Source of the DNA: Lumbricus rubellus
Taxonomy: Eukaryota; Annelida; Clitellata; Crassiclitellata; Lumbricidae
NCBI GenBank assembly: GCA_945859605.1
Contig: OX243822.1
Span: 11,637,127 to 11,701,126 of the forward strand
Reading direction: 5' to 3'
Length of the DNA: 64,000 bases
The position numbers and the translations under genes are program-made. Positions 1-64,000 of this stretch are shown here, piece by piece. The first letter of the stretch is position 1, and every line of letters begins with the position of its first letter. The notes beneath the pieces were generated by a model. The model saw only the letters and a list, made by a program, of their open reading frames with translations. It was not told the origin of the DNA and searched no databases.

Positions 1-169
1 AGGGTAAATTGGTTCCAATGGCTGTTTTCAGACTTCAAAGATTTCTCAGATCAGAAAAGTATTGCCTATACTGAAAATCAAGAGAGCCAAACATTAATAA
101 GACCGAGAAAGCATGGATCTACATGTAGGTGGAGAAAGCTATGAGTGGCATCCCTGGTCGCACGTGTGG

Positions 170-420
170 CTGAAATTTATATAGCGCCTCTTCAGGTATA
201 CGCTACTCAGAAGAGCTCCCGGCCCAACCACGGCCAAATGAAACAGTTTTTAGGTTCTTAAGAAACAGAGCGGAGTGACACCCCTGGGATTTAAGAGCAG
301 CGAAACAGGATGTAGAACCAGCAACAGAGAATGAACGATGCTGTCGGAAGCAGTCCGCGAGCGGGGAAACAGAAGCTCAACTTGGTTGGCCGGTCTTGTC
401 TAGGTTTCTAGGGATTTTTT
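170..420 (-). mobile_element. 3' end of an L2-like LINE, truncated
   Basis: Read on the minus strand this is a LINE 3' end. It finishes with the same tail seen near 17.5 kb and 58.1 kb, with plus-strand text of the type tatagcgcctcttcag followed by a GAGCTCCCGG-like segment. Only the tail and a degenerate C-terminal stretch remain. The identification rests on matches to the other copies in this window. The left edge of the window shows nothing else recognisable. Confidence 0.55.
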
Positions 421-429
421 TCAGGATCT

Positions 430-955
430 AACCTTTTTTCTCACAGCGGTTTTTCGCCTTTTTCCACATAAAATTAGATTGTTAGGTGAAAATGCACAAA
501 AGACGTGAAAAACGTCGAAAATGTTGTGAATACGGACTCAGAAAATTGCAGATTTTGGAGCAAGAGACGAAAAAGGGTCATCAGAAATTTTTCGGAAAAG
601 AGCAAATTTTAGTCGGACGTCTAAAAAAGTCATTAGAAATTTCTATTTAAAGCGCGAAAAATCGAAAATCCAGGTAGCCTATTTTCCGAGAAATTCTCAA
701 TCTAGCCTTCTCTGGCCTTTTTTCTACCGGATATGACCGTGTTTTTTAAATTCAGAGTGGCATCCCTGCGTGCGACCTTTGTCTGAGACCAATTGTTAGG
801 GCCTATTTGCATGAAAAGCCAGAGTTGAAAAGTTTTCCTAAAATGGTTCATTATTCGGTTGCAGAAAGCCAGCGCAGTGAATGCAATACGGGGCTTTAAG
901 GGCATCGTAATTATGCTGTCGATTAGGCGTCAGATTATGGCTTTGACACGATAGT
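430..955. other. no recognisable gene
   Basis: AT-rich sequence with only short open frames. It holds one TAGGG-CC-TA type micro-motif near 797. I see no coding signature. Confidence 0.5.
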
Positions 956-960
956 CTGAA

Positions 961-1169
961 AGAGCAGTAGCAAATGAAATGTGATGGAGTACGTTTGAAA
1001 AAGCTGCTTCCAACACGCAATTATAGCTCACAGCTCTGGTGCGGATGATAAGATAGAAAACGGGAAACAGAAAGAGCATTAATTAGCAAATGAGATGCGA
1101 TGAAGTACGTTTGAAAAAGCTGCTACCAACACGCATTTATAGCTCACAGTTATGGTGCGGATGATATCA
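961..1169. repeat. two-copy tandem duplication (~110 bp unit)
   Basis: A block beginning agcaaatgaaatgtgatgga at about 970 recurs at about 1085 with a few substitutions. Both copies end in the text gtgcggatgata. The copies are separated by about 20 bp. Confidence 0.8.
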
Positions 1170-1189
1170 ATCCCGTAACTAGTCAACTA

Positions 1190-1513
1190 GGCCTAGTGCA
1201 ATATTAAATCTTCTCGCCACTCCTCTATCGGGAATTATAAACTGTTTTTTCGCCACTGGAATGGTCCCACCTGCGTTAAAAATAGCCAAAGTCACGCCGA
1301 TTTTCAAGCGGGGTGACAAATCCGAACTAGGCAATTATAGACCCATATCTGTTTTACCTTATTTTTCTAAGTTAGTTGAAAGAGCAATGCATAATAGACT
1401 ACGTTCTTGAAAGGAAAATCCTATACTTAATATAGCATCGAAATTTCGCCCAATCGAATTTGGAGTTCCCCAGGGCTCCATCTTGAGGGGCCCCTATTGT
1501 TTTTACTTTATAT
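1190..1513 (+). mobile_element. CR1-like LINE fragment, RT domain, left part
   Basis: Translation gives the reverse transcriptase signature NYRPISVLPYFSKLVE, followed after a deletion by the palm motif FGVPQGS. It closely resembles the RT of the longer element at 7.06-10.92 kb (NYRPISVLPFFSKFFE). The sequence between fingers and palm is mostly missing. The fragment breaks at 1513, where a hAT element is inserted, and resumes at 2916. Confidence 0.85.
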
Positions 1514-2915
1514 TAGGGCTGTTGTTCGATTAAAAATTTTAATCGAAATTAATCGCACGATTAATTTTTTTAATCGAAATTAACGCTAAATTAATCGCAA
1601 TACCTTTCCGTCAAATAAGATTAATATATTATATTAATCTTATTATTTTCTAAGGACCCCTGAAGCATAAAATTGTAATGACTGAATGTATTCTTTCTAT
1701 TGCAAACATATTAAATAAGCTTTGGCTTAGGCCTATTGAATTTCTGCATTTAGTTTATTGAACAGTTTTGTATGAAAGACATAATTGAAACGCTGTTCAA
1801 ATCAGTCCGCTGCTCAAAATTCGCTAATTTTTTCATTTGAGCGACCCTTAATTAAAATGATATAAGCTTAGGCCTAAATCTGAAAATGAGGCAACCGTTT
1901 TCTGACTATCAAAATTAATTATTTGTTCAGCCAATTGTAGCCTATAAGCTTAGGCAGACCAGTTTATTTACACTGCAGGTCGGTTCAAGGCAGCGGTTCC
2001 CAACCCGTGGCCCGCGGGCCAAAAGTGGCCCGCGAGGTCTAAAAAAAAATGGCCCGCCAGGCCTCAAGAATGGCCCTCCTCTCTCAAAGAATTAACAAAA
2101 ATATTTGAAAAAATTGACAATTCGGACAGGATAGAACATAATATATTCTATCCTGCCCAAATTTTCAATTTATAACTACAAATTATTTTATTTTGAAGTC
2201 TTTAAACATCAAGCATTCTACTTTGAATCAATTATAACAATTTTTATATGCTCTTAGTTAATTAAATTTTAGCATTGTGGCCCCTTAAATGCCCTAATGT
2301 CCTTTAACTAAGAAAAAGTGGCCCTCGTGTCCTCCAACTTAGAAAAAGTGGCCCTCCAGCCAAAAAAGGTTGGGAACCACTGGTTCAAGGGATGCTCTTA
2401 TTAGCCTAATTAGCAATAGTAGGTCTGCTATTGAACCTCATTATTTAGTCACAACTTTTCACAAGAGGTTGCAGTTCTTGCCAAACCTCGTATCAGTTTG
2501 TCCTTTGTAAACATTTATCATTTGAAACCTGTATCCATTGGTCTTGCCATCTCCTGGAGTTCAAGCAACGTAGTCGGACGGGGTGAGGAAACAACCTTAG
2601 TGCACGAAGCGATGCAGCCGATGTTGACGACTCATCGTTAGCGATTAATGCATGTTTTGGTTCGCATGCAGGCGATAATTGAGCAAAGAATTGGTAGTGC
2701 TACGATAATACTCAAATTATTTTTTGGAATTTTTGCCAAAGAATGTATTACTAGTTTTAAGTATGAGCCTTCCTTTTAAAACGAGGTTTTTCTGCCTCTG
2801 ATTCCATTTTAATCAGATCTAATTAACGCGTGCGATTAATGCGTTAAAATTTTTAATCGCAAAATTTTTTAACGCGTTAATCGCACGCGTTAACGCGATT
2901 AAGTCAACAGCCCTA
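1514..2915. mobile_element. non-autonomous hAT element inserted in the CR1 fragment
   Basis: The ends are TAGGGCTGTTG and CAACAGCCCTA, inverted to one another. Flanking 8-bp direct repeats ctttatat lie at 1506-1513 and 2916-2923. Removing the element and one repeat rejoins the RT reading frame of the host CR1 (LLFLLYINDLP-like). Subterminal regions are rich in TTAATCG-type short repeats in both orientations. No transposase is visible. It contains a second hAT element at 1991-2382. TIR plus 8-bp TSD is the hAT hallmark. Confidence 0.88.
1991..2382. mobile_element. hAT MITE nested in the hAT element
   Basis: The termini CAGCGGTTCCCAACC and GGTTGGGAACCACTG are inverted repeats. The flanking 8-bp target duplication gttcaagg (1983-1990, 2383-2390) is perfect. 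The interior is made of repeated GTGGCCC/GGCCCGC blocks at both ends and an AT-rich core. No coding capacity. Its perfect TSD makes it the youngest of three nested layers here. Confidence 0.92.
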
Positions 2916-3760
2916 CTTTATATAAATGATCTGCCTCATGCTTCCTCTTTATTGCATTTTGAGCTGTTTGCGGATGATTCGAACGTTTTTATATCGCACA
3001 AATCCCATGAAAACCTATTTCAAATAATTGTAAGTCTCGAACTAGGCCTACCCCTCGTGGGTGACTGGTTTAAAGCAAATAAACTCTTTTTAAATTTAAG
3101 TAAAACATCCTATGTTCTCTTTAATTCCCACAGGCAAATCTCCCCCCCCCCCTACGCAAGCACTCCCATTACTTATTGATGGTGTACCCATCCCCAAATA
3201 GAAAAAGAAAACTTCTTGGCATAGGTGTCGATCAGAATCTGAACTGGAAGGAACACATTTCCCAAATATCTATTAAACTGGCCAAAAATATCTGTATTCT
3301 ATCTGGTATCTCATATAAGTTGCCAACTAACATATTAACCAACCTTTACTACTCATTAGTCTACCCATATTTAGCATATCGCAATTTTGTCTGGGCCTAG
3401 AACTATAGGCTTACTTCGAGTCTTACACGTTTGATTATTTTGCAAAAAGGGCAGTTAGACTAATTACTAAATATTCTTACAAGTCTCATACTGCCCAACT
3501 TGTTGCCCTCAACGGCATTCTAAAACTAGATCAAATAAGAATATATCAAACTGGTGAATTTATGTTTCGCTATAAGCATGGCCTATTACCTCAAACTTTT
3601 GCCAACTTTTTAACACCGGTTCACTCTTACAGTACTAGAACAGCCTCCAACAATAGACCGACATTAAATTTTCCCAATTAGCCTTTCTTACCACCATACA
3701 TATTCAAATCTTCTTTTCACAACACAACTTCTCGTTGATTATTAATATTTTACTTCATAA
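2916..3760 (+). mobile_element. CR1-like LINE fragment, RT palm to C-terminus
   Basis: It continues the fragment from 1190 after the hAT insertion. Visible motifs are YINDLPHAS, then LFADDSNVF (the RT catalytic FADD box), then a thumb region NWKEHISQISIKLAKN. Frames are broken by stops and by short insertions, including TAGGCCTA at 3043-3050 and TAGGCTTA at 3406-3413. Both are 6-nt additions relative to the related element at 9.6-10.0 kb. It ends about 130 bp before GPCR-1. Confidence 0.88.
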
Positions 3761-3799
3761 TATGCAATTATATGCATCGCTAACTCACATCATCAATAT

Positions 3800-3886
3800 T
3801 TGCATGTTTCAGGAAATTGAAGCAACTCTAATCTTTAAAAGATTGTTTGAGTGACATCCTATACCATATCCGTCATTTTTGAAGCC
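3800..3886 (+). promoter_or_regulatory. conserved leader upstream of GPCR-1
   Basis: The block containing accatatccgtc just before the start codon has counterparts in front of all four GPCR copies (consensus TCCTACTCCATATCCGTG). This copy is the most divergent. It is probably 5'UTR or proximal promoter duplicated together with the genes. Function is inferred only from conservation. Confidence 0.5.
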
Positions 3887-5533
3887 ATGATTTTCAACAC
3901 TCTTATCAACTGGAACTTTTTTCTCTCAATCTTCAGTTACTGTGTTGTTACGCAGTCTCTAAAATTTAATGTCGGAGGCTCAAACGTCGACTCCACATTG
4001 ACAATGACCAACACTGAAACAAGTCAGAGGAAGACTCAAGATCGCACTACCAGCATCTGCGGAAAAGGATGCATGTCAATGGATATTTCTACAAGCGACG
4101 ACTCAACCAACCATCAACTAAATCCAACGCATGTTATTCAGACCAGTTTTAACGTTGTCGGTGCTGTAACGGTTGTCCATTCTCAATCGAAAGCAAAGGA
4201 GGCGTTGGATCCGTTTGACGAAGTTGACTTCACAACAGCTACTAACAGAGTGACGACTATTCAAATAGAGACAGCTGCAGTCGACGGTTCTCAAAATAGT
4301 AATACGACACTTTTCGGAGGCAATGACATCGACATCTCTCGAGGAAATATCTTGTCCAACGTTGTCTACGAGAACAGCACGGACGACAGAAGACTGATAA
4401 GAAACTCTTCTTTTGGACTTGACCCTCAGCCGAATGCAACACAGATTTCAACTGTTGCAACAGGTGAAAATGCAACAATCTCGATTGCAGAGGAAGACTT
4501 CTGGCAAGAAAAACTTGCATTGACGCTGAACTCGCGGGTCCCTCCATTCCTGGTCATCATCGGGACCATCGGAAACGCCGTGTCAATCGTCACCTTCCAA
4601 CATCGTCATTTCCGTCACTCGTCTACTGGATTCATCCTGACCGCTTTATCCGTGGCGGACATTGGCGTGCTCAATACGTACCTCCTGCCTTCGTGGCTGA
4701 CATTGGAGTTTGGAATCCGCATTAAAACCGTCACAACATTCACCTGTAAGCTACACTTTGCTTCATACGTTTACCTACGCGATCTCGCTTCTTCGAACTT
4801 GATCCTGTTCACAGTGGAGCGAACACTTGCTGTGTGGTTTCCTTTCCGCTGTAAAGAACTGTGCAGTAAACGTCGCATCGTATTCATTTGGGTAATTATC
4901 TCCAGCACTCTACTTCTCCCGCTAACCTTCATATTTCTCGCTGACATTATTGTTCCAGCTACAGTCGGTTTGGATGAAAATAACATGACAAAGGTCGAGT
5001 ACTCATGCCCCATGGTGGATGAATACATGGGCCAGTCTGTCCTCCATGTGTGGGGAATTTTCGACACAGTCATCGCAGATTTTATTCCGCTATTAGTCAT
5101 CCTGATAGGAAACGTTCTCACCATTGTTCGTATTTGCAAGTCCAATTGGGAGCGTAAGACACAGATGGGGGCAGCAGCCACGACCTCAATGCAAATGACG
5201 TCATCTACAGCCAAGCTGATCGGAATCAGCGCCATGTATCTGATTTGCACCATCCCACTCGATGTCGTGTACCTCTATTACTTCAATACAGATGCGGATT
5301 CGCTCCAGAGGAAGAAGAAGGCTATCTACGACCTGGCTTTTCGCGTTGTAATTCTGTGCTATAATGCGAACAATGCTTTTGAATTCATCGTTTACTTTAC
5401 CACTGGTCGGAAGTTCAGACAGGCGTTTCGAGAAACGTTTCTACCATGTCGTCGAAAGACCACCAACAGAAACGCACGGAAAACGGACGGGACTCGCAGT
5501 GCAAACACCGGCGTAACATCGTCGGATATGTGA
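3887..5533 (+). CDS. orphan class A GPCR with long ectodomain (GPCR-1)
   Basis: Intronless, 548 residues. The ATG at 3887 is chosen because an ATG occupies the same place in all four paralogues; the open frame extends further up only through a GTG. An N-terminal hydrophobic segment ending near CVVTQS is a likely signal peptide. Residues ~30-217 form an extracellular Ser/Thr/Asn-rich region with several N-x-S/T sites and a CGKGC cysteine pair. Seven transmembrane segments follow from ~218 (PPFLVIIGTIGN). The DRY box is replaced by ERT (E311-R312-T313), and NPxxY by NNAFEF (~495-500). A TM3 cysteine (TCK) and an ECL2 cysteine (YSCP) could form the class A disulfide. ICL3 carries the conserved SNWERKTQMGAA, and helix 8 is GRKFRQAF with a cysteine (LPCRRK). 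The family looks like peptide-receptor-type rhodopsin GPCRs, but the ligand is unknown. This copy is intact. Confidence 0.9.
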   Translation: MIFNTLINWNFFLSIFSYCVVTQSLKFNVGGSNVDSTLTMTNTETSQRKTQDRTTSICGKGCMSMDISTSDDSTNHQLNPTHVIQTSFNVVGAVTVVHSQSKAKEALDPFDEVDFTTATNRVTTIQIETAAVDGSQNSNTTLFGGNDIDISRGNILSNVVYENSTDDRRLIRNSSFGLDPQPNATQISTVATGENATISIAEEDFWQEKLALTLNSRVPPFLVIIGTIGNAVSIVTFQHRHFRHSSTGFILTALSVADIGVLNTYLLPSWLTLEFGIRIKTVTTFTCKLHFASYVYLRDLASSNLILFTVERTLAVWFPFRCKELCSKRRIVFIWVIISSTLLLPLTFIFLADIIVPATVGLDENNMTKVEYSCPMVDEYMGQSVLHVWGIFDTVIADFIPLLVILIGNVLTIVRICKSNWERKTQMGAAATTSMQMTSSTAKLIGISAMYLICTIPLDVVYLYYFNTDADSLQRKKKAIYDLAFRVVILCYNANNAFEFIVYFTTGRKFRQAFRETFLPCRRKTTNRNARKTDGTRSANTGVTSSDM

Positions 5534-5866
5534 TAAGCGTGTCCTATTGCGCTGTGTTTACATAATTAGGCCTATGTGGAACATATTTTATTTTTAATCT
5601 ATGTTGTCAAAAACCTTTTTCGCTTTTTGTTTTTTCCCCTGAAAAATACCGCTGTTCGTTTTTTTTTAGCGTCCCGTTTTATTCATTTATTAAAATTTTC
5701 ATGTAACCAAAAATTTATTTGTTCTACTGTTCATAGTTATTTCTTTAATTTATTTTTTAAAATTGCTATAGGCCTACATTTGTGTCTCTGTACAATAGGC
5801 TAGCCTACTTTCAAGGATTCAGCTGATTTAACTGCTGAACGTCATCCAAAATAGCAATGTGCAAGA

Positions 5867-5872
5867 AATAAA
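5867..5872 (+). terminator. candidate polyadenylation signal of GPCR-1
   Basis: AATAAA lies about 335 bp past the stop codon, before a MITE at 5945. It is the first canonical signal downstream. No transcript data are available. Confidence 0.4.
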
Positions 5873-5944
5873 ATTAATACAATTATTTGATATCAAGTTC
5901 AGGCCTATATAGGCCTATACAATTTAAAATGTTAACATTTTTAG

Positions 5945-6369
5945 TAGGGCAGTCCCAAAATCACGGTCAAAAATTGAAAAAATCACGGCATACTTTTGTA
6001 AAAATCCCAAAATTCACGGCACCGTGATTTTCCGTGATTTTTCACATTTTCAGCACTTTTTTGTGTAAAAAAAACCGTTACAATGGTTGTATAAACGAGT
6101 ATTTATGAATGAGTCTTCACTTGTCAGCGACATCATTCACTCCTCAAAACAGAAATTTCTTAAATTAGCCTAATTTAAGGGTTCCGCGCGGTTTTGGTCG
6201 TCGACGCCATTTTTGCCGTGTTTCGCAACCATTTTAACGTGTTTTCACAAAAAAGTGCTGAAAATGTGAAAAATCACGGGAAATCACGGCAAAAAGCAAA
6301 ATTCACGGCAAACGGCGAAATTCACGGTTTCCGTGATTTCCGTGAATTCGTGATTTAGGGACTGCCCTA
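5945..6369. mobile_element. hAT MITE with foldback interior
   Basis: The ends TAGGGCAGTCCC / GGGACTGCCCTA are perfect inverted repeats. The 8-bp target duplication atttttag (5937-5944, 6370-6377) is exact. Long internal arms built on GTGATTTTTCACATTTTCAG and its reverse complement let much of the element fold into a hairpin. There is no coding sequence. Confidence 0.92.
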
Positions 6370-6489
6370 ATTTTTAGGTACAATTTTTAATGTAGACCTG
6401 CACTTTATATGCTATGGGCCATTGGGCCTACATAAGTAACATAACAAAGTTTTGAGATTGAATGCTAATGCTAATGATGTGACTTACTT

Positions 6490-7040
6490 GACTTATGGCT
6501 TTGACGATGCTTTCGCACGTGACAGCCGCCCAGCTATGGAAAATCTCCACTTCTCTCTCTCTTGAGCTTTGTGTGTAGCCTCCTGTATGGACCAACCCAT
6601 CTCCCGACAGTCCTCACGTATCATGTCGACCCATCTCTTCTTTGGTCTTCCTTTTTTTTCCATGCACATATCCGTTGACAGCTATTTTCGGGTATCTCTC
6701 ATCCCGCATTCTGGATATGTGGCCAAAGTAGCGTAACCGTTTGCTCTGTATTTTGTGTATTATATCATGCTGAATATTCAGTCTGTTGTATATCTCTGTA
6801 TTCCTAATCCTATCCCTTCTCGTAACACCTTCTATCTTTCGTAAGCATGCCATTTCAAACACCCTCAACCGCTGTTTCTGTGCCTCCCTCAGCGTCCAAG
6901 TCTTCGAATTGTATAACAATGCACTCAGCACCAATGTCTCATACATCTGAACTTTTGTGGCTTTTCCTATTTCCTTCGAGCTCCAAACCTTACCTAGCAC
7001 CTGTAGTATTCCTCTGGCCAGCCCGATTCTTCTGTCCATG
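6490..7040 (-). mobile_element. non-LTR retrotransposon C-terminal fragment
   Basis: The minus-strand frame at 6614-7039 reads YETLVLSALLYNSKTWTL, then RVFEMACLRKIEGVTRRDR, then RLRYFGHISRM. This is the thumb and post-RT region typical of RTE/L1-type polyproteins. The upstream RT core is absent. It is 5'-truncated and no longer functional. Confidence 0.8.
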
Positions 7041-7059
7041 TCTTTTTTAGATTCTGCTA

Positions 7060-8421
7060 ATGATGTACCGGTATGTTATGTTTTTTATTTGCATAGGCCT
7101 ACTATATATGATTAAGCTTAAAATTAATTGCATATTTCGATGTTTGTATATAATCACTGATAGTGATCACCAATTGAAGGCACATTGTTTTCTGCACTCT
7201 AGGGATGATCCTTGTTCACTCTGTGTAGGAAAAGTATGCCTATGTCCCACTTGTATTGACAGGGAATTCCCCTTTTGTTGTGATGATGATGATGAGGAAA
7301 CATGCCAAGACCGTGGACCACGCAATGACCTGTATTATAATAGAACCAATCCCTTACTTTGTACATCTACTGCACCAAGCCTAAATTTGATTGTTAATGA
7401 ATTTGAAAGTCGCCCTTTTCTAAACTGTCCTGACCTTGACCCTGATAGTAATTACTTCAATGATATAACCTTTGATAGTCCCTATAGTGCCCCACATTCC
7501 CTACAACCCGAATTCTCTACTTCCCAAAATTGCTTAACAGTTATGCATATAAACTGTCGAAGTATATTACCAAAATTACCTGAGATTAGAGATCTCTTAG
7601 ATATTCTCCCCGTGTCCATCTTGGGACTCTCTGAAACTTGGTTAGACGAAAATCAAATTGACTTAATTAACATACCTGGTTATAACTTCGTCCACAAATC
7701 AAGAGGTTCTTCTACGGGGGGTGGAGGGGTGGGCTTCCTGATTAAAGAGGGAATTTCCTACGAAATTATAGAAGATTCATGTCAGGGCCCCATGATCTTG
7801 TCCCCATCCTTTGAAGGATATTTCCTGAAAAATCATCTAAAAGTAGGATCTATTGCAGCAGGAATTATTTACAGGCCACCTGACCATAACCTTGATGATT
7901 TCGTAAATGATTTAGATTGCTTAATAACAAAACTTTATAAAAAGTCAAAAGATCTACTATTGATGGGAGACTTTAATGCGGACTTGTTAAAAATCGCAGA
8001 ACATAGGAGTACTGCAGAGTTCTACAGTTGCATGACCTCCCATCATTTGTTACCTGCCATCACCAGACCAACGAGAATCACTTGTACCTCTTCCACACTT
8101 ATAGATAATATATTCACCAATACTTGGCCAAGGCTAACTAAGTCAGTCATCCTAGCAATGGACATCTCTGACCACCTACCTATCCTAGCTCAGTTTGGTT
8201 ATGGTCCTCTACCTTGCAACAAACCTTCTGTTGGTACTCATCGACTAATCACGGAGCCAAAGAAAACTGCTTTTAATGAAGCCCTTGCCCTGATTGACTG
8301 GTCTCCTGTTTTGGAAGCCTGTGCCAACCAAAATGCTAATGAGGCATATGACTTATTCCAATCCAAATACATGGAGTCCTACAATGAATTCTTTCCTCTC
8401 ACTCTAAATAATTGCGGGTGA
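7060..8421 (+). pseudogene. LINE ORF2 endonuclease segment
   Basis: The APE-type endonuclease starts near 7540. Motifs in order are MHINCRSIL, LGLSETWLD, GGGGVGFLIKEG, AGIIYRPPD, LLMGDFNADLL, TLIDNIFTN and SDHLPIL. These supply the Asn, Glu, Asp-Asn, and Asp-His positions used for target-DNA nicking. A cysteine-rich stretch (CSLCVGKVCLCPTC) precedes the domain and could be a zinc-binding segment. The frame closes just before the PWMTKGLL linker that normally joins the RT. Confidence 0.88.
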
Positions 8422-8492
8422 AATTCCACCCCCAAAAAACCTTGGATGACAAAGGGTCTCCTCAAATCCTGTAGAAAAAATCTGCGCTATAT

Positions 8493-10397
8493 CTGAAGTT
8501 TATAAAAAACCCAAACGATAGCAATAAGCTTAAATTTGTTTCTTATAGAAACAAATTTAAATCATTGAGAATTCAGGCCGAAAAAAATTATTATGCTTCA
8601 GAATTTTGTAAATATAGCAACAACTTGAAGAAAACCTGGAACCTCTTGCGTACTCTTATGGGGACTAACGATAATGTAAATAACAATGCCTTATCCTTAA
8701 CAGTCGACGGAGTGAAGGTTTCTGATCCCGAGACTGTAGCAAACAATTTTAATACTTATTTCACGGAGATAGCCCAGTCACTTGCAGCCAAACTTCCCAC
8801 TGCCACGAGTTCCTTTGAAAAATTCATGCCTTCGTCACTTATCGAATCTTTTGGACTTAGTGAAACCTCCCCAGAGGAATTTATTCGACTCGGGCAATCC
8901 ATAAATTGTTCACATGGCAGAGGAGTTGATGACATTGATCCAAGCATTGCACTTCTAACCCTACCCTCTATTGCTCACTTATTATCTGATATAATAAACT
9001 GTTCTTTTAACAGTGGGGTTTTTCCACAATCATTAAAAACTGCAAAAGTGGTTCCAGTTTATAAAAAGGGGGTTAAAGACGATGTAACAAATTACAGACC
9101 TATTTCAGTACTTCCATTTTTCTCAAAATTTTTTGAAAAAGCCATGTTTGAACGTCTTAATAATTTTTTTTCTAAAGGAAATGTCCTCTTCCCTTCGCAA
9201 CATGGATTCCAATCTGGACACTCTACCTATATGCCCTTGATGAGTATGCAAGACAAAATTTCCAATGCAATCGAAAATAAGCAGTATGCAATAGGTATTT
9301 TTTTCGACCTGGCAAAGGCCTTCGATACCGTTAATCATGACATCCTATTAAAGAAATTAAGCACTTATGGAATCCGGGGTACCCAGTTAAATTGGTTTTC
9401 AAGTTATTTTACAAATCGATCCCAGTTGGTTTCCTGCAATGGTGCTCTGTCTAATTTACGGCAAATTAACTTTGGAGTTCCCCAGGGGCCTATTCTCGGT
9501 CCTTTATTATTTCTTATTTATGTGAATGATCTCCCAAATGCATCTCCTTTATTGTACTTTATACTCTTCGCTGATGACACCAATGTATTTTACTCCAACT
9601 CATCTCTTGAAACCCTATTTAATGATGTTAACTTTGAATTGAAAAATGTAGCCGAATGGTTCCAAGCAAATAAACTGTCATTAAATCTTGATAAAACCAA
9701 TTATATAATCTTTAAATCACATAGAAAGAGTTATGATGCAGGAAATATGGGGGTGTGCATTGATGGGGTTCCACTCACTCAGGTAATATCAACCAAATTC
9801 CTAGGAGTATATATAGATCAGCACCTAACCTGGAAAGACCACATAAAAATTGTATCTAATAAAATTGCTAAAAACCTTGGAATATTATCCCGTACCTCCC
9901 AGTTAGTACCTCCTCAAATTCGTCTCACCTTGTATTATTCACTCATTTACCCATACCTCACTTACTGTAACATAATATGGGCCTCCACCTATAAATCTAG
10001 TCTTCTGAATTTAATGAAGCTCCAAAAGCGAGCTATTAGATATATAGGAAATCTGCCCTATGGGACCACGACTGAATCTAAATTCCGGGAATATAGCCTT
10101 CTAAATGTTTATCAAATTAGGCAGGTGCAGTTAGGCGAATTTATGTTTAGATACTTTCATGACCTATTACCTTCCGTGTTTAAGAATTTCTTCCTCCATA
10201 CTACTAAGGTGCACTCATATCATACTAGACACGCTGACTCTTACCATTTGCCTCACGCCCGCACCAATATCCGACGCTTCTCTGTTAAATACAGTGGGGC
10301 TCAAACATGGAATAAGATTCCCCTCTCCATCAGACAGCTGCCTAGCCTTCGAATCTTTAAGTCAAAATTGCGTGCCCTGATTCTTGACAATAAATAA
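8493..10397 (+). pseudogene. LINE ORF2 reverse transcriptase segment
   Basis: Frame opens around 8493 (LKFIKNPNDS). RT motifs in order are VPVYKKG, NYRPISVLPFFSKFFE, FPSQHGFQSGHST, FFDLAKAFDTVNHDILL, FGVPQGPILGPLLFLIYVNDL, then LFADDTNVF with the catalytic Asp pair. A thumb (WKDHIKIVSNKIAKNL) and the usual C-terminus (GAQTWNKIPLSIRQL) follow. This half is uninterrupted to its stop. Confidence 0.9.
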
Positions 10398-10733
10398 TAA
10401 TTTATTCTGGTGCATTATGACTATTGTTGATTCTCATTACAGAGTGAACAAATCGTCAAACTTTTAAATATCTTCTCCTACTCTGAATAAATTATATCTA
10501 AATCCTTACTACCCATGCAGCATCCCGACCATCCAGCGACCTCTGTGCCTTAACTTCATCTAGATCTACTAGAGGCCCTATGATCATCGAATAATTGTGC
10601 ATTTGTGCTATTAGTTAAGTTAGTTAAGGTGTTTGCTGTTTGTTTTCTTAAATTAGTTTTTTTTTCACTTATACTTTATGTTAGGACCACGGTACGGCAA
10701 CCTATTGGCCATCATCATCTTGGTATAGTCGCC

Positions 10734-10780
10734 CAGGGGACTCACCTAGCGGGGTTGTAAGACCCCTTCCGAGTCCCCTG
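10734..10780 (+). other. stem-loop in LINE 3'UTR
   Basis: CAGGGGACTC and GAGTCCCCTG pair perfectly over 10 bp. Between them GGGGT and ACCCC form an inner stem. It lies ~140 bp before the element's terminal repeats, where LINEs often carry a structure recognised by their own RT. That role is inferred. Confidence 0.75.
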
Positions 10781-11043
10781 TGCAACCAAATAGAAACCTT
10801 TGGCATCGTTATTTAAGTAATGTTTTATTATACTTATTAACCTTGTGTTTATGATGCTTTATTTGATTTGTTCCTGTTGTTTTTGGTTGCCAAATAAATG
10901 ATTTGATTTGATTTGATTTGATATAATGTAGCCTACACGCTATGTTCTGTTTTCATATAATGCTACCGCGGTTCGATAAACCACATACTTACTTACTTAC
11001 TTACTTATGTATGTCCTTCAAAAGGAAAGTTGAAGTTGATTAA

Positions 11044-11300
11044 ATGCGAAAATGTATTATTTATTTGTTATATTATTTATTCACCCAGAGGCCGCCGTTA
11101 TTGTATAGGTCTATAGGCCTACTGGTTAACCTAGTCCTGCGTAGGCTACAGTCGAGGGAGAAGAGATACGGGTTGCAGTTTTGGGCAGGGTTCGCGAATT
11201 GGCATCGGCAGTTTGCTCCTAAGGTCTATGGCCCTGCCAACTGGAACAGTCTACCCAAAGAAATCCGCTGATTACATACATCAGCCACTTTAAAACCCTT
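11044..11300 (+). mobile_element. LINE C-terminal remnant
   Basis: Translation includes QSREKRYGLQFWAGF and VYGPANWNSLPKEIR, the 'GPxxWNSLP' end of L2/CR1-type ORF2. It is followed by a (CA)n tract near 11310-11328. 5'-truncated. Confidence 0.65.
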
Positions 11301-11329
11301 GCACGTGCACACACACACACACACACACT

Positions 11330-11885
11330 AATTTATATTATTTAAACTCAGCTTTCTACTTGTTAGTTAAGCTATATATAGGACCTATAGTTAAGACTTT
11401 AACCTGCATTTATACGTAACTTAGAGCCTATACTGTAGGCCCCTATAAGTGTTATACAGTCATAAAAGACTCATAATAACGTATAGTAGCCTATTAGTCC
11501 CCTTATCTAATCACAACACACCATCCTGTATATTACAGTGTATAACTTCTTGAAGTAAGCTAATATAGGCCCCTACTAAGCAGGATTCGTTCCTTTTAGA
11601 GTGCACTGCCTATTGCTCCGTAATCTGTCTTCTAACTCCTTTTCCGAATGAGTTAATAAGTTAATTATAACATGTGTTATAGGCCTACCTATAGGCCTGT
11701 GTGTTATGTGTTGTGCTATGTTCTGAATATTACCGGTACGTCTTATTGTGGAACAATAAATAATTTTGAATGTGAAAAAATGGCTACTTCTCTCGTCCGA
11801 TTGCATTATTCTACATAATAATGAATAGTGCATAACATATATAAATATATATGATATATATCAAATCGTATGAAACGGCGCTATA
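11330..11885. other. no recognisable gene
   Basis: AT-rich unique sequence with TAGGCCTA motifs (e.g. near 11677) and no open frame with a family signature. Confidence 0.5.
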
Positions 11886-11887
11886 CC

Positions 11888-12075
11888 GTGACGACCGGTT
11901 GTTACGAACTGTCAGAAGACAGACTAATTGGAATGGTACGTAGCCTATACGCGATGGTATATTGGTGCCTAGGCTATAATAATTATTGCTGTTTATATAC
12001 ATGTAGGTCAATTTCAAAGAGCCTGCGGATCAGCGAAGTCTCTATAAAGGCAACAACCACTGCATTGATACATGT
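11888..12075 (+). repeat. dispersed unknown repeat, copy A
   Basis: It shares two blocks with sequences at 27035-27185 and 27390-27520. The left block is like TTGTTA(T/C)GAA...AGACTAATTG. The right block is like CAGCGAAGTCTCTATAAAGG. Spacing between blocks varies. No coding potential. Confidence 0.6.
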
Positions 12076-12460
12076 AAAGTAACTATAGCGCGAATTTTTG
12101 TGGCATCTGCCACGTGGTGAAGAATTCTGGGACTAAATAATGCAAAATAAAATAAATATGTTAAGGTGCAGTAACCGTTTATTGCCGCATTATTAACGTG
12201 GGACCAAAATAGGAAGAAGTTGGATTTAGCATGTCAAGAGCAGAGGATCTCATCAGAAGTATAGATGTCTGGAGAGCCTCATCGTCGTCGCACGACTGAC
12301 GGAAGAGAGCAAAGAAAGAAGAAAAGAAATAGGTATATACATATACACTACGGAGACCAAATGATTCTAAAACAATACTATAGTCAGAAGATGTTGTTGC
12401 AAGTCTGCACGTGCATTAATATCGATACTGCGTTATGTCAGTTTTAGAAAAATGTACGAA

Positions 12461-12632
12461 GATAATCATCATCATCATCATCATCACCACCACCATCATC
12501 ATCATCATCATCACCACCACCATCATCATCATCATCATCATCATCATTATTATTTTTACATTATCATTATCATTATTATTTTTACATTATCATAATCATT
12601 ATCATTATTATTATCATTATCATTATTCATGA
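12461..12632. repeat. CAT/CAC then ATT-rich microsatellite
   Basis: About 170 bp of ATC/ACC trinucleotides passing into ATT-type repeats. The open frame across it (long Ile runs) is a repeat artefact. Confidence 0.9.
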
Positions 12633-12639
12633 GTCGATC

Positions 12640-13650
12640 AAGGCATTTATCTGTGTGCATACGGCCCCATCATATGCATCCAACAGTTATCTCGTGTAAA
12701 CATGTATCTATAGTGAAAATAAACAGTTGCAACATGAGGAAGCAGAAAGCATAGCTACTTTGATCTTAACGACACAAAAGATGGTCATACACGAGAGATA
12801 ATAGCCTACATGTAGCAGTAACTGCTGACGACAACAGCCGGAAGCTGCCATAGGCGCTCTCTATAATTAATGATCGAATGAAAATAATCAATAGGCCTAA
12901 GCTTACTGTTTTAACATAAGGTAAGAAGAATGGATAAATTTAACACATTGAGCGCCACGGATATTTCCCCGCTACGCCAAGACATTATGCGCAAACTTTT
13001 CAACATAGGAAATTCATCGAAACAATGTTAACAGTTTCGTTTCGTTTACAACTCAACTGGGTAGGCCTACCTAGCCTACATCTTTTCAAACTTGCTTAGG
13101 GCCTGTATGTAAGTTTGCCTCGTGTGCACATTAGTTAACTGGTTAAGCTTTTGTTCTGTGGCAACTATTCGCTTATAATATAATGTAGGCCTATATAATA
13201 TTATGTGTATTCAAACTTAAACTTTTAGTTGTAGGCCTATCCCTATCACCTTCGTATCACTGTAGGCTATATTTCATTGTTTATTCTCGGATGACGCACG
13301 CTAGCGGGCTTAGGCCTATTTAGGCCTCTCACTTACAGGGACGTTACTAGAGTTGGGCTGAAGCCCCCAAAATAAATCAAGCCGTTGTGTGCTTACGGCT
13401 AAATACATTACGGCACCACAATAGACTCGTCATGCTCAAGGCTTAAGCTCCCTCAACCCCCAAACCCCCAATCCTAGTTACGGTACATCTCTGCTCACTT
13501 AGAAGCAAAATTAGCCTATATTTGCAATCTATTGGGTCTACATCTGTCTGTTATACTATTTTACCATTGATTTCAATTTTTAAAAAGACTGTGGTTAGGC
13601 CTATATAGCCTAATTATGTTTATGGTATAATACAATCCGGATTCTAAAAT
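12640..13650. other. no recognisable gene, TAGGCCTA-rich
   Basis: About 1 kb with no gene or identifiable transposon. It contains a cluster of TAGGCCTA and relatives near 12890, 13061, 13182, 13230, 13308 and 13594, the highest local density in the window. Confidence 0.6.
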
Positions 13651-13654
13651 GGAT

Positions 13655-13745
13655 TCTTGGCTTGTCTTGCCTTGCCTTGAATCTTCCTCGACACGAGGGT
13701 TGGTCGCATTTTGGACAATTCTTCTCCATTCTCGCCTGTCTCAAA
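13655..13745 (-). mobile_element. LINE C-terminal stub
   Basis: The minus strand translates as DRREWRRIVQNATNPRVEED, the extreme C-terminus common to several non-LTR retrotransposons. Only this end is left. Confidence 0.55.
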
Positions 13746-14044
13746 ATGGATTCTGATTTTTTAGAGCAATCTCACTGTTTGCGACCACCGACTAATTAAA
13801 AGATCGTCCCGAGTCGCCTCGGTTGGGAAAGGGGAGCACATCAGGTTAGATTTTATGTGAACGTGAGGGAGGAATCAAGTGCAATGCTCTAGCTATGCAA
13901 ACTCTAGAGAAATACAGAAGAAAATTTCTCAGTCAGCAATTGAAAATCTAGTTTAGCTGACTGTTCAGTTCCAAAACTGCAGTTCCCAGAGCAGTGATTA
14001 TGAGGGTAAAAAGAGTGTCCCGACGCCCCTTATGTTAAGAGATC

Positions 14045-14265
14045 CTGCGTGGCCGAGTGGGTTGTAGCCCGCTCGACACGCCGGCGGCCCGGGTTCGATT
14101 CCCGGTCGGTCGGTTTATCAGAGATTAATTTCTCGGATCTTTACTGCGGGTGGCTCAGTCGCAATATAAACGTGGAGTGTGAGGTTGTACTCTGCCTCCG
14201 ACACTAATCATCTTCGATATGAAACAGTGTCGTTAAGCCCGAAGTACTACTACGGTACTACCTTA
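14045..14265 (+). mobile_element. tRNA-derived SINE (second family)
   Basis: The head has an A box (TGGCCGAGTGG) and a B box (GGTTCGATTCC) with a tRNA-like layout. It is followed by an unrelated ~150-bp body ending in text like gttaagcccgaagtac. No cloverleaf with a proper acceptor stem is evident, so a SINE is preferred over a tRNA gene. Confidence 0.65.
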
Positions 14266-14479
14266 TGTTATATAAGTGGTTATAATATATGCGACAATGT
14301 AGAGCCGGTTCGTTCTCTTTGGTTGGTCCAACAACTTGGAATGGGCATCCCTTGACTACGCGATATCTCCCATTTGAACTGTTCTAAATTTCACTAACTG
14401 TCGAAGACTGTTTTATCGTTTGATATTGGCAGGGAGAGCCTCTTAGTAAGAACCCTGAAAGAACACTACATAAATTCTA

Positions 14480-14484
<5 letters not shown>

Positions 14485-14514
<30 letters not shown>
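14485..14514. repeat. (ATTG)n microsatellite
   Basis: About seven tandem ATTG units. Confidence 0.9.
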
Positions 14515-14517
<3 letters not shown>

Positions 14518-14525
14518 GTGCTTTC

Positions 14526-14935
14526 CAGGTCGTGCGGGCAAGGTGAGAATTGCCGGGGGGACATGGGCGGGGGTTTCAACTCCGAGTCTTTCTTACAGCC
14601 CCACAGTAAAGTCTGTTTTTCACACCCCAGTCTTCTTGGTCTAGACGTTGTGGAGGGGAGTGAACGAGCGGTCGAAAGACGATCCCCGAGGCGTGACAGT
14701 TTGGGCAGACGACTAAGTCACCGACGTCCTTTTTCATCGACCAAAATTTCTGGCTGCCTTTTTTTAGTCATTTTGGTCGAAATCTCTTGAAGACATCATT
14801 TTCCCTGTCAAAAGAGGTGATGATCTTTTCATTTCTTAAATATTGGGAGAGGGGACATGAGCATGAACGGTCCCCCACCACTAACATTGATGACCGTCCC
14901 CTCGATCTGTCTCTCAAGTCTCCGCCCATGATCTG
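14526..14935. mobile_element. MITE remnants
   Basis: Near 14540 there is GGTGAGAATTGCC, an end of the MITE family at 33953. CATGGGCGGG near 14562 and CCGCCCATG near 14925 match the ends of the MITE at 24939-25339. It looks like one or two damaged MITEs. No clear target duplication was found. Confidence 0.4.
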
Positions 14936-15247
14936 GAGAACGGTCAGACTGCTTATCCAGTGTTGTCCACGGCCGAGAAGATGCATGGTCCATAACCATC
15001 CACGTAAATCAAGCAAATACAATTTTTGACTGTTTCTATTTCGAGATACCAAAACAAGTTCCAACTTATATCAATGAATCAAGCCGCACACAATGTCACT
15101 AAAAGCATTGGCTGCATTTACAGAAAATATAACAATAAAGAAAAAACGTCCACGTTTCACAAAGACTCACGTGTGCAATTGTGCATGTAGCGTATATGTA
15201 GATATTGGCCAACGGATTTATTTATTTATTATTTATTATTTATTTCT

Positions 15248-15447
15248 CGCATTTGTTATAGCGTCCCTTCAAACTCCCTACTCAGAGACGTCCCCGACTA
15301 CAGCGCCAACATAGCATCGGAGTATCACGCCGAAGCAAGTGAAGGACTTGCTCAAAGTCTCTATACGCGGCGGTTTGAGGTTGGTTCGAACCTTCAACCC
15401 TCCGGCTGCACGGCAACGAACATACCTACTAAACCACCGCGCCCCAC
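15248..15447 (-). mobile_element. tRNA-derived SINE-1 copy
   Basis: On the minus strand it starts with a GCGCGGTGG head, has a B-box-like GGTTCGAACC, and a body with GAGCAAGTCCTTCACTTG-type text. It ends in the shared GGGACGTCTCTGAGTAGGGA-type tail. It lies just past the stop of GPCR-2. Confidence 0.75.
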
Positions 15448-15563
15448 AATTTAATGAATGAAAGGACTCCATGCTTCGTGCGAAAAGGCTTCCACTGAAA
15501 ATGATAGTAGTCGAACAACAGGTAAAGCGATGGAAACACAGTCCAGCAATACGTCGTTGTACT

Positions 15564-17213
15564 TTACCCCTTTGCCGATGATGCCACTACCCTGACTGTG
15601 CTGCGCGTCTCGTATCTGCTCTGTGCGCTTTGGTTGTTGGTCTTTCGACGACATGGTAGGAATGTTTCTAGAAAGGCCTCTCTGAATTTCCGACCGCTGA
15701 CAAAGTACACGATGAATTCAAAGGCATTGTTGGCATTGTAGCACAGCACACTGACACAATGAAACAGTTCTAAGATGGAATACTTCTCCTTTGACAGCGC
15801 GGTCATGTCTGTTGTGGCATAGATGATGAATAGGACGTCGATTGGGAGGTTGAGTGTAAGAAACATGGCGCTAATTCCGAACAGCATGATTGTGGTGGAT
15901 GCCATTGGTTTCGAGGCAGAGGCTGCTGCTCCCATCTGTGTTTTGCGTTCCCAATTGGACTTAAGGATGCGAGTGATAGTGAGAATGTTGCCGATCAGGA
16001 TGGCTAGGAATGGCAAACCATTTTCGACCACAACGCAATATACAACCCACATGCCATAGTACAAATGAGTCCAGTAATTACTGACACTCCTGCAAGAGTA
16101 CACGACCTTTGTTATGTTAAAGACATCAGAGCTCACTGTAGTTGGTACAAGATCGAAAGCCAGAAATAGGAAGGTTTGCGGGGGTAGAAGAATTATGACG
16201 ATTGTGACCCAAACGATTACGATGCGACGTTTGCTGCACAGCTCTTTACAGCGGAAAGGAAACCACAGAGCAATGGTTCGCTCAACTGTCAACAGGATCA
16301 AAGTGTAGGAGGAGATTTGGGTTAGGTAGAATGCTAAAGGATAATATACTTTACAGCTGAATCTTGAGGCATCTTGAATTGGGTTCCCAAACGCCGCTGT
16401 CAGCCACATACTCATCAGGTGCGAGTTGAGAACGGCAATGTCCATCACGGATAAAGCGGTCAGGAGGAATCCAGTGGACGAGTGACGAAAATGACGATGT
16501 CGGAAGGTGATAACCGAGACGAGGTTTCCGATAGTTCCGATGATGATTAGGAATGGAGGGACGCGTGAGTACAGCGTCGCTGTAACTCTGTCTTGCCAGA
16601 AATGTTCATTCGCAAGTGAAGTTGTGGCATTTCCATGTGTTTCAACTGTTGCATTGTATGATGCATTCAAAGTGGGGTCAAGTTCCCAGGAATCCTTGCC
16701 TTTCAGGTTTCCTTCGTCTGTGCTGTTCTTGTGCAAGTTATTTGCACGCGTGACGTCGCTGTCATTGCCAGTTTCAACCGTCGAATCATTCTGAGAAACT
16801 TTGATTTCTGTTTGTGTAAAAACTGTCGGAATTGTTGTAGGTTCTGTTGTATCATCAAATTCAGCAAGCGGATCCAACGTCTCCGTTGCAGGCGATTGAG
16901 TATTGACGTTCGTAACGCCACCGACGACATTAGGACTGGTCTGATTAATTTGCGTTAAATTGAGTTGGCGGTTGGTTGCATAGCTACGTGTGGTAGTGGC
17001 GTAGTTACTGGTGGTAATGGAGTACCAAAGAGATAAGCATCCTTCTGTGCATATGACTGTAGAGCGATCTTGGGCTGCAACGCCTGTGCTCTGCTTGGTG
17101 TCGAAGTCGGTCACTGAGTCAGCGGTTGATCCAGTGACTGTAACAGACTGCGCAACTACGCAATAAAAGCAGATTTGGAGAATGTTTCTGGTGAGCATGG
17201 TAATGAAGACCAT
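15564..17213 (-). CDS. orphan class A GPCR with long ectodomain (GPCR-2)
   Basis: Intronless, 549 residues, intact. The ATG at 17213 aligns with the starts of the other copies; the frame continues upstream only by a GTG. The signal-peptide-like leader ends near CVVAQS. The ectodomain (~30-217) has the cysteine pair CTEGC and many N-x-S/T sites. TM1 begins at ~218 (PPFLIIIGTIGN). E311-R312-T313 replaces DRY. ECL2 is YSCRSVSNYW, ICL3 is SNWERKTQMGAAA, TM7 is NANNAFEFIVYF instead of NPxxY, and helix 8 is GRKFREAF with LPCRRK. Landmark positions are the same as in GPCR-1. It is the closest relative of pseudogene GPCR-3, with which it forms an inverted pair. Ligand and coupling are unknown. Confidence 0.9.
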   Translation of the reverse strand: MVFITMLTRNILQICFYCVVAQSVTVTGSTADSVTDFDTKQSTGVAAQDRSTVICTEGCLSLWYSITTSNYATTTRSYATNRQLNLTQINQTSPNVVGGVTNVNTQSPATETLDPLAEFDDTTEPTTIPTVFTQTEIKVSQNDSTVETGNDSDVTRANNLHKNSTDEGNLKGKDSWELDPTLNASYNATVETHGNATTSLANEHFWQDRVTATLYSRVPPFLIIIGTIGNLVSVITFRHRHFRHSSTGFLLTALSVMDIAVLNSHLMSMWLTAAFGNPIQDASRFSCKVYYPLAFYLTQISSYTLILLTVERTIALWFPFRCKELCSKRRIVIVWVTIVIILLPPQTFLFLAFDLVPTTVSSDVFNITKVVYSCRSVSNYWTHLYYGMWVVYCVVVENGLPFLAILIGNILTITRILKSNWERKTQMGAAASASKPMASTTIMLFGISAMFLTLNLPIDVLFIIYATTDMTALSKEKYSILELFHCVSVLCYNANNAFEFIVYFVSGRKFREAFLETFLPCRRKTNNQSAQSRYETRSTVRVVASSAKG

Positions 17214-17325
17214 GACCAACGACAGCACGGATATGGAGTAGGATATTTATGCGATCTGGTCTTCGTTTGTCTAAGAGGAAAGTCGCTTCTGCTCCGAGAG
17301 TAAGGATATTTCAGTTTGCTCGAGA
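17214..17325 (-). promoter_or_regulatory. conserved leader upstream of GPCR-2
   Basis: Nearly identical over about 100 bp to the region before GPCR-3. Both contain CTCTCGGAGC, GAAGACCAGATCGCA and AAATATCCTACTCCATATCC in the same order. Likely 5'UTR plus proximal promoter retained since the duplication. No strong TATA box is obvious. Confidence 0.55.
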
Positions 17326-17479
17326 TCTATTGTCAATAAAAATTAAACATACCATGTGTTAGAGTCAGTTTTAGACGAACACATAATTATGCCTATGTTC
17401 TCGTCATTTATTTCTCTCATCATCATTCTAATCATTGTCGTCGGCAATCGGTATTATCATTATCCACGTCGTCTTTATT

Positions 17480-17880
17480 CATTCAATCATTCATTTCAGA
17501 CATTTGTATAGCGCCTCTTCAAGTGTATCTACTCAGAAGCGCTCCCGACCCAACCACGGCTAAAGAGTACAGTCTTAAGAGCAGAGTAGAAAATAGCCTC
17601 AAAGGCTCTAGGATTAGACGTAGTTCCACAGGGAGCCCATTCCAGGTTGCAGGACCAACAACAGAAAAGCACAGCGCTGCGCAATAGAAGTGCGTGACCG
17701 GAGGGAAAAGAAGCTCAGCCTGTTTAGAGAGCGGAGAGAGCCACGGCGCTCGACGTTTAGGGTGGAACAGCAGAGCCCTTGCAAATAGACGAGCCACACC
17801 CGCAAGACAGAGCCAAACCAAGGAAGATATTGGGTATGTGACCCTTTGTGAGATAGGGAGCCAGCGCAAGACGTCCCGTC
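17480..17880 (-). mobile_element. L2-like LINE 3' part
   Basis: Minus-strand translation reads RWLPISQRVTYPISSLVW and CFSVVGPATWNGLPVELR, the end of L2-type ORF2, with one frameshift. The tail runs GAGCGCTTCTGAGTAG to GAGGCGCTATACAAATG and ends in ATTGAATG-type repeats. A second, inverted copy of its middle part is at 19955-20075. The tail resembles that of SINE-1. Confidence 0.8.
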
Positions 17881-17886
17881 ATCATG

Positions 17887-18115
17887 CGGGGCGCGGTGGC
17901 GTAGTGGTGGGTTCAGTGCCTTGGAGCCGGAGATACCATGTCAGTTTCGAATCCACCTCGTGTCACCGCGTAGGGACCTTGAGCAAGTCTTTCACTAGCA
18001 ATTGCTTGTGCGTTTCGGTGTGAAACTCCGAAGCAGTGTCTGCGCTGTAGTAGGGAGCGCCTCTGAGTAGGGACCTTGAAGGGGCGTTATAGAAAATGCG
18101 AGACATAAAAGTATA
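17887..18115 (+). mobile_element. tRNA-derived SINE-1, best-preserved plus-strand copy
   Basis: The A-box region is GGCGTAGTGGTGG and the B box is TTTCGAATCC. A body of ~90 bp follows (CTTGAGCAAGTC, CAATTGCTTG). The tail GAGCGCCTCTGAGTAGGGAC..GGGGCGTTATAG matches the L2-like LINE tail next door. It is directly abutted by the L2 fragment. Confidence 0.82.
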
Positions 18116-18439
18116 AAAGAAGCATAATCATACATAGGCCTACATACAATGCATGGACGCTATAGCAAACGCGGGACATAAAGAATTTTTTTTTAAAAAG
18201 CATACACAATTACACATGAATACATCTAGCTAAGTAGCTTCTAGACTTGTCTATTTGTTAAAGACGCCTAATCGGCCTTGATGTCTTTGAAAGAGATGTG
18301 AATATAGACCTAATCATATTATGTAAGGATATGGAGTAATCTCCTGGGATATCATGGAGGAATAAGAGAACAAACGATTCAGCCCTTGATGAGCTAGAAG
18401 TTTTAATAGGGGCATGATTGTCATTAAACCAAATAGCCA

Positions 18440-18700
18440 CAAGACAAAAATTGGCGTATTTTGGCCATGTGATGCGTGCGGATTGTTTGGAGATGGCGAT
18501 GATGTTGGTGACTTGGCGTGTGGAGAGGGGACGAGGAGAAGAGAACGACCGAGGACTAGGTGAATGGAGTAGGTGCACAGGAGAACAGCGATGAATCTCG
18601 CACAGCTGAGAGAGGCGACAATGGACAGGAGAGAATGGCGAAGACTGGTGACATTGAGACATGGCGGTCGCTAGGGTTCCACGAGCCGACAGCACAAGAT
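18440..18700 (+). mobile_element. LINE C-terminal remnant
   Basis: Frames read KLAYFGHVMRADCLEMAM and later NLAQLREATMDRREWRRLV, the post-RT C-terminus of an L1/RTE-like element. Frameshifts lie between the parts. No RT core nearby. Confidence 0.6.
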
Positions 18701-18714
18701 GAAAAGGCGACATT

Positions 18715-18930
18715 ATCTGAACTTACCACTCCGTCTTACTCGTATGGCTACGAGAGAAATTTTACTCTGCCGCAATCTGTTCCAGCTGGTTTCGTCAAAA
18801 CCACGCTGGCGTTCCAACAAGATCTGCACTCGTCCCTTTCTCATTGCGATAGGCCTATAGCTTTCGCTTTTATAGAGACTTCGCTAAACCGCAAACTCTT
18901 TGAAGTGCGCAAAACATCCATCTAATACTA
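18715..18930 (-). repeat. left arm of an inverted repeat pair
   Basis: About 70 bp (18720-18790) reappears in inverted orientation at 20079-20147. The shared text includes GCCATACGAGTAAGACGGAG. On its outer side (18840-18890) lies a minus-strand copy of the AGCGAAGTCTCTATAAA block of the dispersed repeat, with an adjacent TAGGCCTA. Confidence 0.7.
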
Positions 18931-19272
18931 ATTTACCCTCACGTTGCTAACTTCAATTAGCCAGGCTTCGAATATTTCACAACAACCGCAAATCACGTCT
19001 GTGCACGACTCCAAACGGCATCTTTGTGAAATTAAGCGTGTATATGGTTGTGTGTAAATATTTTTCATTTTCCGAAATAATTAAATTTTCAATTTAATCA
19101 TCTGCATCGGTCGCTATTTGCTAATTGCGTGCCACTGACAGCTTTCTCAACGTCACGTCATCTCGTGGTTTGTAGCATTATACCTGATTAGCTGCACAAC
19201 TGTTCAAGAACCATCCTGCTAATGCCATGACATTACGCCATTAAAACGACAGCAAATTTTTTTATTACACCC
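18931..19272. other. no recognisable gene, axis of inverted duplication
   Basis: AT-rich sequence between the two inverted arms. It has no open frame or repeat I can name. Confidence 0.45.
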
Positions 19273-19280
19273 GTATTCAT

Positions 19281-19501
19281 GGGCGGACACAGAATTTTTG
19301 TTTTTGTCGTCACACAGTACATTTTCCCTGTTACTCTTCGTCGCCTTTCCTGTTCACCCTCTGCAAACCCTCGTGGCTAAGGACCGAACTGATGGGGAGT
19401 GGAGGCCACGTCCACTTTCCACACCATAATGGCTGGTGAAAAATAAAGAAATCTTGAAATGGGGGTGGCCGGATTGCCCTCTGGATCCGCCCTGCCCTAT
19501 G
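19281..19501. mobile_element. hAT-type MITE
   Basis: Ends GGGCGGACACAG and CTGGATCCGCCC are imperfect inverted repeats. An 8-bp direct repeat gtattcat flanks it (19273-19280, 19502-19509). Related in terminus to the MITE at 52014-52333. Confidence 0.75.
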
Positions 19502-19745
19502 GTATTCATACCTGCAACGAACTGAACCATAAAAGTAGGGCCTAACTGTTTTGTCTGGATATTGTTTTTTGTAACACTGACTACCAAAGGGGGTGGGTGG
19601 GTGGTAACCACCCTCTGGATAATGGGTTTGGTTTGAGATATCATAAGTTGTAATACACCAACTGTTTTCAAGTCTAGCCTCTCAAAAAAGACTAGCTAAC
19701 TTGTATCACTTTTCCTTAATTAATATCAATAAATCTAATCAAAAA

Positions 19746-19942
19746 CCACTCAGAGGCGCTCCCGACTACAGCGCGGACACTGCATCGAAGTTTCACACCT
19801 AAACGCGTGCACAAGCAATTGCTAGTGAAAGACTTGCTCAAGGTCCCTACGCGGTGACATGAAGTTGATTCGAACCTGACATGGTATCTCCGGCTCCAAT
19901 TAAGGCACTGAACCCACCACTACACCACCGCGCGCCGCATGA
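19746..19942 (-). mobile_element. SINE-1 copy
   Basis: Reverse complement gives the CGCGGTGG head, a B-box-like TTCGAATC, the GAGCAAGTCTTTCACTAG body and the GAGCGCCTCTGAGTGG tail. Its junction with the L2 piece at 19955 mirrors the junction at 17880/17887, so both belong to the same duplicated block. Confidence 0.78.
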
Positions 19943-19954
19943 TGACGGGACGTC

Positions 19955-20075
19955 TTGCGCTGGCTCCCTATCTCACAAAGTGTCACATACCAAATATCTT
20001 TCTTTGTTTGGCGCTGTCTTGCGGGTGTGGCCCGTCTATTTTGCAAGGGCTCTGCTGTTTCACCCTAAACGTCAT
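19955..20075 (+). mobile_element. L2-like LINE piece, inverted copy
   Basis: It matches 17750-17880 in opposite orientation (shared GCGCTGGCTCCCTATCTCAC and CTTGCGGGTGTGGC). It marks the right arm of the inverted duplication. Confidence 0.8.
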
Positions 20076-20078
20076 GCG

Positions 20079-20150
20079 CCAGCTAGAACAGATTGCGCAG
20101 AGTAAAATTTCGCTTGTAGCCATACGAGTAAGACGGAGTGGTAAGTTTTC
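20079..20150 (+). repeat. right arm of the inverted repeat pair
   Basis: Inverted copy of 18720-18790. It reads AGAACAGATTGCGCAGAGTA and ends at CGGAGTGGTAAG. Confidence 0.75.
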
Positions 20151-20315
20151 ATAAAATAATTAGGCCCAGAGCCTTCTATTACTGCTCTGATTAGGCCTAT
20201 GATAGGCCTATTTACCTGTCTTTCAAGGCATCTAGGCCAATTAGGCGTCTTTAAGGAATCGACAAGAAGCTGCATGTATTATAATTATGTAGACCTTTGT
20301 TATTTTTTTTCAATT

Positions 20316-20540
20316 TATGTCTTGCTTTTGCTATAGCGTTCCTTTAAACTCCCTATACTAGCAAGCGCTCCCGGCTAGAACGCGGACACTGCATCGGACT
20401 TTTACCCCGAAACGCACCAGCAATTGCAAGGGAAGGACTTGCTCAAGGTCCCTACGCGGTGACATGAGGTGGATTCGAACCTGACATGGCACCTCCGGCT
20501 CCAAGGGACCGAACCCACCACTACACCACCGCACCCAGCA
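20316..20540 (-). mobile_element. SINE-1 copy
   Basis: Full-length-looking minus-strand copy with a GGTGCGGTGGTGTAGTGGTG head, box B GGTTCGAATCC, and a GGGAGCGCTTGCTAG tail followed by AT-rich sequence. Confidence 0.82.
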
Positions 20541-20847
20541 TAAAGAATGCGATCTATGGATTGAAGCAGATGCAACATGTGGTCAGAAGAAAATGTATTT
20601 TGAATTTGGCACACAGAGAAGAAGTTGAATAACGCAAGTCATAGCACCTCCCAACGACCTTCGAGTCAAGATAGACGTTCTCAGTTGCGTCACGCGTCAA
20701 AACCCCTTCAGAATCTACGATTTCACAGTTGATAGGACTAAAATAGGGCTTTTGCTTTCTATGTATATTTTGCTATCTGTTGGTACTAACCAAGGATAGT
20801 GAAGAGCAAGGCTGCTCTGCGTAGATATAGGCCTAGATATAGATATA

Positions 20848-20856
20848 GATCGCGCG

Positions 20857-20904
<48 letters not shown>
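20848..20904. repeat. CG/CT then (TC)n microsatellite
   Basis: A GCGCGCTCGCTCG run passes into about 35 bp of TC repeats directly beside the next SINE. Confidence 0.9.
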
Positions 20905-20907
<3 letters not shown>

Positions 20908-21082
20908 CGGAGGCGCTCCCGAATGCAGAGCGGACACTGCATTGGAGTTTCACGCTGAAGCGCTGAACCATTACGAGCGACGGACTTTCCAAGGTCCCTA
21001 CACGGTGGCTTGAAGGTGGATTCGAACCTCGAACCTTCCGGCTCCAAGGCAACGACGCCACCACTACACCACCACGCCCCAC
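20905..21082 (-). mobile_element. SINE-1 copy
   Basis: Minus strand shows the GGCGTGGTGGTGTAGTGGTG head, a GGTTCGAATCC box B and a GGGAGCGCCTCCGAGTAG tail, which borders the TC microsatellite. Confidence 0.8.
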
Positions 21083-21299
21083 AAATACGTATCCATTGCT
21101 GACAAATGCCTGGCGTAAGAAATGATTATTATCATGAAGACGATGGCAACGATGAATAGGCCTACGATGTTGAAGATGATGATTATAATGAAGAGAGAAA
21201 GAAAGGATGGGAACATGACTGTATACGTTCTTCTTACACATACGTGTAGGCCTAGTATGTTTCATTTTTAATCATTATAGAGCTCGAAGAAACTGAAAT

Positions 21300-21399
21300 C
21301 CAGATATCCTTTCTCTCGGAGCTGAAACGACTTTACTCTTGGATAAAAGAAGACCAGATCGCAGAAATATCCTACTCCATATCCGTGCTGTCGTTGGTC
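21300..21399 (+). promoter_or_regulatory. conserved leader upstream of GPCR-3
   Basis: Near-identical to the GPCR-2 leader in inverted orientation (CTCTCGGAGC, GAAGACCAGATCGCAG, AATATCCTACTCCATATCC). It is still well conserved although the gene behind it is broken. Confidence 0.55.
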
Positions 21400-23787
21400 A
21401 TGGTCTTCATTACCATGCTCACCAGAAACATTATTCTCCAAAATAATCTGCTTTTATTGCGTAGTTGCGCAGTCCGTTACAGTCACTGGATCAACCGTTG
21501 ACTCAGTGACCGACTTTGACACCAGGCAGAATACCGGTACAGGTACAACCCATGAGCGTTCAACACTCCCGTGCACAGGAGGGTGTGTATCTTTTGGCCA
21601 TGCCATTACTACAAGTACTAACTAAAGCTATGCAACCAACCGTCAACTCAATTTATCGCCTATTAATCAGACCAGCTTTAATGTCGTCGGCCGCCTTACG
21701 TTCGTCAATAGGCCTACTCAATCGCCTGCAACGCAGACGTTGGAACCGCTTGCTAAATTTGACGAGACAACAACAGAACAGTCTACAACAACTATTCCGA
21801 CCGTTTTTACACATACAGAAATCAAAGTTTCTCAAAATGATGCAACGGTTAACGCTGGCAATGATAGCGACATCACACGTGCAAATAATTTGTCCAACGA
21901 TATCTACGAGAGCAGCACAAAGGACAGAAACCTGAAAGGGAACAATTCCTGGGAATTTGACCCACAGTCGAATGCATCATACAATGCAACAGTTGGAACA
22001 CATGGAAATGCCACGACTTCGATTGCGAATGAACACTTCTGGCAAGACAGAGTTACAGCGACGCTGTACTCACATGTCCCTCCATTCCTCATCATCATCG
22101 GAACTCTTGGAAACGCTGTCGCTGTCGTCACTTTCCAACATCGTAATTTCCGCCACTCGTCCACTGGATTCCTCCTGACCGCTTTATCCTTGGTTGACAT
22201 TGCAGTTCTCAATGCGTATCTGATGAGTTTGTGGCTGGCATCGGCGTTTGGGATCATTATTCGAGATTCCACTAGATTCAGCTGTAAAGTAATTTCTGCT
22301 TCAGCCTACTACCTAACCCAAATCTTCACACGAACCTTGGTCTTGCTGACAGTTGAGCGTACAATTGCTCTCTGGTTCCCTCTCCGCTGTAAAAAACTGT
22401 GCAGCAAACGTCGTATCGTAATCATATGGATCACAATCACCATGATTCTTCTTCCCCCGCAAACCTTCCTATTTCTGGCTTTCGATCTTGTACCAACTAT
22501 AGTCGGCACCGATGTCTATAACACAACCAAGGTCGTGTACTCTTGCAGGAGTGTCAGTAATTACTGGACTCATTTGTACTATGGCATGTGGGTTGTATAT
22601 TGCGTTGTGGTCGAAAATGCGAGTCCATTTCTAGCCATCCTGATCGGGAACGTTCTCACTATCACTCGCATCTTTAGGTCCAACACTGAACGCAAAGCAA
22701 AAATGGGAGTGGCAGCCTCCGCCTCGAAACCAATGGCATCCACCACAATTATGCTGTTCGGAATTAGCGCCATGTTCCTCATACTTAACCTACCAATCGA
22801 CGTCCTGGCCATCTTCTATGCCACAACAGACATGACTTCACTGTCCAAGGAGAATAATTGGTAGCACGACATTTAATCCCGCGTCAGTTAATCCCGCGAC
22901 AGTTAATCCCGGCGATATTTAATCCCGGCGACACTTAATCCCGCGACATTTGATACCGCGACACTTAATACCTGTACACACGTTTGTACGAATATTTGTA
23001 CGACTATTGTTGCCCACATAGCCAATTATTAGATAAATAGGATTTGCGAAATTCAGTCTACGATAGGGCAGTGACATGGAGGCGAATTTCAACCACAGTA
23101 GCAAAGGTAAACAAAGTAACAAACTGTGAGAGGCCTATGGAAATATAACGAATACATTAAACATCGCGACAATGCCAACGGAGCTCTCTTTTTATCAAAA
23201 GCAGTGAATATTGCTGTAAATATTGCTTGTATCGAATTTTACTGGATTTATAATATCCAACTGCAAGGGCTTAACTCTTTTGAACAATAGTGAATAGGCT
23301 ACTGCTGTGAATATTGCTTTTATGGATCTTAACTTTTTAAAAGGTTATTTTACTTTCCCGGTATTAAGTGTCGCGGGATTAAATGTCGCTGGAATTAACT
23401 GTCGCGGGATTAATTGGTCGCGGGATTAAGTGTCGCCGGGATTAAATGTCGCCGGGATTAACTGTCGCGGGATTAATTGGTCGCGGGATTAAGTGTCGCG
23501 GGATTAACTGTCCGGTACTAACTGTCGCGGTATTAAGTGTCGCGGGATTAAGTGTCATGGAACCGAATAATTCAATCTTAGAACTGTTTCGTTGTGTTGG
23601 CACACTGTTTTACAATACTAACAATGCCTTTGAATTCATCGTGTACTTTGTCAGCGGTCGGAAATTCAGAGAGGCCTTCCTAGAAACATTCCTACCATGT
23701 TGTCGAAAGACCACGAACCAAAACGCACAGAGCAGATACGAGAGGCACAGCACAGTCGCTGGAGCGACATCATCGGCAATGCTTTAA
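21400..23787 (+). pseudogene. orphan class A GPCR pseudogene (GPCR-3)
   Basis: Homologous to GPCR-2 end to end. The conserved ATG at 21400 is followed by a net 4-nt gain near 21440, shifting the leader out of frame with the rest. In the main frame there is a TAA at 21623-21625. From 21740 the frame is open through the ectodomain, TM1 (PPFLIIIGTLGN), ERT box, ECL2 (YSCRSVSNYW) and TM6 until TGG-TAG at 22858-22863, created by a 705-bp transposon. TM7 (NTNNAFEFIVYF) and the C-tail resume at 23565 and end at 23787. The parts either side of the transposon share one frame. A TAGGCCTA at 21709-21716 adds Arg-Pro relative to GPCR-2. Three lesions make a functional product unlikely. Confidence 0.88.
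22860..23564. mobile_element. TIR transposon with subterminal TTAATCCCGCGACA repeats
   Basis: It starts GGTAGCACGACA and ends TGTCATGGAACC, which are imperfect inverted repeats. The 8-bp target duplication gaataatt (22852-22859, 23565-23572) is exact. Both ends carry arrays of ~14-16-bp units (TTAATCCCGCGACA in the left end, reverse complement in the right), six to seven on the left and about twelve on the right. The central ~370 bp is unique and non-coding. The superfamily is unclear; the TSD length fits hAT, P or Merlin groups. Confidence 0.85.
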
Positions 23788-23789
23788 AG

Positions 23790-24935
23790 CACAACGTATT
23801 GTTGGACAGTGTTTTCATCGCTTTACCTGTTGTCCGACTACTGATGTAGGCCCTATAATCTTGCAGCCACCCTATATTGATCCACAGAATAAAAAGGCCT
23901 AACAAACAGTACGCTGACTCAAATTGCTGCGTGTTGACTAGTTTTGCTGGTCAGCGCCATTTTGAACGAGAGCCCTCACACGGAACTTGTGACGTAAGAA
24001 GATGCAGTAAAACGGAGTCCATACAATGTTGCTAGGCTACATGCATGCATGGTGACATGGCAAGCATGTTGAAACCGATTCAGTAAACGGCTCACGTTTA
24101 AAATGGTGGACTGCTCTAAAATCAGTCACACATTTTTACTGCAGTAGAGACCAGAAGTCGACGTACTGTTTACTATTTATAGTGTGGCTGAACTTTGACC
24201 TGCTGGCTGACGCGTCTGACGTCATTTGTAACGGACAGTGCTCCAAGATACCCTTGCTAACAAATATTGCGCTTTTCTTCCGGACATCTTGTCGGACTCT
24301 CCCCTATATCTTCGTTTATTATAAACCTGAGTGACAAACGGCGATCTGTGACAATAGAGATTATTAGTAGACATAAAACGAGAGATAGATAGAAGTTTTC
24401 GTTTATAGGCCTAATAGGTAGGCCTATGATACTCCCCTACATAAAAATATACATAGCGTGACACCGGCACAGTGTGAGAATTGTGGTAAAATAGCTGTGG
24501 AGTTGGACTATGATCCACCTATTAAGTATTGAGCCAGCTGTATATATATATATAGTTTAATTATTCAGATTTTTTCATATATAGCGAAACTGCTGAAAAA
24601 CGCGTTGCTGCTATCAAGCCTACTGATAATCGAGGCACTTGCAAGTGTACTCAAACAGCATTAGGCAGATTCTAATTCTACAAAGTACCTAACTGAGTAA
24701 TTTAAAAAATCTGTTTGCACGCAATTAGCAATTAGCGATGATTAAAATCAGTTTTATTATATATTACGGTGGCACAGCGAAACATTAATACCTGCATGCA
24801 TATATAGAAGAAATTTAATCGGCTAGGAAGTAGGACCTATATTGATTGAATCTCAAATAGGCCTATTACCCTTTAACACACATGAGATGTTATCTGCAGG
24901 TCTATTATAGGCAACTGGTATGCATGTCTAGACCC
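23790..24935. other. no recognisable gene; partial MITE near 24470
   Basis: No coding signature. At 24470-24525 CAGTGTGAGAATTGTGG is an end of the MITE family seen at 33953, without its partner end. TAGGCCTA copies lie near 24407, 24420 and 24856. A short TA tract is at about 24541-24552. Confidence 0.55.
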
Positions 24936-24938
24936 TGT

Positions 24939-25339
24939 CATGGGCGGAGACCTATGGGGTACAGGGGGAACGGTTCTCCCACCCCCAATAAAAGTGTTGG
25001 GGGACGGCCCGTGCATTGGTCCCCCACATCGTTGAGCGTCAAGAGAAAAAAAAGTAATCGAAATTTTTTTTGGCGGTGAAAATAGACATTTTTCTAGACT
25101 TTTTGGTCAGAAGACTTTAAAAAAGGTCATCAACTTTCAACTTGGCGCTGAAAATATACATCATTTATACATTTCTCAACTTTTGGGGCCGGATGACTAA
25201 AAAAAGTCATCAACTTTTTGGGGCGGCGAAAGTAGAAAATGTTTCATTGAGAAAGTTTCCGTCAAAAAATCATCTCGCGTCTTTCCTTCGGCCACTCATT
25301 CGTCCCCCCCCCAAATCTCCGACCAGATCTCCGCCCATG
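24939..25339. mobile_element. hAT MITE
   Basis: CATGGGCGGAGA and TCTCCGCCCATG are perfect inverted ends. The TSD gaccctgt (24931-24938, 25340-25347) is exact. The interior holds repeated segments with TTTTTTGGCGG and AAAAAGGTCATCAACTTT. Non-coding. Confidence 0.92.
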
Positions 25340-25924
25340 GACCCTGTATAGGTGTTCACAGGCTATTAGGCATAGCCTATAGCTTTTTTGGTAGAGATAA
25401 GCCTACTTGGTAGGCTATAAGCCTAGTAATTTACCAAGCAAGAATTAATTAATTGACCTGTGACTTCACCCAACATTAGGCTACAGGCGATAAAGAGTTA
25501 GAATGGCTTCAGAGGTAGCCTATAACTGTTATTCGAGACTTGGAGAGTGCTGGAATGGAAAAATTGTGATTAGTTGAATTAAAATCTTAACGATCACTGG
25601 ATATGTAGTCAGGTCAGGTGAGATCAGTCTGTTTAAATACAGTGAAGAAGTCAATGCCAGAGGCTTTGGACGTCTTGTCGAGACGGTTGGTGCGGGCTGC
25701 TTCTGCTGAAGTCGCGTAAAGAGGTTAGGCTTACTGTTAGGAACGATTGGCCATTCGTGTAAGGTGCATGGCTTCATCGATTCGATAGGTCCGAGAGACT
25801 GCATACCTCTAGAAATACACATCACACATAGACATTTCCTTCAAGCGCAGAGAACATTCCATCTTTATCTTCATCGGGTAATCTACCATTTTATCGAAAT
25901 AAACTAGGGCGTAGTAGCCATTGC

Positions 25925-26238
25925 CGTGGGTGCCCGCAGACAATTTTGCAGTAGGGCACAAAACAAAATGGTCACGGTCATAATTATATCTTTAGCAAGA
26001 GCTTGAATAGCCTATGTAAAACAGAAAATTAAGAACACGGATATTTTTCAACGAGATTTCTGTGTGCCAATTTCTCGGTTTCACATTTTAGTATCCTATA
26101 ATGAGTAAAATAAGGGTTTTAGTGCGAGGAAATTAGTTAAAAACCAAAAAGTAGGCCTAGTAGTTTACAAAAAATAGAATATCAATTTTCCAGGAGGGGT
26201 AAGTGCCCCCCTCTTGCCCCTGTGTGCGGGCGCCCATG
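25925..26238. mobile_element. hAT MITE
   Basis: Ends CGTGGGTGCCCGCA and TGCGGGCGCCCATG are inverted repeats with two mismatches. The TSD gccattgc (25917-25924, 26239-26246) is perfect. A relative of its right end is seen near 38080. Confidence 0.9.
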
Positions 26239-26246
26239 GCCATTGC

Positions 26247-27030
26247 ATAGGATTTAGCGCTGCTGGCTACAAGTTGGATTGACGCAAAGAATTCTTGTTA
26301 AATAGTGGTTGGATTGATGAAAATAATTTATGAAAACATTATTGCTGAAATTGGAGCTCGATTGATGAAAAATTACTGTTACCGGTATGTAAATAGAAGT
26401 TGGATTAATAAAAAAACCGACTTGATTACCAGAATCATTACGGTACCTAAAATTATTACTAATTCCTAATTCATTCATTACGGGCATTTATTTTGCACCC
26501 AGTGTGGTGTTTGACCCACTATTCAGGACGCACCCGACTTTGTCTGCAACTTATTTGGGAGCAGACCTCCATAACCTGTTACCTATAGTGCTCTCATGTG
26601 GCCCTGGCTACTAGCGGGACCTTCGGCCCCTTTGGGTCTCCTGCGTAAACTGATACAACTTGTAAATCACGGTGTAATTACGACCTGTATAATGTTGGTA
26701 TACCCAACAAAATGTTATGTTATGTCGTGTCTTGTTACACACAAGCGCGCGCACGCTCGCCGCATATATGCCTATAGCCTACACCTGGCACAACTGTTCT
26801 GTCGTCAAGTTACATGTATAATGGCCACTGATGGAAAAGTTAGCAGAGTTACATGAGTGCAAGAAATGTCTCCATCACAGAAGCATGAAACCTTTGTCTT
26901 ACAGCGCAGTTCGTCACGACATCTAACCATGGTACTGACCGTATTAACCAGACGTTGGTCCGTTCCAGTGGTCGATTTTCAGAATCTAGATAAACTTTCC
27001 TTTGGGACTTGGCCAGTGCATAGTGCATTA
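26247..27030. other. no recognisable gene
   Basis: Unique AT-rich sequence. Short open frames show no family features. Confidence 0.45.
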
Positions 27031-27034
27031 TAGA

Positions 27035-27185
27035 GTCGGTTGTCATGAAATGCTCTAAGCCAGACTAATTGCTGTGGGCCACACGAGGGTAAATCTGGTG
27101 TAAGATGGCCGTTTGCGTGCTTCAAAATGTCTGCCGATCAGTGAAGTCTCTAAAAAAACTATAATCACTGTATTGATAAACCGCA
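27035..27185 (+). repeat. dispersed unknown repeat, copy B
   Basis: Contains GGTTGTCATGAAATGCTC, CCAGACTAATTG and CAGTGAAGTCTCTAAA in the order seen in copies A and C. It keeps an uninterrupted AACTATAAT where copy C has a double micro-insertion. Confidence 0.6.
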
Positions 27186-27389
27186 AGTGCGGATATTATG
27201 ATACTACTTCTATCACAGATCGCAGTAGGCCCTACACGTCATGACCCCTACCGGATGACTCGACGTGCCATCTAGATTCTAGAAGCTACACCGACATAGA
27301 TAGCCTACCGTTCTCATTCGTAAGGGTGTCGTGACAAATTGCTTTCTAGTGCTTTCTCAAACTGTCCCAATGGCCGGTGCACTGCTGTG

Positions 27390-27520
27390 ACAATCCGTTG
27401 TTATGAAATATTCGAAGCTAGTCTAATTGAAGACTGTCACGCGACGGTGAGAAGGTTGCGTTTCAGCGAAGTCTCTATAAAGGCGAAACTAGCCTAGGCC
27501 TATAATAATGCATCAGTAGC
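27390..27520 (+). repeat. dispersed unknown repeat, copy C
   Basis: Contains CGTTGTTATGAAATATTC, TAGTCTAATTG and CAGCGAAGTCTCTATAAAGG. At 27490-27502 it reads TA-GCC-TA-GGCC-TA where copy B has only TA. Confidence 0.65.
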
Positions 27521-27777
27521 AAAGCGACCGATGCGCAGGTATTGCTGCGACGATAGCCTTGTTGAAAGAAACAACAGTACTGTAATTGAAGGGGGCAAGA
27601 TTAAGTTACGGAGATTAACAGTTACTGTGTGTGTAGGCCTATTTGCAGTTTAACGTCGCTGTGTGGTAGCAAAGACCATTTTGCGATGCCCTCCTCCTTA
27701 AATTTATCCAGGCTTGGAACTGGCACTGGCAGAGAGAAACCAGTGACGGAGTTTTTGCTTTTAAATCTTTGTATATA

Positions 27778-28797
27778 CACCGTGAGTCAAAAAAAAGTAA
27801 GCCAAATTGTTTTTCATATATCTCTATTGCCTGAAAACATATCACGCTAACATTTTCCAAATATTTAGAGAATTGGACCAAGAATATTATTCCAAAATTT
27901 CATGAGATAAAGTTGAACGGATAAAAAGATATGAATCTTTAAACTTCATATGCCGAAATTGCCGTTTACAAGCAATTTTCTGTCAGATTCAGTAAAATTA
28001 AGTCAAACTTTTTCTCATATCTCTAATGCCTGATGATCAATCATTCTAAAAATTTCCAGATATGTAGATAATTGAACTAGCAATATGACCCCAACAGTAT
28101 GATTTGATTATTTAATTAAATAAGATGCTCAAAATGTCATCCTTCAGCTTGCACGCAAGCCTTGAGGCGCAGGCGCCATTAGGCAACAGCATCGTCGATT
28201 ATCCTCTGGTCCTGGCCATCCCACACTTCCAACAAGCGTTGCTTCAGATCGTTTATATCATGGATTGTTGTCTGGTAGACTCGGTCTTTCATTATGCACG
28301 CTCCACACTTTATATTCCGTAAAATTTTACTCCAGGATCACTGAAGACCAAAATTGGGAATTATCAGGCATCAAAACTGCAGCGAACACCATAACAGATT
28401 TGCTGAAAACTGAAATTTCGGAGATGAAGTTCAAATATTCATATCTTTCTATCCGTTCAAATTTATTACATGATATTTTGGAATCCTATTCTAGGTTCAA
28501 TTATCTAAATATCTGGAAAGTTTTAGTATGATTAATTAGCTGGCATTGGAGATATAATAAAAACAGTTTAGCTTACTTTTTAATTGAATCCGACAGAAAA
28601 TTGCTTGTAAACGGCAATTTCGGCATATGAAGTTTAAAGATTCATATCTTTTTATCCGTTCAACTTTATCCCATGAAATTTTGGAATCATATTCTTGGTC
28701 CAATTCTCTAAATATTAGGAAAATTTTAGCGTGATATGTTATCAGACATTAGAGATATATGAAAAACAATTTGGCTTACTTTTTTTGACTCACGGTG
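27778..28797. mobile_element. mariner-like element, mostly foldback, transposase remnant
   Basis: Ends CACCGTGAGTCAAAAAA and TTTTTTGACTCACGGTG are inverted and lie between TA dinucleotides (27776-27777, 28798-28799). Arms of ~200 bp or more are complementary. The right arm also contains a second degenerate copy of its own module near 28420-28510. The middle, on the minus strand, encodes the last part of a mariner transposase (HDINDLKQRLLEVW, then AEGGHFEHL). The catalytic domain is gone, so it is non-autonomous. Confidence 0.85.
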
Positions 28798-28944
28798 TAT
28801 AAGCTTACACCATTAAGCCGAAGTAGGCTAGTAAGTTTTCACACGTATTCTTGTGTTAACCGCCTCAGTTAAAAAGCGTTGTTAAAACTAGACTTTAACT
28901 AACATTGAGAAGAGTGTTGGAATTGAGGGAAATGACGATCATTC

Positions 28945-29155
28945 ATTCGAAATAGAGCCTTTCTAGCATGCAGTAACTGTTCTATACACAAAATGTGCAG
29001 TTCTAGGTGAATTTGTGCAGCTGAAAAAGCAATTTTGAACAGTCAAAAAATATCTAAAATTGCTCATTGTCATCCGAAATAGAATATTATTTACCATGGA
29101 AGACGTATGGGAAAGAAGGAGTTGTGCAGTTCTAGAAATTAATTAAATGAAGCCC
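28945..29155 (-). mobile_element. MITE, degenerate relative of 35725-35925
   Basis: It shares ACACAAAATGTGCAGTTCTA and ATTTACCATGGAAGA with that element in opposite orientation, and ends in AGCCCTG. Ends are eroded and the TSD is not visible. Confidence 0.55.
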
Positions 29156-29287
29156 TGGTTCGTTTCCCATCTCTGACAAATGTTTGGCGGCGTAGGAAAT
29201 GATGATTATCATGATGAGGATGATGAAGACGACGACGATGATGCATGATGATAATTGTCGACGACGACGTATGTAGCCTACGTGCAC

Positions 29288-29478
29288 TTGTCATAGCGCC
29301 CCTTCAAGCTCGCTACTCTCACGACGGCAGCGCGGACGCTGCATCGGAGTTCCACGCCGAAGCGCTGAGCAATTGCAAATGAAGGACTTCCTCAAGGTCC
29401 CTAAGCGGCGACTTGAGGTGGATTCGAACCTGCAACCCTCCGGCTGCAAAGCAACAAACACTCTACCACCGCGTCCCA
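29288..29478 (-). mobile_element. SINE-1 copy
   Basis: Minus strand shows the GGGACGCGGTGG head, GGTTCGAATCC box B, GAGGAAGTCCTTCATTTG body and GAGCGAGCTTGAAGGGGCGC tail. It lies ~250 bp before GPCR-4. Confidence 0.78.
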
Positions 29479-29624
29479 CGATGATTAGTATAAATAGCGG
29501 AGAAAGAGAGGAGGAGGAAAACGTAGTTTATTGGGCTATGTTTTGGAAAATAATTCCTTTTACTGTGTGGTTCATTTTTATTGGCAGAAGAACTTGGACA
29601 AATTGACATCTTCAATATTGTAAC

Positions 29625-29725
29625 GTTTCGGGAAGTTGAAGTGACTCGATCTCCTCTGAAACAAAAGGCAGTTTGTAGCAGGACTTAATATCCTACTCCA
29701 TAGCCTATCCGTGAATTTTTTAGCA
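29625..29725 (+). promoter_or_regulatory. conserved leader upstream of GPCR-4
   Basis: Contains TTAATATCCTACTCCATA followed by GCCTA and TCCGTG. The other leaders read CTCCATATCCGTG without the GCCTA. Otherwise it aligns with the leaders of GPCR-2 and GPCR-3. Confidence 0.5.
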
Positions 29726-31385
29726 ATGATCTGCAAGGCTTCTGTCGGCTGGAACCTTCTTCTCCCAATCTTCGCTTACTGCGTAGTTGCGCAGACTGTA
29801 ATGGTCAATGCTTCATACTTAGACTCCACGTCGAAAACGAACAACGTTGACACTACCCAAAGGAAAACTCAAGATCGCTCCACAAAGATCTGCGATACAG
29901 GCACAGTCGGATGCGTGTCCATGGACAAAGTCACTACCACTAGCAACGATGCAATCAACCGCCAACTCAATCTGACGCAGGTTATTCAGACCAGTTTCAA
30001 TTTCGTCGGTGAGGAAACGGTTGTCCATTCTCATTCGTCTGAAGCGGAGATTTTGGGTCCGTTTGTTGAAGCTGACGTCACAACGGCTGCAGACAGAATA
30101 GCGACAGTTTTAACACATACAGCAATTGACGATTCTAAAAATGATACATCGATTTTCTCTCGCAATTACAGCGACATCTCTGGACAAAATGACTTGTCCG
30201 ATGATGCTTGTGAAAATAGCACGGACGTCAGCCGACCACAGAGGAACGGTTCCTCGGAACTTGTCTCTCAGTCGAATGTGACATATGTAGACATGGATGG
30301 AACACGTGACAATGCAACAACTGAAATTGCGCTAGAAGATTTCTGGCAAGAAAAACTTTCGATGACTCTGATGACGTGGATAATTATTATCACCATTCCT
30401 GTTCGTCATCGGAACTGTTGGGAACACCGCGTCAGTCATCACTCTCCGACATCGTTATTTCCGTTACTCGTCCACTGGATTCATCCTGACCGCTTTATCC
30501 GTGGTGGACATTGCACTTCTCAATACGTACCTTGGTGGCTGGTGGCTGACAGCGGTGTTTGGAATCCGAATTCAAGACGGCTCGAGATCCATCTGTAAAG
30601 CAGATTTTGTTTTATTCAACTACCTACACCAACTCTCGTCATGGACCTTGATCCTGTTGACAATTGAGCGAACAATTGCTATGTGGTTTCCTCTCCGCTG
30701 TAAAGAACTGTGCAGCAAACGTCGCATCGTATTTGGTTGGATCATAATCGCCATAACTTTACTTCTCCCGCAAACCTTCACAATTCTAGCTTACGACCTT
30801 GTGCCAACTGCGGTCAGTTTGGATGAAAATAATATGACAAAGGTTGCGTACACTTGTGGCAGAACCAACGAGTACTGGAGCCACCTGCTCTCCAGTGTGT
30901 GGTTTATATATTCCGCTGCGATCGGAGATTTCTTTCCATTTCTGGTTATCCTGATCGGCAACATTCTTACCATCACCCGTATCCTCAAGTCCAATTGGGA
31001 ACGCAAAACACAGATGGGGGCAGCAGCCTCCGCCTTGAAACCAATGGCATCCACCACAGCCATGCTGTTCGGAATCAGCGCCATGTTTCTCTTACTTAAT
31101 CTCCCACTCGACATCGTATCCCTGTACTATATTAACACAGAGAAGAATTCGCTCTCGAAAGAGGCAAGGGCCGTCTACGACCTGGTTAATATCGTTGGTG
31201 TAATTTCATATAACACGAACAATGCCTTCGAATTCATCGTGTACTTTGCCACCGGTCGGAAGTTTAGACAGGCGTTTCTCGAAATGTTCCTACCATGTCG
31301 TCGAAAGAAAACCAACCGAAATATAGCACAGAGAAGAAATGGGAGGCGCAGCACAAACACAGGAACAGCGTCTTCGGAAATGTAG
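29726..31385 (+). pseudogene. orphan class A GPCR with one frameshift (GPCR-4)
   Basis: It starts at the conserved ATG (29726), with leader to CVVAQT and an ectodomain with cysteines CDTGTVGC (a wider pair than in the other copies) and many N-x-S/T sites. At about 30385-30400, just before TM1, the frame shifts by one nucleotide net. The downstream frame then carries FLFVIGTVGN, the ERT box, VAYTCGRTNEYW, SNWERKTQMGAA, NTNNAFEFIVYF and GRKFRQAF to the stop at 31383-31385. Everything else is intact, so this may be a very young pseudogene or an assembly indel. The stop is TAG inside a TAGGCCTA motif. Confidence 0.8.
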
Positions 31386-31405
31386 GCCTAATTAAACTCA
31401 TTGTA

Positions 31406-32038
31406 CACTGTGCCCCATAAAAAAACACACCAAAAAACTTTTCAAAAATCTTCTATAAAACTAAGCCAATTGTAATAAAAGTTTGTATACGTTGTTGTTG
31501 TTGTACGGGTGCACGGAATTGTTCTTCGTTGAACCTGGGGCGAAGGTCAACGGCGAATATTACAGGAATATCCTGTTGATGGAGCAGATGTTGCCAGCGA
31601 TCAGAGGGATGTCAAGCGACTTATTCATTCTCCAGCAGGACAGCGCCCCAGCACATTGCGCTAAAGACACCATTGCGTTGCTGCGACGTTAAACACCAAG
31701 CTTCATTGGACCGGAACTCTGGCCAGTAAACTCACCAGACCTCAATCTCGTTGACTACAGAATTTGGGGTCTAATGCAGGAACGCGTCTACCAGACAGCA
31801 ATACGGGACATCAACGAGTTGAAGGAGCGCCTCATCGTTGTGTGGGCACAGTTGAAGCAGAGTGTCATTGACAAAGCTATTGAACAGTGGCTGCCAAAGG
31901 CTGAGAGCCTGCGTTCAAGCGAAGGGACATCACTTCGAACATCTTCTTAAATGAAACATTACTTTTTCTTATTTAACATTAGACTTACATGCGTTTCATG
32001 ACAAAGTATTTTGGTGTGTTTTTTTATGGGGCACAGTG
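31406..32038 (+). mobile_element. mariner-like element, internally deleted, DD37D-type
   Basis: Ends CACTGTGCCCCATAAAAAAA / TTTTTTTATGGGGCACAGTG lie between TA dinucleotides (31404-31405, 32039-32040). The plus-strand frame from 31483 encodes the second half of a transposase: FVEPGAKVNGEYY, LQQDSAPAH (second catalytic Asp), a stop at 31690-31692, then VNSPDLNLVDYRIW (third Asp). With the stop counted as a residue, 37 residues separate the two aspartates. The N-terminal DNA-binding half is missing. Confidence 0.86.
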
Positions 32039-32689
32039 TATTTTCGAACAATGTTTCGATCGGCGGACCATATAGCCTACATATAGGCCATGGATTATCA
32101 TTATGATAGGCCTACTCTGTGACTGCCTATTGTACGGCGTGTAGTAAAACTTCGAAGTTTTTCTTTCATTAGGCCCTAGCCTATTCATTCATCACGAACA
32201 TTTAGTTTGTCCCCCACCCTCCGTGTAGTAATTTAGACCATCTATTTAGGACGCACTCTAAAGAAAGTCAACTTGGCTATTATGTCGTTGTGAACTCTGT
32301 AGGACAGCTTCATTTTCCGTCGTTAGGGCCTATCGCCTGTCAATGACTTAAATAGAATAGATTAGAATAGCATGCATTAGAATAGAATAGATTTGAATTA
32401 AATAGAATAGAATAGATTAAGAGGGCCGTTTCATTTTTGCGTCTCAATCGTCTATCAAAAAACTTGAGAATTTGGAAAATTTGACTTGTTAGGCTACGTA
32501 GGGCCTATATATGTTCCTGTATAATGGATGTACATTGTAGGCCTACATTTGAAAGTTTGTATTTCGAACTTAGGCCTATTCAACATCATAATGCTGAATG
32601 AATTGCCATATTATACCATGATTTCATTTTCTACTATATAATTATAATTTTATTAGTTATTATTATAATATAATTATGATACTATCGTG

Positions 32690-32880
32690 AAGGCAGGTCT
32701 TGGTCTTGAAAAACCAAGACCAAGACTTTGAACCTCAAGACCAAGACCAAGACCAAGACTTTGGCCTTCAAGACCAAGACCAAGACCAAGACTTTTATTC
32801 TCAAGACCAAGACCAAGACTTGTAAAACCGAACTCGAGCGCACTCGAGACCAAGACTTTAGTCTCGAGGACAACAAGTCT
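32690..32880. repeat. CAAGAC hexamer array
   Basis: Repeats of CAAGACCAAGAC interrupted by short spacers such as TTTGGCCTT. Open frames across it (Lys-Thr repeats) are artefacts. Confidence 0.85.
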
Positions 32881-32884
32881 GGGT

Positions 32885-33320
32885 TTTTGAGAAAAACAGT
32901 ATGCAAGATTCTAACTTAAATGCTCGTTTATTCACTTTATTGCATATAATTTACAATATGCTATAACTTAATTTTTTTTTGCTTCCGGAAAATCTTTCAC
33001 TGTTTTCTATAGAATTTGACGTGCTGAACACGATGGTATGCTCAGAATTATTGTATCACGTAAGGTTTTTGAGAAAACAGCATGCAAGATTTTAACTTAA
33101 ATGCTCATTTATTGCATATAATTTACAATATATACTATAACTTAAGTTTTGTTATTTCCGGAAAATATTTCACTATTTTCTATAGAATGTGACGTGCTGA
33201 ACACGATGGTGTGCTCAGAATTTTTGCATCACGTAAGGTTGTTGAAAAAACAGCATGCAACATTTTAACTTACACGCTCACATTATATTGTACACATTTA
33301 CAATATACTTTAATTTAGTT
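32885..33320. repeat. ~180-bp tandem repeat, 2.3 copies
   Basis: Units begin with tttgagaaaacagcatgcaa-like text near 32886, 33066 and 33240. Each full unit also contains GACGTGCTGAACACGATGGT and ends ATCACGTAAGGTT. Copies differ by a few percent. Confidence 0.88.
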
Positions 33321-33950
33321 TCATTGGAAAACAAATCTTTATAACAGTTCTTCCTCATAATATTGATGCTGATGATGACTGTATAAATTAGAAAAGTTGG
33401 AAACATGAAATTAATGTTTTACAGTTATTTCTTGTTTAGTTGCACATGTACAATGTACGGGATGAGCAAAAAAAGGGGGGACCCTTAGGTTTTTGGCCAA
33501 TATCTTGGCCAAAAGTAAGAATTTCGACATGAAATTTTACAAGCTTAAAGACAATTCATATTTACACCAGATGGCCAAATTTCAGCAAAATATTTCAAAC
33601 AGAACAAACGTTATACCACTTTTATGGATGCCTAATGCCTAAAACCACTGTTTTTTTACGATTCCAAAACGTAACGAAAATTTGACGATTTCTCAAAAAC
33701 GTTACGTGATGGGACAATTTCAAGGTGATTTTCGTGATCAGCAGCAGAAACTGCATAAGAAACAACTGAAAGTGTTCAGGAAACCAAATCACTGTTGTCC
33801 AGTGTAATGAATAACTAAAGACGGTAGTGTAATTAGGATAAATATGTGAGCTTTTCTTTACAATTACAATGACAGGCACTAAGGCCTGTTAATGCGATTT
33901 TGGCTTACAGTGCCAAAACTACGTAGACCTTGATCCGCTCGGTCGCCCCA
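33321..33950. other. no recognisable gene
   Basis: A GGATGAGCAAAAAAAGGGGG segment near 33460 looks like a mariner-type end, but no inverted partner was found. Otherwise unremarkable AT-rich DNA. Confidence 0.4.
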
Positions 33951-33952
33951 GA

Positions 33953-34091
33953 CAGCATGAGAATTGTGGAAAAATAACTGGGGGGGGGGTTGGCCTATGA
34001 TAAACTTGAAATTGGGGTAAAAAAACATACTCTAAAAAAGACTGGGGGGTTGAACCCCCCAACCCCCCCCCCCCCGGCAATTCTCACCCTG
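33953..34091. mobile_element. hAT MITE (GAGAATTG family), copy 1
   Basis: CAGCATGAGAATTG and CAATTCTCACCCTG are inverted ends. The 8-bp TSD gccccaga (33945-33952, 34092-34099) is perfect. The interior holds G-rich and C-rich tracts able to pair. 139 bp. Confidence 0.9.
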
Positions 34092-34315
34092 GCCCCAGAC
34101 CCCAGCAATTAATCCTTCCATGTTCTCGAAAAAGATGAAAACAGCCGAAGAATGACGACACTGCCTAATCGACGGTAAGCCAAAGTGAAAAGATATGTCC
34201 ATCGTCATAATTGCCAACGGCCATATTGACATCCAACGGCGTCTTTAGCATTTGCTGCACAACGCCTGCGTACAGACACTAATCTAAGTAGGTTGTACGT
34301 AGCCTACATTGGACA

Positions 34316-34457
34316 CAGTGCAAGAATTGTGAAAAAATAACTGCGGGGTTGGACCATTATCCACCTGGAATCGGGGTGTGAAAAAAGACTTTAACGTGGG
34401 GCTCTAAGAGAAGACTGGGGGTTGAAACCCCCAACCCCTCTGGCAATTCTCACCCTG
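34316..34457. mobile_element. hAT MITE (GAGAATTG family), copy 2
   Basis: Same ends as copy 1 (CAGTGCAAGAATTG, CAATTCTCACCCTG). Flanks attggaca and catggaca match in 6 of 8 positions, so it is an older insertion. Confidence 0.82.
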
Positions 34458-35088
34458 CATGGACATTATAATAAGTTATTAGCCGAAATTTATAGACCTA
34501 TTCCATTTATACCCACTGATAGTTCTTGTTCAACTTAGATGGGGGAAATATCTGTAGCCTAATTATGCTTAGCCTAATTCCAAGAGACGCGATCCTTTAT
34601 TTTAAAGCGCTGATTCAATCCATAACAATTTCTGATAACAATAGGCCTAGTTGTAAATCTATAATCATAGGCCTAATCATGTTTTTTATAAATAAATAAA
34701 TTAACCATCATGACAAGGATAGCAAAATTATTATATCTATAGGCAGACGGTCGTCATTCATGTTGCGTCTGCTACCGATTATTTATTGATTAATTGCGAC
34801 GTCGACGATGCCTCAGACACTGCTCTGAAAATCGATCGGCTGCTTCTAGCCACAGCACCAGATCGATAACGTCCTACATGATAGATTTGATCGGATCATA
34901 ATAGGCCTATACAAGACGTCCCTTCATTCACTAGTCTGCTCCATTTTCAGTGTCATTGAGCGCTGAAGGGTTAAGGTTGCCGCCATGCTTTAGTTGCAAA
35001 AATTGGTAACTTGCATGTATTATAGTACGCCTGTGTGTCTTAATATGCACAGGATATAAAAATAATGGTTGATAAAAAATACTTCCCC
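34458..35088. other. no recognisable gene
   Basis: AT-rich sequence between two MITE copies, with TAGGCCTA motifs near 34640, 34668 and 34900. Confidence 0.45.
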
Positions 35089-35227
35089 CAGTGTGAGAAT
35101 TGTGGAAAAATAACTGAGAGGATTGAACTATGCTCCAATTGGAATTGGGGTGTGAAAAACAGACTTTATTATGGGCCCTAAGAAAGACTGGGTGTTGAAA
35201 CCCTCAATCCCCGACAATTCTCCCCTG
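35089..35227. mobile_element. hAT MITE (GAGAATTG family), copy 3
   Basis: CAGTGTGAGAATTG at the left; the right end CAATTCTCCCCTG has lost two bases. The internal AAAGACTGGGTGTTGAAACC matches copies 1 and 2. TSD degraded. Confidence 0.78.
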
Positions 35228-35724
35228 CTTCTCCCCCTCTCTCATCCGTCAGCAGTATCCATGTATAAGACGTGCATGGGGGGCCCGCAGACTATGGGCG
35301 GTTGAACCACCTTAACCACCCTGGAAATTCTAACTCATCCAAGTAGTCTATATTTTTAGCACCCCCCCCCTTCCCAAGAACGGAAACCAAACTCTGCCCA
35401 TGGACATAATGATTCTAGCCTTAATAGGCCAATTTATACCCACTGATAGATGATCTTGTTCAACTTGAACTTAGATGAAAAAGATAAATTTAGGGCCTAT
35501 CTGTACAGTAATCACTGTAGTAGCAAAAAACCTAATAAAAAATTTACTCAGCATTTAACAGCAAATTTACTCAGCATTTTACAAACAGACCAAAGATACA
35601 TTGTATACAGGAAATCAACCGGATTTAACTCCAGAGTCAAAACACCTTGGCGATCAAAAAGTGTCAGTTATTGCCAGTTCATTCAGCATCAATTTGTCAC
35701 TTATTAAGTTTCTATTCTATAACT

Positions 35725-35925
35725 CAGGGCTGTTTTTAAGGAATTTTTATAACTGCACAACCCATTCTTTTCCTTCCCATCCTCCATGGTAAATTACTTC
35801 CAATCGGAGGACAGTTACCTTTTTTGGTAGTTTTAAACTGTACAGAAGTGCTTCTACAACAGTACTGCACAAATCCATTTAGAACTGCACATTTTGTGTA
35901 CAACCGCACGTTAAGAAAAGCCCTG
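35725..35925. mobile_element. hAT MITE
   Basis: CAGGGCT at the left and AGCCCTG at the right are inverted. The 8-bp TSD ctataact (35717-35724, 35926-35933) is exact. The internal part matches the degenerate copy at 28945-29155. Confidence 0.88.
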
Positions 35926-35934
35926 CTATAACTC

Positions 35935-35937
35935 TAC

Positions 35938-35973
<36 letters not shown>

Positions 35974-36415
35974 CTCTGTCTATTGGTTATATTCTCTTTC
36001 CCTTCATCAGTCTATCCATTCATTTTCCATCCTCTTTGCTTCCATCTCCTTGTATCTTCATCTCAGTTGGCTCTGTCTGTCTGTATGTCTGTCTATCTCT
36101 CTGTCCATCTGTTTCTCTGTCTCTCTCAGAGTCTCTCTCCCTGTCTGTCTGTCTTTTTGTATTTCTCTGTCCCACTGTCTCTCTCTTTTTCTCTCTGTCT
36201 ATCTGTTTCTATATGTCTCTCTCTGTCTGTCTGTCTGTCTGTTTCTCTGTTTCTCTATGTCTTTCTCTCTCCCTGTCTCTCTGTCTGTATTTCTCTGTCT
36301 ATCTGTTTCTATATGTCTCTCTCTCTCTCTCTGTCTGTCTGTCTGTCTCTCTCACTCTCTCTGTCTGTCTGTCTCTCTCACTCTCTCTGTCTGTCTCTGT
36401 CTCTCAGCAGATCCT
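35935..36415. repeat. TGTC/TCTC microsatellite tract
   Basis: Nearly 480 bp of TCTG and TCTC tetranucleotides with a short unique break near 35985-36070. Long open frames in all three plus frames (Ser/Leu/Cys/Val repeats) come only from the repeat. Confidence 0.95.
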
Positions 36416-36586
36416 TCTTCAGTAATTTGTACATGTATTGCTACATTGAAATGAAGCTCCAATAACACTGAGAACCATCGCGAAATTTTTCTTTTAAAAT
36501 CATAACAAAAACATAAATTTACTCTGACTTCAGATAATATGTGTTGTACATCTGAGCTTATTATCAAATAAAATGTTACCACTCAC

Positions 36587-36945
36587 ATCAGACAGTGCTC
36601 AGGTAAACGAGTTCAGTAACACGCAAATGGATACCTTTCACATCAGCAAAACAGGTAAAAGGGTACCTCTGAGATTAGAAGCACATCAGACAGTGCTCAG
36701 GCATAGGTGCAATCACGTCCTAAAAGTTGGGGGACCATAATGAATCACGTCCTAAAAGTTTGGGGGGACCATACTAATAATGTTAGGGGACCACTCAAAA
36801 GTTGGGGGGACGCGTCCCGTGGGACCCATAGGGTGGTTGCGCCTATGTGCTCAGGTAAATGAGATCAGTAACACGCAAATGGATACCTTTCACATCAGCA
36901 AAACAGGTAAAAGGGTACCTCTGAGATTAAAAGCACATGAATAGA
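36587..36945. repeat. ~95-bp tandem duplication, second copy split by a MITE
   Basis: The unit containing CAGACAGTGCTCAGGTAAAC to GGGTACCTCTGAGATTAGAAG occurs at about 36587-36684 and again from 36685, where the MITE at 36702-36847 interrupts it at the GTGCTCAGG. The duplication predates the insertion. Confidence 0.88.
36702..36847. mobile_element. hAT MITE
   Basis: CATAGGTGCAATCAC / GTGGTTGCGCCTATG inverted ends. TSD tgctcagg (36694-36701, 36848-36855) perfect. The undisrupted duplicate next door is the empty-site control. Confidence 0.93.
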
Positions 36946-37261
36946 CACCTTTCATATTAGATAACACATATTACATGGATACCCTTAAATTAATACAAAA
37001 CAGCAGAGACCATCATACAATACAAGATGCTTGCATGTATAAATAAACTTTCACCAAATGACCTGGCCTTAATTATACCTTGAAAGCAAAACTACCATAC
37101 AGTCAAAGTAGCAGTCTCAAACAGTGAACAACTCATACATATGTAGAAAACAAGAAAGCTAAACATCCTTATAACTCAGTCATCACGAGTATACGTTAAA
37201 ACCAACCATGGATAACTGTTATAACTTAACCGGGAATCTTAACATCTGAATGCACGGCTAT

Positions 37262-37350
37262 CTTTAACAGCTTTTCGTGCTGAGAGCGCCTCTGAATAGT
37301 CATTTTGTGAGAAGCACTATATAAATGTATAAATGCATTATGCAATACAA
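37262..37350 (+). mobile_element. L2-like LINE 3' tail
   Basis: GAGAGCGCCTCTGAATAGTC followed by AAGCACTATATAAATG and an ATACA-rich end. Confidence 0.6.
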
Positions 37351-37454
37351 TACAATCATACAGTCATGAGTTCACTTACTAACAGTGCTATGCACACAGT
37401 ACATGTAGCAACATTGTCTCCACTATCAGACTGTTGCAATATCATTGACATCTG

Positions 37455-37457
<3 letters not shown>

Positions 37458-37489
<32 letters not shown>

Positions 37490-37560
37490 TGTATATATCA
37501 GTATTTGATATATATATATATATATACCGGTATATATATGTGTGTGTGTATATATATGTC
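37458..37560. repeat. TA / TATG microsatellite
   Basis: Long TA run broken by short unique text, then TGTGTG and TATATATG. Confidence 0.9.
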
Positions 37561-40500
37561 AATGGTGTTTTACCAACATTTCATAAACATTTGCATTTGA
37601 TATCCAGCCATGTTATGAATATCTGGAAGTCACGCACATGAGTTTGTACTACTCGAGTAAAGGTATCGTGAGCACCTGCCAATTAAAAACCTAAGGTAAC
37701 ACGGATGCAACATAATACCAACTGCTATTAATGACCAGAGAATCAATAATAGGCAGAGCAGTGTGTCATTGTCTAAAAAACAATACTAAGCATGAACAAA
37801 GCATGACGATCAGCGCAACTAAACACATCGAAACAATGCAAACTGTGATTTAACCCTTTAACGACCATCTGCGTATGTTTTCAATGCATTTTAGTACATC
37901 ATTTTTAATATGAATAGTTTCCTTACTGAGAAGAAATACGTTAAAAATTTAAAAAATGATGCTAAAAAGTAGGTTCGTTTACTGCTAAGAAATATGTTAA
38001 AACACAAAAGTAGTAGTTAAAAAATAGGTGTCAATTTTCCAGATGGGAGAGGTGGGCAAGTGCCCCCTCTTGCCCCTATGTGTGGGCACCCATGGTTGTA
38101 AGGCCAATACTCCAACAACAACAACAACAACTTAAACCACTAACAATAAACATGTTCAACCAACTGAATCGCAATATAAACTGATATATAAAAAATCAAA
38201 ACATTTCCACCTATTACATGACCTGTTACATTGTCAAATACTGTCCAGGAAGCTACCTGAAGAAAATGCCTAAGGAAACAAACGGTTTGCGTCAATTTCT
38301 AAGCTGGAACAATACTTGGTACTGAGTCTCTGCCAACCTCACAAAATTTTATGATGCAGCATGTTACACGTAAGTTTTGCCATGCCTGTCACCAGTTGAA
38401 TAGAGAGGCTCATATGTTGAAATATCAGAGTAACAAAATCAGAATTTACACACACCTTTGGTAGCAAAAAGTTTAAAGTTTTCCTATGTCATCTTTCATA
38501 TGTCACGAATTCACTTGATAAAACTGTTTAACAGTATGTGCACTAGGAATCAATGTAAAATAAAAGTAACAGCTCAAAAGTGATGTTCCTTTGTCGATAA
38601 AAACAAAACACAATTTTAAGCGCTGTTTCAGCTGTCTATTTGAAAAAAGTAAGATTTTTTATATTGAAACTCAATATCATCAACAAAACAATTCTATTGA
38701 CATAGTGCTTCTACGTAAAATAATAACAAAACAACCATAATATACGGAATAAAAAGTGCCATAGTAAACACAACTCTCATTCCCCCAGCACACCAAATTA
38801 ATTCCACCACAACAAAGCACCATGCCTACGACCACAGAACAGTGATCCCAAAAAGTACAGTGGTACACAATATCATAGTGTTCCCACCCAATCACAAACC
38901 AAAAATCTTCACACCCATTCACCCAATTCCCTGGCCAACCGACGCTATCACAATCCACCCAATTGTCATACACCCAATCGTAATCCACCAAATCATAAAA
39001 TTTAATTACTATTTTCATCCACCACACTAAACACAATGACTTTTCTTTCTTCCCACTACACAATGACTTTTCTTTCTTCCCAATGAGACAATAAGTGGTC
39101 ACTAAAGTGTAGAATTGTTACATAAGATGTCTGATAAAACTGCAAGAACAGCAGCAGCAGCTGACAATGCACACTGCAGCAAAAATGTGATCTGCGGTGT
39201 GACAAACCAAACACCTGCATCAGACAACAAGCCAAATTGAAATAAAACTTAATCGCAATGAAAAATTCAGTTTACACAACACAGTGAGATGCCTAGAAAA
39301 ATAAATAAAAAGACAACAGAATTCATAAATAAATATAGAAGTCAACATGCAATCAAGTGAGACAATGCTTTGAGATTCACGACACCAATTCATCGCAAGT
39401 TCATCTCTTCATCAACTGAGTCTATCACTGTCTGCCTCTCTCTCCTCAATATCAACAAAGATTACTGGCCAGTATTAATAATTAATAAAGCACCCTGTTC
39501 TGCAGGAAACGTTGATAAACCTCTCTCTCTCAATCAGTTTCATATTATAGTAATCAACATCCTATGAGATGACAAATAAATTAGAGTAAATGACAAATAA
39601 ATTGAAAACACAACAACTCAGTTAAGTCTGGGAACTGCACCCAAAAGACCAGCCTCAGTATGAATATGAGGAAACATGTTACAATAAAGAAGGTTAGCAA
39701 TGTCAGGCATTATCCAAACATACATCATGGCTTCAAGCAACATCCGCTATCCATTTACCATATATATAACTGACCAGAATGAGACAAAAAGTCATGGCAA
39801 GGTTAACTTACTAAGGTAAACAATTTTTCAAAAGAAAACCTGATGGGACCTTCCAAGTAGCTGGCCCATGGTCCCATTAGTCTTGCTGTGCATCTACTCA
39901 AGAAGTAAAAAAATGCTCAAAAAGTACAAAATGTACTTGCTACAAATCTATGGGCATTCATGCTGATAGTTGATGCGCTGAAGCATCCTAGAAGTAGCTT
40001 GCAACTGATGACAAAATAGAAATTGTCCTAATTATAATTACAATTGTGATACTCCAGAGTATGAAACATGGAATGACCTGTGGGTTAAATAAAAACAAGC
40101 TCGATTGTAGTCATTTATCGTAAAATCTCATGGCTTCACGTCAGTTTCACAGTTCTAGAAATGACTCAATATTTTATCTTGAGCAGCACCATATAAATGT
40201 CCAATTACAAATTACAAGCACGCCTACATCTTACAAATTACAATACATAAATATGTATGTGTAAAACGCAAATTTAAAAACAGTGACTGAAAATCTGAAT
40301 AGAAAAAGTAGGAATGCCAGTGCCAAATAATACACGGCAATTAGTTGTAGAGTATATCACAATGTTCAGTTACTTCAAAAATGTTCTTTGATACTGAATC
40401 ACACTCAAGACTTCGCAGGACTGCAGTGGAAAGGCCCTTGACAAAATTTCAAGTCATTTAGTCTTGGAATAAAAGTGGAAGACTGGTAAATCATATTACA

Positions 40501-40961
40501 TCAGAAAGTCGATAACACGACTTTGGGTTACCAAGTCAAACTCAATATCTGTCAACTTCTGGCTCTCATCAGTCACAGAAAAATAATGCCTACAACAGGC
40601 TGTGGCCTGGGAATGAGTTTCTTATTAAGGTGATGCCCAATAAAAGATAGAATAAAATTGCAGTGAACAATGCTAGAAAACCATACGCAAGTACCGCACT
40701 GTGTTTGACTTCAGGCACGCTTAACATCAGTATCAAGTGACTAATGCAAAACTGACTTAGTAATAGTGCAATGTTCAGCTTACCATAGGTCCGAGTCAAC
40801 AATACATTGAATCCTTAAATACTAAACAGCATATATATATATAATTATAATATATATATATAATTACAAACACACATATATATCCATGTATATATGTACA
40901 TGTAAACATAATGAATATTATTATGTAAGGACAGGTCAATCTAACCGCAGAACAAACGCAA

Positions 40962-42572
40962 TCAAATGTCAGGCAACTTCGAAGCGTTCGTCTGCGAATT
41001 TATTGTGCTCCTCGCTTTCTCCTCCTGCCCTCCAGCGCCACCCTTACCAGTCGCAGGTCCATTCGAATACTTTGCACTCGACACGGCCGACGTCCTTCGC
41101 GACAGCCGACTCTCGACGTCACCGGACTGCGACGGGCCCGGCTGGCGACGCCTCATCCAGTCGTGCCTCAGCGCCTGCGGTGCTGTCAGCCGCGACGCCG
41201 GATCCCAGTCGAGGCACCGGCGCATGAAGTCGACAAAAGCGCTGTCGTCGCAGTCCTTCAGCGCCGACGCCAGAGTCTTCGACGCCGGCGGACCGCGGAA
41301 TTTCCCGCGTCGCGAACGTCCCCCGGTGAGAACGACGGTGCCATCGGACCCGGACGTCACGGAGCAGTAACGCGGGTGACCGCGGGAGCTGATGAAGTTC
41401 TGCGCTCGTTTTGCGGCATCGAGCACCTTCTGCGATGGCATTCCGAGCATCTCGATGATGCACGCGAGCTGGTCGGACTCATCTTCGCCGGGGAAGAGCG
41501 GATACCCGGTTAGGAGTTCGCCGAGAATGCACGCAAAGCTCCACATGTCGATCAGCAGGCCGTATCGCGCACCGAGGATGACCTCCGGGGCGCGGTAGAA
41601 GCGTGACTGTATGTACGTGTAGATGCGCTGGTGCTCGTAGCAGCTCGATCCGAAATCGATGACCTTGATTCCGCTGCGGCCGGCCTGCTTCAGCAGGATG
41701 TTCTCCGGTTTGAGGTCGCAGTGGATGATGCGGTTGCGGTGGAGCGCGTCGAGGCACTGGAGGATCGAGTGCGCGAACTTGCGGACGAGCGCGACGCTGA
41801 ATCCCTGGAAGCGGTTCCGCTTGATGAGCTCGTACAGGTTCACGTTGAGCAGCTCGAACGTGATGCAGATGTGGCTGCGGAACGTGAAGTGGTCGTGGAT
41901 GTGGACGATGTTCAGGCGTCCCTCGCGGTCCTGCCGCTTCAGGAACTCGAGAATCCGGATCTCCTCCTGCGCCTGCTTGTGAAAACGCTTCTCGTTGCGC
42001 ACCATCTTCAGCGCCACGTGCGCGTAAACCTTATGGTCGTACGCCTTCACCACCTGACCGAAACTCCCCTTTCCGATTATCTTCAAAACCTCGTAGCGGT
42101 AGGCGACGTGGTCGTGCGGAACGTAGACGTACGAACCCTGCTCGTCGTCGTATCCGTTGTTGTTCGCGGCGTCGGAAAGACTGCCCTGCACCTTTTTTGC
42201 ATTCGGTCCGACAAAAAATACCTCTTGGTAGCCGTAGACTTCCTGAAGTTCGAATGCCGATAGTTTACTCATAAACTGCTTGACTGCTGACTTTGGACTG
42301 AGCGCAACCGCACGCTTGCTAGAACCGATTTTACTCCCGATGCTGTTCGATCTCGATGGCGGCCGTGTTCCCTGAGAAGAAAGCGGTGCAACAGCATGAG
42401 AATCACCATCACCAGAGACCAGTGGCGCATCTTTGCGGTGTCTGGTGTCTTCGTAGAGCTGCTGGACCGTGACACCCGTCTCTTTCGGCTGGTCGCCGAT
42501 CGGGAGACTGCCGTTGCCGAAATGGCGCGGTTGCGAGGGGCCTGTCAGAGGCGGTAGATGATTCGGCAACAT
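40962..42572 (-). CDS. DYRK2: DYRK2-like dual-specificity protein kinase
   Basis: 536 residues in one exon. The ATG at 42572 is the first in frame after a TAA 24 bp upstream. The N-terminus carries a NAPA-like segment ([19 protein letters not shown]) and a DYRK-homology box around [14 protein letters not shown] just before the kinase. Kinase landmarks are the glycine loop [10 protein letters not shown] (~164), VALKMV lysine, [11 protein letters not shown] (~283), DFGSS (~305) and the activation-loop [13 protein letters not shown] whose second Tyr is autophosphorylated in DYRKs. The insert [13 protein letters not shown] and C-terminal [13 protein letters not shown] are DYRK2/4-type. Class 2 DYRKs are Ser/Thr kinases of nucleus and cytosol that phosphorylate substrates and scaffold the EDVP ubiquitin ligase in mammals. 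The coding region is markedly GC- and CpG-rich compared with its flanks. The C-terminal tail (after ~475) is lineage-specific. Confidence 0.95.
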
Positions 42573-45500
42573 GCGCACTGCAACTGATCCAACGTATTAT
42601 AAGTCCGTACTAACACTATTTTATGGCAAGATCGTCATAGACGATCGCCATACCAAACTGAGGTTTTTGTGCCCACAAAAACGCACTTCACTAAGACGAT
42701 CGCCGAATACGAACCCCGAGTGTCTATATACTGTAACAGCAAAAACACGGCTTAAACCCAGACATGCTTCAAAACTGCTCTAATCTAAAACTCGATATGA
42801 AATTCTACCACACCTTCGCAAATATAATTTTTCATGCCTTTGCGTAAGAATAAAATACAGTTAGCACGAGTTTTCAGCTGTTATTTTCGGTCTCCTTGTC
42901 ACCGACATACCATCGCAAGGTCACGTGACGACAACACATCAGAAATGATGCCTCACTTTGAAATGCACGACAAACTAGACCAAGCCTCTACATAAAATGT
43001 GATATAATAGAAAAATAATAATTCTTGAGTGCAATAATATGCCAGTTATGAAAAATTTACCCCTACATGTCCATGTTAAATAAACCATTTTCGCTTCATC
43101 ATTTCAGGTGTGGATTTGAGAATAAAAGATTTGAAATTATATAGAGTACATACTTACTTACCGTTAATAGATCAAGCTAAACCTTGGGGCAAAGTAGTCT
43201 CGACATCAAAAGAAGACCGAAAAATCGATAGCATCGATAGCTCTGTTCACGTTAAGAATCGCCAAAGGGAAGATCGACGGACACCTTATTTTCAGACATT
43301 CTTTCATTCATTCATTTCAAGAATTTCTATAGAGCCCTTCTAGAAGACCACTCAGAGGCTCTCCCAGTCCAGCCATGGTGTTTTGAAGCTTTCCTTGACC
43401 CCCTCGAGAAGAGTGTTTTCAGAAATTGCTTTCACAATTTTGGTAAATAGCCAAATGAGAACTTAGATGAAAAATTGTCTCAAAAGGAATATTGGGCAAG
43501 CAGTTTCTAGGCTTCAAGAACCTCGTAAAAGAGACGAAGTAATGCTGCCCGTTGTAGGCCTATCTTGTTCGCAGCATTAACATGTTCATTATAATAATTC
43601 GTTGAAAGAAAAGCCATGGGACAAGCAAGCTAGGCTGTTATTAGTATTCTTTCCATCCAGTCTGGGCTTAATCCCTCTTTGGCAAGGGGTCAGCCAATCG
43701 GATTCTTCTCTTCCATAGTTTGTCCGTCTCCAGCATCTCCCTTCTTCATCTTGAGCAGCTTTAGGTCTTGTTGTAACTTGCAACTTCGGCTATTATTTGT
43801 CTGGCAGCTGCATTTAGAAAAGACTGGTGGACGAGAGATGAATTTAGTGTCCAATTGAGCACTCATGGGCGCCAGCACACATTATGGACAAGGAGTGTCA
43901 CTTGCCCGCCACCCCTCGAAAATTTACACCTATTTTTAAACTATTACATTGTTGGTTTGAATTGTTAAAATTGTACTAAAGCACTAATACTAACAAGACA
44001 CTGAATGAAATTGAGAAATTTAGTTGTAGAAATCTGTGAAAAATACCCATGTTCTTTATTTCCTGATATGCATTTTTCAAGATTTGCCCAAAAAATTAAA
44101 ATTATCATTTTTTGCCTCCTCCTGCAAATGAATGTCTGCACCCATGTCAGTGCTATGCGTTCTGGACCTTACTAAGTATGGCAGTGCATTTTATCTTCAC
44201 AAACACTCCTTAAAAATTTCTTCCTGAATTGATTCCCATTGGAAATATAGCAACATATAACAGTGTATGTAACCTATTATTAAACACAAAATCCGCTAAT
44301 GAACCCCTGAACTTTCTTGCAACACCTTCTGAAGTGTTAAAGCTGCATCAAAACCTAATTTTCTTCTCAAGGCACTCACACTGGGAGTGCTACTGAATGG
44401 CTACTGCTGCAAGTGACACCATTCGAGTTACAAATTACATTACATGATTAGGTACTCAGACAAAACATCATTGAGGCAAGTATAAGCAAGTTCATTTTCA
44501 ACTTCAGATTCAGAGTCCAGCAGGTGAACCCAGATGGCTAACATAAAGATGCAGATAGTCAGGTTTAGTCCTGGCAATTTGTTCATTTACATGTAAGGGC
44601 TTCAATTAATTCAGTCAATTTCAATGGCCAATGCTTTCCCCAAGTGGTTTCTTGAGCCAGGACTGCCTGTAAACAAGGAACATGTATGCTACAGACAAAC
44701 GAAATAAGACTCACATTAACTCTGCAAATTAGTTTACCTCTTTGAGTCTGTTGAAAGCCACGTTAAGTTTTCACAGTGTACGTATATGTCAAAATATTGG
44801 GTCAGAATAGGTTATATTCTAATCAATGTACATTCCACATTCTACTTCATGGCTTAAAATTATTAATCAATTATTATTTATCTGTCATTTATAATGCGCC
44901 TAAACAAAAAGAATCTTGCACGAAAGCGTGTAACAGGAATGTCTACTCATAATGTCATAACTCCTAAACAAATATAAAAATAAATAAATGTAATAAAATG
45001 CTGTCCAGACTCCAAGGGGTCAGAAATTGGTCAGTCCTCATTTATGGCAGCTGGACTGTTAGGCAGGTTGCTAGTTCGGCTACACTTATCATGGAAATAT
45101 ATAATTAAATTTAACAAAATGTCCGATCAGATTATGCACTGAGATTTTAGAACAAAAAGACCAAGGAGTTTTCTCTCTAAGCTGTGTGCCCAGGTGTATT
45201 TACGGTGTACAACAGATCCAAACTTCTTCCAAAACTTGGATTAAAACAGATTCATCAACAGATGCATCTTCAATTATATTTAGCTATTTGTGACTTTAAA
45301 ATCTGCTGTTAACTGTCACAGACTATTTTTGTAAAACGCATGCAATCGTTTTATTCAATGCAATGCATGTGTGCTTGTCAGATGCAAATAAAGCTACTCA
45401 CTTACTTACTCACCTAAAACTGTCCTCAGACATCCAAACAATTAAGACGTTTACCATGAGATTGTAAGCCCCTCTCTCCCCCCATGAAGCAAGAAGTTTC

Positions 45501-46178
45501 ATGCAATAACATAATCACACTATAGGCAAAGTATTCTCAAAACTGGAACAAAAAAATTATTTGATATCTCGTCTCCCTTGCTCCATTTCTGATAAATGGC
45601 ATTATATCAATGCTACAATTGCCAGTCATCTGCAACTAAAGCTGGTCATTTCCTCATTCACTTTAATGCCACTCTGAACTTGAGTACTGCAATCTATGTG
45701 GGCATCCTATGATCCTTTGGGTAGTTTGAACGCATGCAGCCACTAAAGTCGTTGAGGGCATTAACATTTGTTTATTACGTACATTATAAGCATCGTGTAC
45801 TCTACTGGCAGCCTATTTCATATGCATTGCATATAAAGTTTTAGTACAGATCTGGAAGTGCCAGCTGTGGAATGTAGTACAGTGACTAAAAATTTATCAT
45901 TTTCGAGAGTGACACATGTATGCACATTTCTCAAATTTCTATGCTCTTGCATTTAATTTTTCTTACATCACAAGGGTTAAAATAAAATTGTCAACACCAT
46001 TTCACAGTTAAAGTGAAATAATTGTAATCACCTCTCGGAGCAACAGTACTGACATGCAATTACAATACGTAATATTTGACCACGTTTGATTCTGCAATAA
46101 GATCCACACGGTGGGCATTGGGGGAGTAAACTGGTTTAAACTGTATCTTTACAGTTTAGTAAAAGAGTTGAATGACTG
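42573..46178. other. intergenic region, no recognised gene
   Basis: The stretch next to 42572 is a likely promoter/5'UTR of the DYRK2-like gene. Further on lie an L2-like tail (about 43305-43400, minus) and a damaged MITE (43865-44146; CATGGGCGCC and TGCACCCATG ends, no clean TSD). One TAGGCCTA is at 43555. The rest is AT-rich with no coding signature. Confidence 0.5.
43865..44146. mobile_element. probable hAT MITE, degenerate
   Basis: Ends CATGGGCGCC.. and ..TGCACCCATG resemble the MITE at 25925-26238. Flanking octamers do not match convincingly. Confidence 0.5.
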
Positions 46179-46631
46179 TCATTCATTGCTAACTAGTGGC
46201 GATACTGTATCCATGTTCAAGTTCCTTTTCATCTGGGCAACGACGTCGTCCATCTTCTTCTTTCGCATTAGTTTCTTCTCTGCTTCACTTATTTTCGGCG
46301 CCTTCTGCTTGCGGGGCGCAGGTTTACTCCGTTTCATGGTTCCAAGTTCGGTCTCAATAGCTTGACTAACGTCCACGTCATCGGGAATGTGTACATATCG
46401 GATATTTTTGCCGTGGATGTACTGGAGATCATTGGATGCTAGCTGGCGTCCGTCGGGTGTGGTAAACGTAGCCCCGGACAATGTGATGTTCATACGCGAG
46501 TTCACGTCTCTGATCGTACCCCGTACACAGTTCTCGTTACGCAGCTCCACGGTAGTCTCACGGCCCACAAGCGCTTTCAGTAAACAAATCAGCGTGTTTG
46601 CTGTCTTCGACTTTTCAACTGCGGACGCCAT
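46179..46631 (-). CDS. LSM10: U7 snRNP Sm-like protein LSm10
   Basis: 150 residues in one exon, starting at a good ATG (context ACGATGG). The Sm fold is visible. Sm1 runs from NTLICLLKALVGRETTVELR through MNITLSGATF; Sm2 is IHGKNIRYVHIPDDVD, where the IRYVHIPDD stretch is characteristic of LSm10. In animals LSm10 with LSm11 replaces SmD1/SmD2 in the U7 snRNP that cleaves replication-dependent histone pre-mRNAs. It is somewhat longer than the ~123-residue human protein because of a lysine-rich C-terminal extension (~110-150). I judge the assignment secure; interaction with U7 RNA is from family knowledge. Confidence 0.93.
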   Translation of the reverse strand: MASAVEKSKTANTLICLLKALVGRETTVELRNENCVRGTIRDVNSRMNITLSGATFTTPDGRQLASNDLQYIHGKNIRYVHIPDDVDVSQAIETELGTMKRSKPAPRKQKAPKISEAEKKLMRKKKMDDVVAQMKRNLNMDTVSPLVSNE

Positions 46632-48689
46632 CGTAGAAATACGGCTAATTTTTATTTTGCTTAATTGACGATTCTCAAATAATGTTCCAAATTATATTTC
46701 TCGTGTATCCCAATTTTTGCAATAAACCGCCATCATTCTACACCGGAAGTTTACATCTAACCATTGATATCTGCTACAGAAGCGATTCGTATTTTTACAA
46801 TCCACGGAATCATAAGTAAGTACGTAGGCCTGTATTCTTTAATGCAACTAGCTGCGAAACAGCAGCATGGCACTTCGTAATCGATCTCGAGATTACAACA
46901 GTATAAATTACTAATCAATCAATCAATTAATTAATTATACTGTGAGATTACTGCAACAATAAAACAATGACAATAATCTTCGGTTAATTTCAAACTTAGA
47001 CAACGCAGAATGATTACAACTCATAGTAAGAACACACGGATTGTGTATAAATTGTCCTTGGTATGAACACTTGAACAGATGATCACAAGTTAATACAGCC
47101 TATTATAAAGGAGTCGAATTTAAACAGTCGACCCCCCGCCTTCCCCAATGGAACGCTCATCACATTCTACTAATTTTACCATCGCCATCTGCCGAATCGA
47201 AAGGCTAAGTAGACCGTAGCATGATGTAGGAATTAAAGAGGTTGTGCCAAGCGATCCTCTTCCGTAAGCCAGGGATTGAAAAGGAAGAGGACGAACTCGA
47301 CGAAGCGGGTGAAGGCGAGGACGAGATTATGATGGTGGTGGTGACGACGACGACGACGACGACGATGACGATGATGATGGCGGTCCTAATTTTACCTTAT
47401 TCCAATAGGCCTATCCCTAATAATGTACTGCCGACTGCAGTGAGTTCATTCGAATGTAGGATAGGCCTATAGGCCAACATTGTGGAAATTAACTAAGTAA
47501 CTAATTAACTGGATGTTGACTCTGCTGTGTAAGTAGTAACAACGGGTAATTATTGAACCACATGTTGAGGCTCTTGTTTTCGAAAGCAACGTGTTTGGAA
47601 AATTTTGTTGCGACTTACGAAGAATTTTTACAGGAAGGAGAATAATCTGTCAATATTCTCCGATCACTTTAGTGTTATAAACTTTATCGGATATTTCGTC
47701 AGTTTACTTTGGGTCCTCAAAATTCGTACTAAGCTGAACTTATCTGCTTTTGGTAAGCGCGTGCAGCCACAATGGCTCCCCTATAATAGGTCTGCTATAT
47801 AGTTTCAGGCCGTGTTTAGACGCTCTAACGGTCTAGTAGACGATAATACTTATTGTGCTGAATACTGATAAAGCCTGATATGACTGATTCGGTTAAGTGG
47901 GTTGCACAGTTTCTAAAACTACGATGGATTTTATTTGGGGCAGTGTGTTAATACAGCGTACACTAACGTATTAGCTGTCCGTGCTGAAGTCACTCGCTGT
48001 GGCCTAACTCCATTTGCAAGTCACTTATGGTATCAGCGTAGAGCTATGCAGCCTAGGCCTACTTGTTTCTAAGTCAGACGACTGATTATTTTTTTGCTCT
48101 TTTTTCGTATCAGAAGACTGAGAGCTTTCTTCAGTTAGGCTACACCTGGCCAGTCATGTTCAATAGTTTTTTCAGTTGTCAGCTGTCACCATGAAATGGA
48201 TAAGACAATGGATGTTTCCGTTTTTTCAGAGCCTACATATGATATACTTATATGGACTCCTCTATAGATCTCTTTATCTCACTATAAAGTGTAGTGCACC
48301 CGTACCTACATGGATAACTGGGCCATATTAGTTTTGTTTTAGCAAAGTCACTTAAATGTGTTATCAGTTGCACTACTTAATATCTAACTAGCGGGCTAGA
48401 AGCAAGGAACTTACTAAGCTTGGCCTTGTCACTACTAATTAGCCTTTGAGTATTACAAGCATGTTTCTGGCAGCTTTGGTTGGTGCTGACTGCAAAAAAA
48501 TTTTTACCTTAAAGAATGTACTTCAACATCATATATGGAGTTTTATTAGTACGTTAAATTCATTTTGTAACACAGTTTCCATTCAACCTTCAATCATTAT
48601 CTGGAGAAAAGAAAACTGAACAAAAGCAAATAATTTTTAATAACCATTTTTTATGTTCTAAATTTTTTGTTTAAAAAATCATCATTGGA

Positions 48690-48900
48690 ACAAGTAGATG
48701 GTTGAATGGTAAAACCTGGCATGAAGATCAGACGGAGGTGGTTTCGATACTGGCTAACTCCATGGATAAGGTTGCCTTAGCCTTCCACTCTCAAGGGTCT
48801 ACTGTAAAATGAGATTAGGGCGATACAATTGCCTTGCTGGTTGCCATGCAGTTAAATTCCACTCCTGTAAAACTTGTTATCATCATTCTGTCTAAGGTGG
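48690..48900 (+). mobile_element. tRNA-derived SINE (third family), copy 1
   Basis: A-box-like TGGTTGAATGG and B-box-like GTGGTTTCGATAC, with TGGCATGAAGATCAGACGGA between them. The same arrangement recurs at 56500-56690 (TGGCATGGGGATCAGCAGAG). Confidence 0.55.
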
Positions 48901-49387
48901 GGCTCACACCAGTATACTCTCTGTATTACAAGGCAATCAGTTACAGTGTCCTGGTTACCCGTGCACATGACATTATAAAATTATGGTAGTTAGAGTTCCA
49001 TCAGGCTCAGGTCTCGGTTGGGCTGCCACACATGATTCAGATTCGTTTATATACTTTTTATATCCTTTACGCTGCTCAAATAAGCCATGCAGTTTTGCTT
49101 GTGGATGCTGTTTATTATACATACATGTATATGATATATTTATTGCCAAGCTTTTTCAATGTCAGCTTTCCTTCGCTGAGTCTGACTCCTGTGCACAGCC
49201 CGGACAGTGGACACTTGATAAGGAGTTGACCTTTCTGCACTTTTGAAGACAGCATGGACAGTGAAACTGCAGCAACTTTAAGAAGAAGCTTGAAAGGAAG
49301 GATATTGAGCATTATCTGTTGACTTGCAGTGGGTTTTAATCAGGGCTTAAAGTGTGACTGGACGGTCATGAACGGCGTCTAGACACT

Positions 49388-49492
49388 TATTGAGTGAAGG
49401 ACTTGCTCAAGGTCCCAACGAGGCGGCTTGAGGTGGATTCGAACCTGGAATCCTCCGGCTGCAAGGCAACAAACGTTCCCAACTAACCACCG
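49388..49492 (-). mobile_element. SINE-1 fragment
   Basis: Head and middle on the minus strand (B box GGTTCGAATCC, GAGCAAGTCCTTCACTC). The tail is missing. Confidence 0.75.
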
Positions 49493-49657
49493 AAGGTGGC
49501 TGTATATATAAATTGAAGAAATAAATACGTGTACACAAGCGTATTGGCTTTTTTGCTTTCCGAAAACTTGTGTCAATTACATGAATAATTAATTATAAAG
49601 TGTAGTTGATGCTGCATTTGTGTAGGTCATATTCCGCTGCACTGAGATCGACAAAAT

Positions 49658-49891
49658 ATGGTTAAAGAAAACTTCTCGTTGGACCACAGTCTGCCTGCTG
49701 ACTCCAACGGAACCACGAATGGCTTCAAGCCGAAGTTCTCAAGGATCGACGCTGATGCTCTTGAGAAAAACAGCAACAATTCATCCACGATGGGGAATGG
49801 CAAAGTTGATGGTGGAAATGATCCGGAAGTCGTGGTCAAGAAGGGGAAAAAGAAGAAGGAGGTTAAAGCAATGGTTGGAGTCTTTGAAGTG
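49658..49891 (+). CDS. ABCB1: ABCB exon 1 (coding)
   Basis: 78 codons from ATG (context AAAATATGG) to [11 protein letters not shown]. It aligns with the cytosolic N-terminus before TM1. Donor GTTAGT, phase 0. The Lys-rich [11 protein letters not shown] precedes it. Confidence 0.85.
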
Positions 49892-52800
49892 GTTAGTGTC
49901 ATTATTAAGAAGCCCTGTTCGCTTTGGGGAATATTGAAGAGCCGTACTTTATGGTTTTCTACTTATACTTAGTACTTTGTCCTTCTTTAGGGATATTGTC
50001 GACGTACTTTTATGATTTTATTATTACTTAGTACATAGTCCTTCTTATGCAGGTCAGCACATCATGCCACGCACTTTACCCACTCCTCTCTGTCCATCGC
50101 CAATTCCTCTGCCTCCTACCATGACATCTCCAGTCCAGACATCTTAAGTCTTTTTTGATAGTGTCTTGCCAGTTCTTTCGTGGTCTTCCTCTCTGTATTT
50201 CATCTTTCAAGAGACTTCTATATTAAAGATTATTATTATGATGATGATGATATGAAAAACAACAATAATATTATTATTAATAATAAAAATAATAATAATT
50301 ATAACCATTCCAGTGGCTCAATTTTCTGTCTCTGGGCAATTATTTTGTCACCTTATGGATCATGTCTATATACCTTGGGTAAATAGTAATGATGATAATA
50401 ATGTCATTTCGTTCTGGACATTCATCAGCCACTTACTGTACTGTCTTCTTTATTGCGATGTATGGTAATAATGATAATAATAATAATATTAATAATATTT
50501 TAATAGTAATTAGTAATAATAATAATAATTATTTAATAATAATAATAATAATAATAATTAGAACAACAACAACAATAATAAAGGTACTTTCTCTTCATAG
50601 TTATAATGATGATGATTATGATGATAATTATAATAATGACAGTTCCAAGCCTTGACAAGCGTTGCTATATTGTACATCAGGGGTGTCAAACCTTTTTTAG
50701 TGGCGGGCCAGTGTGAACATCTTCCAACAAGTGGCGGGCCAGGGTGTCGAAGCTCATGAGCAAAATTAGGTAGTGATCTGAGAGGGAGCTCCGGCTTGGT
50801 CAGCCAATTCCCAGAACATTTTAAATAATAGAAGTGTTTCGTAACTTTAATAATTTTTTTAACAGATAACCAACCGGAAACCATATAGATGGGGCCTATA
50901 CAGTCTACACAGAGCTGCACGTCTGAGAATATTAAATTTTTAGTGACGTCAGTAAGAAAAAACCTCATTGAAGGCCTATTTGGCGCTGACTGTAGGCCTA
51001 TAGACCTATAATATAAAATTTTGAACTTTTATTCTCTAATTTTGTAATCTTTAGGGAAGGCTCCGCGGGCCAGAAAAAATTCGTCGGCGGGCCAGAAATG
51101 GCCCGCGGGTCAGCTCTTTGACACCTCTGTTGTACATAGTAGCATCTCTAGCATGTATTAACGGTGCAGCATAAAACGATAGCTCACGTGGATGTTTTCC
51201 TGGATTTTGTTTTCAGTTTCGCTTCGCACACGCGAAGGAACGCATTCTGATGGTCATCGGCACAATCTGCGCCATCGCCCATGGTGCCTCAATGCCGCTT
51301 ATGATTATCATCTTTGGCAACATGTCCGATTCCTTCATCAATAATGACAAGATGAACAGCTATCTTGATGAAGTCATGCCAAGGATCACTGCCGTCATTC
51401 CAAACATCACGAAACAAGCGATAATGGATGACCCCGCAACACACATGTGAGCCTCACAGTCAGACTTTGCTGGTTGCAGTAATGTTTCGTGAAGCAATCA
51501 GTGCAGTCAGCATAATATGTATGCATGCGTGTATGCATGTATTTATGTATGCATGCATGTATTATGTATGTATGCATGCATGTATCTAGGTATGTATGCA
51601 TGCATTCATGTATGTATGTATGTAGGTATGTATGTTTGTATGTATGTGTGTGTGTGTGGTATGTAATATATTTATAATATAAATTCCTACCAGACTAAGG
51701 GCTAAACTAAGGACTTGTTTTTCCTCATTATTCTCTAAACGCATTTCCCCCCAGAGTTTTTCGCGCTGAACAGGACCCCACATTTGTTAATTTGGCCCCA
51801 TCCACATTACTTGCTGAGCACTCTGACAGATCAGACTCCGTGCCCCCGATGTGCAATATGGAGTTGGAAAAAAGTTATTAAGAAAATCATTTTTACATAA
51901 TTTCAGTCGTAACGACAATATGTGCGTTTATCACTCGAGATCTGAGTTGGACGTGAAATGATGTTATTTGGTGATGACATTGTGACAGTGGCTTTCAAGA
52001 CTGTCCCAGTGTCCAGGGGCGGATCCAGGGGGGGCCAATCCGGCCATGGCCCCCCCCCCCATTTAGAAATGCCATGTATCGTGGCCCCCCCCCCCCCATT
52101 TGGTTTCAGCGGCTGCTGAAATGGTATGTTTTTCCCGAAAATTTGGCCAAATGACTAAAAAAAAAAGGCCATCAACTTTTTTGGCGGATGAAATGGTATG
52201 TTTTTCCCGAAAATTTGGCCGGATGACTAAAAAAAAAGGCCATCAACTTTTTGGCGGATGCGAATTTTTGGCCCCAGACCCAAGGTGTCAAGAATTTTTT
52301 GGCCCCCGTCCAAAATTTCTGTATCCGCCCTTGCCAGTGTCCCTGGTACAGGCTGATAGTTATTTAATCTTTTGGGATCATCATTGTCGTCAGTGTTATA
52401 ATTAATTTTATGCTGCACTGACTCTTCAGCTGTATTACAGATTTAAAACTTTGAGAAAAGTTGTTGACTCTAGCAGTTGCATTTAGGTAGCGTTTGATTT
52501 AAGCTAAGTTGTGTTTTTATGCAAATATTTTTTTAAAAAAGTTGTTTACCTTGTACTTCACTAGAAAAGAAGCACATAGCATCTTAATGTCTAAGAACCT
52601 CTGATCGGCTTGACCTCTTTGTTCCCAAAGTCAGGACCGTTGCGGCTCAATCCTATCATTTGCCTGCATAGGTTTCTCCCTATAGAATGGACTTCCCCCA
52701 TCCTTTCGCTCTGTCATCCTCTCTGGCAGTCTTTCATCATCTTTCTCTTGTCTCAAATCCTGCCTTTTCTTTCGGAGTTGCACGTACTGGGAGCGCTTCT

Positions 52801-55800
52801 GAATGGCTCTTTGCTGCAAGAAGCGCTTTACAAATGGTCAGATACAATACAATATTTAATGTCAAATGGCAAAATGTTGGTCATTATAGCACATAGCATC
52901 TTAATGTCAAGCTGTAAAATGTTGGTCATTACAAGTTTAGTGAGAAGCATGTTGGCTTTTACTGTTGTTGTGATTATAAGAAATTCTTTTGTATTTCTGT
53001 CTCTAGAAAATATTTTTATGCTATGAGCTTGGCCGAAATTGCGAGGACAATGGCAAAGCTTGGAGAAGACGGCATCCTTGATGCTATGAAGAACAATGCC
53101 CTCAACTATATCTGTTAGTATAATTAATTATTATAGGAATATGCTTTGATTATTAAGTTAGCGGCATAATGACCTCTGCACACTGCACAGATTCTAATAG
53201 GAGATGATATAGAAATGAGTCTCTAACACAGTAAGCCGGTGCTCAGCTTTTGAGTAGCACTTTAGAAATTTAGAAATACACTACTAGCCTACTCAGGTGC
53301 AATTACTTTTGAAGGATTGTTGGAATTATACTTGGCTGATATATTTGTGTTCTCCCATCCTTAGCTTGTATAATGTGGATGAGGCAGTTTTGTACATCAA
53401 TTTCTTATTTTTATTCTTTCACTATTATATTATGCACCATGTGTCTCGAAGCTTTTGTGGTCAGTTTCGGTCAAGTTGACTAGAGCGTACGTGTAGAACA
53501 GAAATTTTGTGTTTCTTCAGTGTTGGCGCACTCTGGAACCCTATTATAGCACAATGTATTACAAATCAGACATTATAAGTAGAAGTCTCAACATAATATA
53601 ATTATAGAAGAGTGGTACCAGCGGACGTCCGAACCTGCCTCTGGGCAGAGAACTTTAAGTCTAAGACAAAAGGTATACATATATGTGACCTCGGTCGAGA
53701 AAAGGGACCAGTTGCTGCTTTCTATAGATTATCCGGGAAATGGATTTTTACCTTAAACCAGGACTATTGGTTTTTGCGTTTATTTAATGCAATCTCGCTG
53801 CTTTAAACCCTATCTTATGCCACTTAATGCATTACGGCGAAAATATGTGTCTATCGCATCAGGTATAGAGACAGATGGAATTCTTATTTCCGATTTCTCA
53901 CCAAATGATTTTTTAGGTTTTCATAATTACACAAAGGGCATAAACTTTGGCTCAAACGTCCTGACATTTTTACCATAACTTTCTTATGATATCAGCATAT
54001 GGAAACTACATGTATTGATTATTGATAAGTACATCCCTCCAAGAAGTGGTCCCTTCTTTCGGCCAAGGTCACACATATTTATGGCATAGAAATGTTTATT
54101 GTGAACAATGTGTGGTAACGTAATGTAATGTAATGTAAATCTTTGAGAATTTCTCAGCGCCCACAAAAGCCACGTCAGGGAGACCAGCTTATTCACCGTC
54201 GCTATATCAAATCAAGTCGCAATTATAAGGACCGCAATAGCCAGAGCTGCCGTTTCCGTTCCGGTGCCAGGTCAAAATCCGGGGAGGTATTCCTATATCT
54301 ATTGCTTTACAGACTTGGGTGTTGGTGTCATGGTGATTGGCTACATCCAGATGGCCGCCTGGCAGACCTCCGCTCTCATCCAGGGCCAGAAGATCCGAGG
54401 TCTTTTGCTACAGTCGATTCTTCGTCAGGACATCGGATGGTTCGACACGAATGATGTCGGAGAGCTCAACACGCGACTTGTCGAGTAAGTCTAGAAACAG
54501 AATTCACAGACACTTTGTGGCGAGTCGATACTAATAAACTGAACAGACATCAAATTTGAATTTTGTCCTTCATTTCTTTGACTGTCTGTCTGTCTCTCTC
54601 TGTGTGTGTGTCTCTCTCTCTCTCTGTGGACTGTTTCATTGCACCTTAATAGAGTTTAAGTAAGTAAGTAGAATAACTGTCTTGATCTGTGCACACTTCG
54701 CACAAGTGCCTTTCTGGTATTTTAATACCCGGTATATCTTGTGGGAGACTTTATAACAGAGGTTAACAGCCTGTTTTGATACATCTTTCTGTACTGAAGG
54801 TTCTGTGTGTTGCTTGCTAATCATAAAACAATCCAGATTAGAGCTGTAGTTGTAATGGGAGTTTTTGTCGTTGTAGTACTGCTAATTGTAGTAGTAGTTC
54901 GTGCTTTTTGAGACGGAATGCTCCTAGTCCTTTTTACCTACTAGAAATTGTTTTTGTAATAAAAAATTTTAATGAAAAATTTTTTGGTTATCTTAATTTA
55001 ATTTTGTGTGTTTTTAAGTGTTTACTGATATAAAATATTGGGTTCCTACGGTCCACAGAATCCTACGATGATTATTCTGCATTTGTTTGTTCCAGAACTT
55101 TTTCCTAAAAGAAACACTGATTGTAGCAGTGCATTTAGTATAGTATGTGGGGCGCCCTTGTAACGGCATGGCTGTGTTATAGCGCCATAGAAATCGTCAT
55201 TGCTATTACTGGTAGTAGTAATAGTACTTATAGTATCACGGTAAGATACTAGTAGTACTTGATACTAGTATTACTTGGCAGTACTTGACTCTTTTACGAC
55301 TCTACTGTTTGACACTTGTAACATTGTTGGAATATGATCTTATAATTATAGGTCTATTCGTTGCTTAGTATAAGAGATTATTTGATTGCTATAATTTCTT
55401 TCCAAAGATCAGTTGTTTACTGTGCACATCAATTGTTGTTTTAGTGATGTCGATCAGATTGAAGCGGGAATCGGTGACAAGCTGTCAATGTTATTCCAAT
55501 ATTTCTGCGCCTTTATCGCCGGATTCGTCGTTGGTTTTGTATATGGTTGGAAGTTAACACTCGTCATTGTTTCTGTCAGCCCACTGCTGGCACTCTCTGC
55601 TGGGGTCATGGGCAGGGTAGGTGCTGGTAATGTTGCTTTTGTTTGCCCTTGTGTTTGTCTCAATCAGTCAGTGTTTAAGCTAGACGTCTCAGGGGGGGGG
55701 GGGGTGGAAATTCCCCATCCCCAGGAATGAGATTTCCCCAGAAAAAAACCAGAGGTGTGTTTCACTTGTATGTACGTATCATTTGGGGGTTGTGCGTTTG

Positions 55801-58800
55801 TCTCTTCGGTGTACGGTCTGTGTTCTCTTTTTTGTGTTTGTAGAGGCGCCCTTGTAACGGCATGTGCTGTGCTATGGCGCCATAGAAATTGTCATTATTG
55901 TTACCATTAGTATTATTATTGTTGTTGTTGTTGTTATTATTTATTATTATTTTATTTTTTTCACCCGAGGTGTATATGATTCCTCAGGTTTTAAAATATA
56001 AGATTCTCATGCGGAATTATTATTATTGTTACTATTATTATTATTATTACTATTATTATTACTATTATTAAATTATTATTACTACTATTACTATAATTAT
56101 TAATACTATTATTATTGTTATTATTATTATTACTCAATACAGCAGTGTTGACTAGGAGGTGTAGTTGGACCAGGTATCTCGAACCAATTGTCTGCCAGGG
56201 TGCGGATCTGAAACCCAGACTTTTCGATTAACAGTTCAGCACGCTGACCTCTTCACTCTTGAGCACCCTCGGAATCATCTCTAAATTATGAACAGACTGA
56301 TTATTACGTGTAATGGAAATTTCATGTGTTTAGCATGCCGTAATGAAGCAGTCTGACATGCAAATGGTGTGTGTTTGTCCTGATAGTTGTTACTTGTTAT
56401 GTATTATGTTAGGCATACATTGAAAATACTTTATCTGTGAACAGTTCTGAAAGTTAAATGGTGTTTGTTTCTTCTGTTACTTGAACATGCATAACTAGGC
56501 GTGTAACATTGGCATTCCCTAGTAGATTGTTATTGTAATTTGGCGCATTGGATAACACACTGGCATGGGGATCAGCAGAGCTGAGTTCGATTTCCGAAGC
56601 CTCCGTAGGATAGGTCTATGTGCTTTTTGGGCTGCTATTAGCGCCATGTATAGCAGGCTGTCAGTAGTTAAGTTTGTTATTAATTTAAGATTGGTTCATG
56701 TAATCATACTGTGTTTTACAGAATGAATAATGAAGAAACATTATTAATTAGTATTATTTTCTATCATCATCATCATTTATTAAACTTAACATTTTAGTAT
56801 TATTATTATTATTGTTATTGCTATTGCTATTATATATCAATTGTTATTGCATCTTTGCAGATTGCTTCCACAATGGCCAAGCGAGAGTTGAAGGCATATG
56901 CAAAGGCGGGGGCAGTTGCAGAAGAAGTGATTAGTGCCATTCGCACGGTCACAGCTTTTGGAGGACAGAAGAAGGAGAGCGCGAGGTAAGGCAGGAAAAA
57001 AACATTTCTCTTAGCTTTGATCTAAATTGAAATGCAGTTTTTAAGACCTTCAGCAATACTAGTGCTCATTTTCTCTCATCATCATCATCATCAATATCCT
57101 TAGGCTCAATGCCCGAAGGAGTCCGACGCCACTCTCTGTCTGAGTCTGTCTCGCGTCATGTTGCCCAGCCTCAACCGGTCCGGTCAGCAGGTCTGCTCCA
57201 TACCATTAACATCTTGGAGCATCTAGACCACATTGTCTGATTGAAGAGAATCGTGAAAAAGAAGCATGAAGGACAACGTGGGTCAATGCCCGTTGTGTCC
57301 CACGCTCTCTCCCCCGACTCTCTCCATTGGTCTGTCCTGACCGACCTGTGCATGTCTGCTCCACATCATAACACCTTGAAGCATCTGGGTAGCTATGTCA
57401 CTTGTGTCGTGGTTTTGGCGGATTACAATCGTCTTGGTTTTTCACTGCCAGCGTATCGCCACCCATCTGGCAAACCTTCCTCTTTTGTCCGGGCTTAGGA
57501 CCGGCACAGGGATGTTGTTGGTTCCCTGTGGCAGAGGATGGATGCAGTTTAACGTCGTGCCCAGGACAGACCCATTTTCTCTGCTAGATTTTAATTCTCG
57601 AAATTCTATGGTGCTGAGTTGTCTTACGTTACATTTGCCTGTGTCCAGGTACGCCGTAAATCTGGTTGATGCGAAGGACTTTGGATTAAGGAAGGGCTGG
57701 ATAACGGGCATTGGAATGGGTGCGATCTTTCTCATCATGTTCGGTTCATACGCTCTCGCGTTCTGGTATGGGTCGAAACTTGTTCGAGAGGGTACCGGCT
57801 ACACTGCTGGGATCATGCTTACGGTGAGAGATGCTGAGATGCTTACAGGTGTCTGGTGTAAGATGTTTACAGATTTGTATCTGGTGTAAGATGTTTACAG
57901 ATTTGTATCTGGTGTAAGATGTTTACAGGTATCTGGTGTAAGATGTTTACAGATTTGTATCTGGTGTAAGATGTTTACAGGTATCTGGGTGTAAGATGTT
58001 TACAGGTATCTGGTGTAAGATGTTTTCTGGTATCTGATGTAAGATTGTAATTGTAATTGTAATTGTAATCGAACATTTATATAGCGCCACTTCAAGAGAA
58101 CTCCTCAGAGGCGCTCCCGACCTGACACAAAACCATAATCAAAGAGAATGGTTTTCAAACGCTTGCGGAAAAGGGGCAAAGAAAGACAAAGAAGTTCATT
58201 ACGGAGACTAATAGGCAGAAGAGACTAAGATATTTTCTGGTATCTGGTGTAGGATGTTTACAGGTATCTGACATAAGGTATTTACATGTTTATGGTGTAA
58301 GATGTTTACAGGTATCTGGTGTAAGATGTTTTCTGGTATGTGGTGCAAGGATTTTACAGGTATCTGGTGTAAGATGTTTCTGGTATCTGGTGTAAGATGT
58401 TTACAGGTATCTGGTGTAAGATGTTTTCTGATATCTAGAGAAAGATGCCTACAGGTATCTGGTGTAAGATGTTTTCTGATATCTAGATAAGGATGCCTAC
58501 AGGTATCTGGTGTCAGATGTTTAAATGTATTAGGTAAAAGAAGTTTACAGGTATCTGGTGTAAGCTGTTTTCTGGTATCTGGTTTAAGATGTTGATAGGT
58601 CTATGTGGTTTAAGGCAATGTTGATGTTCAGTGTGGTGCTCAAGTTGCACATATATCAAGTTATTTTTGAAGTCAAAATGATCTCTTGACTCAAGTGTTT
58701 TTTTGTAAGCCCAGTACTTAAAAGGTTTCTTTATGGTGGGTATTGTTGTATGTATGCATGCATACTTGGATTTTTACATACATACATGCATGCATACATG

Positions 58801-61800
58801 CACACAATGTGCCTGTATTTATAATTTGTTATATATGTATGCAGCCATTCTATATACATGTAGATAGTAGATTGCATTGCATTGTAGATGCAATGATGCA
58901 TACTGGTGAAAATTTGTGAAACTACACTTTATTTTATTTATGTGGACTATTAAGATGATGCGAATGTTGCATTAAAAAACCCAGGATTATTTAGAGCAAA
59001 GAAAGATTTTGGGGCAATTGCTTTACAATTTACAACCAGCTGCATCAATTGGTTTCCAGTTCTTTAAAGTATTAGACATCAAATGTGATGCTGAGGCTCG
59101 AAATCTGTCACTTGACACTCCCTACAATGTAGATGTTTGCCTAGAAGCTTGAAATAGGTGAGCGGTCAAGAATGTAGAATAGTCCTCAATTCAGCAGATG
59201 GCTATGTTTGAATTCACCATAATTTGCAGAGTAGTGACCAGATTTTGATGTCGTTTGCGTTATTTGATTCCGAATATATTTATCCCGTTATTGCCCAGAA
59301 CAGTTTTGCAGAATTCATAAGTGATTTCTGAGGACTTTGATGACATGAACATTGAACAATCTGAAACTTTTTATTCGATATTCTCACTATAAACTGATGA
59401 AAAAATCAAGCGAGTATAATTTTAGACAGAAAAAGTATTTTATTGTAGAACCACTGTTGCACTAAATGGCTGAATTAAAAAAGTCAATAACCGACATTTG
59501 ATGGATTTTGATCTTTGGTGTCTTAAATGAACTTATAGTAAATGACATGCGTATATATGACAATGGCACAATATGCTTCTGTTCTAGGTTTTCTTCTCTG
59601 TGCTCATTGGAGCTTTCTCCATCGGCAACGCAGCGCCCCACCTCCAAGACTTTGCAAACTCCAGAGGTGCTGCCCATACCGTCTACGACCTCATTGACAT
59701 GGTCAGTCCTTGCAGGAGGCGGCAATATTTTCTTCACAATTGTTCGCAAATAATAAGCTTCTCTGTATCTATACATAAATGTTACTCATCAGTTGTAGAT
59801 ACTGCTCATCAATTGTAAATGTTGCTCTTCAGTTGTAGATATTGCTCATTAATTGTAAATATTACTCATCGATTGAAAAACATCACTCATCAGTTGTAAA
59901 TATAATTATTCACTTCGTAATTGTTAATATGGATCAGTAATCATAGTGCACAGAGTTAAAAAAATTGCAAACCTTGATAAGTTTACTTCATGAGGGGCTA
60001 GCAACTAGGTTCACATCTTTTAGTCTGTCGTCCCCCCCGCCCAACTGTGTCTACCGTATACCTACAACTTGCACGATTCTTTTGACAAGTATAATCCTCT
60101 TTTTCTCATAACATGTCCATACCACCTCATTCTGGTCTCTTGTACCTTGTCAGTTATACAAAATACATGCCACCCTGAGCTTCTTTATATTTTTGTACGT
60201 GAGTAGATAACCTTGATGAGGCGCTATATCAAATTGCTAGTAAATAAATATATTAGTAAATTGCAATAATTGTACAGAAAGGCGAATGCAAAGTCTCACC
60301 AGTCAGAAATTACATGTATGTATCATCGATGGGAGATAACTTACGAGAAAAACTTCAATTTTTGTAAAGAACATTTTGCGGTCCACGAAAGGGCTCTAAG
60401 ATATCGTAAAAATACGTTGCGGTATGCATCTATTGTTATCACTACTACTCATATCTGATTACATGAATCTGGGTTTTTGCAGTGCAGCACAACTTCATTT
60501 TCATTCCTACATTCCAATTTCCAATTTCTCCTCCGTCAAGCGCAGGCTGACGATGAGGCCTTTACAAGACGTCTCCAAGTTGCTCTGTCTCTGGTCTTAT
60601 CCACCGCTCTCCGTATGTCCAAGCCCTTCATTTCTAGGTTCTCCATCACGTTCTTCATCCATGTCTCTTTTGGTCTTCCTCTGCTTCTTTCCCCTTCTGT
60701 TTTCCATCTAGCACTGTCGCTGGTAGTCGTTTCTCCTCCATCCGTGTTACATGTCCGAACCAAGTCAGGCTTCTCTTCCTGATTCTGTCGATTACTGTTT
60801 CATTTTGTCCGGTTTCTTCACGAGATATTCTATCTTCGATCTGCACAGTATTCCTCTCAGCCAGCTCATCTCTGCTACCAGCAGTCTTCTTTCATCTTTT
60901 TTTCTCAGGCACCAGCATTCTGAGCCATATAGCAGCACTGGTATAACCAGAGATTAGTAATTATTATTAAAATCCTAATGTAGATTTGACTTTTCTGTTA
61001 GTGGTGCTAATGGAAAGTTCTTTCTGTGATTATAGGTTCCACATATTGACAGTAGTTCAGACGCAGGTATTGAGCTGACTGAGGTACAAGGGAACATAGA
61101 GTTCCGCGATGTTCACTTCACTTATCCATCGCGAGAAGATGTACCGGTAAGCTTTTCTTTTCGGCGTGGAGTCTGGTGTAAGATGTTTTCTGGAGTCTGG
61201 TGTAAGATGTTTTCTGGTATACCTAGAGTGACATGTTTACAGAATTCTAGTGTAATATGTTTTCTAGTATCTAGCGTAAGATGTTTTATAGTATCTAGTG
61301 TAAGATGTTTTCTGGTATCTAGTGTAGGATGTTTTCTAGTATTTAGAGTAAGATGTTTACAGGTATCTAGTGTAGGATGTTTTATGGTAGATAGTGTGAC
61401 ATGTTTACAAAATTCTAGTGTAAGATGTTTTATAGTATCTAGCGTGAGTTTTCTAGTATCTAGTGTAAGATATTTTCTGGTAGCTAGACTGCTAGAGTAA
61501 GATGTTTACAGGTATTTAGTGTAAGAATTTTTCTGGTAGCTAGAGTGACATGTTTACAGGTATCTAGTGTAAGATGTTTTCTGGTATAGCGTAGATCATC
61601 TTTTTTTTAGTAATATTTTTTATAGGTGCAGCATTTTGTTATACTCGTATTGTAACATATGCTGATACTGATATATGTAAGGTGAACTCACAACTGCATG
61701 GTGATGCCGCATGATAATGCAGTAAAAAAACAATAACAAGTTTAACAGGAGTCAAATTGAACTGCATGGCAGCCTGCAAGGTGTCGATCTGTCCTATTGT

Positions 61801-62665
61801 TTATTTATTCAGCTCATCCTTTCAGGATATATCCTGGAAAGTAGATTGCATACAGGTAGACTCTAATGATTGAGTCATTGATGGATTGTAACCTTTGTTT
61901 TTTGGTTGATTGATTGTTCGATCAATCGATTGCCTACTTGATTGATTTGGTGGTTGACGAGCGAGTTTTTTCTCCACAGATCTTGAACGGCTTGAACCTG
62001 AAGGTCAGTCGAGGTCAGACAGCGGCACTTGTGGGATCAAGTGGATGTGGCAAGAGCACAACTATCCAACTGCTGCAGAGATTCTACGACCCTATGAAGG
62101 GACAGGTCAGTAATCCTATGGGATTTATTTCAACACTTATTTCCGCTACAGTTTTATTCTTTTTTTCTGCATTGTCTTAAGGAGAGGACCGTGCATGGGG
62201 CATGGTGAATTTGGTAACACTTCCTGCCCATGGCTGCCTATATGGATTAGCTTGAGGGATGGATCGCTTTCTTCTGCAGTTATAAGTCATTGAGGAATTC
62301 CCTATCATTGTCTTGTACTTGTGGTATCTTTATCTTTCGATTTAGAGGAACTAAATCAATACGATTGTATTTGCTGTTTGGGAATGAGGAGCCACATAAT
62401 GAAAATGCAATTTGACGGTTACAATACATGTGTGCTTAACCTTACGTTCCCTTGGGCTTACCCTCTGACATCAACACATCTGACCATTTCAGTTACTTGC
62501 CTGTACTTGTGCTATACTGTATGTATACTATACATGTATACGGTGATCAATAAAGTATATTGATTGATTGATTGTTTGTTTTGTTTGTATGTGCACTTGT
62601 TATAGTTCTTCTTCAAGCTCTCTGTCTACTCAGAGGTGCTCCCGAATGCAGAACGGACACTGCTC

Positions 62666-62698
<33 letters not shown>

Positions 62699-63143
62699 GA
62701 TGGATGGCTGATTGATTGTATGATATAGTGATAGACTTATATATTGATTGATTAATTGATTGATTGATGGATTGATTGATTGATTGATGGATTGATAGAT
62801 TGATTGATTGATTGTTTGGTTGGATGGATGGCTGATTGATTGTATGATAGACTTATATATTGATTGAATGGTTGATTGATTGATTGATTGATTAATTGAT
62901 TGATTTATGGATTGATTCATTGATTGATGGTTGTTACAGGTGCTGATTGATGGTGTCGACATCCGTACGGTGAATCTCAAATCGCTGAGACAGCACATTG
63001 GAGTTGTTAGCCAGGAACCGGTATTGTTTGGCACAACAATCGCAGAAAATATCCGCTACGGCAAAGAAGGAGTGACAATGGACGAGATACAGAAAGCAGC
63101 CAGGAATGCAAATGCTCACGACTTCATCCAACAGCTTCCAAAG
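49658..63143 (+). CDS. ABCB1: ABCB1/P-glycoprotein-like transporter, 5' half
   Basis: Eleven coding exons with GT-AG introns join to 590 codons and run off the window: 49658-49891, 51217-51446, 53007-53113, 54313-54484, 55445-55616, 56861-56985, 57649-57823, 59588-59701, 61036-61146, 61980-62105, 62940-63143. All phases agree. The product has a Lys-rich cytosolic N-terminus, TMD1 with six helices ([35 protein letters not shown] and others), the coupling segment [23 protein letters not shown], and NBD1 up to Walker A (SSGCGKST) and the Q loop ([19 protein letters not shown]). The ABC signature and Walker B lie beyond 64000. Full ABCB proteins use ATP to export hydrophobic compounds from the plasma membrane. 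The first extracellular loop is longer than in human P-glycoprotein. Whether it is ABCB1 or another full ABCB cannot be settled from half a gene. Confidence 0.93.
50040..50215 (-). mobile_element. LINE C-terminal remnant in intron 1
   Basis: Minus-strand translation reads [20 protein letters not shown], typical of the extreme C-terminus of L1/RTE-type ORF2. Confidence 0.65.
50220..50660. repeat. AAT/ATA-rich microsatellite region
   Basis: Several imperfect AAT, GAT and ATA trinucleotide tracts separated by short unique stretches, within intron 1. Confidence 0.85.
50678..51129. mobile_element. hAT MITE in intron 1
   Basis: CAGGGGTGTCAAA / TTTGACACCTCTG inverted ends; exact 8-bp TSD ttgtacat (50670-50677, 51130-51137). 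Subterminal GCGGGCCAG repeats lie at both ends. It sits only ~80 bp upstream of the exon 2 acceptor. Confidence 0.93.
51217..51446 (+). CDS. ABCB1: ABCB exon 2
   Basis: Acceptor TTTTCAG, donor GTGAGC. Encodes [17 protein letters not shown]1 ([14 protein letters not shown]) and the start of extracellular loop 1 with one N-x-T site (NIT). Ends phase 2. Confidence 0.9.
51515..51660. repeat. TATG/CATG tetranucleotide repeat
   Basis: About 145 bp of GTATGCATGCATG units ~70 bp past the exon 2 donor. Confidence 0.9.
52014..52333. mobile_element. hAT MITE in intron 2
   Basis: CAGGGGCGGATCCAG / CTGTATCCGCCCTTG ends; perfect TSD ccagtgtc (52006-52013, 52334-52341). Inside, a ~70-bp module around GGCCATCAACTTTTTTGGCG is duplicated in tandem. 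Confidence 0.92.
52605..52870 (+). mobile_element. L2-like LINE 3' end in intron 2
   Basis: Reads as a frameshifted L2 C-terminus ([13 protein letters not shown], then VFHHL). The tail is GGGAGCGCTTCTGAATGGCT to AAGCGCTTTACAAATG, ending in ATACA repeats. Confidence 0.75.
53007..53113 (+). CDS. ABCB1: ABCB exon 3
   Basis: Acceptor TCTCTAG, donor GTTAGT. Encodes [20 protein letters not shown] and NNALNYI, i.e. the second half of the enlarged loop and the start of TM2. Confidence 0.85.
53675..54088. mobile_element. non-autonomous TIR element in intron 3
   Basis: Arms at about 53677-53712 and 54041-54087 are inverted (TGTGACCTCGGTCGAGAAAA versus the complement of TTCTTTCGGCCAAGGTCACA). The interior is non-coding. 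Exact ends and TSD are uncertain. Confidence 0.7.
54313..54484 (+). CDS. ABCB1: ABCB exon 4
   Basis: Acceptor CTTTACAG, donor GTAAGT. Encodes TM2 ([16 protein letters not shown]) and the intracellular helix [20 protein letters not shown]. Confidence 0.92.
54585..54632. repeat. CTGT/TC microsatellite
   Basis: Short run of CTGT then TC/TG repeats about 100 bp past the exon 4 donor. Confidence 0.85.
55130..55910 (+). repeat. two copies of a SINE/LINE-like tail flanking exon 5
   Basis: GGCGCCCTTGTAACGGCATG..GCGCCATAGAAATTGTCATT occurs at 55150-55205 and 55848-55910, one on each side of exon 5 (55445-55616). The second passes into an ATT microsatellite. The bodies are not identified. Confidence 0.65.
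55445..55616 (+). CDS. ABCB1: ABCB exon 5
   Basis: Acceptor GTTTTAG, donor GTAGGT. Encodes [18 protein letters not shown], then TM3-TM4 ([17 protein letters not shown]). Confidence 0.92.
55900..56140. repeat. ATT/TTA microsatellite
   Basis: Imperfect TTA, TTG and CTA trinucleotides with one unique break, in intron 5. Confidence 0.9.
56198..56268 (-). mobile_element. tRNA-Asn-like sequence, pseudo-tRNA or SINE head
   Basis: On the minus strand, GGGTGC and GCACCC can form an acceptor stem. GAACTGTTAATCGAAAAGTC resembles the tRNA-Asn anticodon arm with GTT in the loop. The T-loop (GGGTTTCAGATCC) departs from consensus and the D arm is poor, so it is probably not a functional tRNA. Confidence 0.45.
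56500..56690 (+). mobile_element. tRNA-derived SINE (third family), copy 2
   Basis: A box TTGGCGCATTGG, B box GAGTTCGATTTCC. Shares TGGCATGGGGATCAG with the copy at 48690. Confidence 0.6.
56861..56985 (+). CDS. ABCB1: ABCB exon 6
   Basis: Acceptor CTTTGCAG, donor GTAAGG. Encodes [20 protein letters not shown] and the [19 protein letters not shown] coupling region. Confidence 0.93.
57649..57823 (+). CDS. ABCB1: ABCB exon 7
   Basis: Acceptor GTGTCCAG, donor GTGAGA. Encodes [20 protein letters not shown] and TM5 ([12 protein letters not shown]). A minisatellite starts about 15 bp past the donor. Confidence 0.92.
57838..58620. repeat. ~23-bp minisatellite in intron 7
   Basis: Units of GGTATCTGGTGTAAGATGTT with TTACAG or TTCTG variants, more than 20 copies. 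An L2 tail (58046-58230) is inserted inside. Each unit contains an acceptor-like TTTACAG and a donor-like GGTGTAAG. Confidence 0.93.
58046..58230 (-). mobile_element. L2-like LINE 3' tail inside the minisatellite
   Basis: Minus-strand tail with GGGAGCGCCTCTGAGGAG and GTGGCGCTATATAAATG, ending in ATTACA repeats. It splits the minisatellite, so the array existed before the insertion. Confidence 0.8.
58625..59585. other. intron 7, remaining part
   Basis: AT-rich, with a short CATG/TACA repeat near 58750-58810. No other element recognised. Confidence 0.5.
59588..59701 (+). CDS. ABCB1: ABCB exon 8
   Basis: Acceptor GTTCTAG, donor GTCAGT. Encodes [20 protein letters not shown] (TM6) and [18 protein letters not shown]. 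Confidence 0.92.
59780..59905. repeat. ~22-bp tandem array in intron 8
   Basis: Five to six units of TACTCATCAGTTGTAAATAT type, starting about 80 bp past the exon 8 donor. Confidence 0.85.
60536..60950 (-). mobile_element. non-LTR retrotransposon C-terminus in intron 8
   Basis: Minus-strand frames read [18 protein letters not shown] and, after a frameshift, [20 protein letters not shown] and [13 protein letters not shown]. This is a degraded post-RT region. Confidence 0.78.
61036..61146 (+). CDS. ABCB1: ABCB exon 9
   Basis: Acceptor GATTATAG, donor GTAAGC. Encodes [20 protein letters not shown] and the start of NBD1 with its A loop tyrosine ([10 protein letters not shown]). Confidence 0.92.
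61160..61585. repeat. ~23-bp minisatellite in intron 9
   Basis: Units of TAGTGTAAGATGTTTTCTGG, about 18 copies. Same family as the array in intron 7 but with TAG and TTCT variants predominating. It begins within ~15-20 bp of the exon 9 donor. Confidence 0.93.
61980..62105 (+). CDS. ABCB1: ABCB exon 10, Walker A
   Basis: Acceptor CTCCACAG, donor GTCAGT. Encodes [20 protein letters not shown], the Walker [11 protein letters not shown] and the stretch [13 protein letters not shown]. Confidence 0.95.
62592..62664 (-). mobile_element. SINE-1 3' fragment
   Basis: Only the tail side is left (reads AGTGTCCGTTCTGCATTCGG and GAGCACCTCTGAGTAG on the minus strand). It runs into the ATTG microsatellite. 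Confidence 0.65.
62664..62935. repeat. (ATTG)n microsatellite, imperfect
   Basis: GATT/GATG tetranucleotides over ~270 bp reaching to within a few bases of the exon 11 acceptor tract. Confidence 0.92.
62940..63143 (+). CDS. ABCB1: ABCB exon 11, Q loop
   Basis: Acceptor GTTACAG, donor GTTAGA. Encodes [20 protein letters not shown], the Q loop [20 protein letters not shown], then [18 protein letters not shown]. Confidence 0.94.
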
Positions 63144-63149
63144 GTTAGA

Positions 63150-63260
63150 AGGTCTTATGGGAGACGCCTAAATACATTATTGTCTTATAGGAGGTACCTA
63201 TTGTGTCATTGTCTTATAGGAGATGCCTATTGTGTCATTGTCTTGTATGTATGGTCTTTT
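63150..63260. repeat. short tandem array at the start of intron 11
   Basis: Three to four units of CATTGTCTTATAGGAGATGC type (~30-35 bp), beginning right after the exon 11 donor. Confidence 0.8.
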
Positions 63261-63519
63261 CTGTGCGTGTTGCTTGTTGCTGTTTAAGGCACTGTGTCAT
63301 ATCAAGGATGATTAGCATTGATCAAGGATGATTAGCGTTGCCCACCTCGTTTTTCTATGCTTGGGACTGGCACTGCCAAAGTATTAGCAGTGGCAGAGTT
63401 TTCTGTACTTGTTTACATTTCTGCATGGGAAGGGGTAGTTAAATGATAGCTATCCTGCTTGAAGAACAAGTAGATCTTGAAGATCAAATAGGCCTAGGTC
63501 TTGAAGAGTGATCTTGAAA

Positions 63520-63885
63520 GAGTCATTGTCTTGTATGTAATGGGTTTTTTCTGTGCATGTGTGCGTTTCATTGTCTTGTGTGTGAAGGGATTTTTCTGTG
63601 CATGTGTGCGTTTCATTGTCTTGTATTTAATGGGTTTTTTGTGCATGTGTGCGTTTCATTGTCTTGTATGTAATGGGTTTTTCTGTGCATGTGTGCGTTT
63701 AATTGTCTTGTATTTAATGGGTTTTTTGTGCATGTGGGCGTTTCATTGTCTTGTATGTAATTGGTTTTTTCTGTGCATGTGTGCGTTTCATTGTCTTGTA
63801 TGTAATGGGTTTTTTCTGTGCATGTGTGCGTTTCATTGTCTTGTATGTAATGGGTTTTTTTCTGTGCATGTGTGCGTTTCTACAT
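63520..63885. repeat. ~44-bp minisatellite in intron 11
   Basis: Eight units of ATTGTCTTGTATGTAATGGG followed by TTTTTTCTGTGCATGTGTGC. Open frames here (FCACVR-type) are artefacts of the repeat. The shared ATTGTCTT links it to the array at 63150. Confidence 0.92.
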
Positions 63886-64000
63886 GAGAAAGGGCAGTAA
63901 AATGATAGTTTTCCTGCTTGAAGAGCAAATAGATGTTGAAAAGAATATAGATCTTGAAGCATGACGAGATCCTGAAAGATGCGGCTCTATATTATAGTTT

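Follow-up and report, generated by a model that had tools for sequence, protein, structure and literature searches.

TA-flanked G/C micro-insertions in Lumbricus rubellus DNA as probable excision scars of a TA-specific element

Features of the locus

The window, meaning the whole 64-kb stretch of Lumbricus rubellus DNA analysed here, contains four receptor genes (GPCR-1 to GPCR-4), a CR1 relic at 2913-3711, largely open CR1 frames at 7060-10397 and an inverted duplication at 17745-20541 (17745-18109 vs 19748-20541). A long TCTG array lies near 36 kb, and beyond it follow a protein-kinase frame, which we take to be DYRK-like, an LSM-domain frame and the exons of an ABCB-type transporter. Rfam and tRNA scans of the window returned no hits. 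Scattered through this DNA are short G/C cores enclosed by two TA dinucleotides, referred to below as scars, of which the octamer TAGGCCTA is the most frequent form. All scar counts refer to this one window and, for TAGGCCTA, to plus-strand copies. The features discussed in the text are collected in Table 1.

Table 1. Coordinates of scars and TA-flanked elements in the window.
Feature	Position	Strand	Remarks
Scars of five main forms (88)	675..63496		43 TAGGCCTA, 26 TAGCCTA, 11 TAGGCTA, 5 TAGGGCCTA, 3 TAGGCCCTA
TAGGCCTA in CR1 relic	3043..3050	+	6-nt gain explains the site only partly; same relic as 3406
TAGGCTTA (decayed scar) in CR1 relic	3406..3413	+	+2 codons
Nested double scar TAGGCTAGCCTA	5796..5807	+	
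Inverted-repeat element, 425 bp	5945..6369	.	TA at both outer ends, TA-GGGCAGTCCC...GGGACTGCCC-TA
TAGCCTA	6166..6172	+	exact centre of TTAAAT..ATTTAA inverted pair, inside the 5945-6369 element
TAGGCCTA scar in GPCR-3	21709..21716	+	+6 nt vs GPCR-1, GPCR-2, GPCR-4
TAGGCCTA scar in dispersed repeat	26152..26159	+	compared with two other copies
Nested double scar	27490..27502		
Second TA-flanked inverted-repeat element	27776..28799	.	CAC...GTG ends, TACACCGTGAGTC...
TAGCCTA scar, GPCR-4 leader	29701..29707	+	+5 nt vs three other paralogues
TA-flanked element, 637 bp	31404..32040	+	TACACTGTGCCCC...GGGGCACAGTGTA ends (CAC); transposase relic inside
Nested double scar	32170..32183		

Enrichment and length classes

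A preliminary description of this DNA had estimated about 40 copies of TAGGCCTA by eye and had called its length variants abundant, and both statements are borne out by counting. The octamer occurs 43 times on the plus strand, compared with a mean of 0.58 and a maximum of 3 in 100 dinucleotide shuffles and with an order-2 Markov expectation of 0.67. It is the most enriched of all TA-N4-TA words (64-fold, both strands), and among 8-mers with at least 10 copies in the window only poly-C exceeds it in enrichment. The excess of the motif is real. The one-base-shorter forms TAGCCTA and TAGGCTA together reach 37 copies (shuffles: mean 5.75, maximum 15). The longer forms TAGGGCCTA, TAGGCCCTA and TAGGCCCCTA are present five, three and two times against order-2 Markov expectations of 0.14, 0.14 and 0.03, respectively, which makes 10 copies vs about 0.3; the two copies of TAGGCCCCTA are located at 11436 and 11566. 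The cores thus fall into a small set of length classes, with 37, 43, 8 and 2 copies for lengths 3, 4, 5 and 6. Length 2 is not enriched, as TAGCTA occurs 10 times with 10.8 expected in the window. TAGGTA is likewise without excess there (11 vs 12.0), and TAGGGCTA, TAGGGCCCTA and TAGGCGCCTA have no copies in it. The density of the 88 main scars is about 1.4 per kb, and their inserted bases make up about 0.78% of the window.

A general excess of palindromes is ruled out, as TAGCGCTA, TACGCGTA, TAGTACTA and TAACGTTA are all absent. Four non-microsatellite TA-N4-TA palindromes are clearly enriched, namely those with the cores GGCC, CCGG, CATG and AGCT. TACATGTA occurs 14 times with 1.7 expected, while its shorter relatives TACAGTA and TACTGTA are not enriched (10 vs 10.0), unlike those of the GG class.

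The shorter forms could in principle be decay products of the octamer. Decay should leave more substituted than deleted forms, and the opposite is seen: the 24 one-substitution relatives of TAGGCCTA have 31 copies where about 15 are expected, and this surplus of about 16 is smaller than the excess of about 32 for the one-base-shorter forms. We therefore infer that the length forms arise at birth, made together with the long form. The small number of substituted forms suggests that the scars are young, with a mean divergence of roughly 4-5%, a crude figure derived from 16 of 43 over eight positions.

Filled and empty sites

Joined flanks were compared with the rest of the window for 101 sites, of which 90 were scars (six forms) and 11 were copies of four one-substitution relatives. 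A junction-spanning alignment was obtained for 20 of them, many of these being short chance matches. A gain is supported at four sites, by DNA at 21709, 29701 and 26152 and by protein at 3406, and in each case it is a net gain with TA on both sides, as in a Tc1/mariner footprint. In GPCR-3 the six additional bases at 21709 are opposed by an empty TA in the closest paralogue, GPCR-2, and by TT in GPCR-1 and GPCR-4. In the GPCR-4 leader the junction at 29701 reads AATATCCTACTCCATA-GCCTA-TCCGTG, compared with CCATATCCGT in the other three; it was read by eye from the printed sequences, MAFFT having set a 5-nt offset upstream. The scar at 26152 faces 6 gap columns in the copy at 43864-43958 (minus strand) and 7 in the copy at 37978-38095, the extra one falling inside an A run. 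The decayed scar at 3406 is one transition away from TAGGCCTA and adds two residues relative to 104 of the 111 CR1 protein alignments that span it (E up to 10); under a stricter span, 17 of 21 alignments are without the two residues.

Five comparisons of filled with empty copies had been put forward in the preliminary description. Those at 21709, 3406 and 29701 hold. At 3043, removal of 6 nt had been said to restore the codon alignment, and this is correct in part: the relatives are mostly shorter, but among 120 spanning alignments 88 lack three residues, eight lack two, one lacks five and 23 lack none, so that removing 6 nt alone does not restore the usual length. At 27490-27502 the flanks are too diverged for a firm comparison, and the aligner gives 7 columns instead of 11. 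The same account held that all events hit a TA and duplicate it. A gain between two TAs is supported at the four sites above, but the general statement is not established: the empty partner of 21157 is GA, and at 21247 the best match to the upstream region of GPCR-2 is the filled form, gapless and at 70% identity. The latter site is either contrary or uninformative.

Further sites fit less well. Support for a gain is weaker at 21157, at 63489 and at 20203, the last with a further 3-nt difference beside the gap. At 20192 the partner copy at 18305 carries TAGGTCTA, which has the same length and differs by one substitution; this pair, again contrary or uninformative, may reflect decay of a shared scar or an origin by substitution. 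Another TAGGTCTA, at 58596 inside a 24-nt satellite, is probably unrelated. In comparisons within the window, no site was found where one copy holds the full element and another a scar.

TA-flanked elements and a transposase relic

TA pairs were scanned for inverted repeats directly inside them, and three clear elements were found in the window. A full-length TA-GG...CC-TA element was met once in clear form, at 5945-6369, with the ends TAGGGCAGTCCC, TAGGGC...GCCCTA. Judged by its ends, it is the single clear candidate for the donor type in the window. Pairs starting with GG number five; the other four lie within the inverted duplication and were counted as internal to it.

The two remaining elements have CAC ends. 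An open stretch beginning LWPVNSPDLNLVDYRIWG at 31693-31947, inside the 637-bp element, is a relic of the C-terminus of an IS630/Tc1/mariner transposase. It matches the IS630 transposase model NF033545 with E=0.0028 and 17.1 bits, below the curated cut-off and over the C-terminal part only, and Pfam DDE_3 with E=0.055, also below the cut-off. The element therefore combines TA-flanked inverted repeats with a DDE/D transposase, at weak scores, and its CAC ends place it outside the GG family. From these similarities, the TA-using superfamily IS630/Tc1/mariner was probably once present in this genome. Among the 36 frames (35 distinct) scanned with Pfam, a small part of all frames, none was a transposase gene of the GG-ended family. 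Two of the four enriched palindromes, those matching GG and CA ends, thus have TA-flanked inverted-repeat counterparts in the window, TACATGTA being the scar expected from CA-ended elements with a 2-nt overhang.

Distribution and target preference

The scars are distributed unevenly. Positions 1-36000 hold 80 of the 88 (P = 2e-13 given TA counts), and the number per 100 TAs is 3.1 in this part, 0.52 in 36001-54000 and 0.13 in 54001-64000, a 6- to 24-fold drop in density past 36 kb. They are dense between the receptor genes and sparse around the transporter gene. TACATGTA does not share this bias, with five copies before and nine beyond 36 kb. CpG ratios are mostly lower in the sparse part, and it may be guessed that scars avoid transcribed, methylated gene bodies. 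The origin of the DNA may also change at the TCTG array; the sparse part nonetheless has six TAGGCCTA in 28 kb, still above chance, with less than one expected in the whole window. The scars of the first 36 kb are clumped, with nine neighbours at 15 bp or less compared with 3.0 for random TAs (p = 0.0025).

The largely open CR1 frames at 7060-10397 contain one scar in 273 TAs where 8.5 would be predicted from the first 36 kb (P = 0.002), and the four receptor frames contain two in 285 TAs. The CR1 relic, in comparison, has one scar and one decayed scar, so the younger CR1 copy may have arisen after the wave of scars; the same pattern would result from selection on open frames.

The empty sites reconstructed for the 88 main scars show a base preference. 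Pyrimidine is found at +1 in 71% of them compared with 51% of all TAs (chi-square 33.9) and at +3 in 63% compared with 50% (chi-square 15.0); with three degrees of freedom, the next highest values are 10.9 at +11 and 8.6 at +6. Targets of Tc1 and Sleeping Beauty are AT-rich and palindromic around TA, and the preference at +1 and +3 resembles them. Apart from base preference, the flanks show no significant dyad symmetry (p = 0.09).

Origin of the scars

Excision of a TA-specific element of the IS630/Tc1/mariner type with the ends TA-GG...CC-TA is, in our assessment, the probable origin of these sites. The element would enter at a TA and duplicate it. On leaving, its transposase would cut one strand at the tip of the element and the other strand 2-3 nt further in, and the resulting 3' overhangs would consist of the last bases of the element. 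End joining would then fill and ligate the overhangs to give TA-(GC core)-TA, as the core suggests. This is considered the best reading because it explains the TA on both sides, the fixed short GC core and the length classes at birth. In its favour are also the enrichment of TA-G2C2-TA and its length classes in the absence of any TAGCTA or TAGGTA excess, the unrelated flanks, the four polarised gains and the pyrimidine preference of the targets, together with GG- and CA-ended elements for two enriched palindromes, the transposase relic in a CA-ended element and the 2-3 nt 3' overhang mechanism described in excerpts of published work. That 88 scars are accompanied by one clear element of the donor type is expected if copies jumped repeatedly or have since been lost. 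The preliminary description had already thought of excision scars from a TA-specific element ending in GG..CC; this is partly supported, by the TA-flanked gains and the TAGGGC...GCCCTA element, and the donor stands as a candidate only.

The overhang may be conceived in two versions. With a 2-nt overhang GG, fill-in would produce TA-GG-CC-TA, that is TAGGCCTA, and trimming would produce TAGCCTA and other short forms. A 3-nt overhang GGC would give TAGGCCTA if its self-complementary GC paired, and TAGGCTA or TAGCCTA if all three bases paired around a G-G mismatch. The GGC version yields no TAGCTA and thus better accounts for the missing excess of this form. By hand reckoning, the GG version with independent ends would add about seven TAGCTA and about three G1C3/G3C1 above background, but neither surplus is observed (Poisson 0.035 and 0.017). 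Against the GGC version, the resident GG-ended element has GGG and not GGC ends, and the longer forms would need slippage; TAGGCCCCTA would need it under either version. Both versions fit.

Several observations count against excision in general: none of the scanned frames is a GG-family transposase, 1.4 scars per kb would need very many jumps, and the TACATGTA class has no enriched trimmed forms, unlike the GG class. The missing TAGCTA and G1C3/G3C1, the GGG ends of the element and the reliance of TAGGCCCCTA on slippage belong to the same side, as do the GA partner at 21157 and the gapless alignment at 21247. Neither the concentration of scars in 1-36000 nor their clumping is predicted.

The candidate status of the donor, the very uniform core and a scar density far above that of visible elements would also suit an element-independent process, in which GGCCTA or GCCTA is added to a TA from a fixed template by some repair, integrase or polymerase activity, with no transposon exit. 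This is unlikely, given that a fixed core between two TAs is the exact product of excision and that a TA-flanked element with TAGGGC ends exists in the window. Less likely still is abortive or one-ended insertion, whereby element tips are joined into a TA, the rest is lost and the full element is never present at the scar. The sequence outcome would be identical, and full elements are indeed few in the window, but we know of no such pathway in the Tc1/mariner superfamily on which this explanation could draw, and excision yields the same product by a route that published excerpts describe.

Explanations that dispense with insertion have to deal with the polarised 5-6 nt gains found at TA in the receptor genes, the dispersed repeat and the dead CR1 copy. 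These gains speak against TAGGCCTA being a protein-binding or chromatin motif under selection, extended to R-TAGGCCTA-Y, and so does the fact that length forms breaking the palindrome are nearly as common as the octamer (37 vs 43). The perfect palindrome, the R/Y flank preference and the merely twofold excess of one-mismatch relatives would agree with such a motif, which we nevertheless consider improbable, to much the same degree as abortive insertion. Most improbable of all is that the octamer belongs to a dispersed or tandem repeat family that escaped detection. In two pairs of copies a scar may be common to both members, namely 20192 and TAGGTCTA at 18305, and the repeat at 18850/27495. 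However, the 25-nt flanks on each side of the 43 copies have nothing in common by eye or in column counts, and their only signal is a base preference adjoining the TA. Such unrelated flanks largely contradict a repeat family and, at most of the sites, rule out an ordinary repeat, whether dispersed or tandem; tandem arrays were catalogued separately.

Comparison with known systems

The proposed chemistry is known; the abundance of the scars and their core are unusual. Tc1 of C. elegans reportedly leaves a TACATGTA footprint. The TA-XY-Y'X'-TA architecture is the same, and the window has both an enrichment of TACATGTA and CAC-ended TA-flanked elements. Unlike in Tc1, GG/CC takes the place of CA/TG in the present scars, and one-base-shorter forms abound for GGCC but show no enrichment for CATG.

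According to excerpts of PMC3878927 and PMC7827188, Tc1/mariner excision generates 2-3 nt 3' overhangs, and the footprint is composed of the overhang and the duplicated TA. The present scars resemble such footprints in the TA duplication, the few bases between the TAs and the discrete length classes. For Sleeping Beauty the footprint is C(A/T)GTA (PMC3878927, Table 1), a net gain of 5 nt compared with 5-6 nt here. Unlike that footprint, as far as these excerpts describe it, the core is composed of G/C only (GGCC, GCC), which points to ends other than CAG; the density reaches 1.4 per kb and the donor is only a candidate. A pogo-type element leaves footprints of 0 to 4 bp in the excerpted part of PMC9976928. 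In rice, 8 of 94 putative DNA-transposon excisions were perfect, and the others involved deletions, filler or both (excerpt of PMC4423477). Small changes pile up in the genome in both cases, whereas one short product dominates here.

In the open-licence literature, 182 papers contain TAGGCCTA; among the 40 listed, no title deals with a genome-wide excess of it, and no joint occurrence of TAGGCCTA with 'transposable element' and 'terminal inverted repeat' was found. The excerpt of PMC1838430 contains partly similar octamers such as tgtaggcc, but not TAGGCCTA. A search pattern requiring three TAGGCCTA, with at most 30 between neighbours, matched 11 viral and 27 prokaryote loci. These 38 loci are mostly local tandem copies, with a few local clusters (for example L007: seven copies in about 230 bp) and few length forms. 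The scan is a weak control, as the window itself would fail the pattern and dispersed copies are not measured by it. Relatives of the CR1 and receptor proteins were sought in viral contigs, and none were found bar one distant locus, L039, which was left out of the comparisons.

Significance

If the excision reading is true, near-identical insertions of 5-6 bases at TA would form a readable record of past jumping. The scars would be a direct count of germ-line excisions, which are normally invisible because excised copies vanish. A 6-nt scar within coding sequence would, by our own reading of the codons, insert two codons, Arg-Pro or Gly-Leu, in two of the frames and introduce a stop in the remaining one. 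The wave of transposition could be dated and its range mapped, and scar lengths would test rules of repair. A broader view, which we advance tentatively and hold to be slightly short of probable, is that of a footprint-saturated animal genome. In such a genome, germ-line jumps of one GG...CC TA-specific family would have been so frequent that scars of 5-6 nt, rather than copies, are the main legacy of the family, a fossil tape that could be dated and mapped without the element.

Scars in and around the receptor genes

The end of GPCR-4 reads ATG TAG GCC TA, the stop codon being supplied by a TAGGCCTA scar, a short GC-core insertion between two TAs. The paralogue GPCR-1 ends in ATG TGA TAA, so GPCR-4 may at first have had another stop codon, whose place was taken by the scar. 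From about 22855 to 23570, GPCR-3 is broken by a 15-nt CGGGATTAA-type repeat, whose arrays form inverted halves. Past about 36 kb (36001-64000), scar density falls sharply.

Receptor genes, the GPCR-4 scar and repeats in the window
Feature	Position	Remark
GPCR-1	3851-5533	receptor gene, paralogue of the other three; Pfam 7tm_1
GPCR-2	15564-17228	receptor gene, paralogue of the other three
GPCR-3	about 21413-23842	receptor gene, paralogue of the other three; interrupted
GPCR-4	29711-31385	receptor gene, paralogue of the other three
TAGGCCTA scar	31383-31390	contains GPCR-4 stop codon
TCTG/TCTC microsatellite	36071-36405	335 bp; adjoins drop in scar density
Diverged satellite	57837-58045, 58226-58600, 61172-61587	unit about 24 nt (AGATGTTTACAGGTATCTGGTGTA)
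Inverted repeat	50673-51134	weak; TACATCAGGGGTGTCA at one end
TACCGGTA	7066, 11731, 21532, 26380, 37525, 61142
TAAGCTTA	1863, 1945, 7113, 8525, 12898, 28800

Other repeats and palindromes

The satellite sits close to transporter exons, and the weak inverted repeat resembles hAT-type termini. In a viral contig, seven TAGGCCTA copies with varying flanks lie inside about 230 bp (L007:4561-4793), with none of the one-base-shorter TAGSCTA forms among them.

Two other TA-N4-TA palindromes are over-represented in the window, namely TACCGGTA (6 versus 0.38 expected) and TAAGCTTA (6 versus 0.94). These are possibly scars of CC- and AG-ended elements, respectively.
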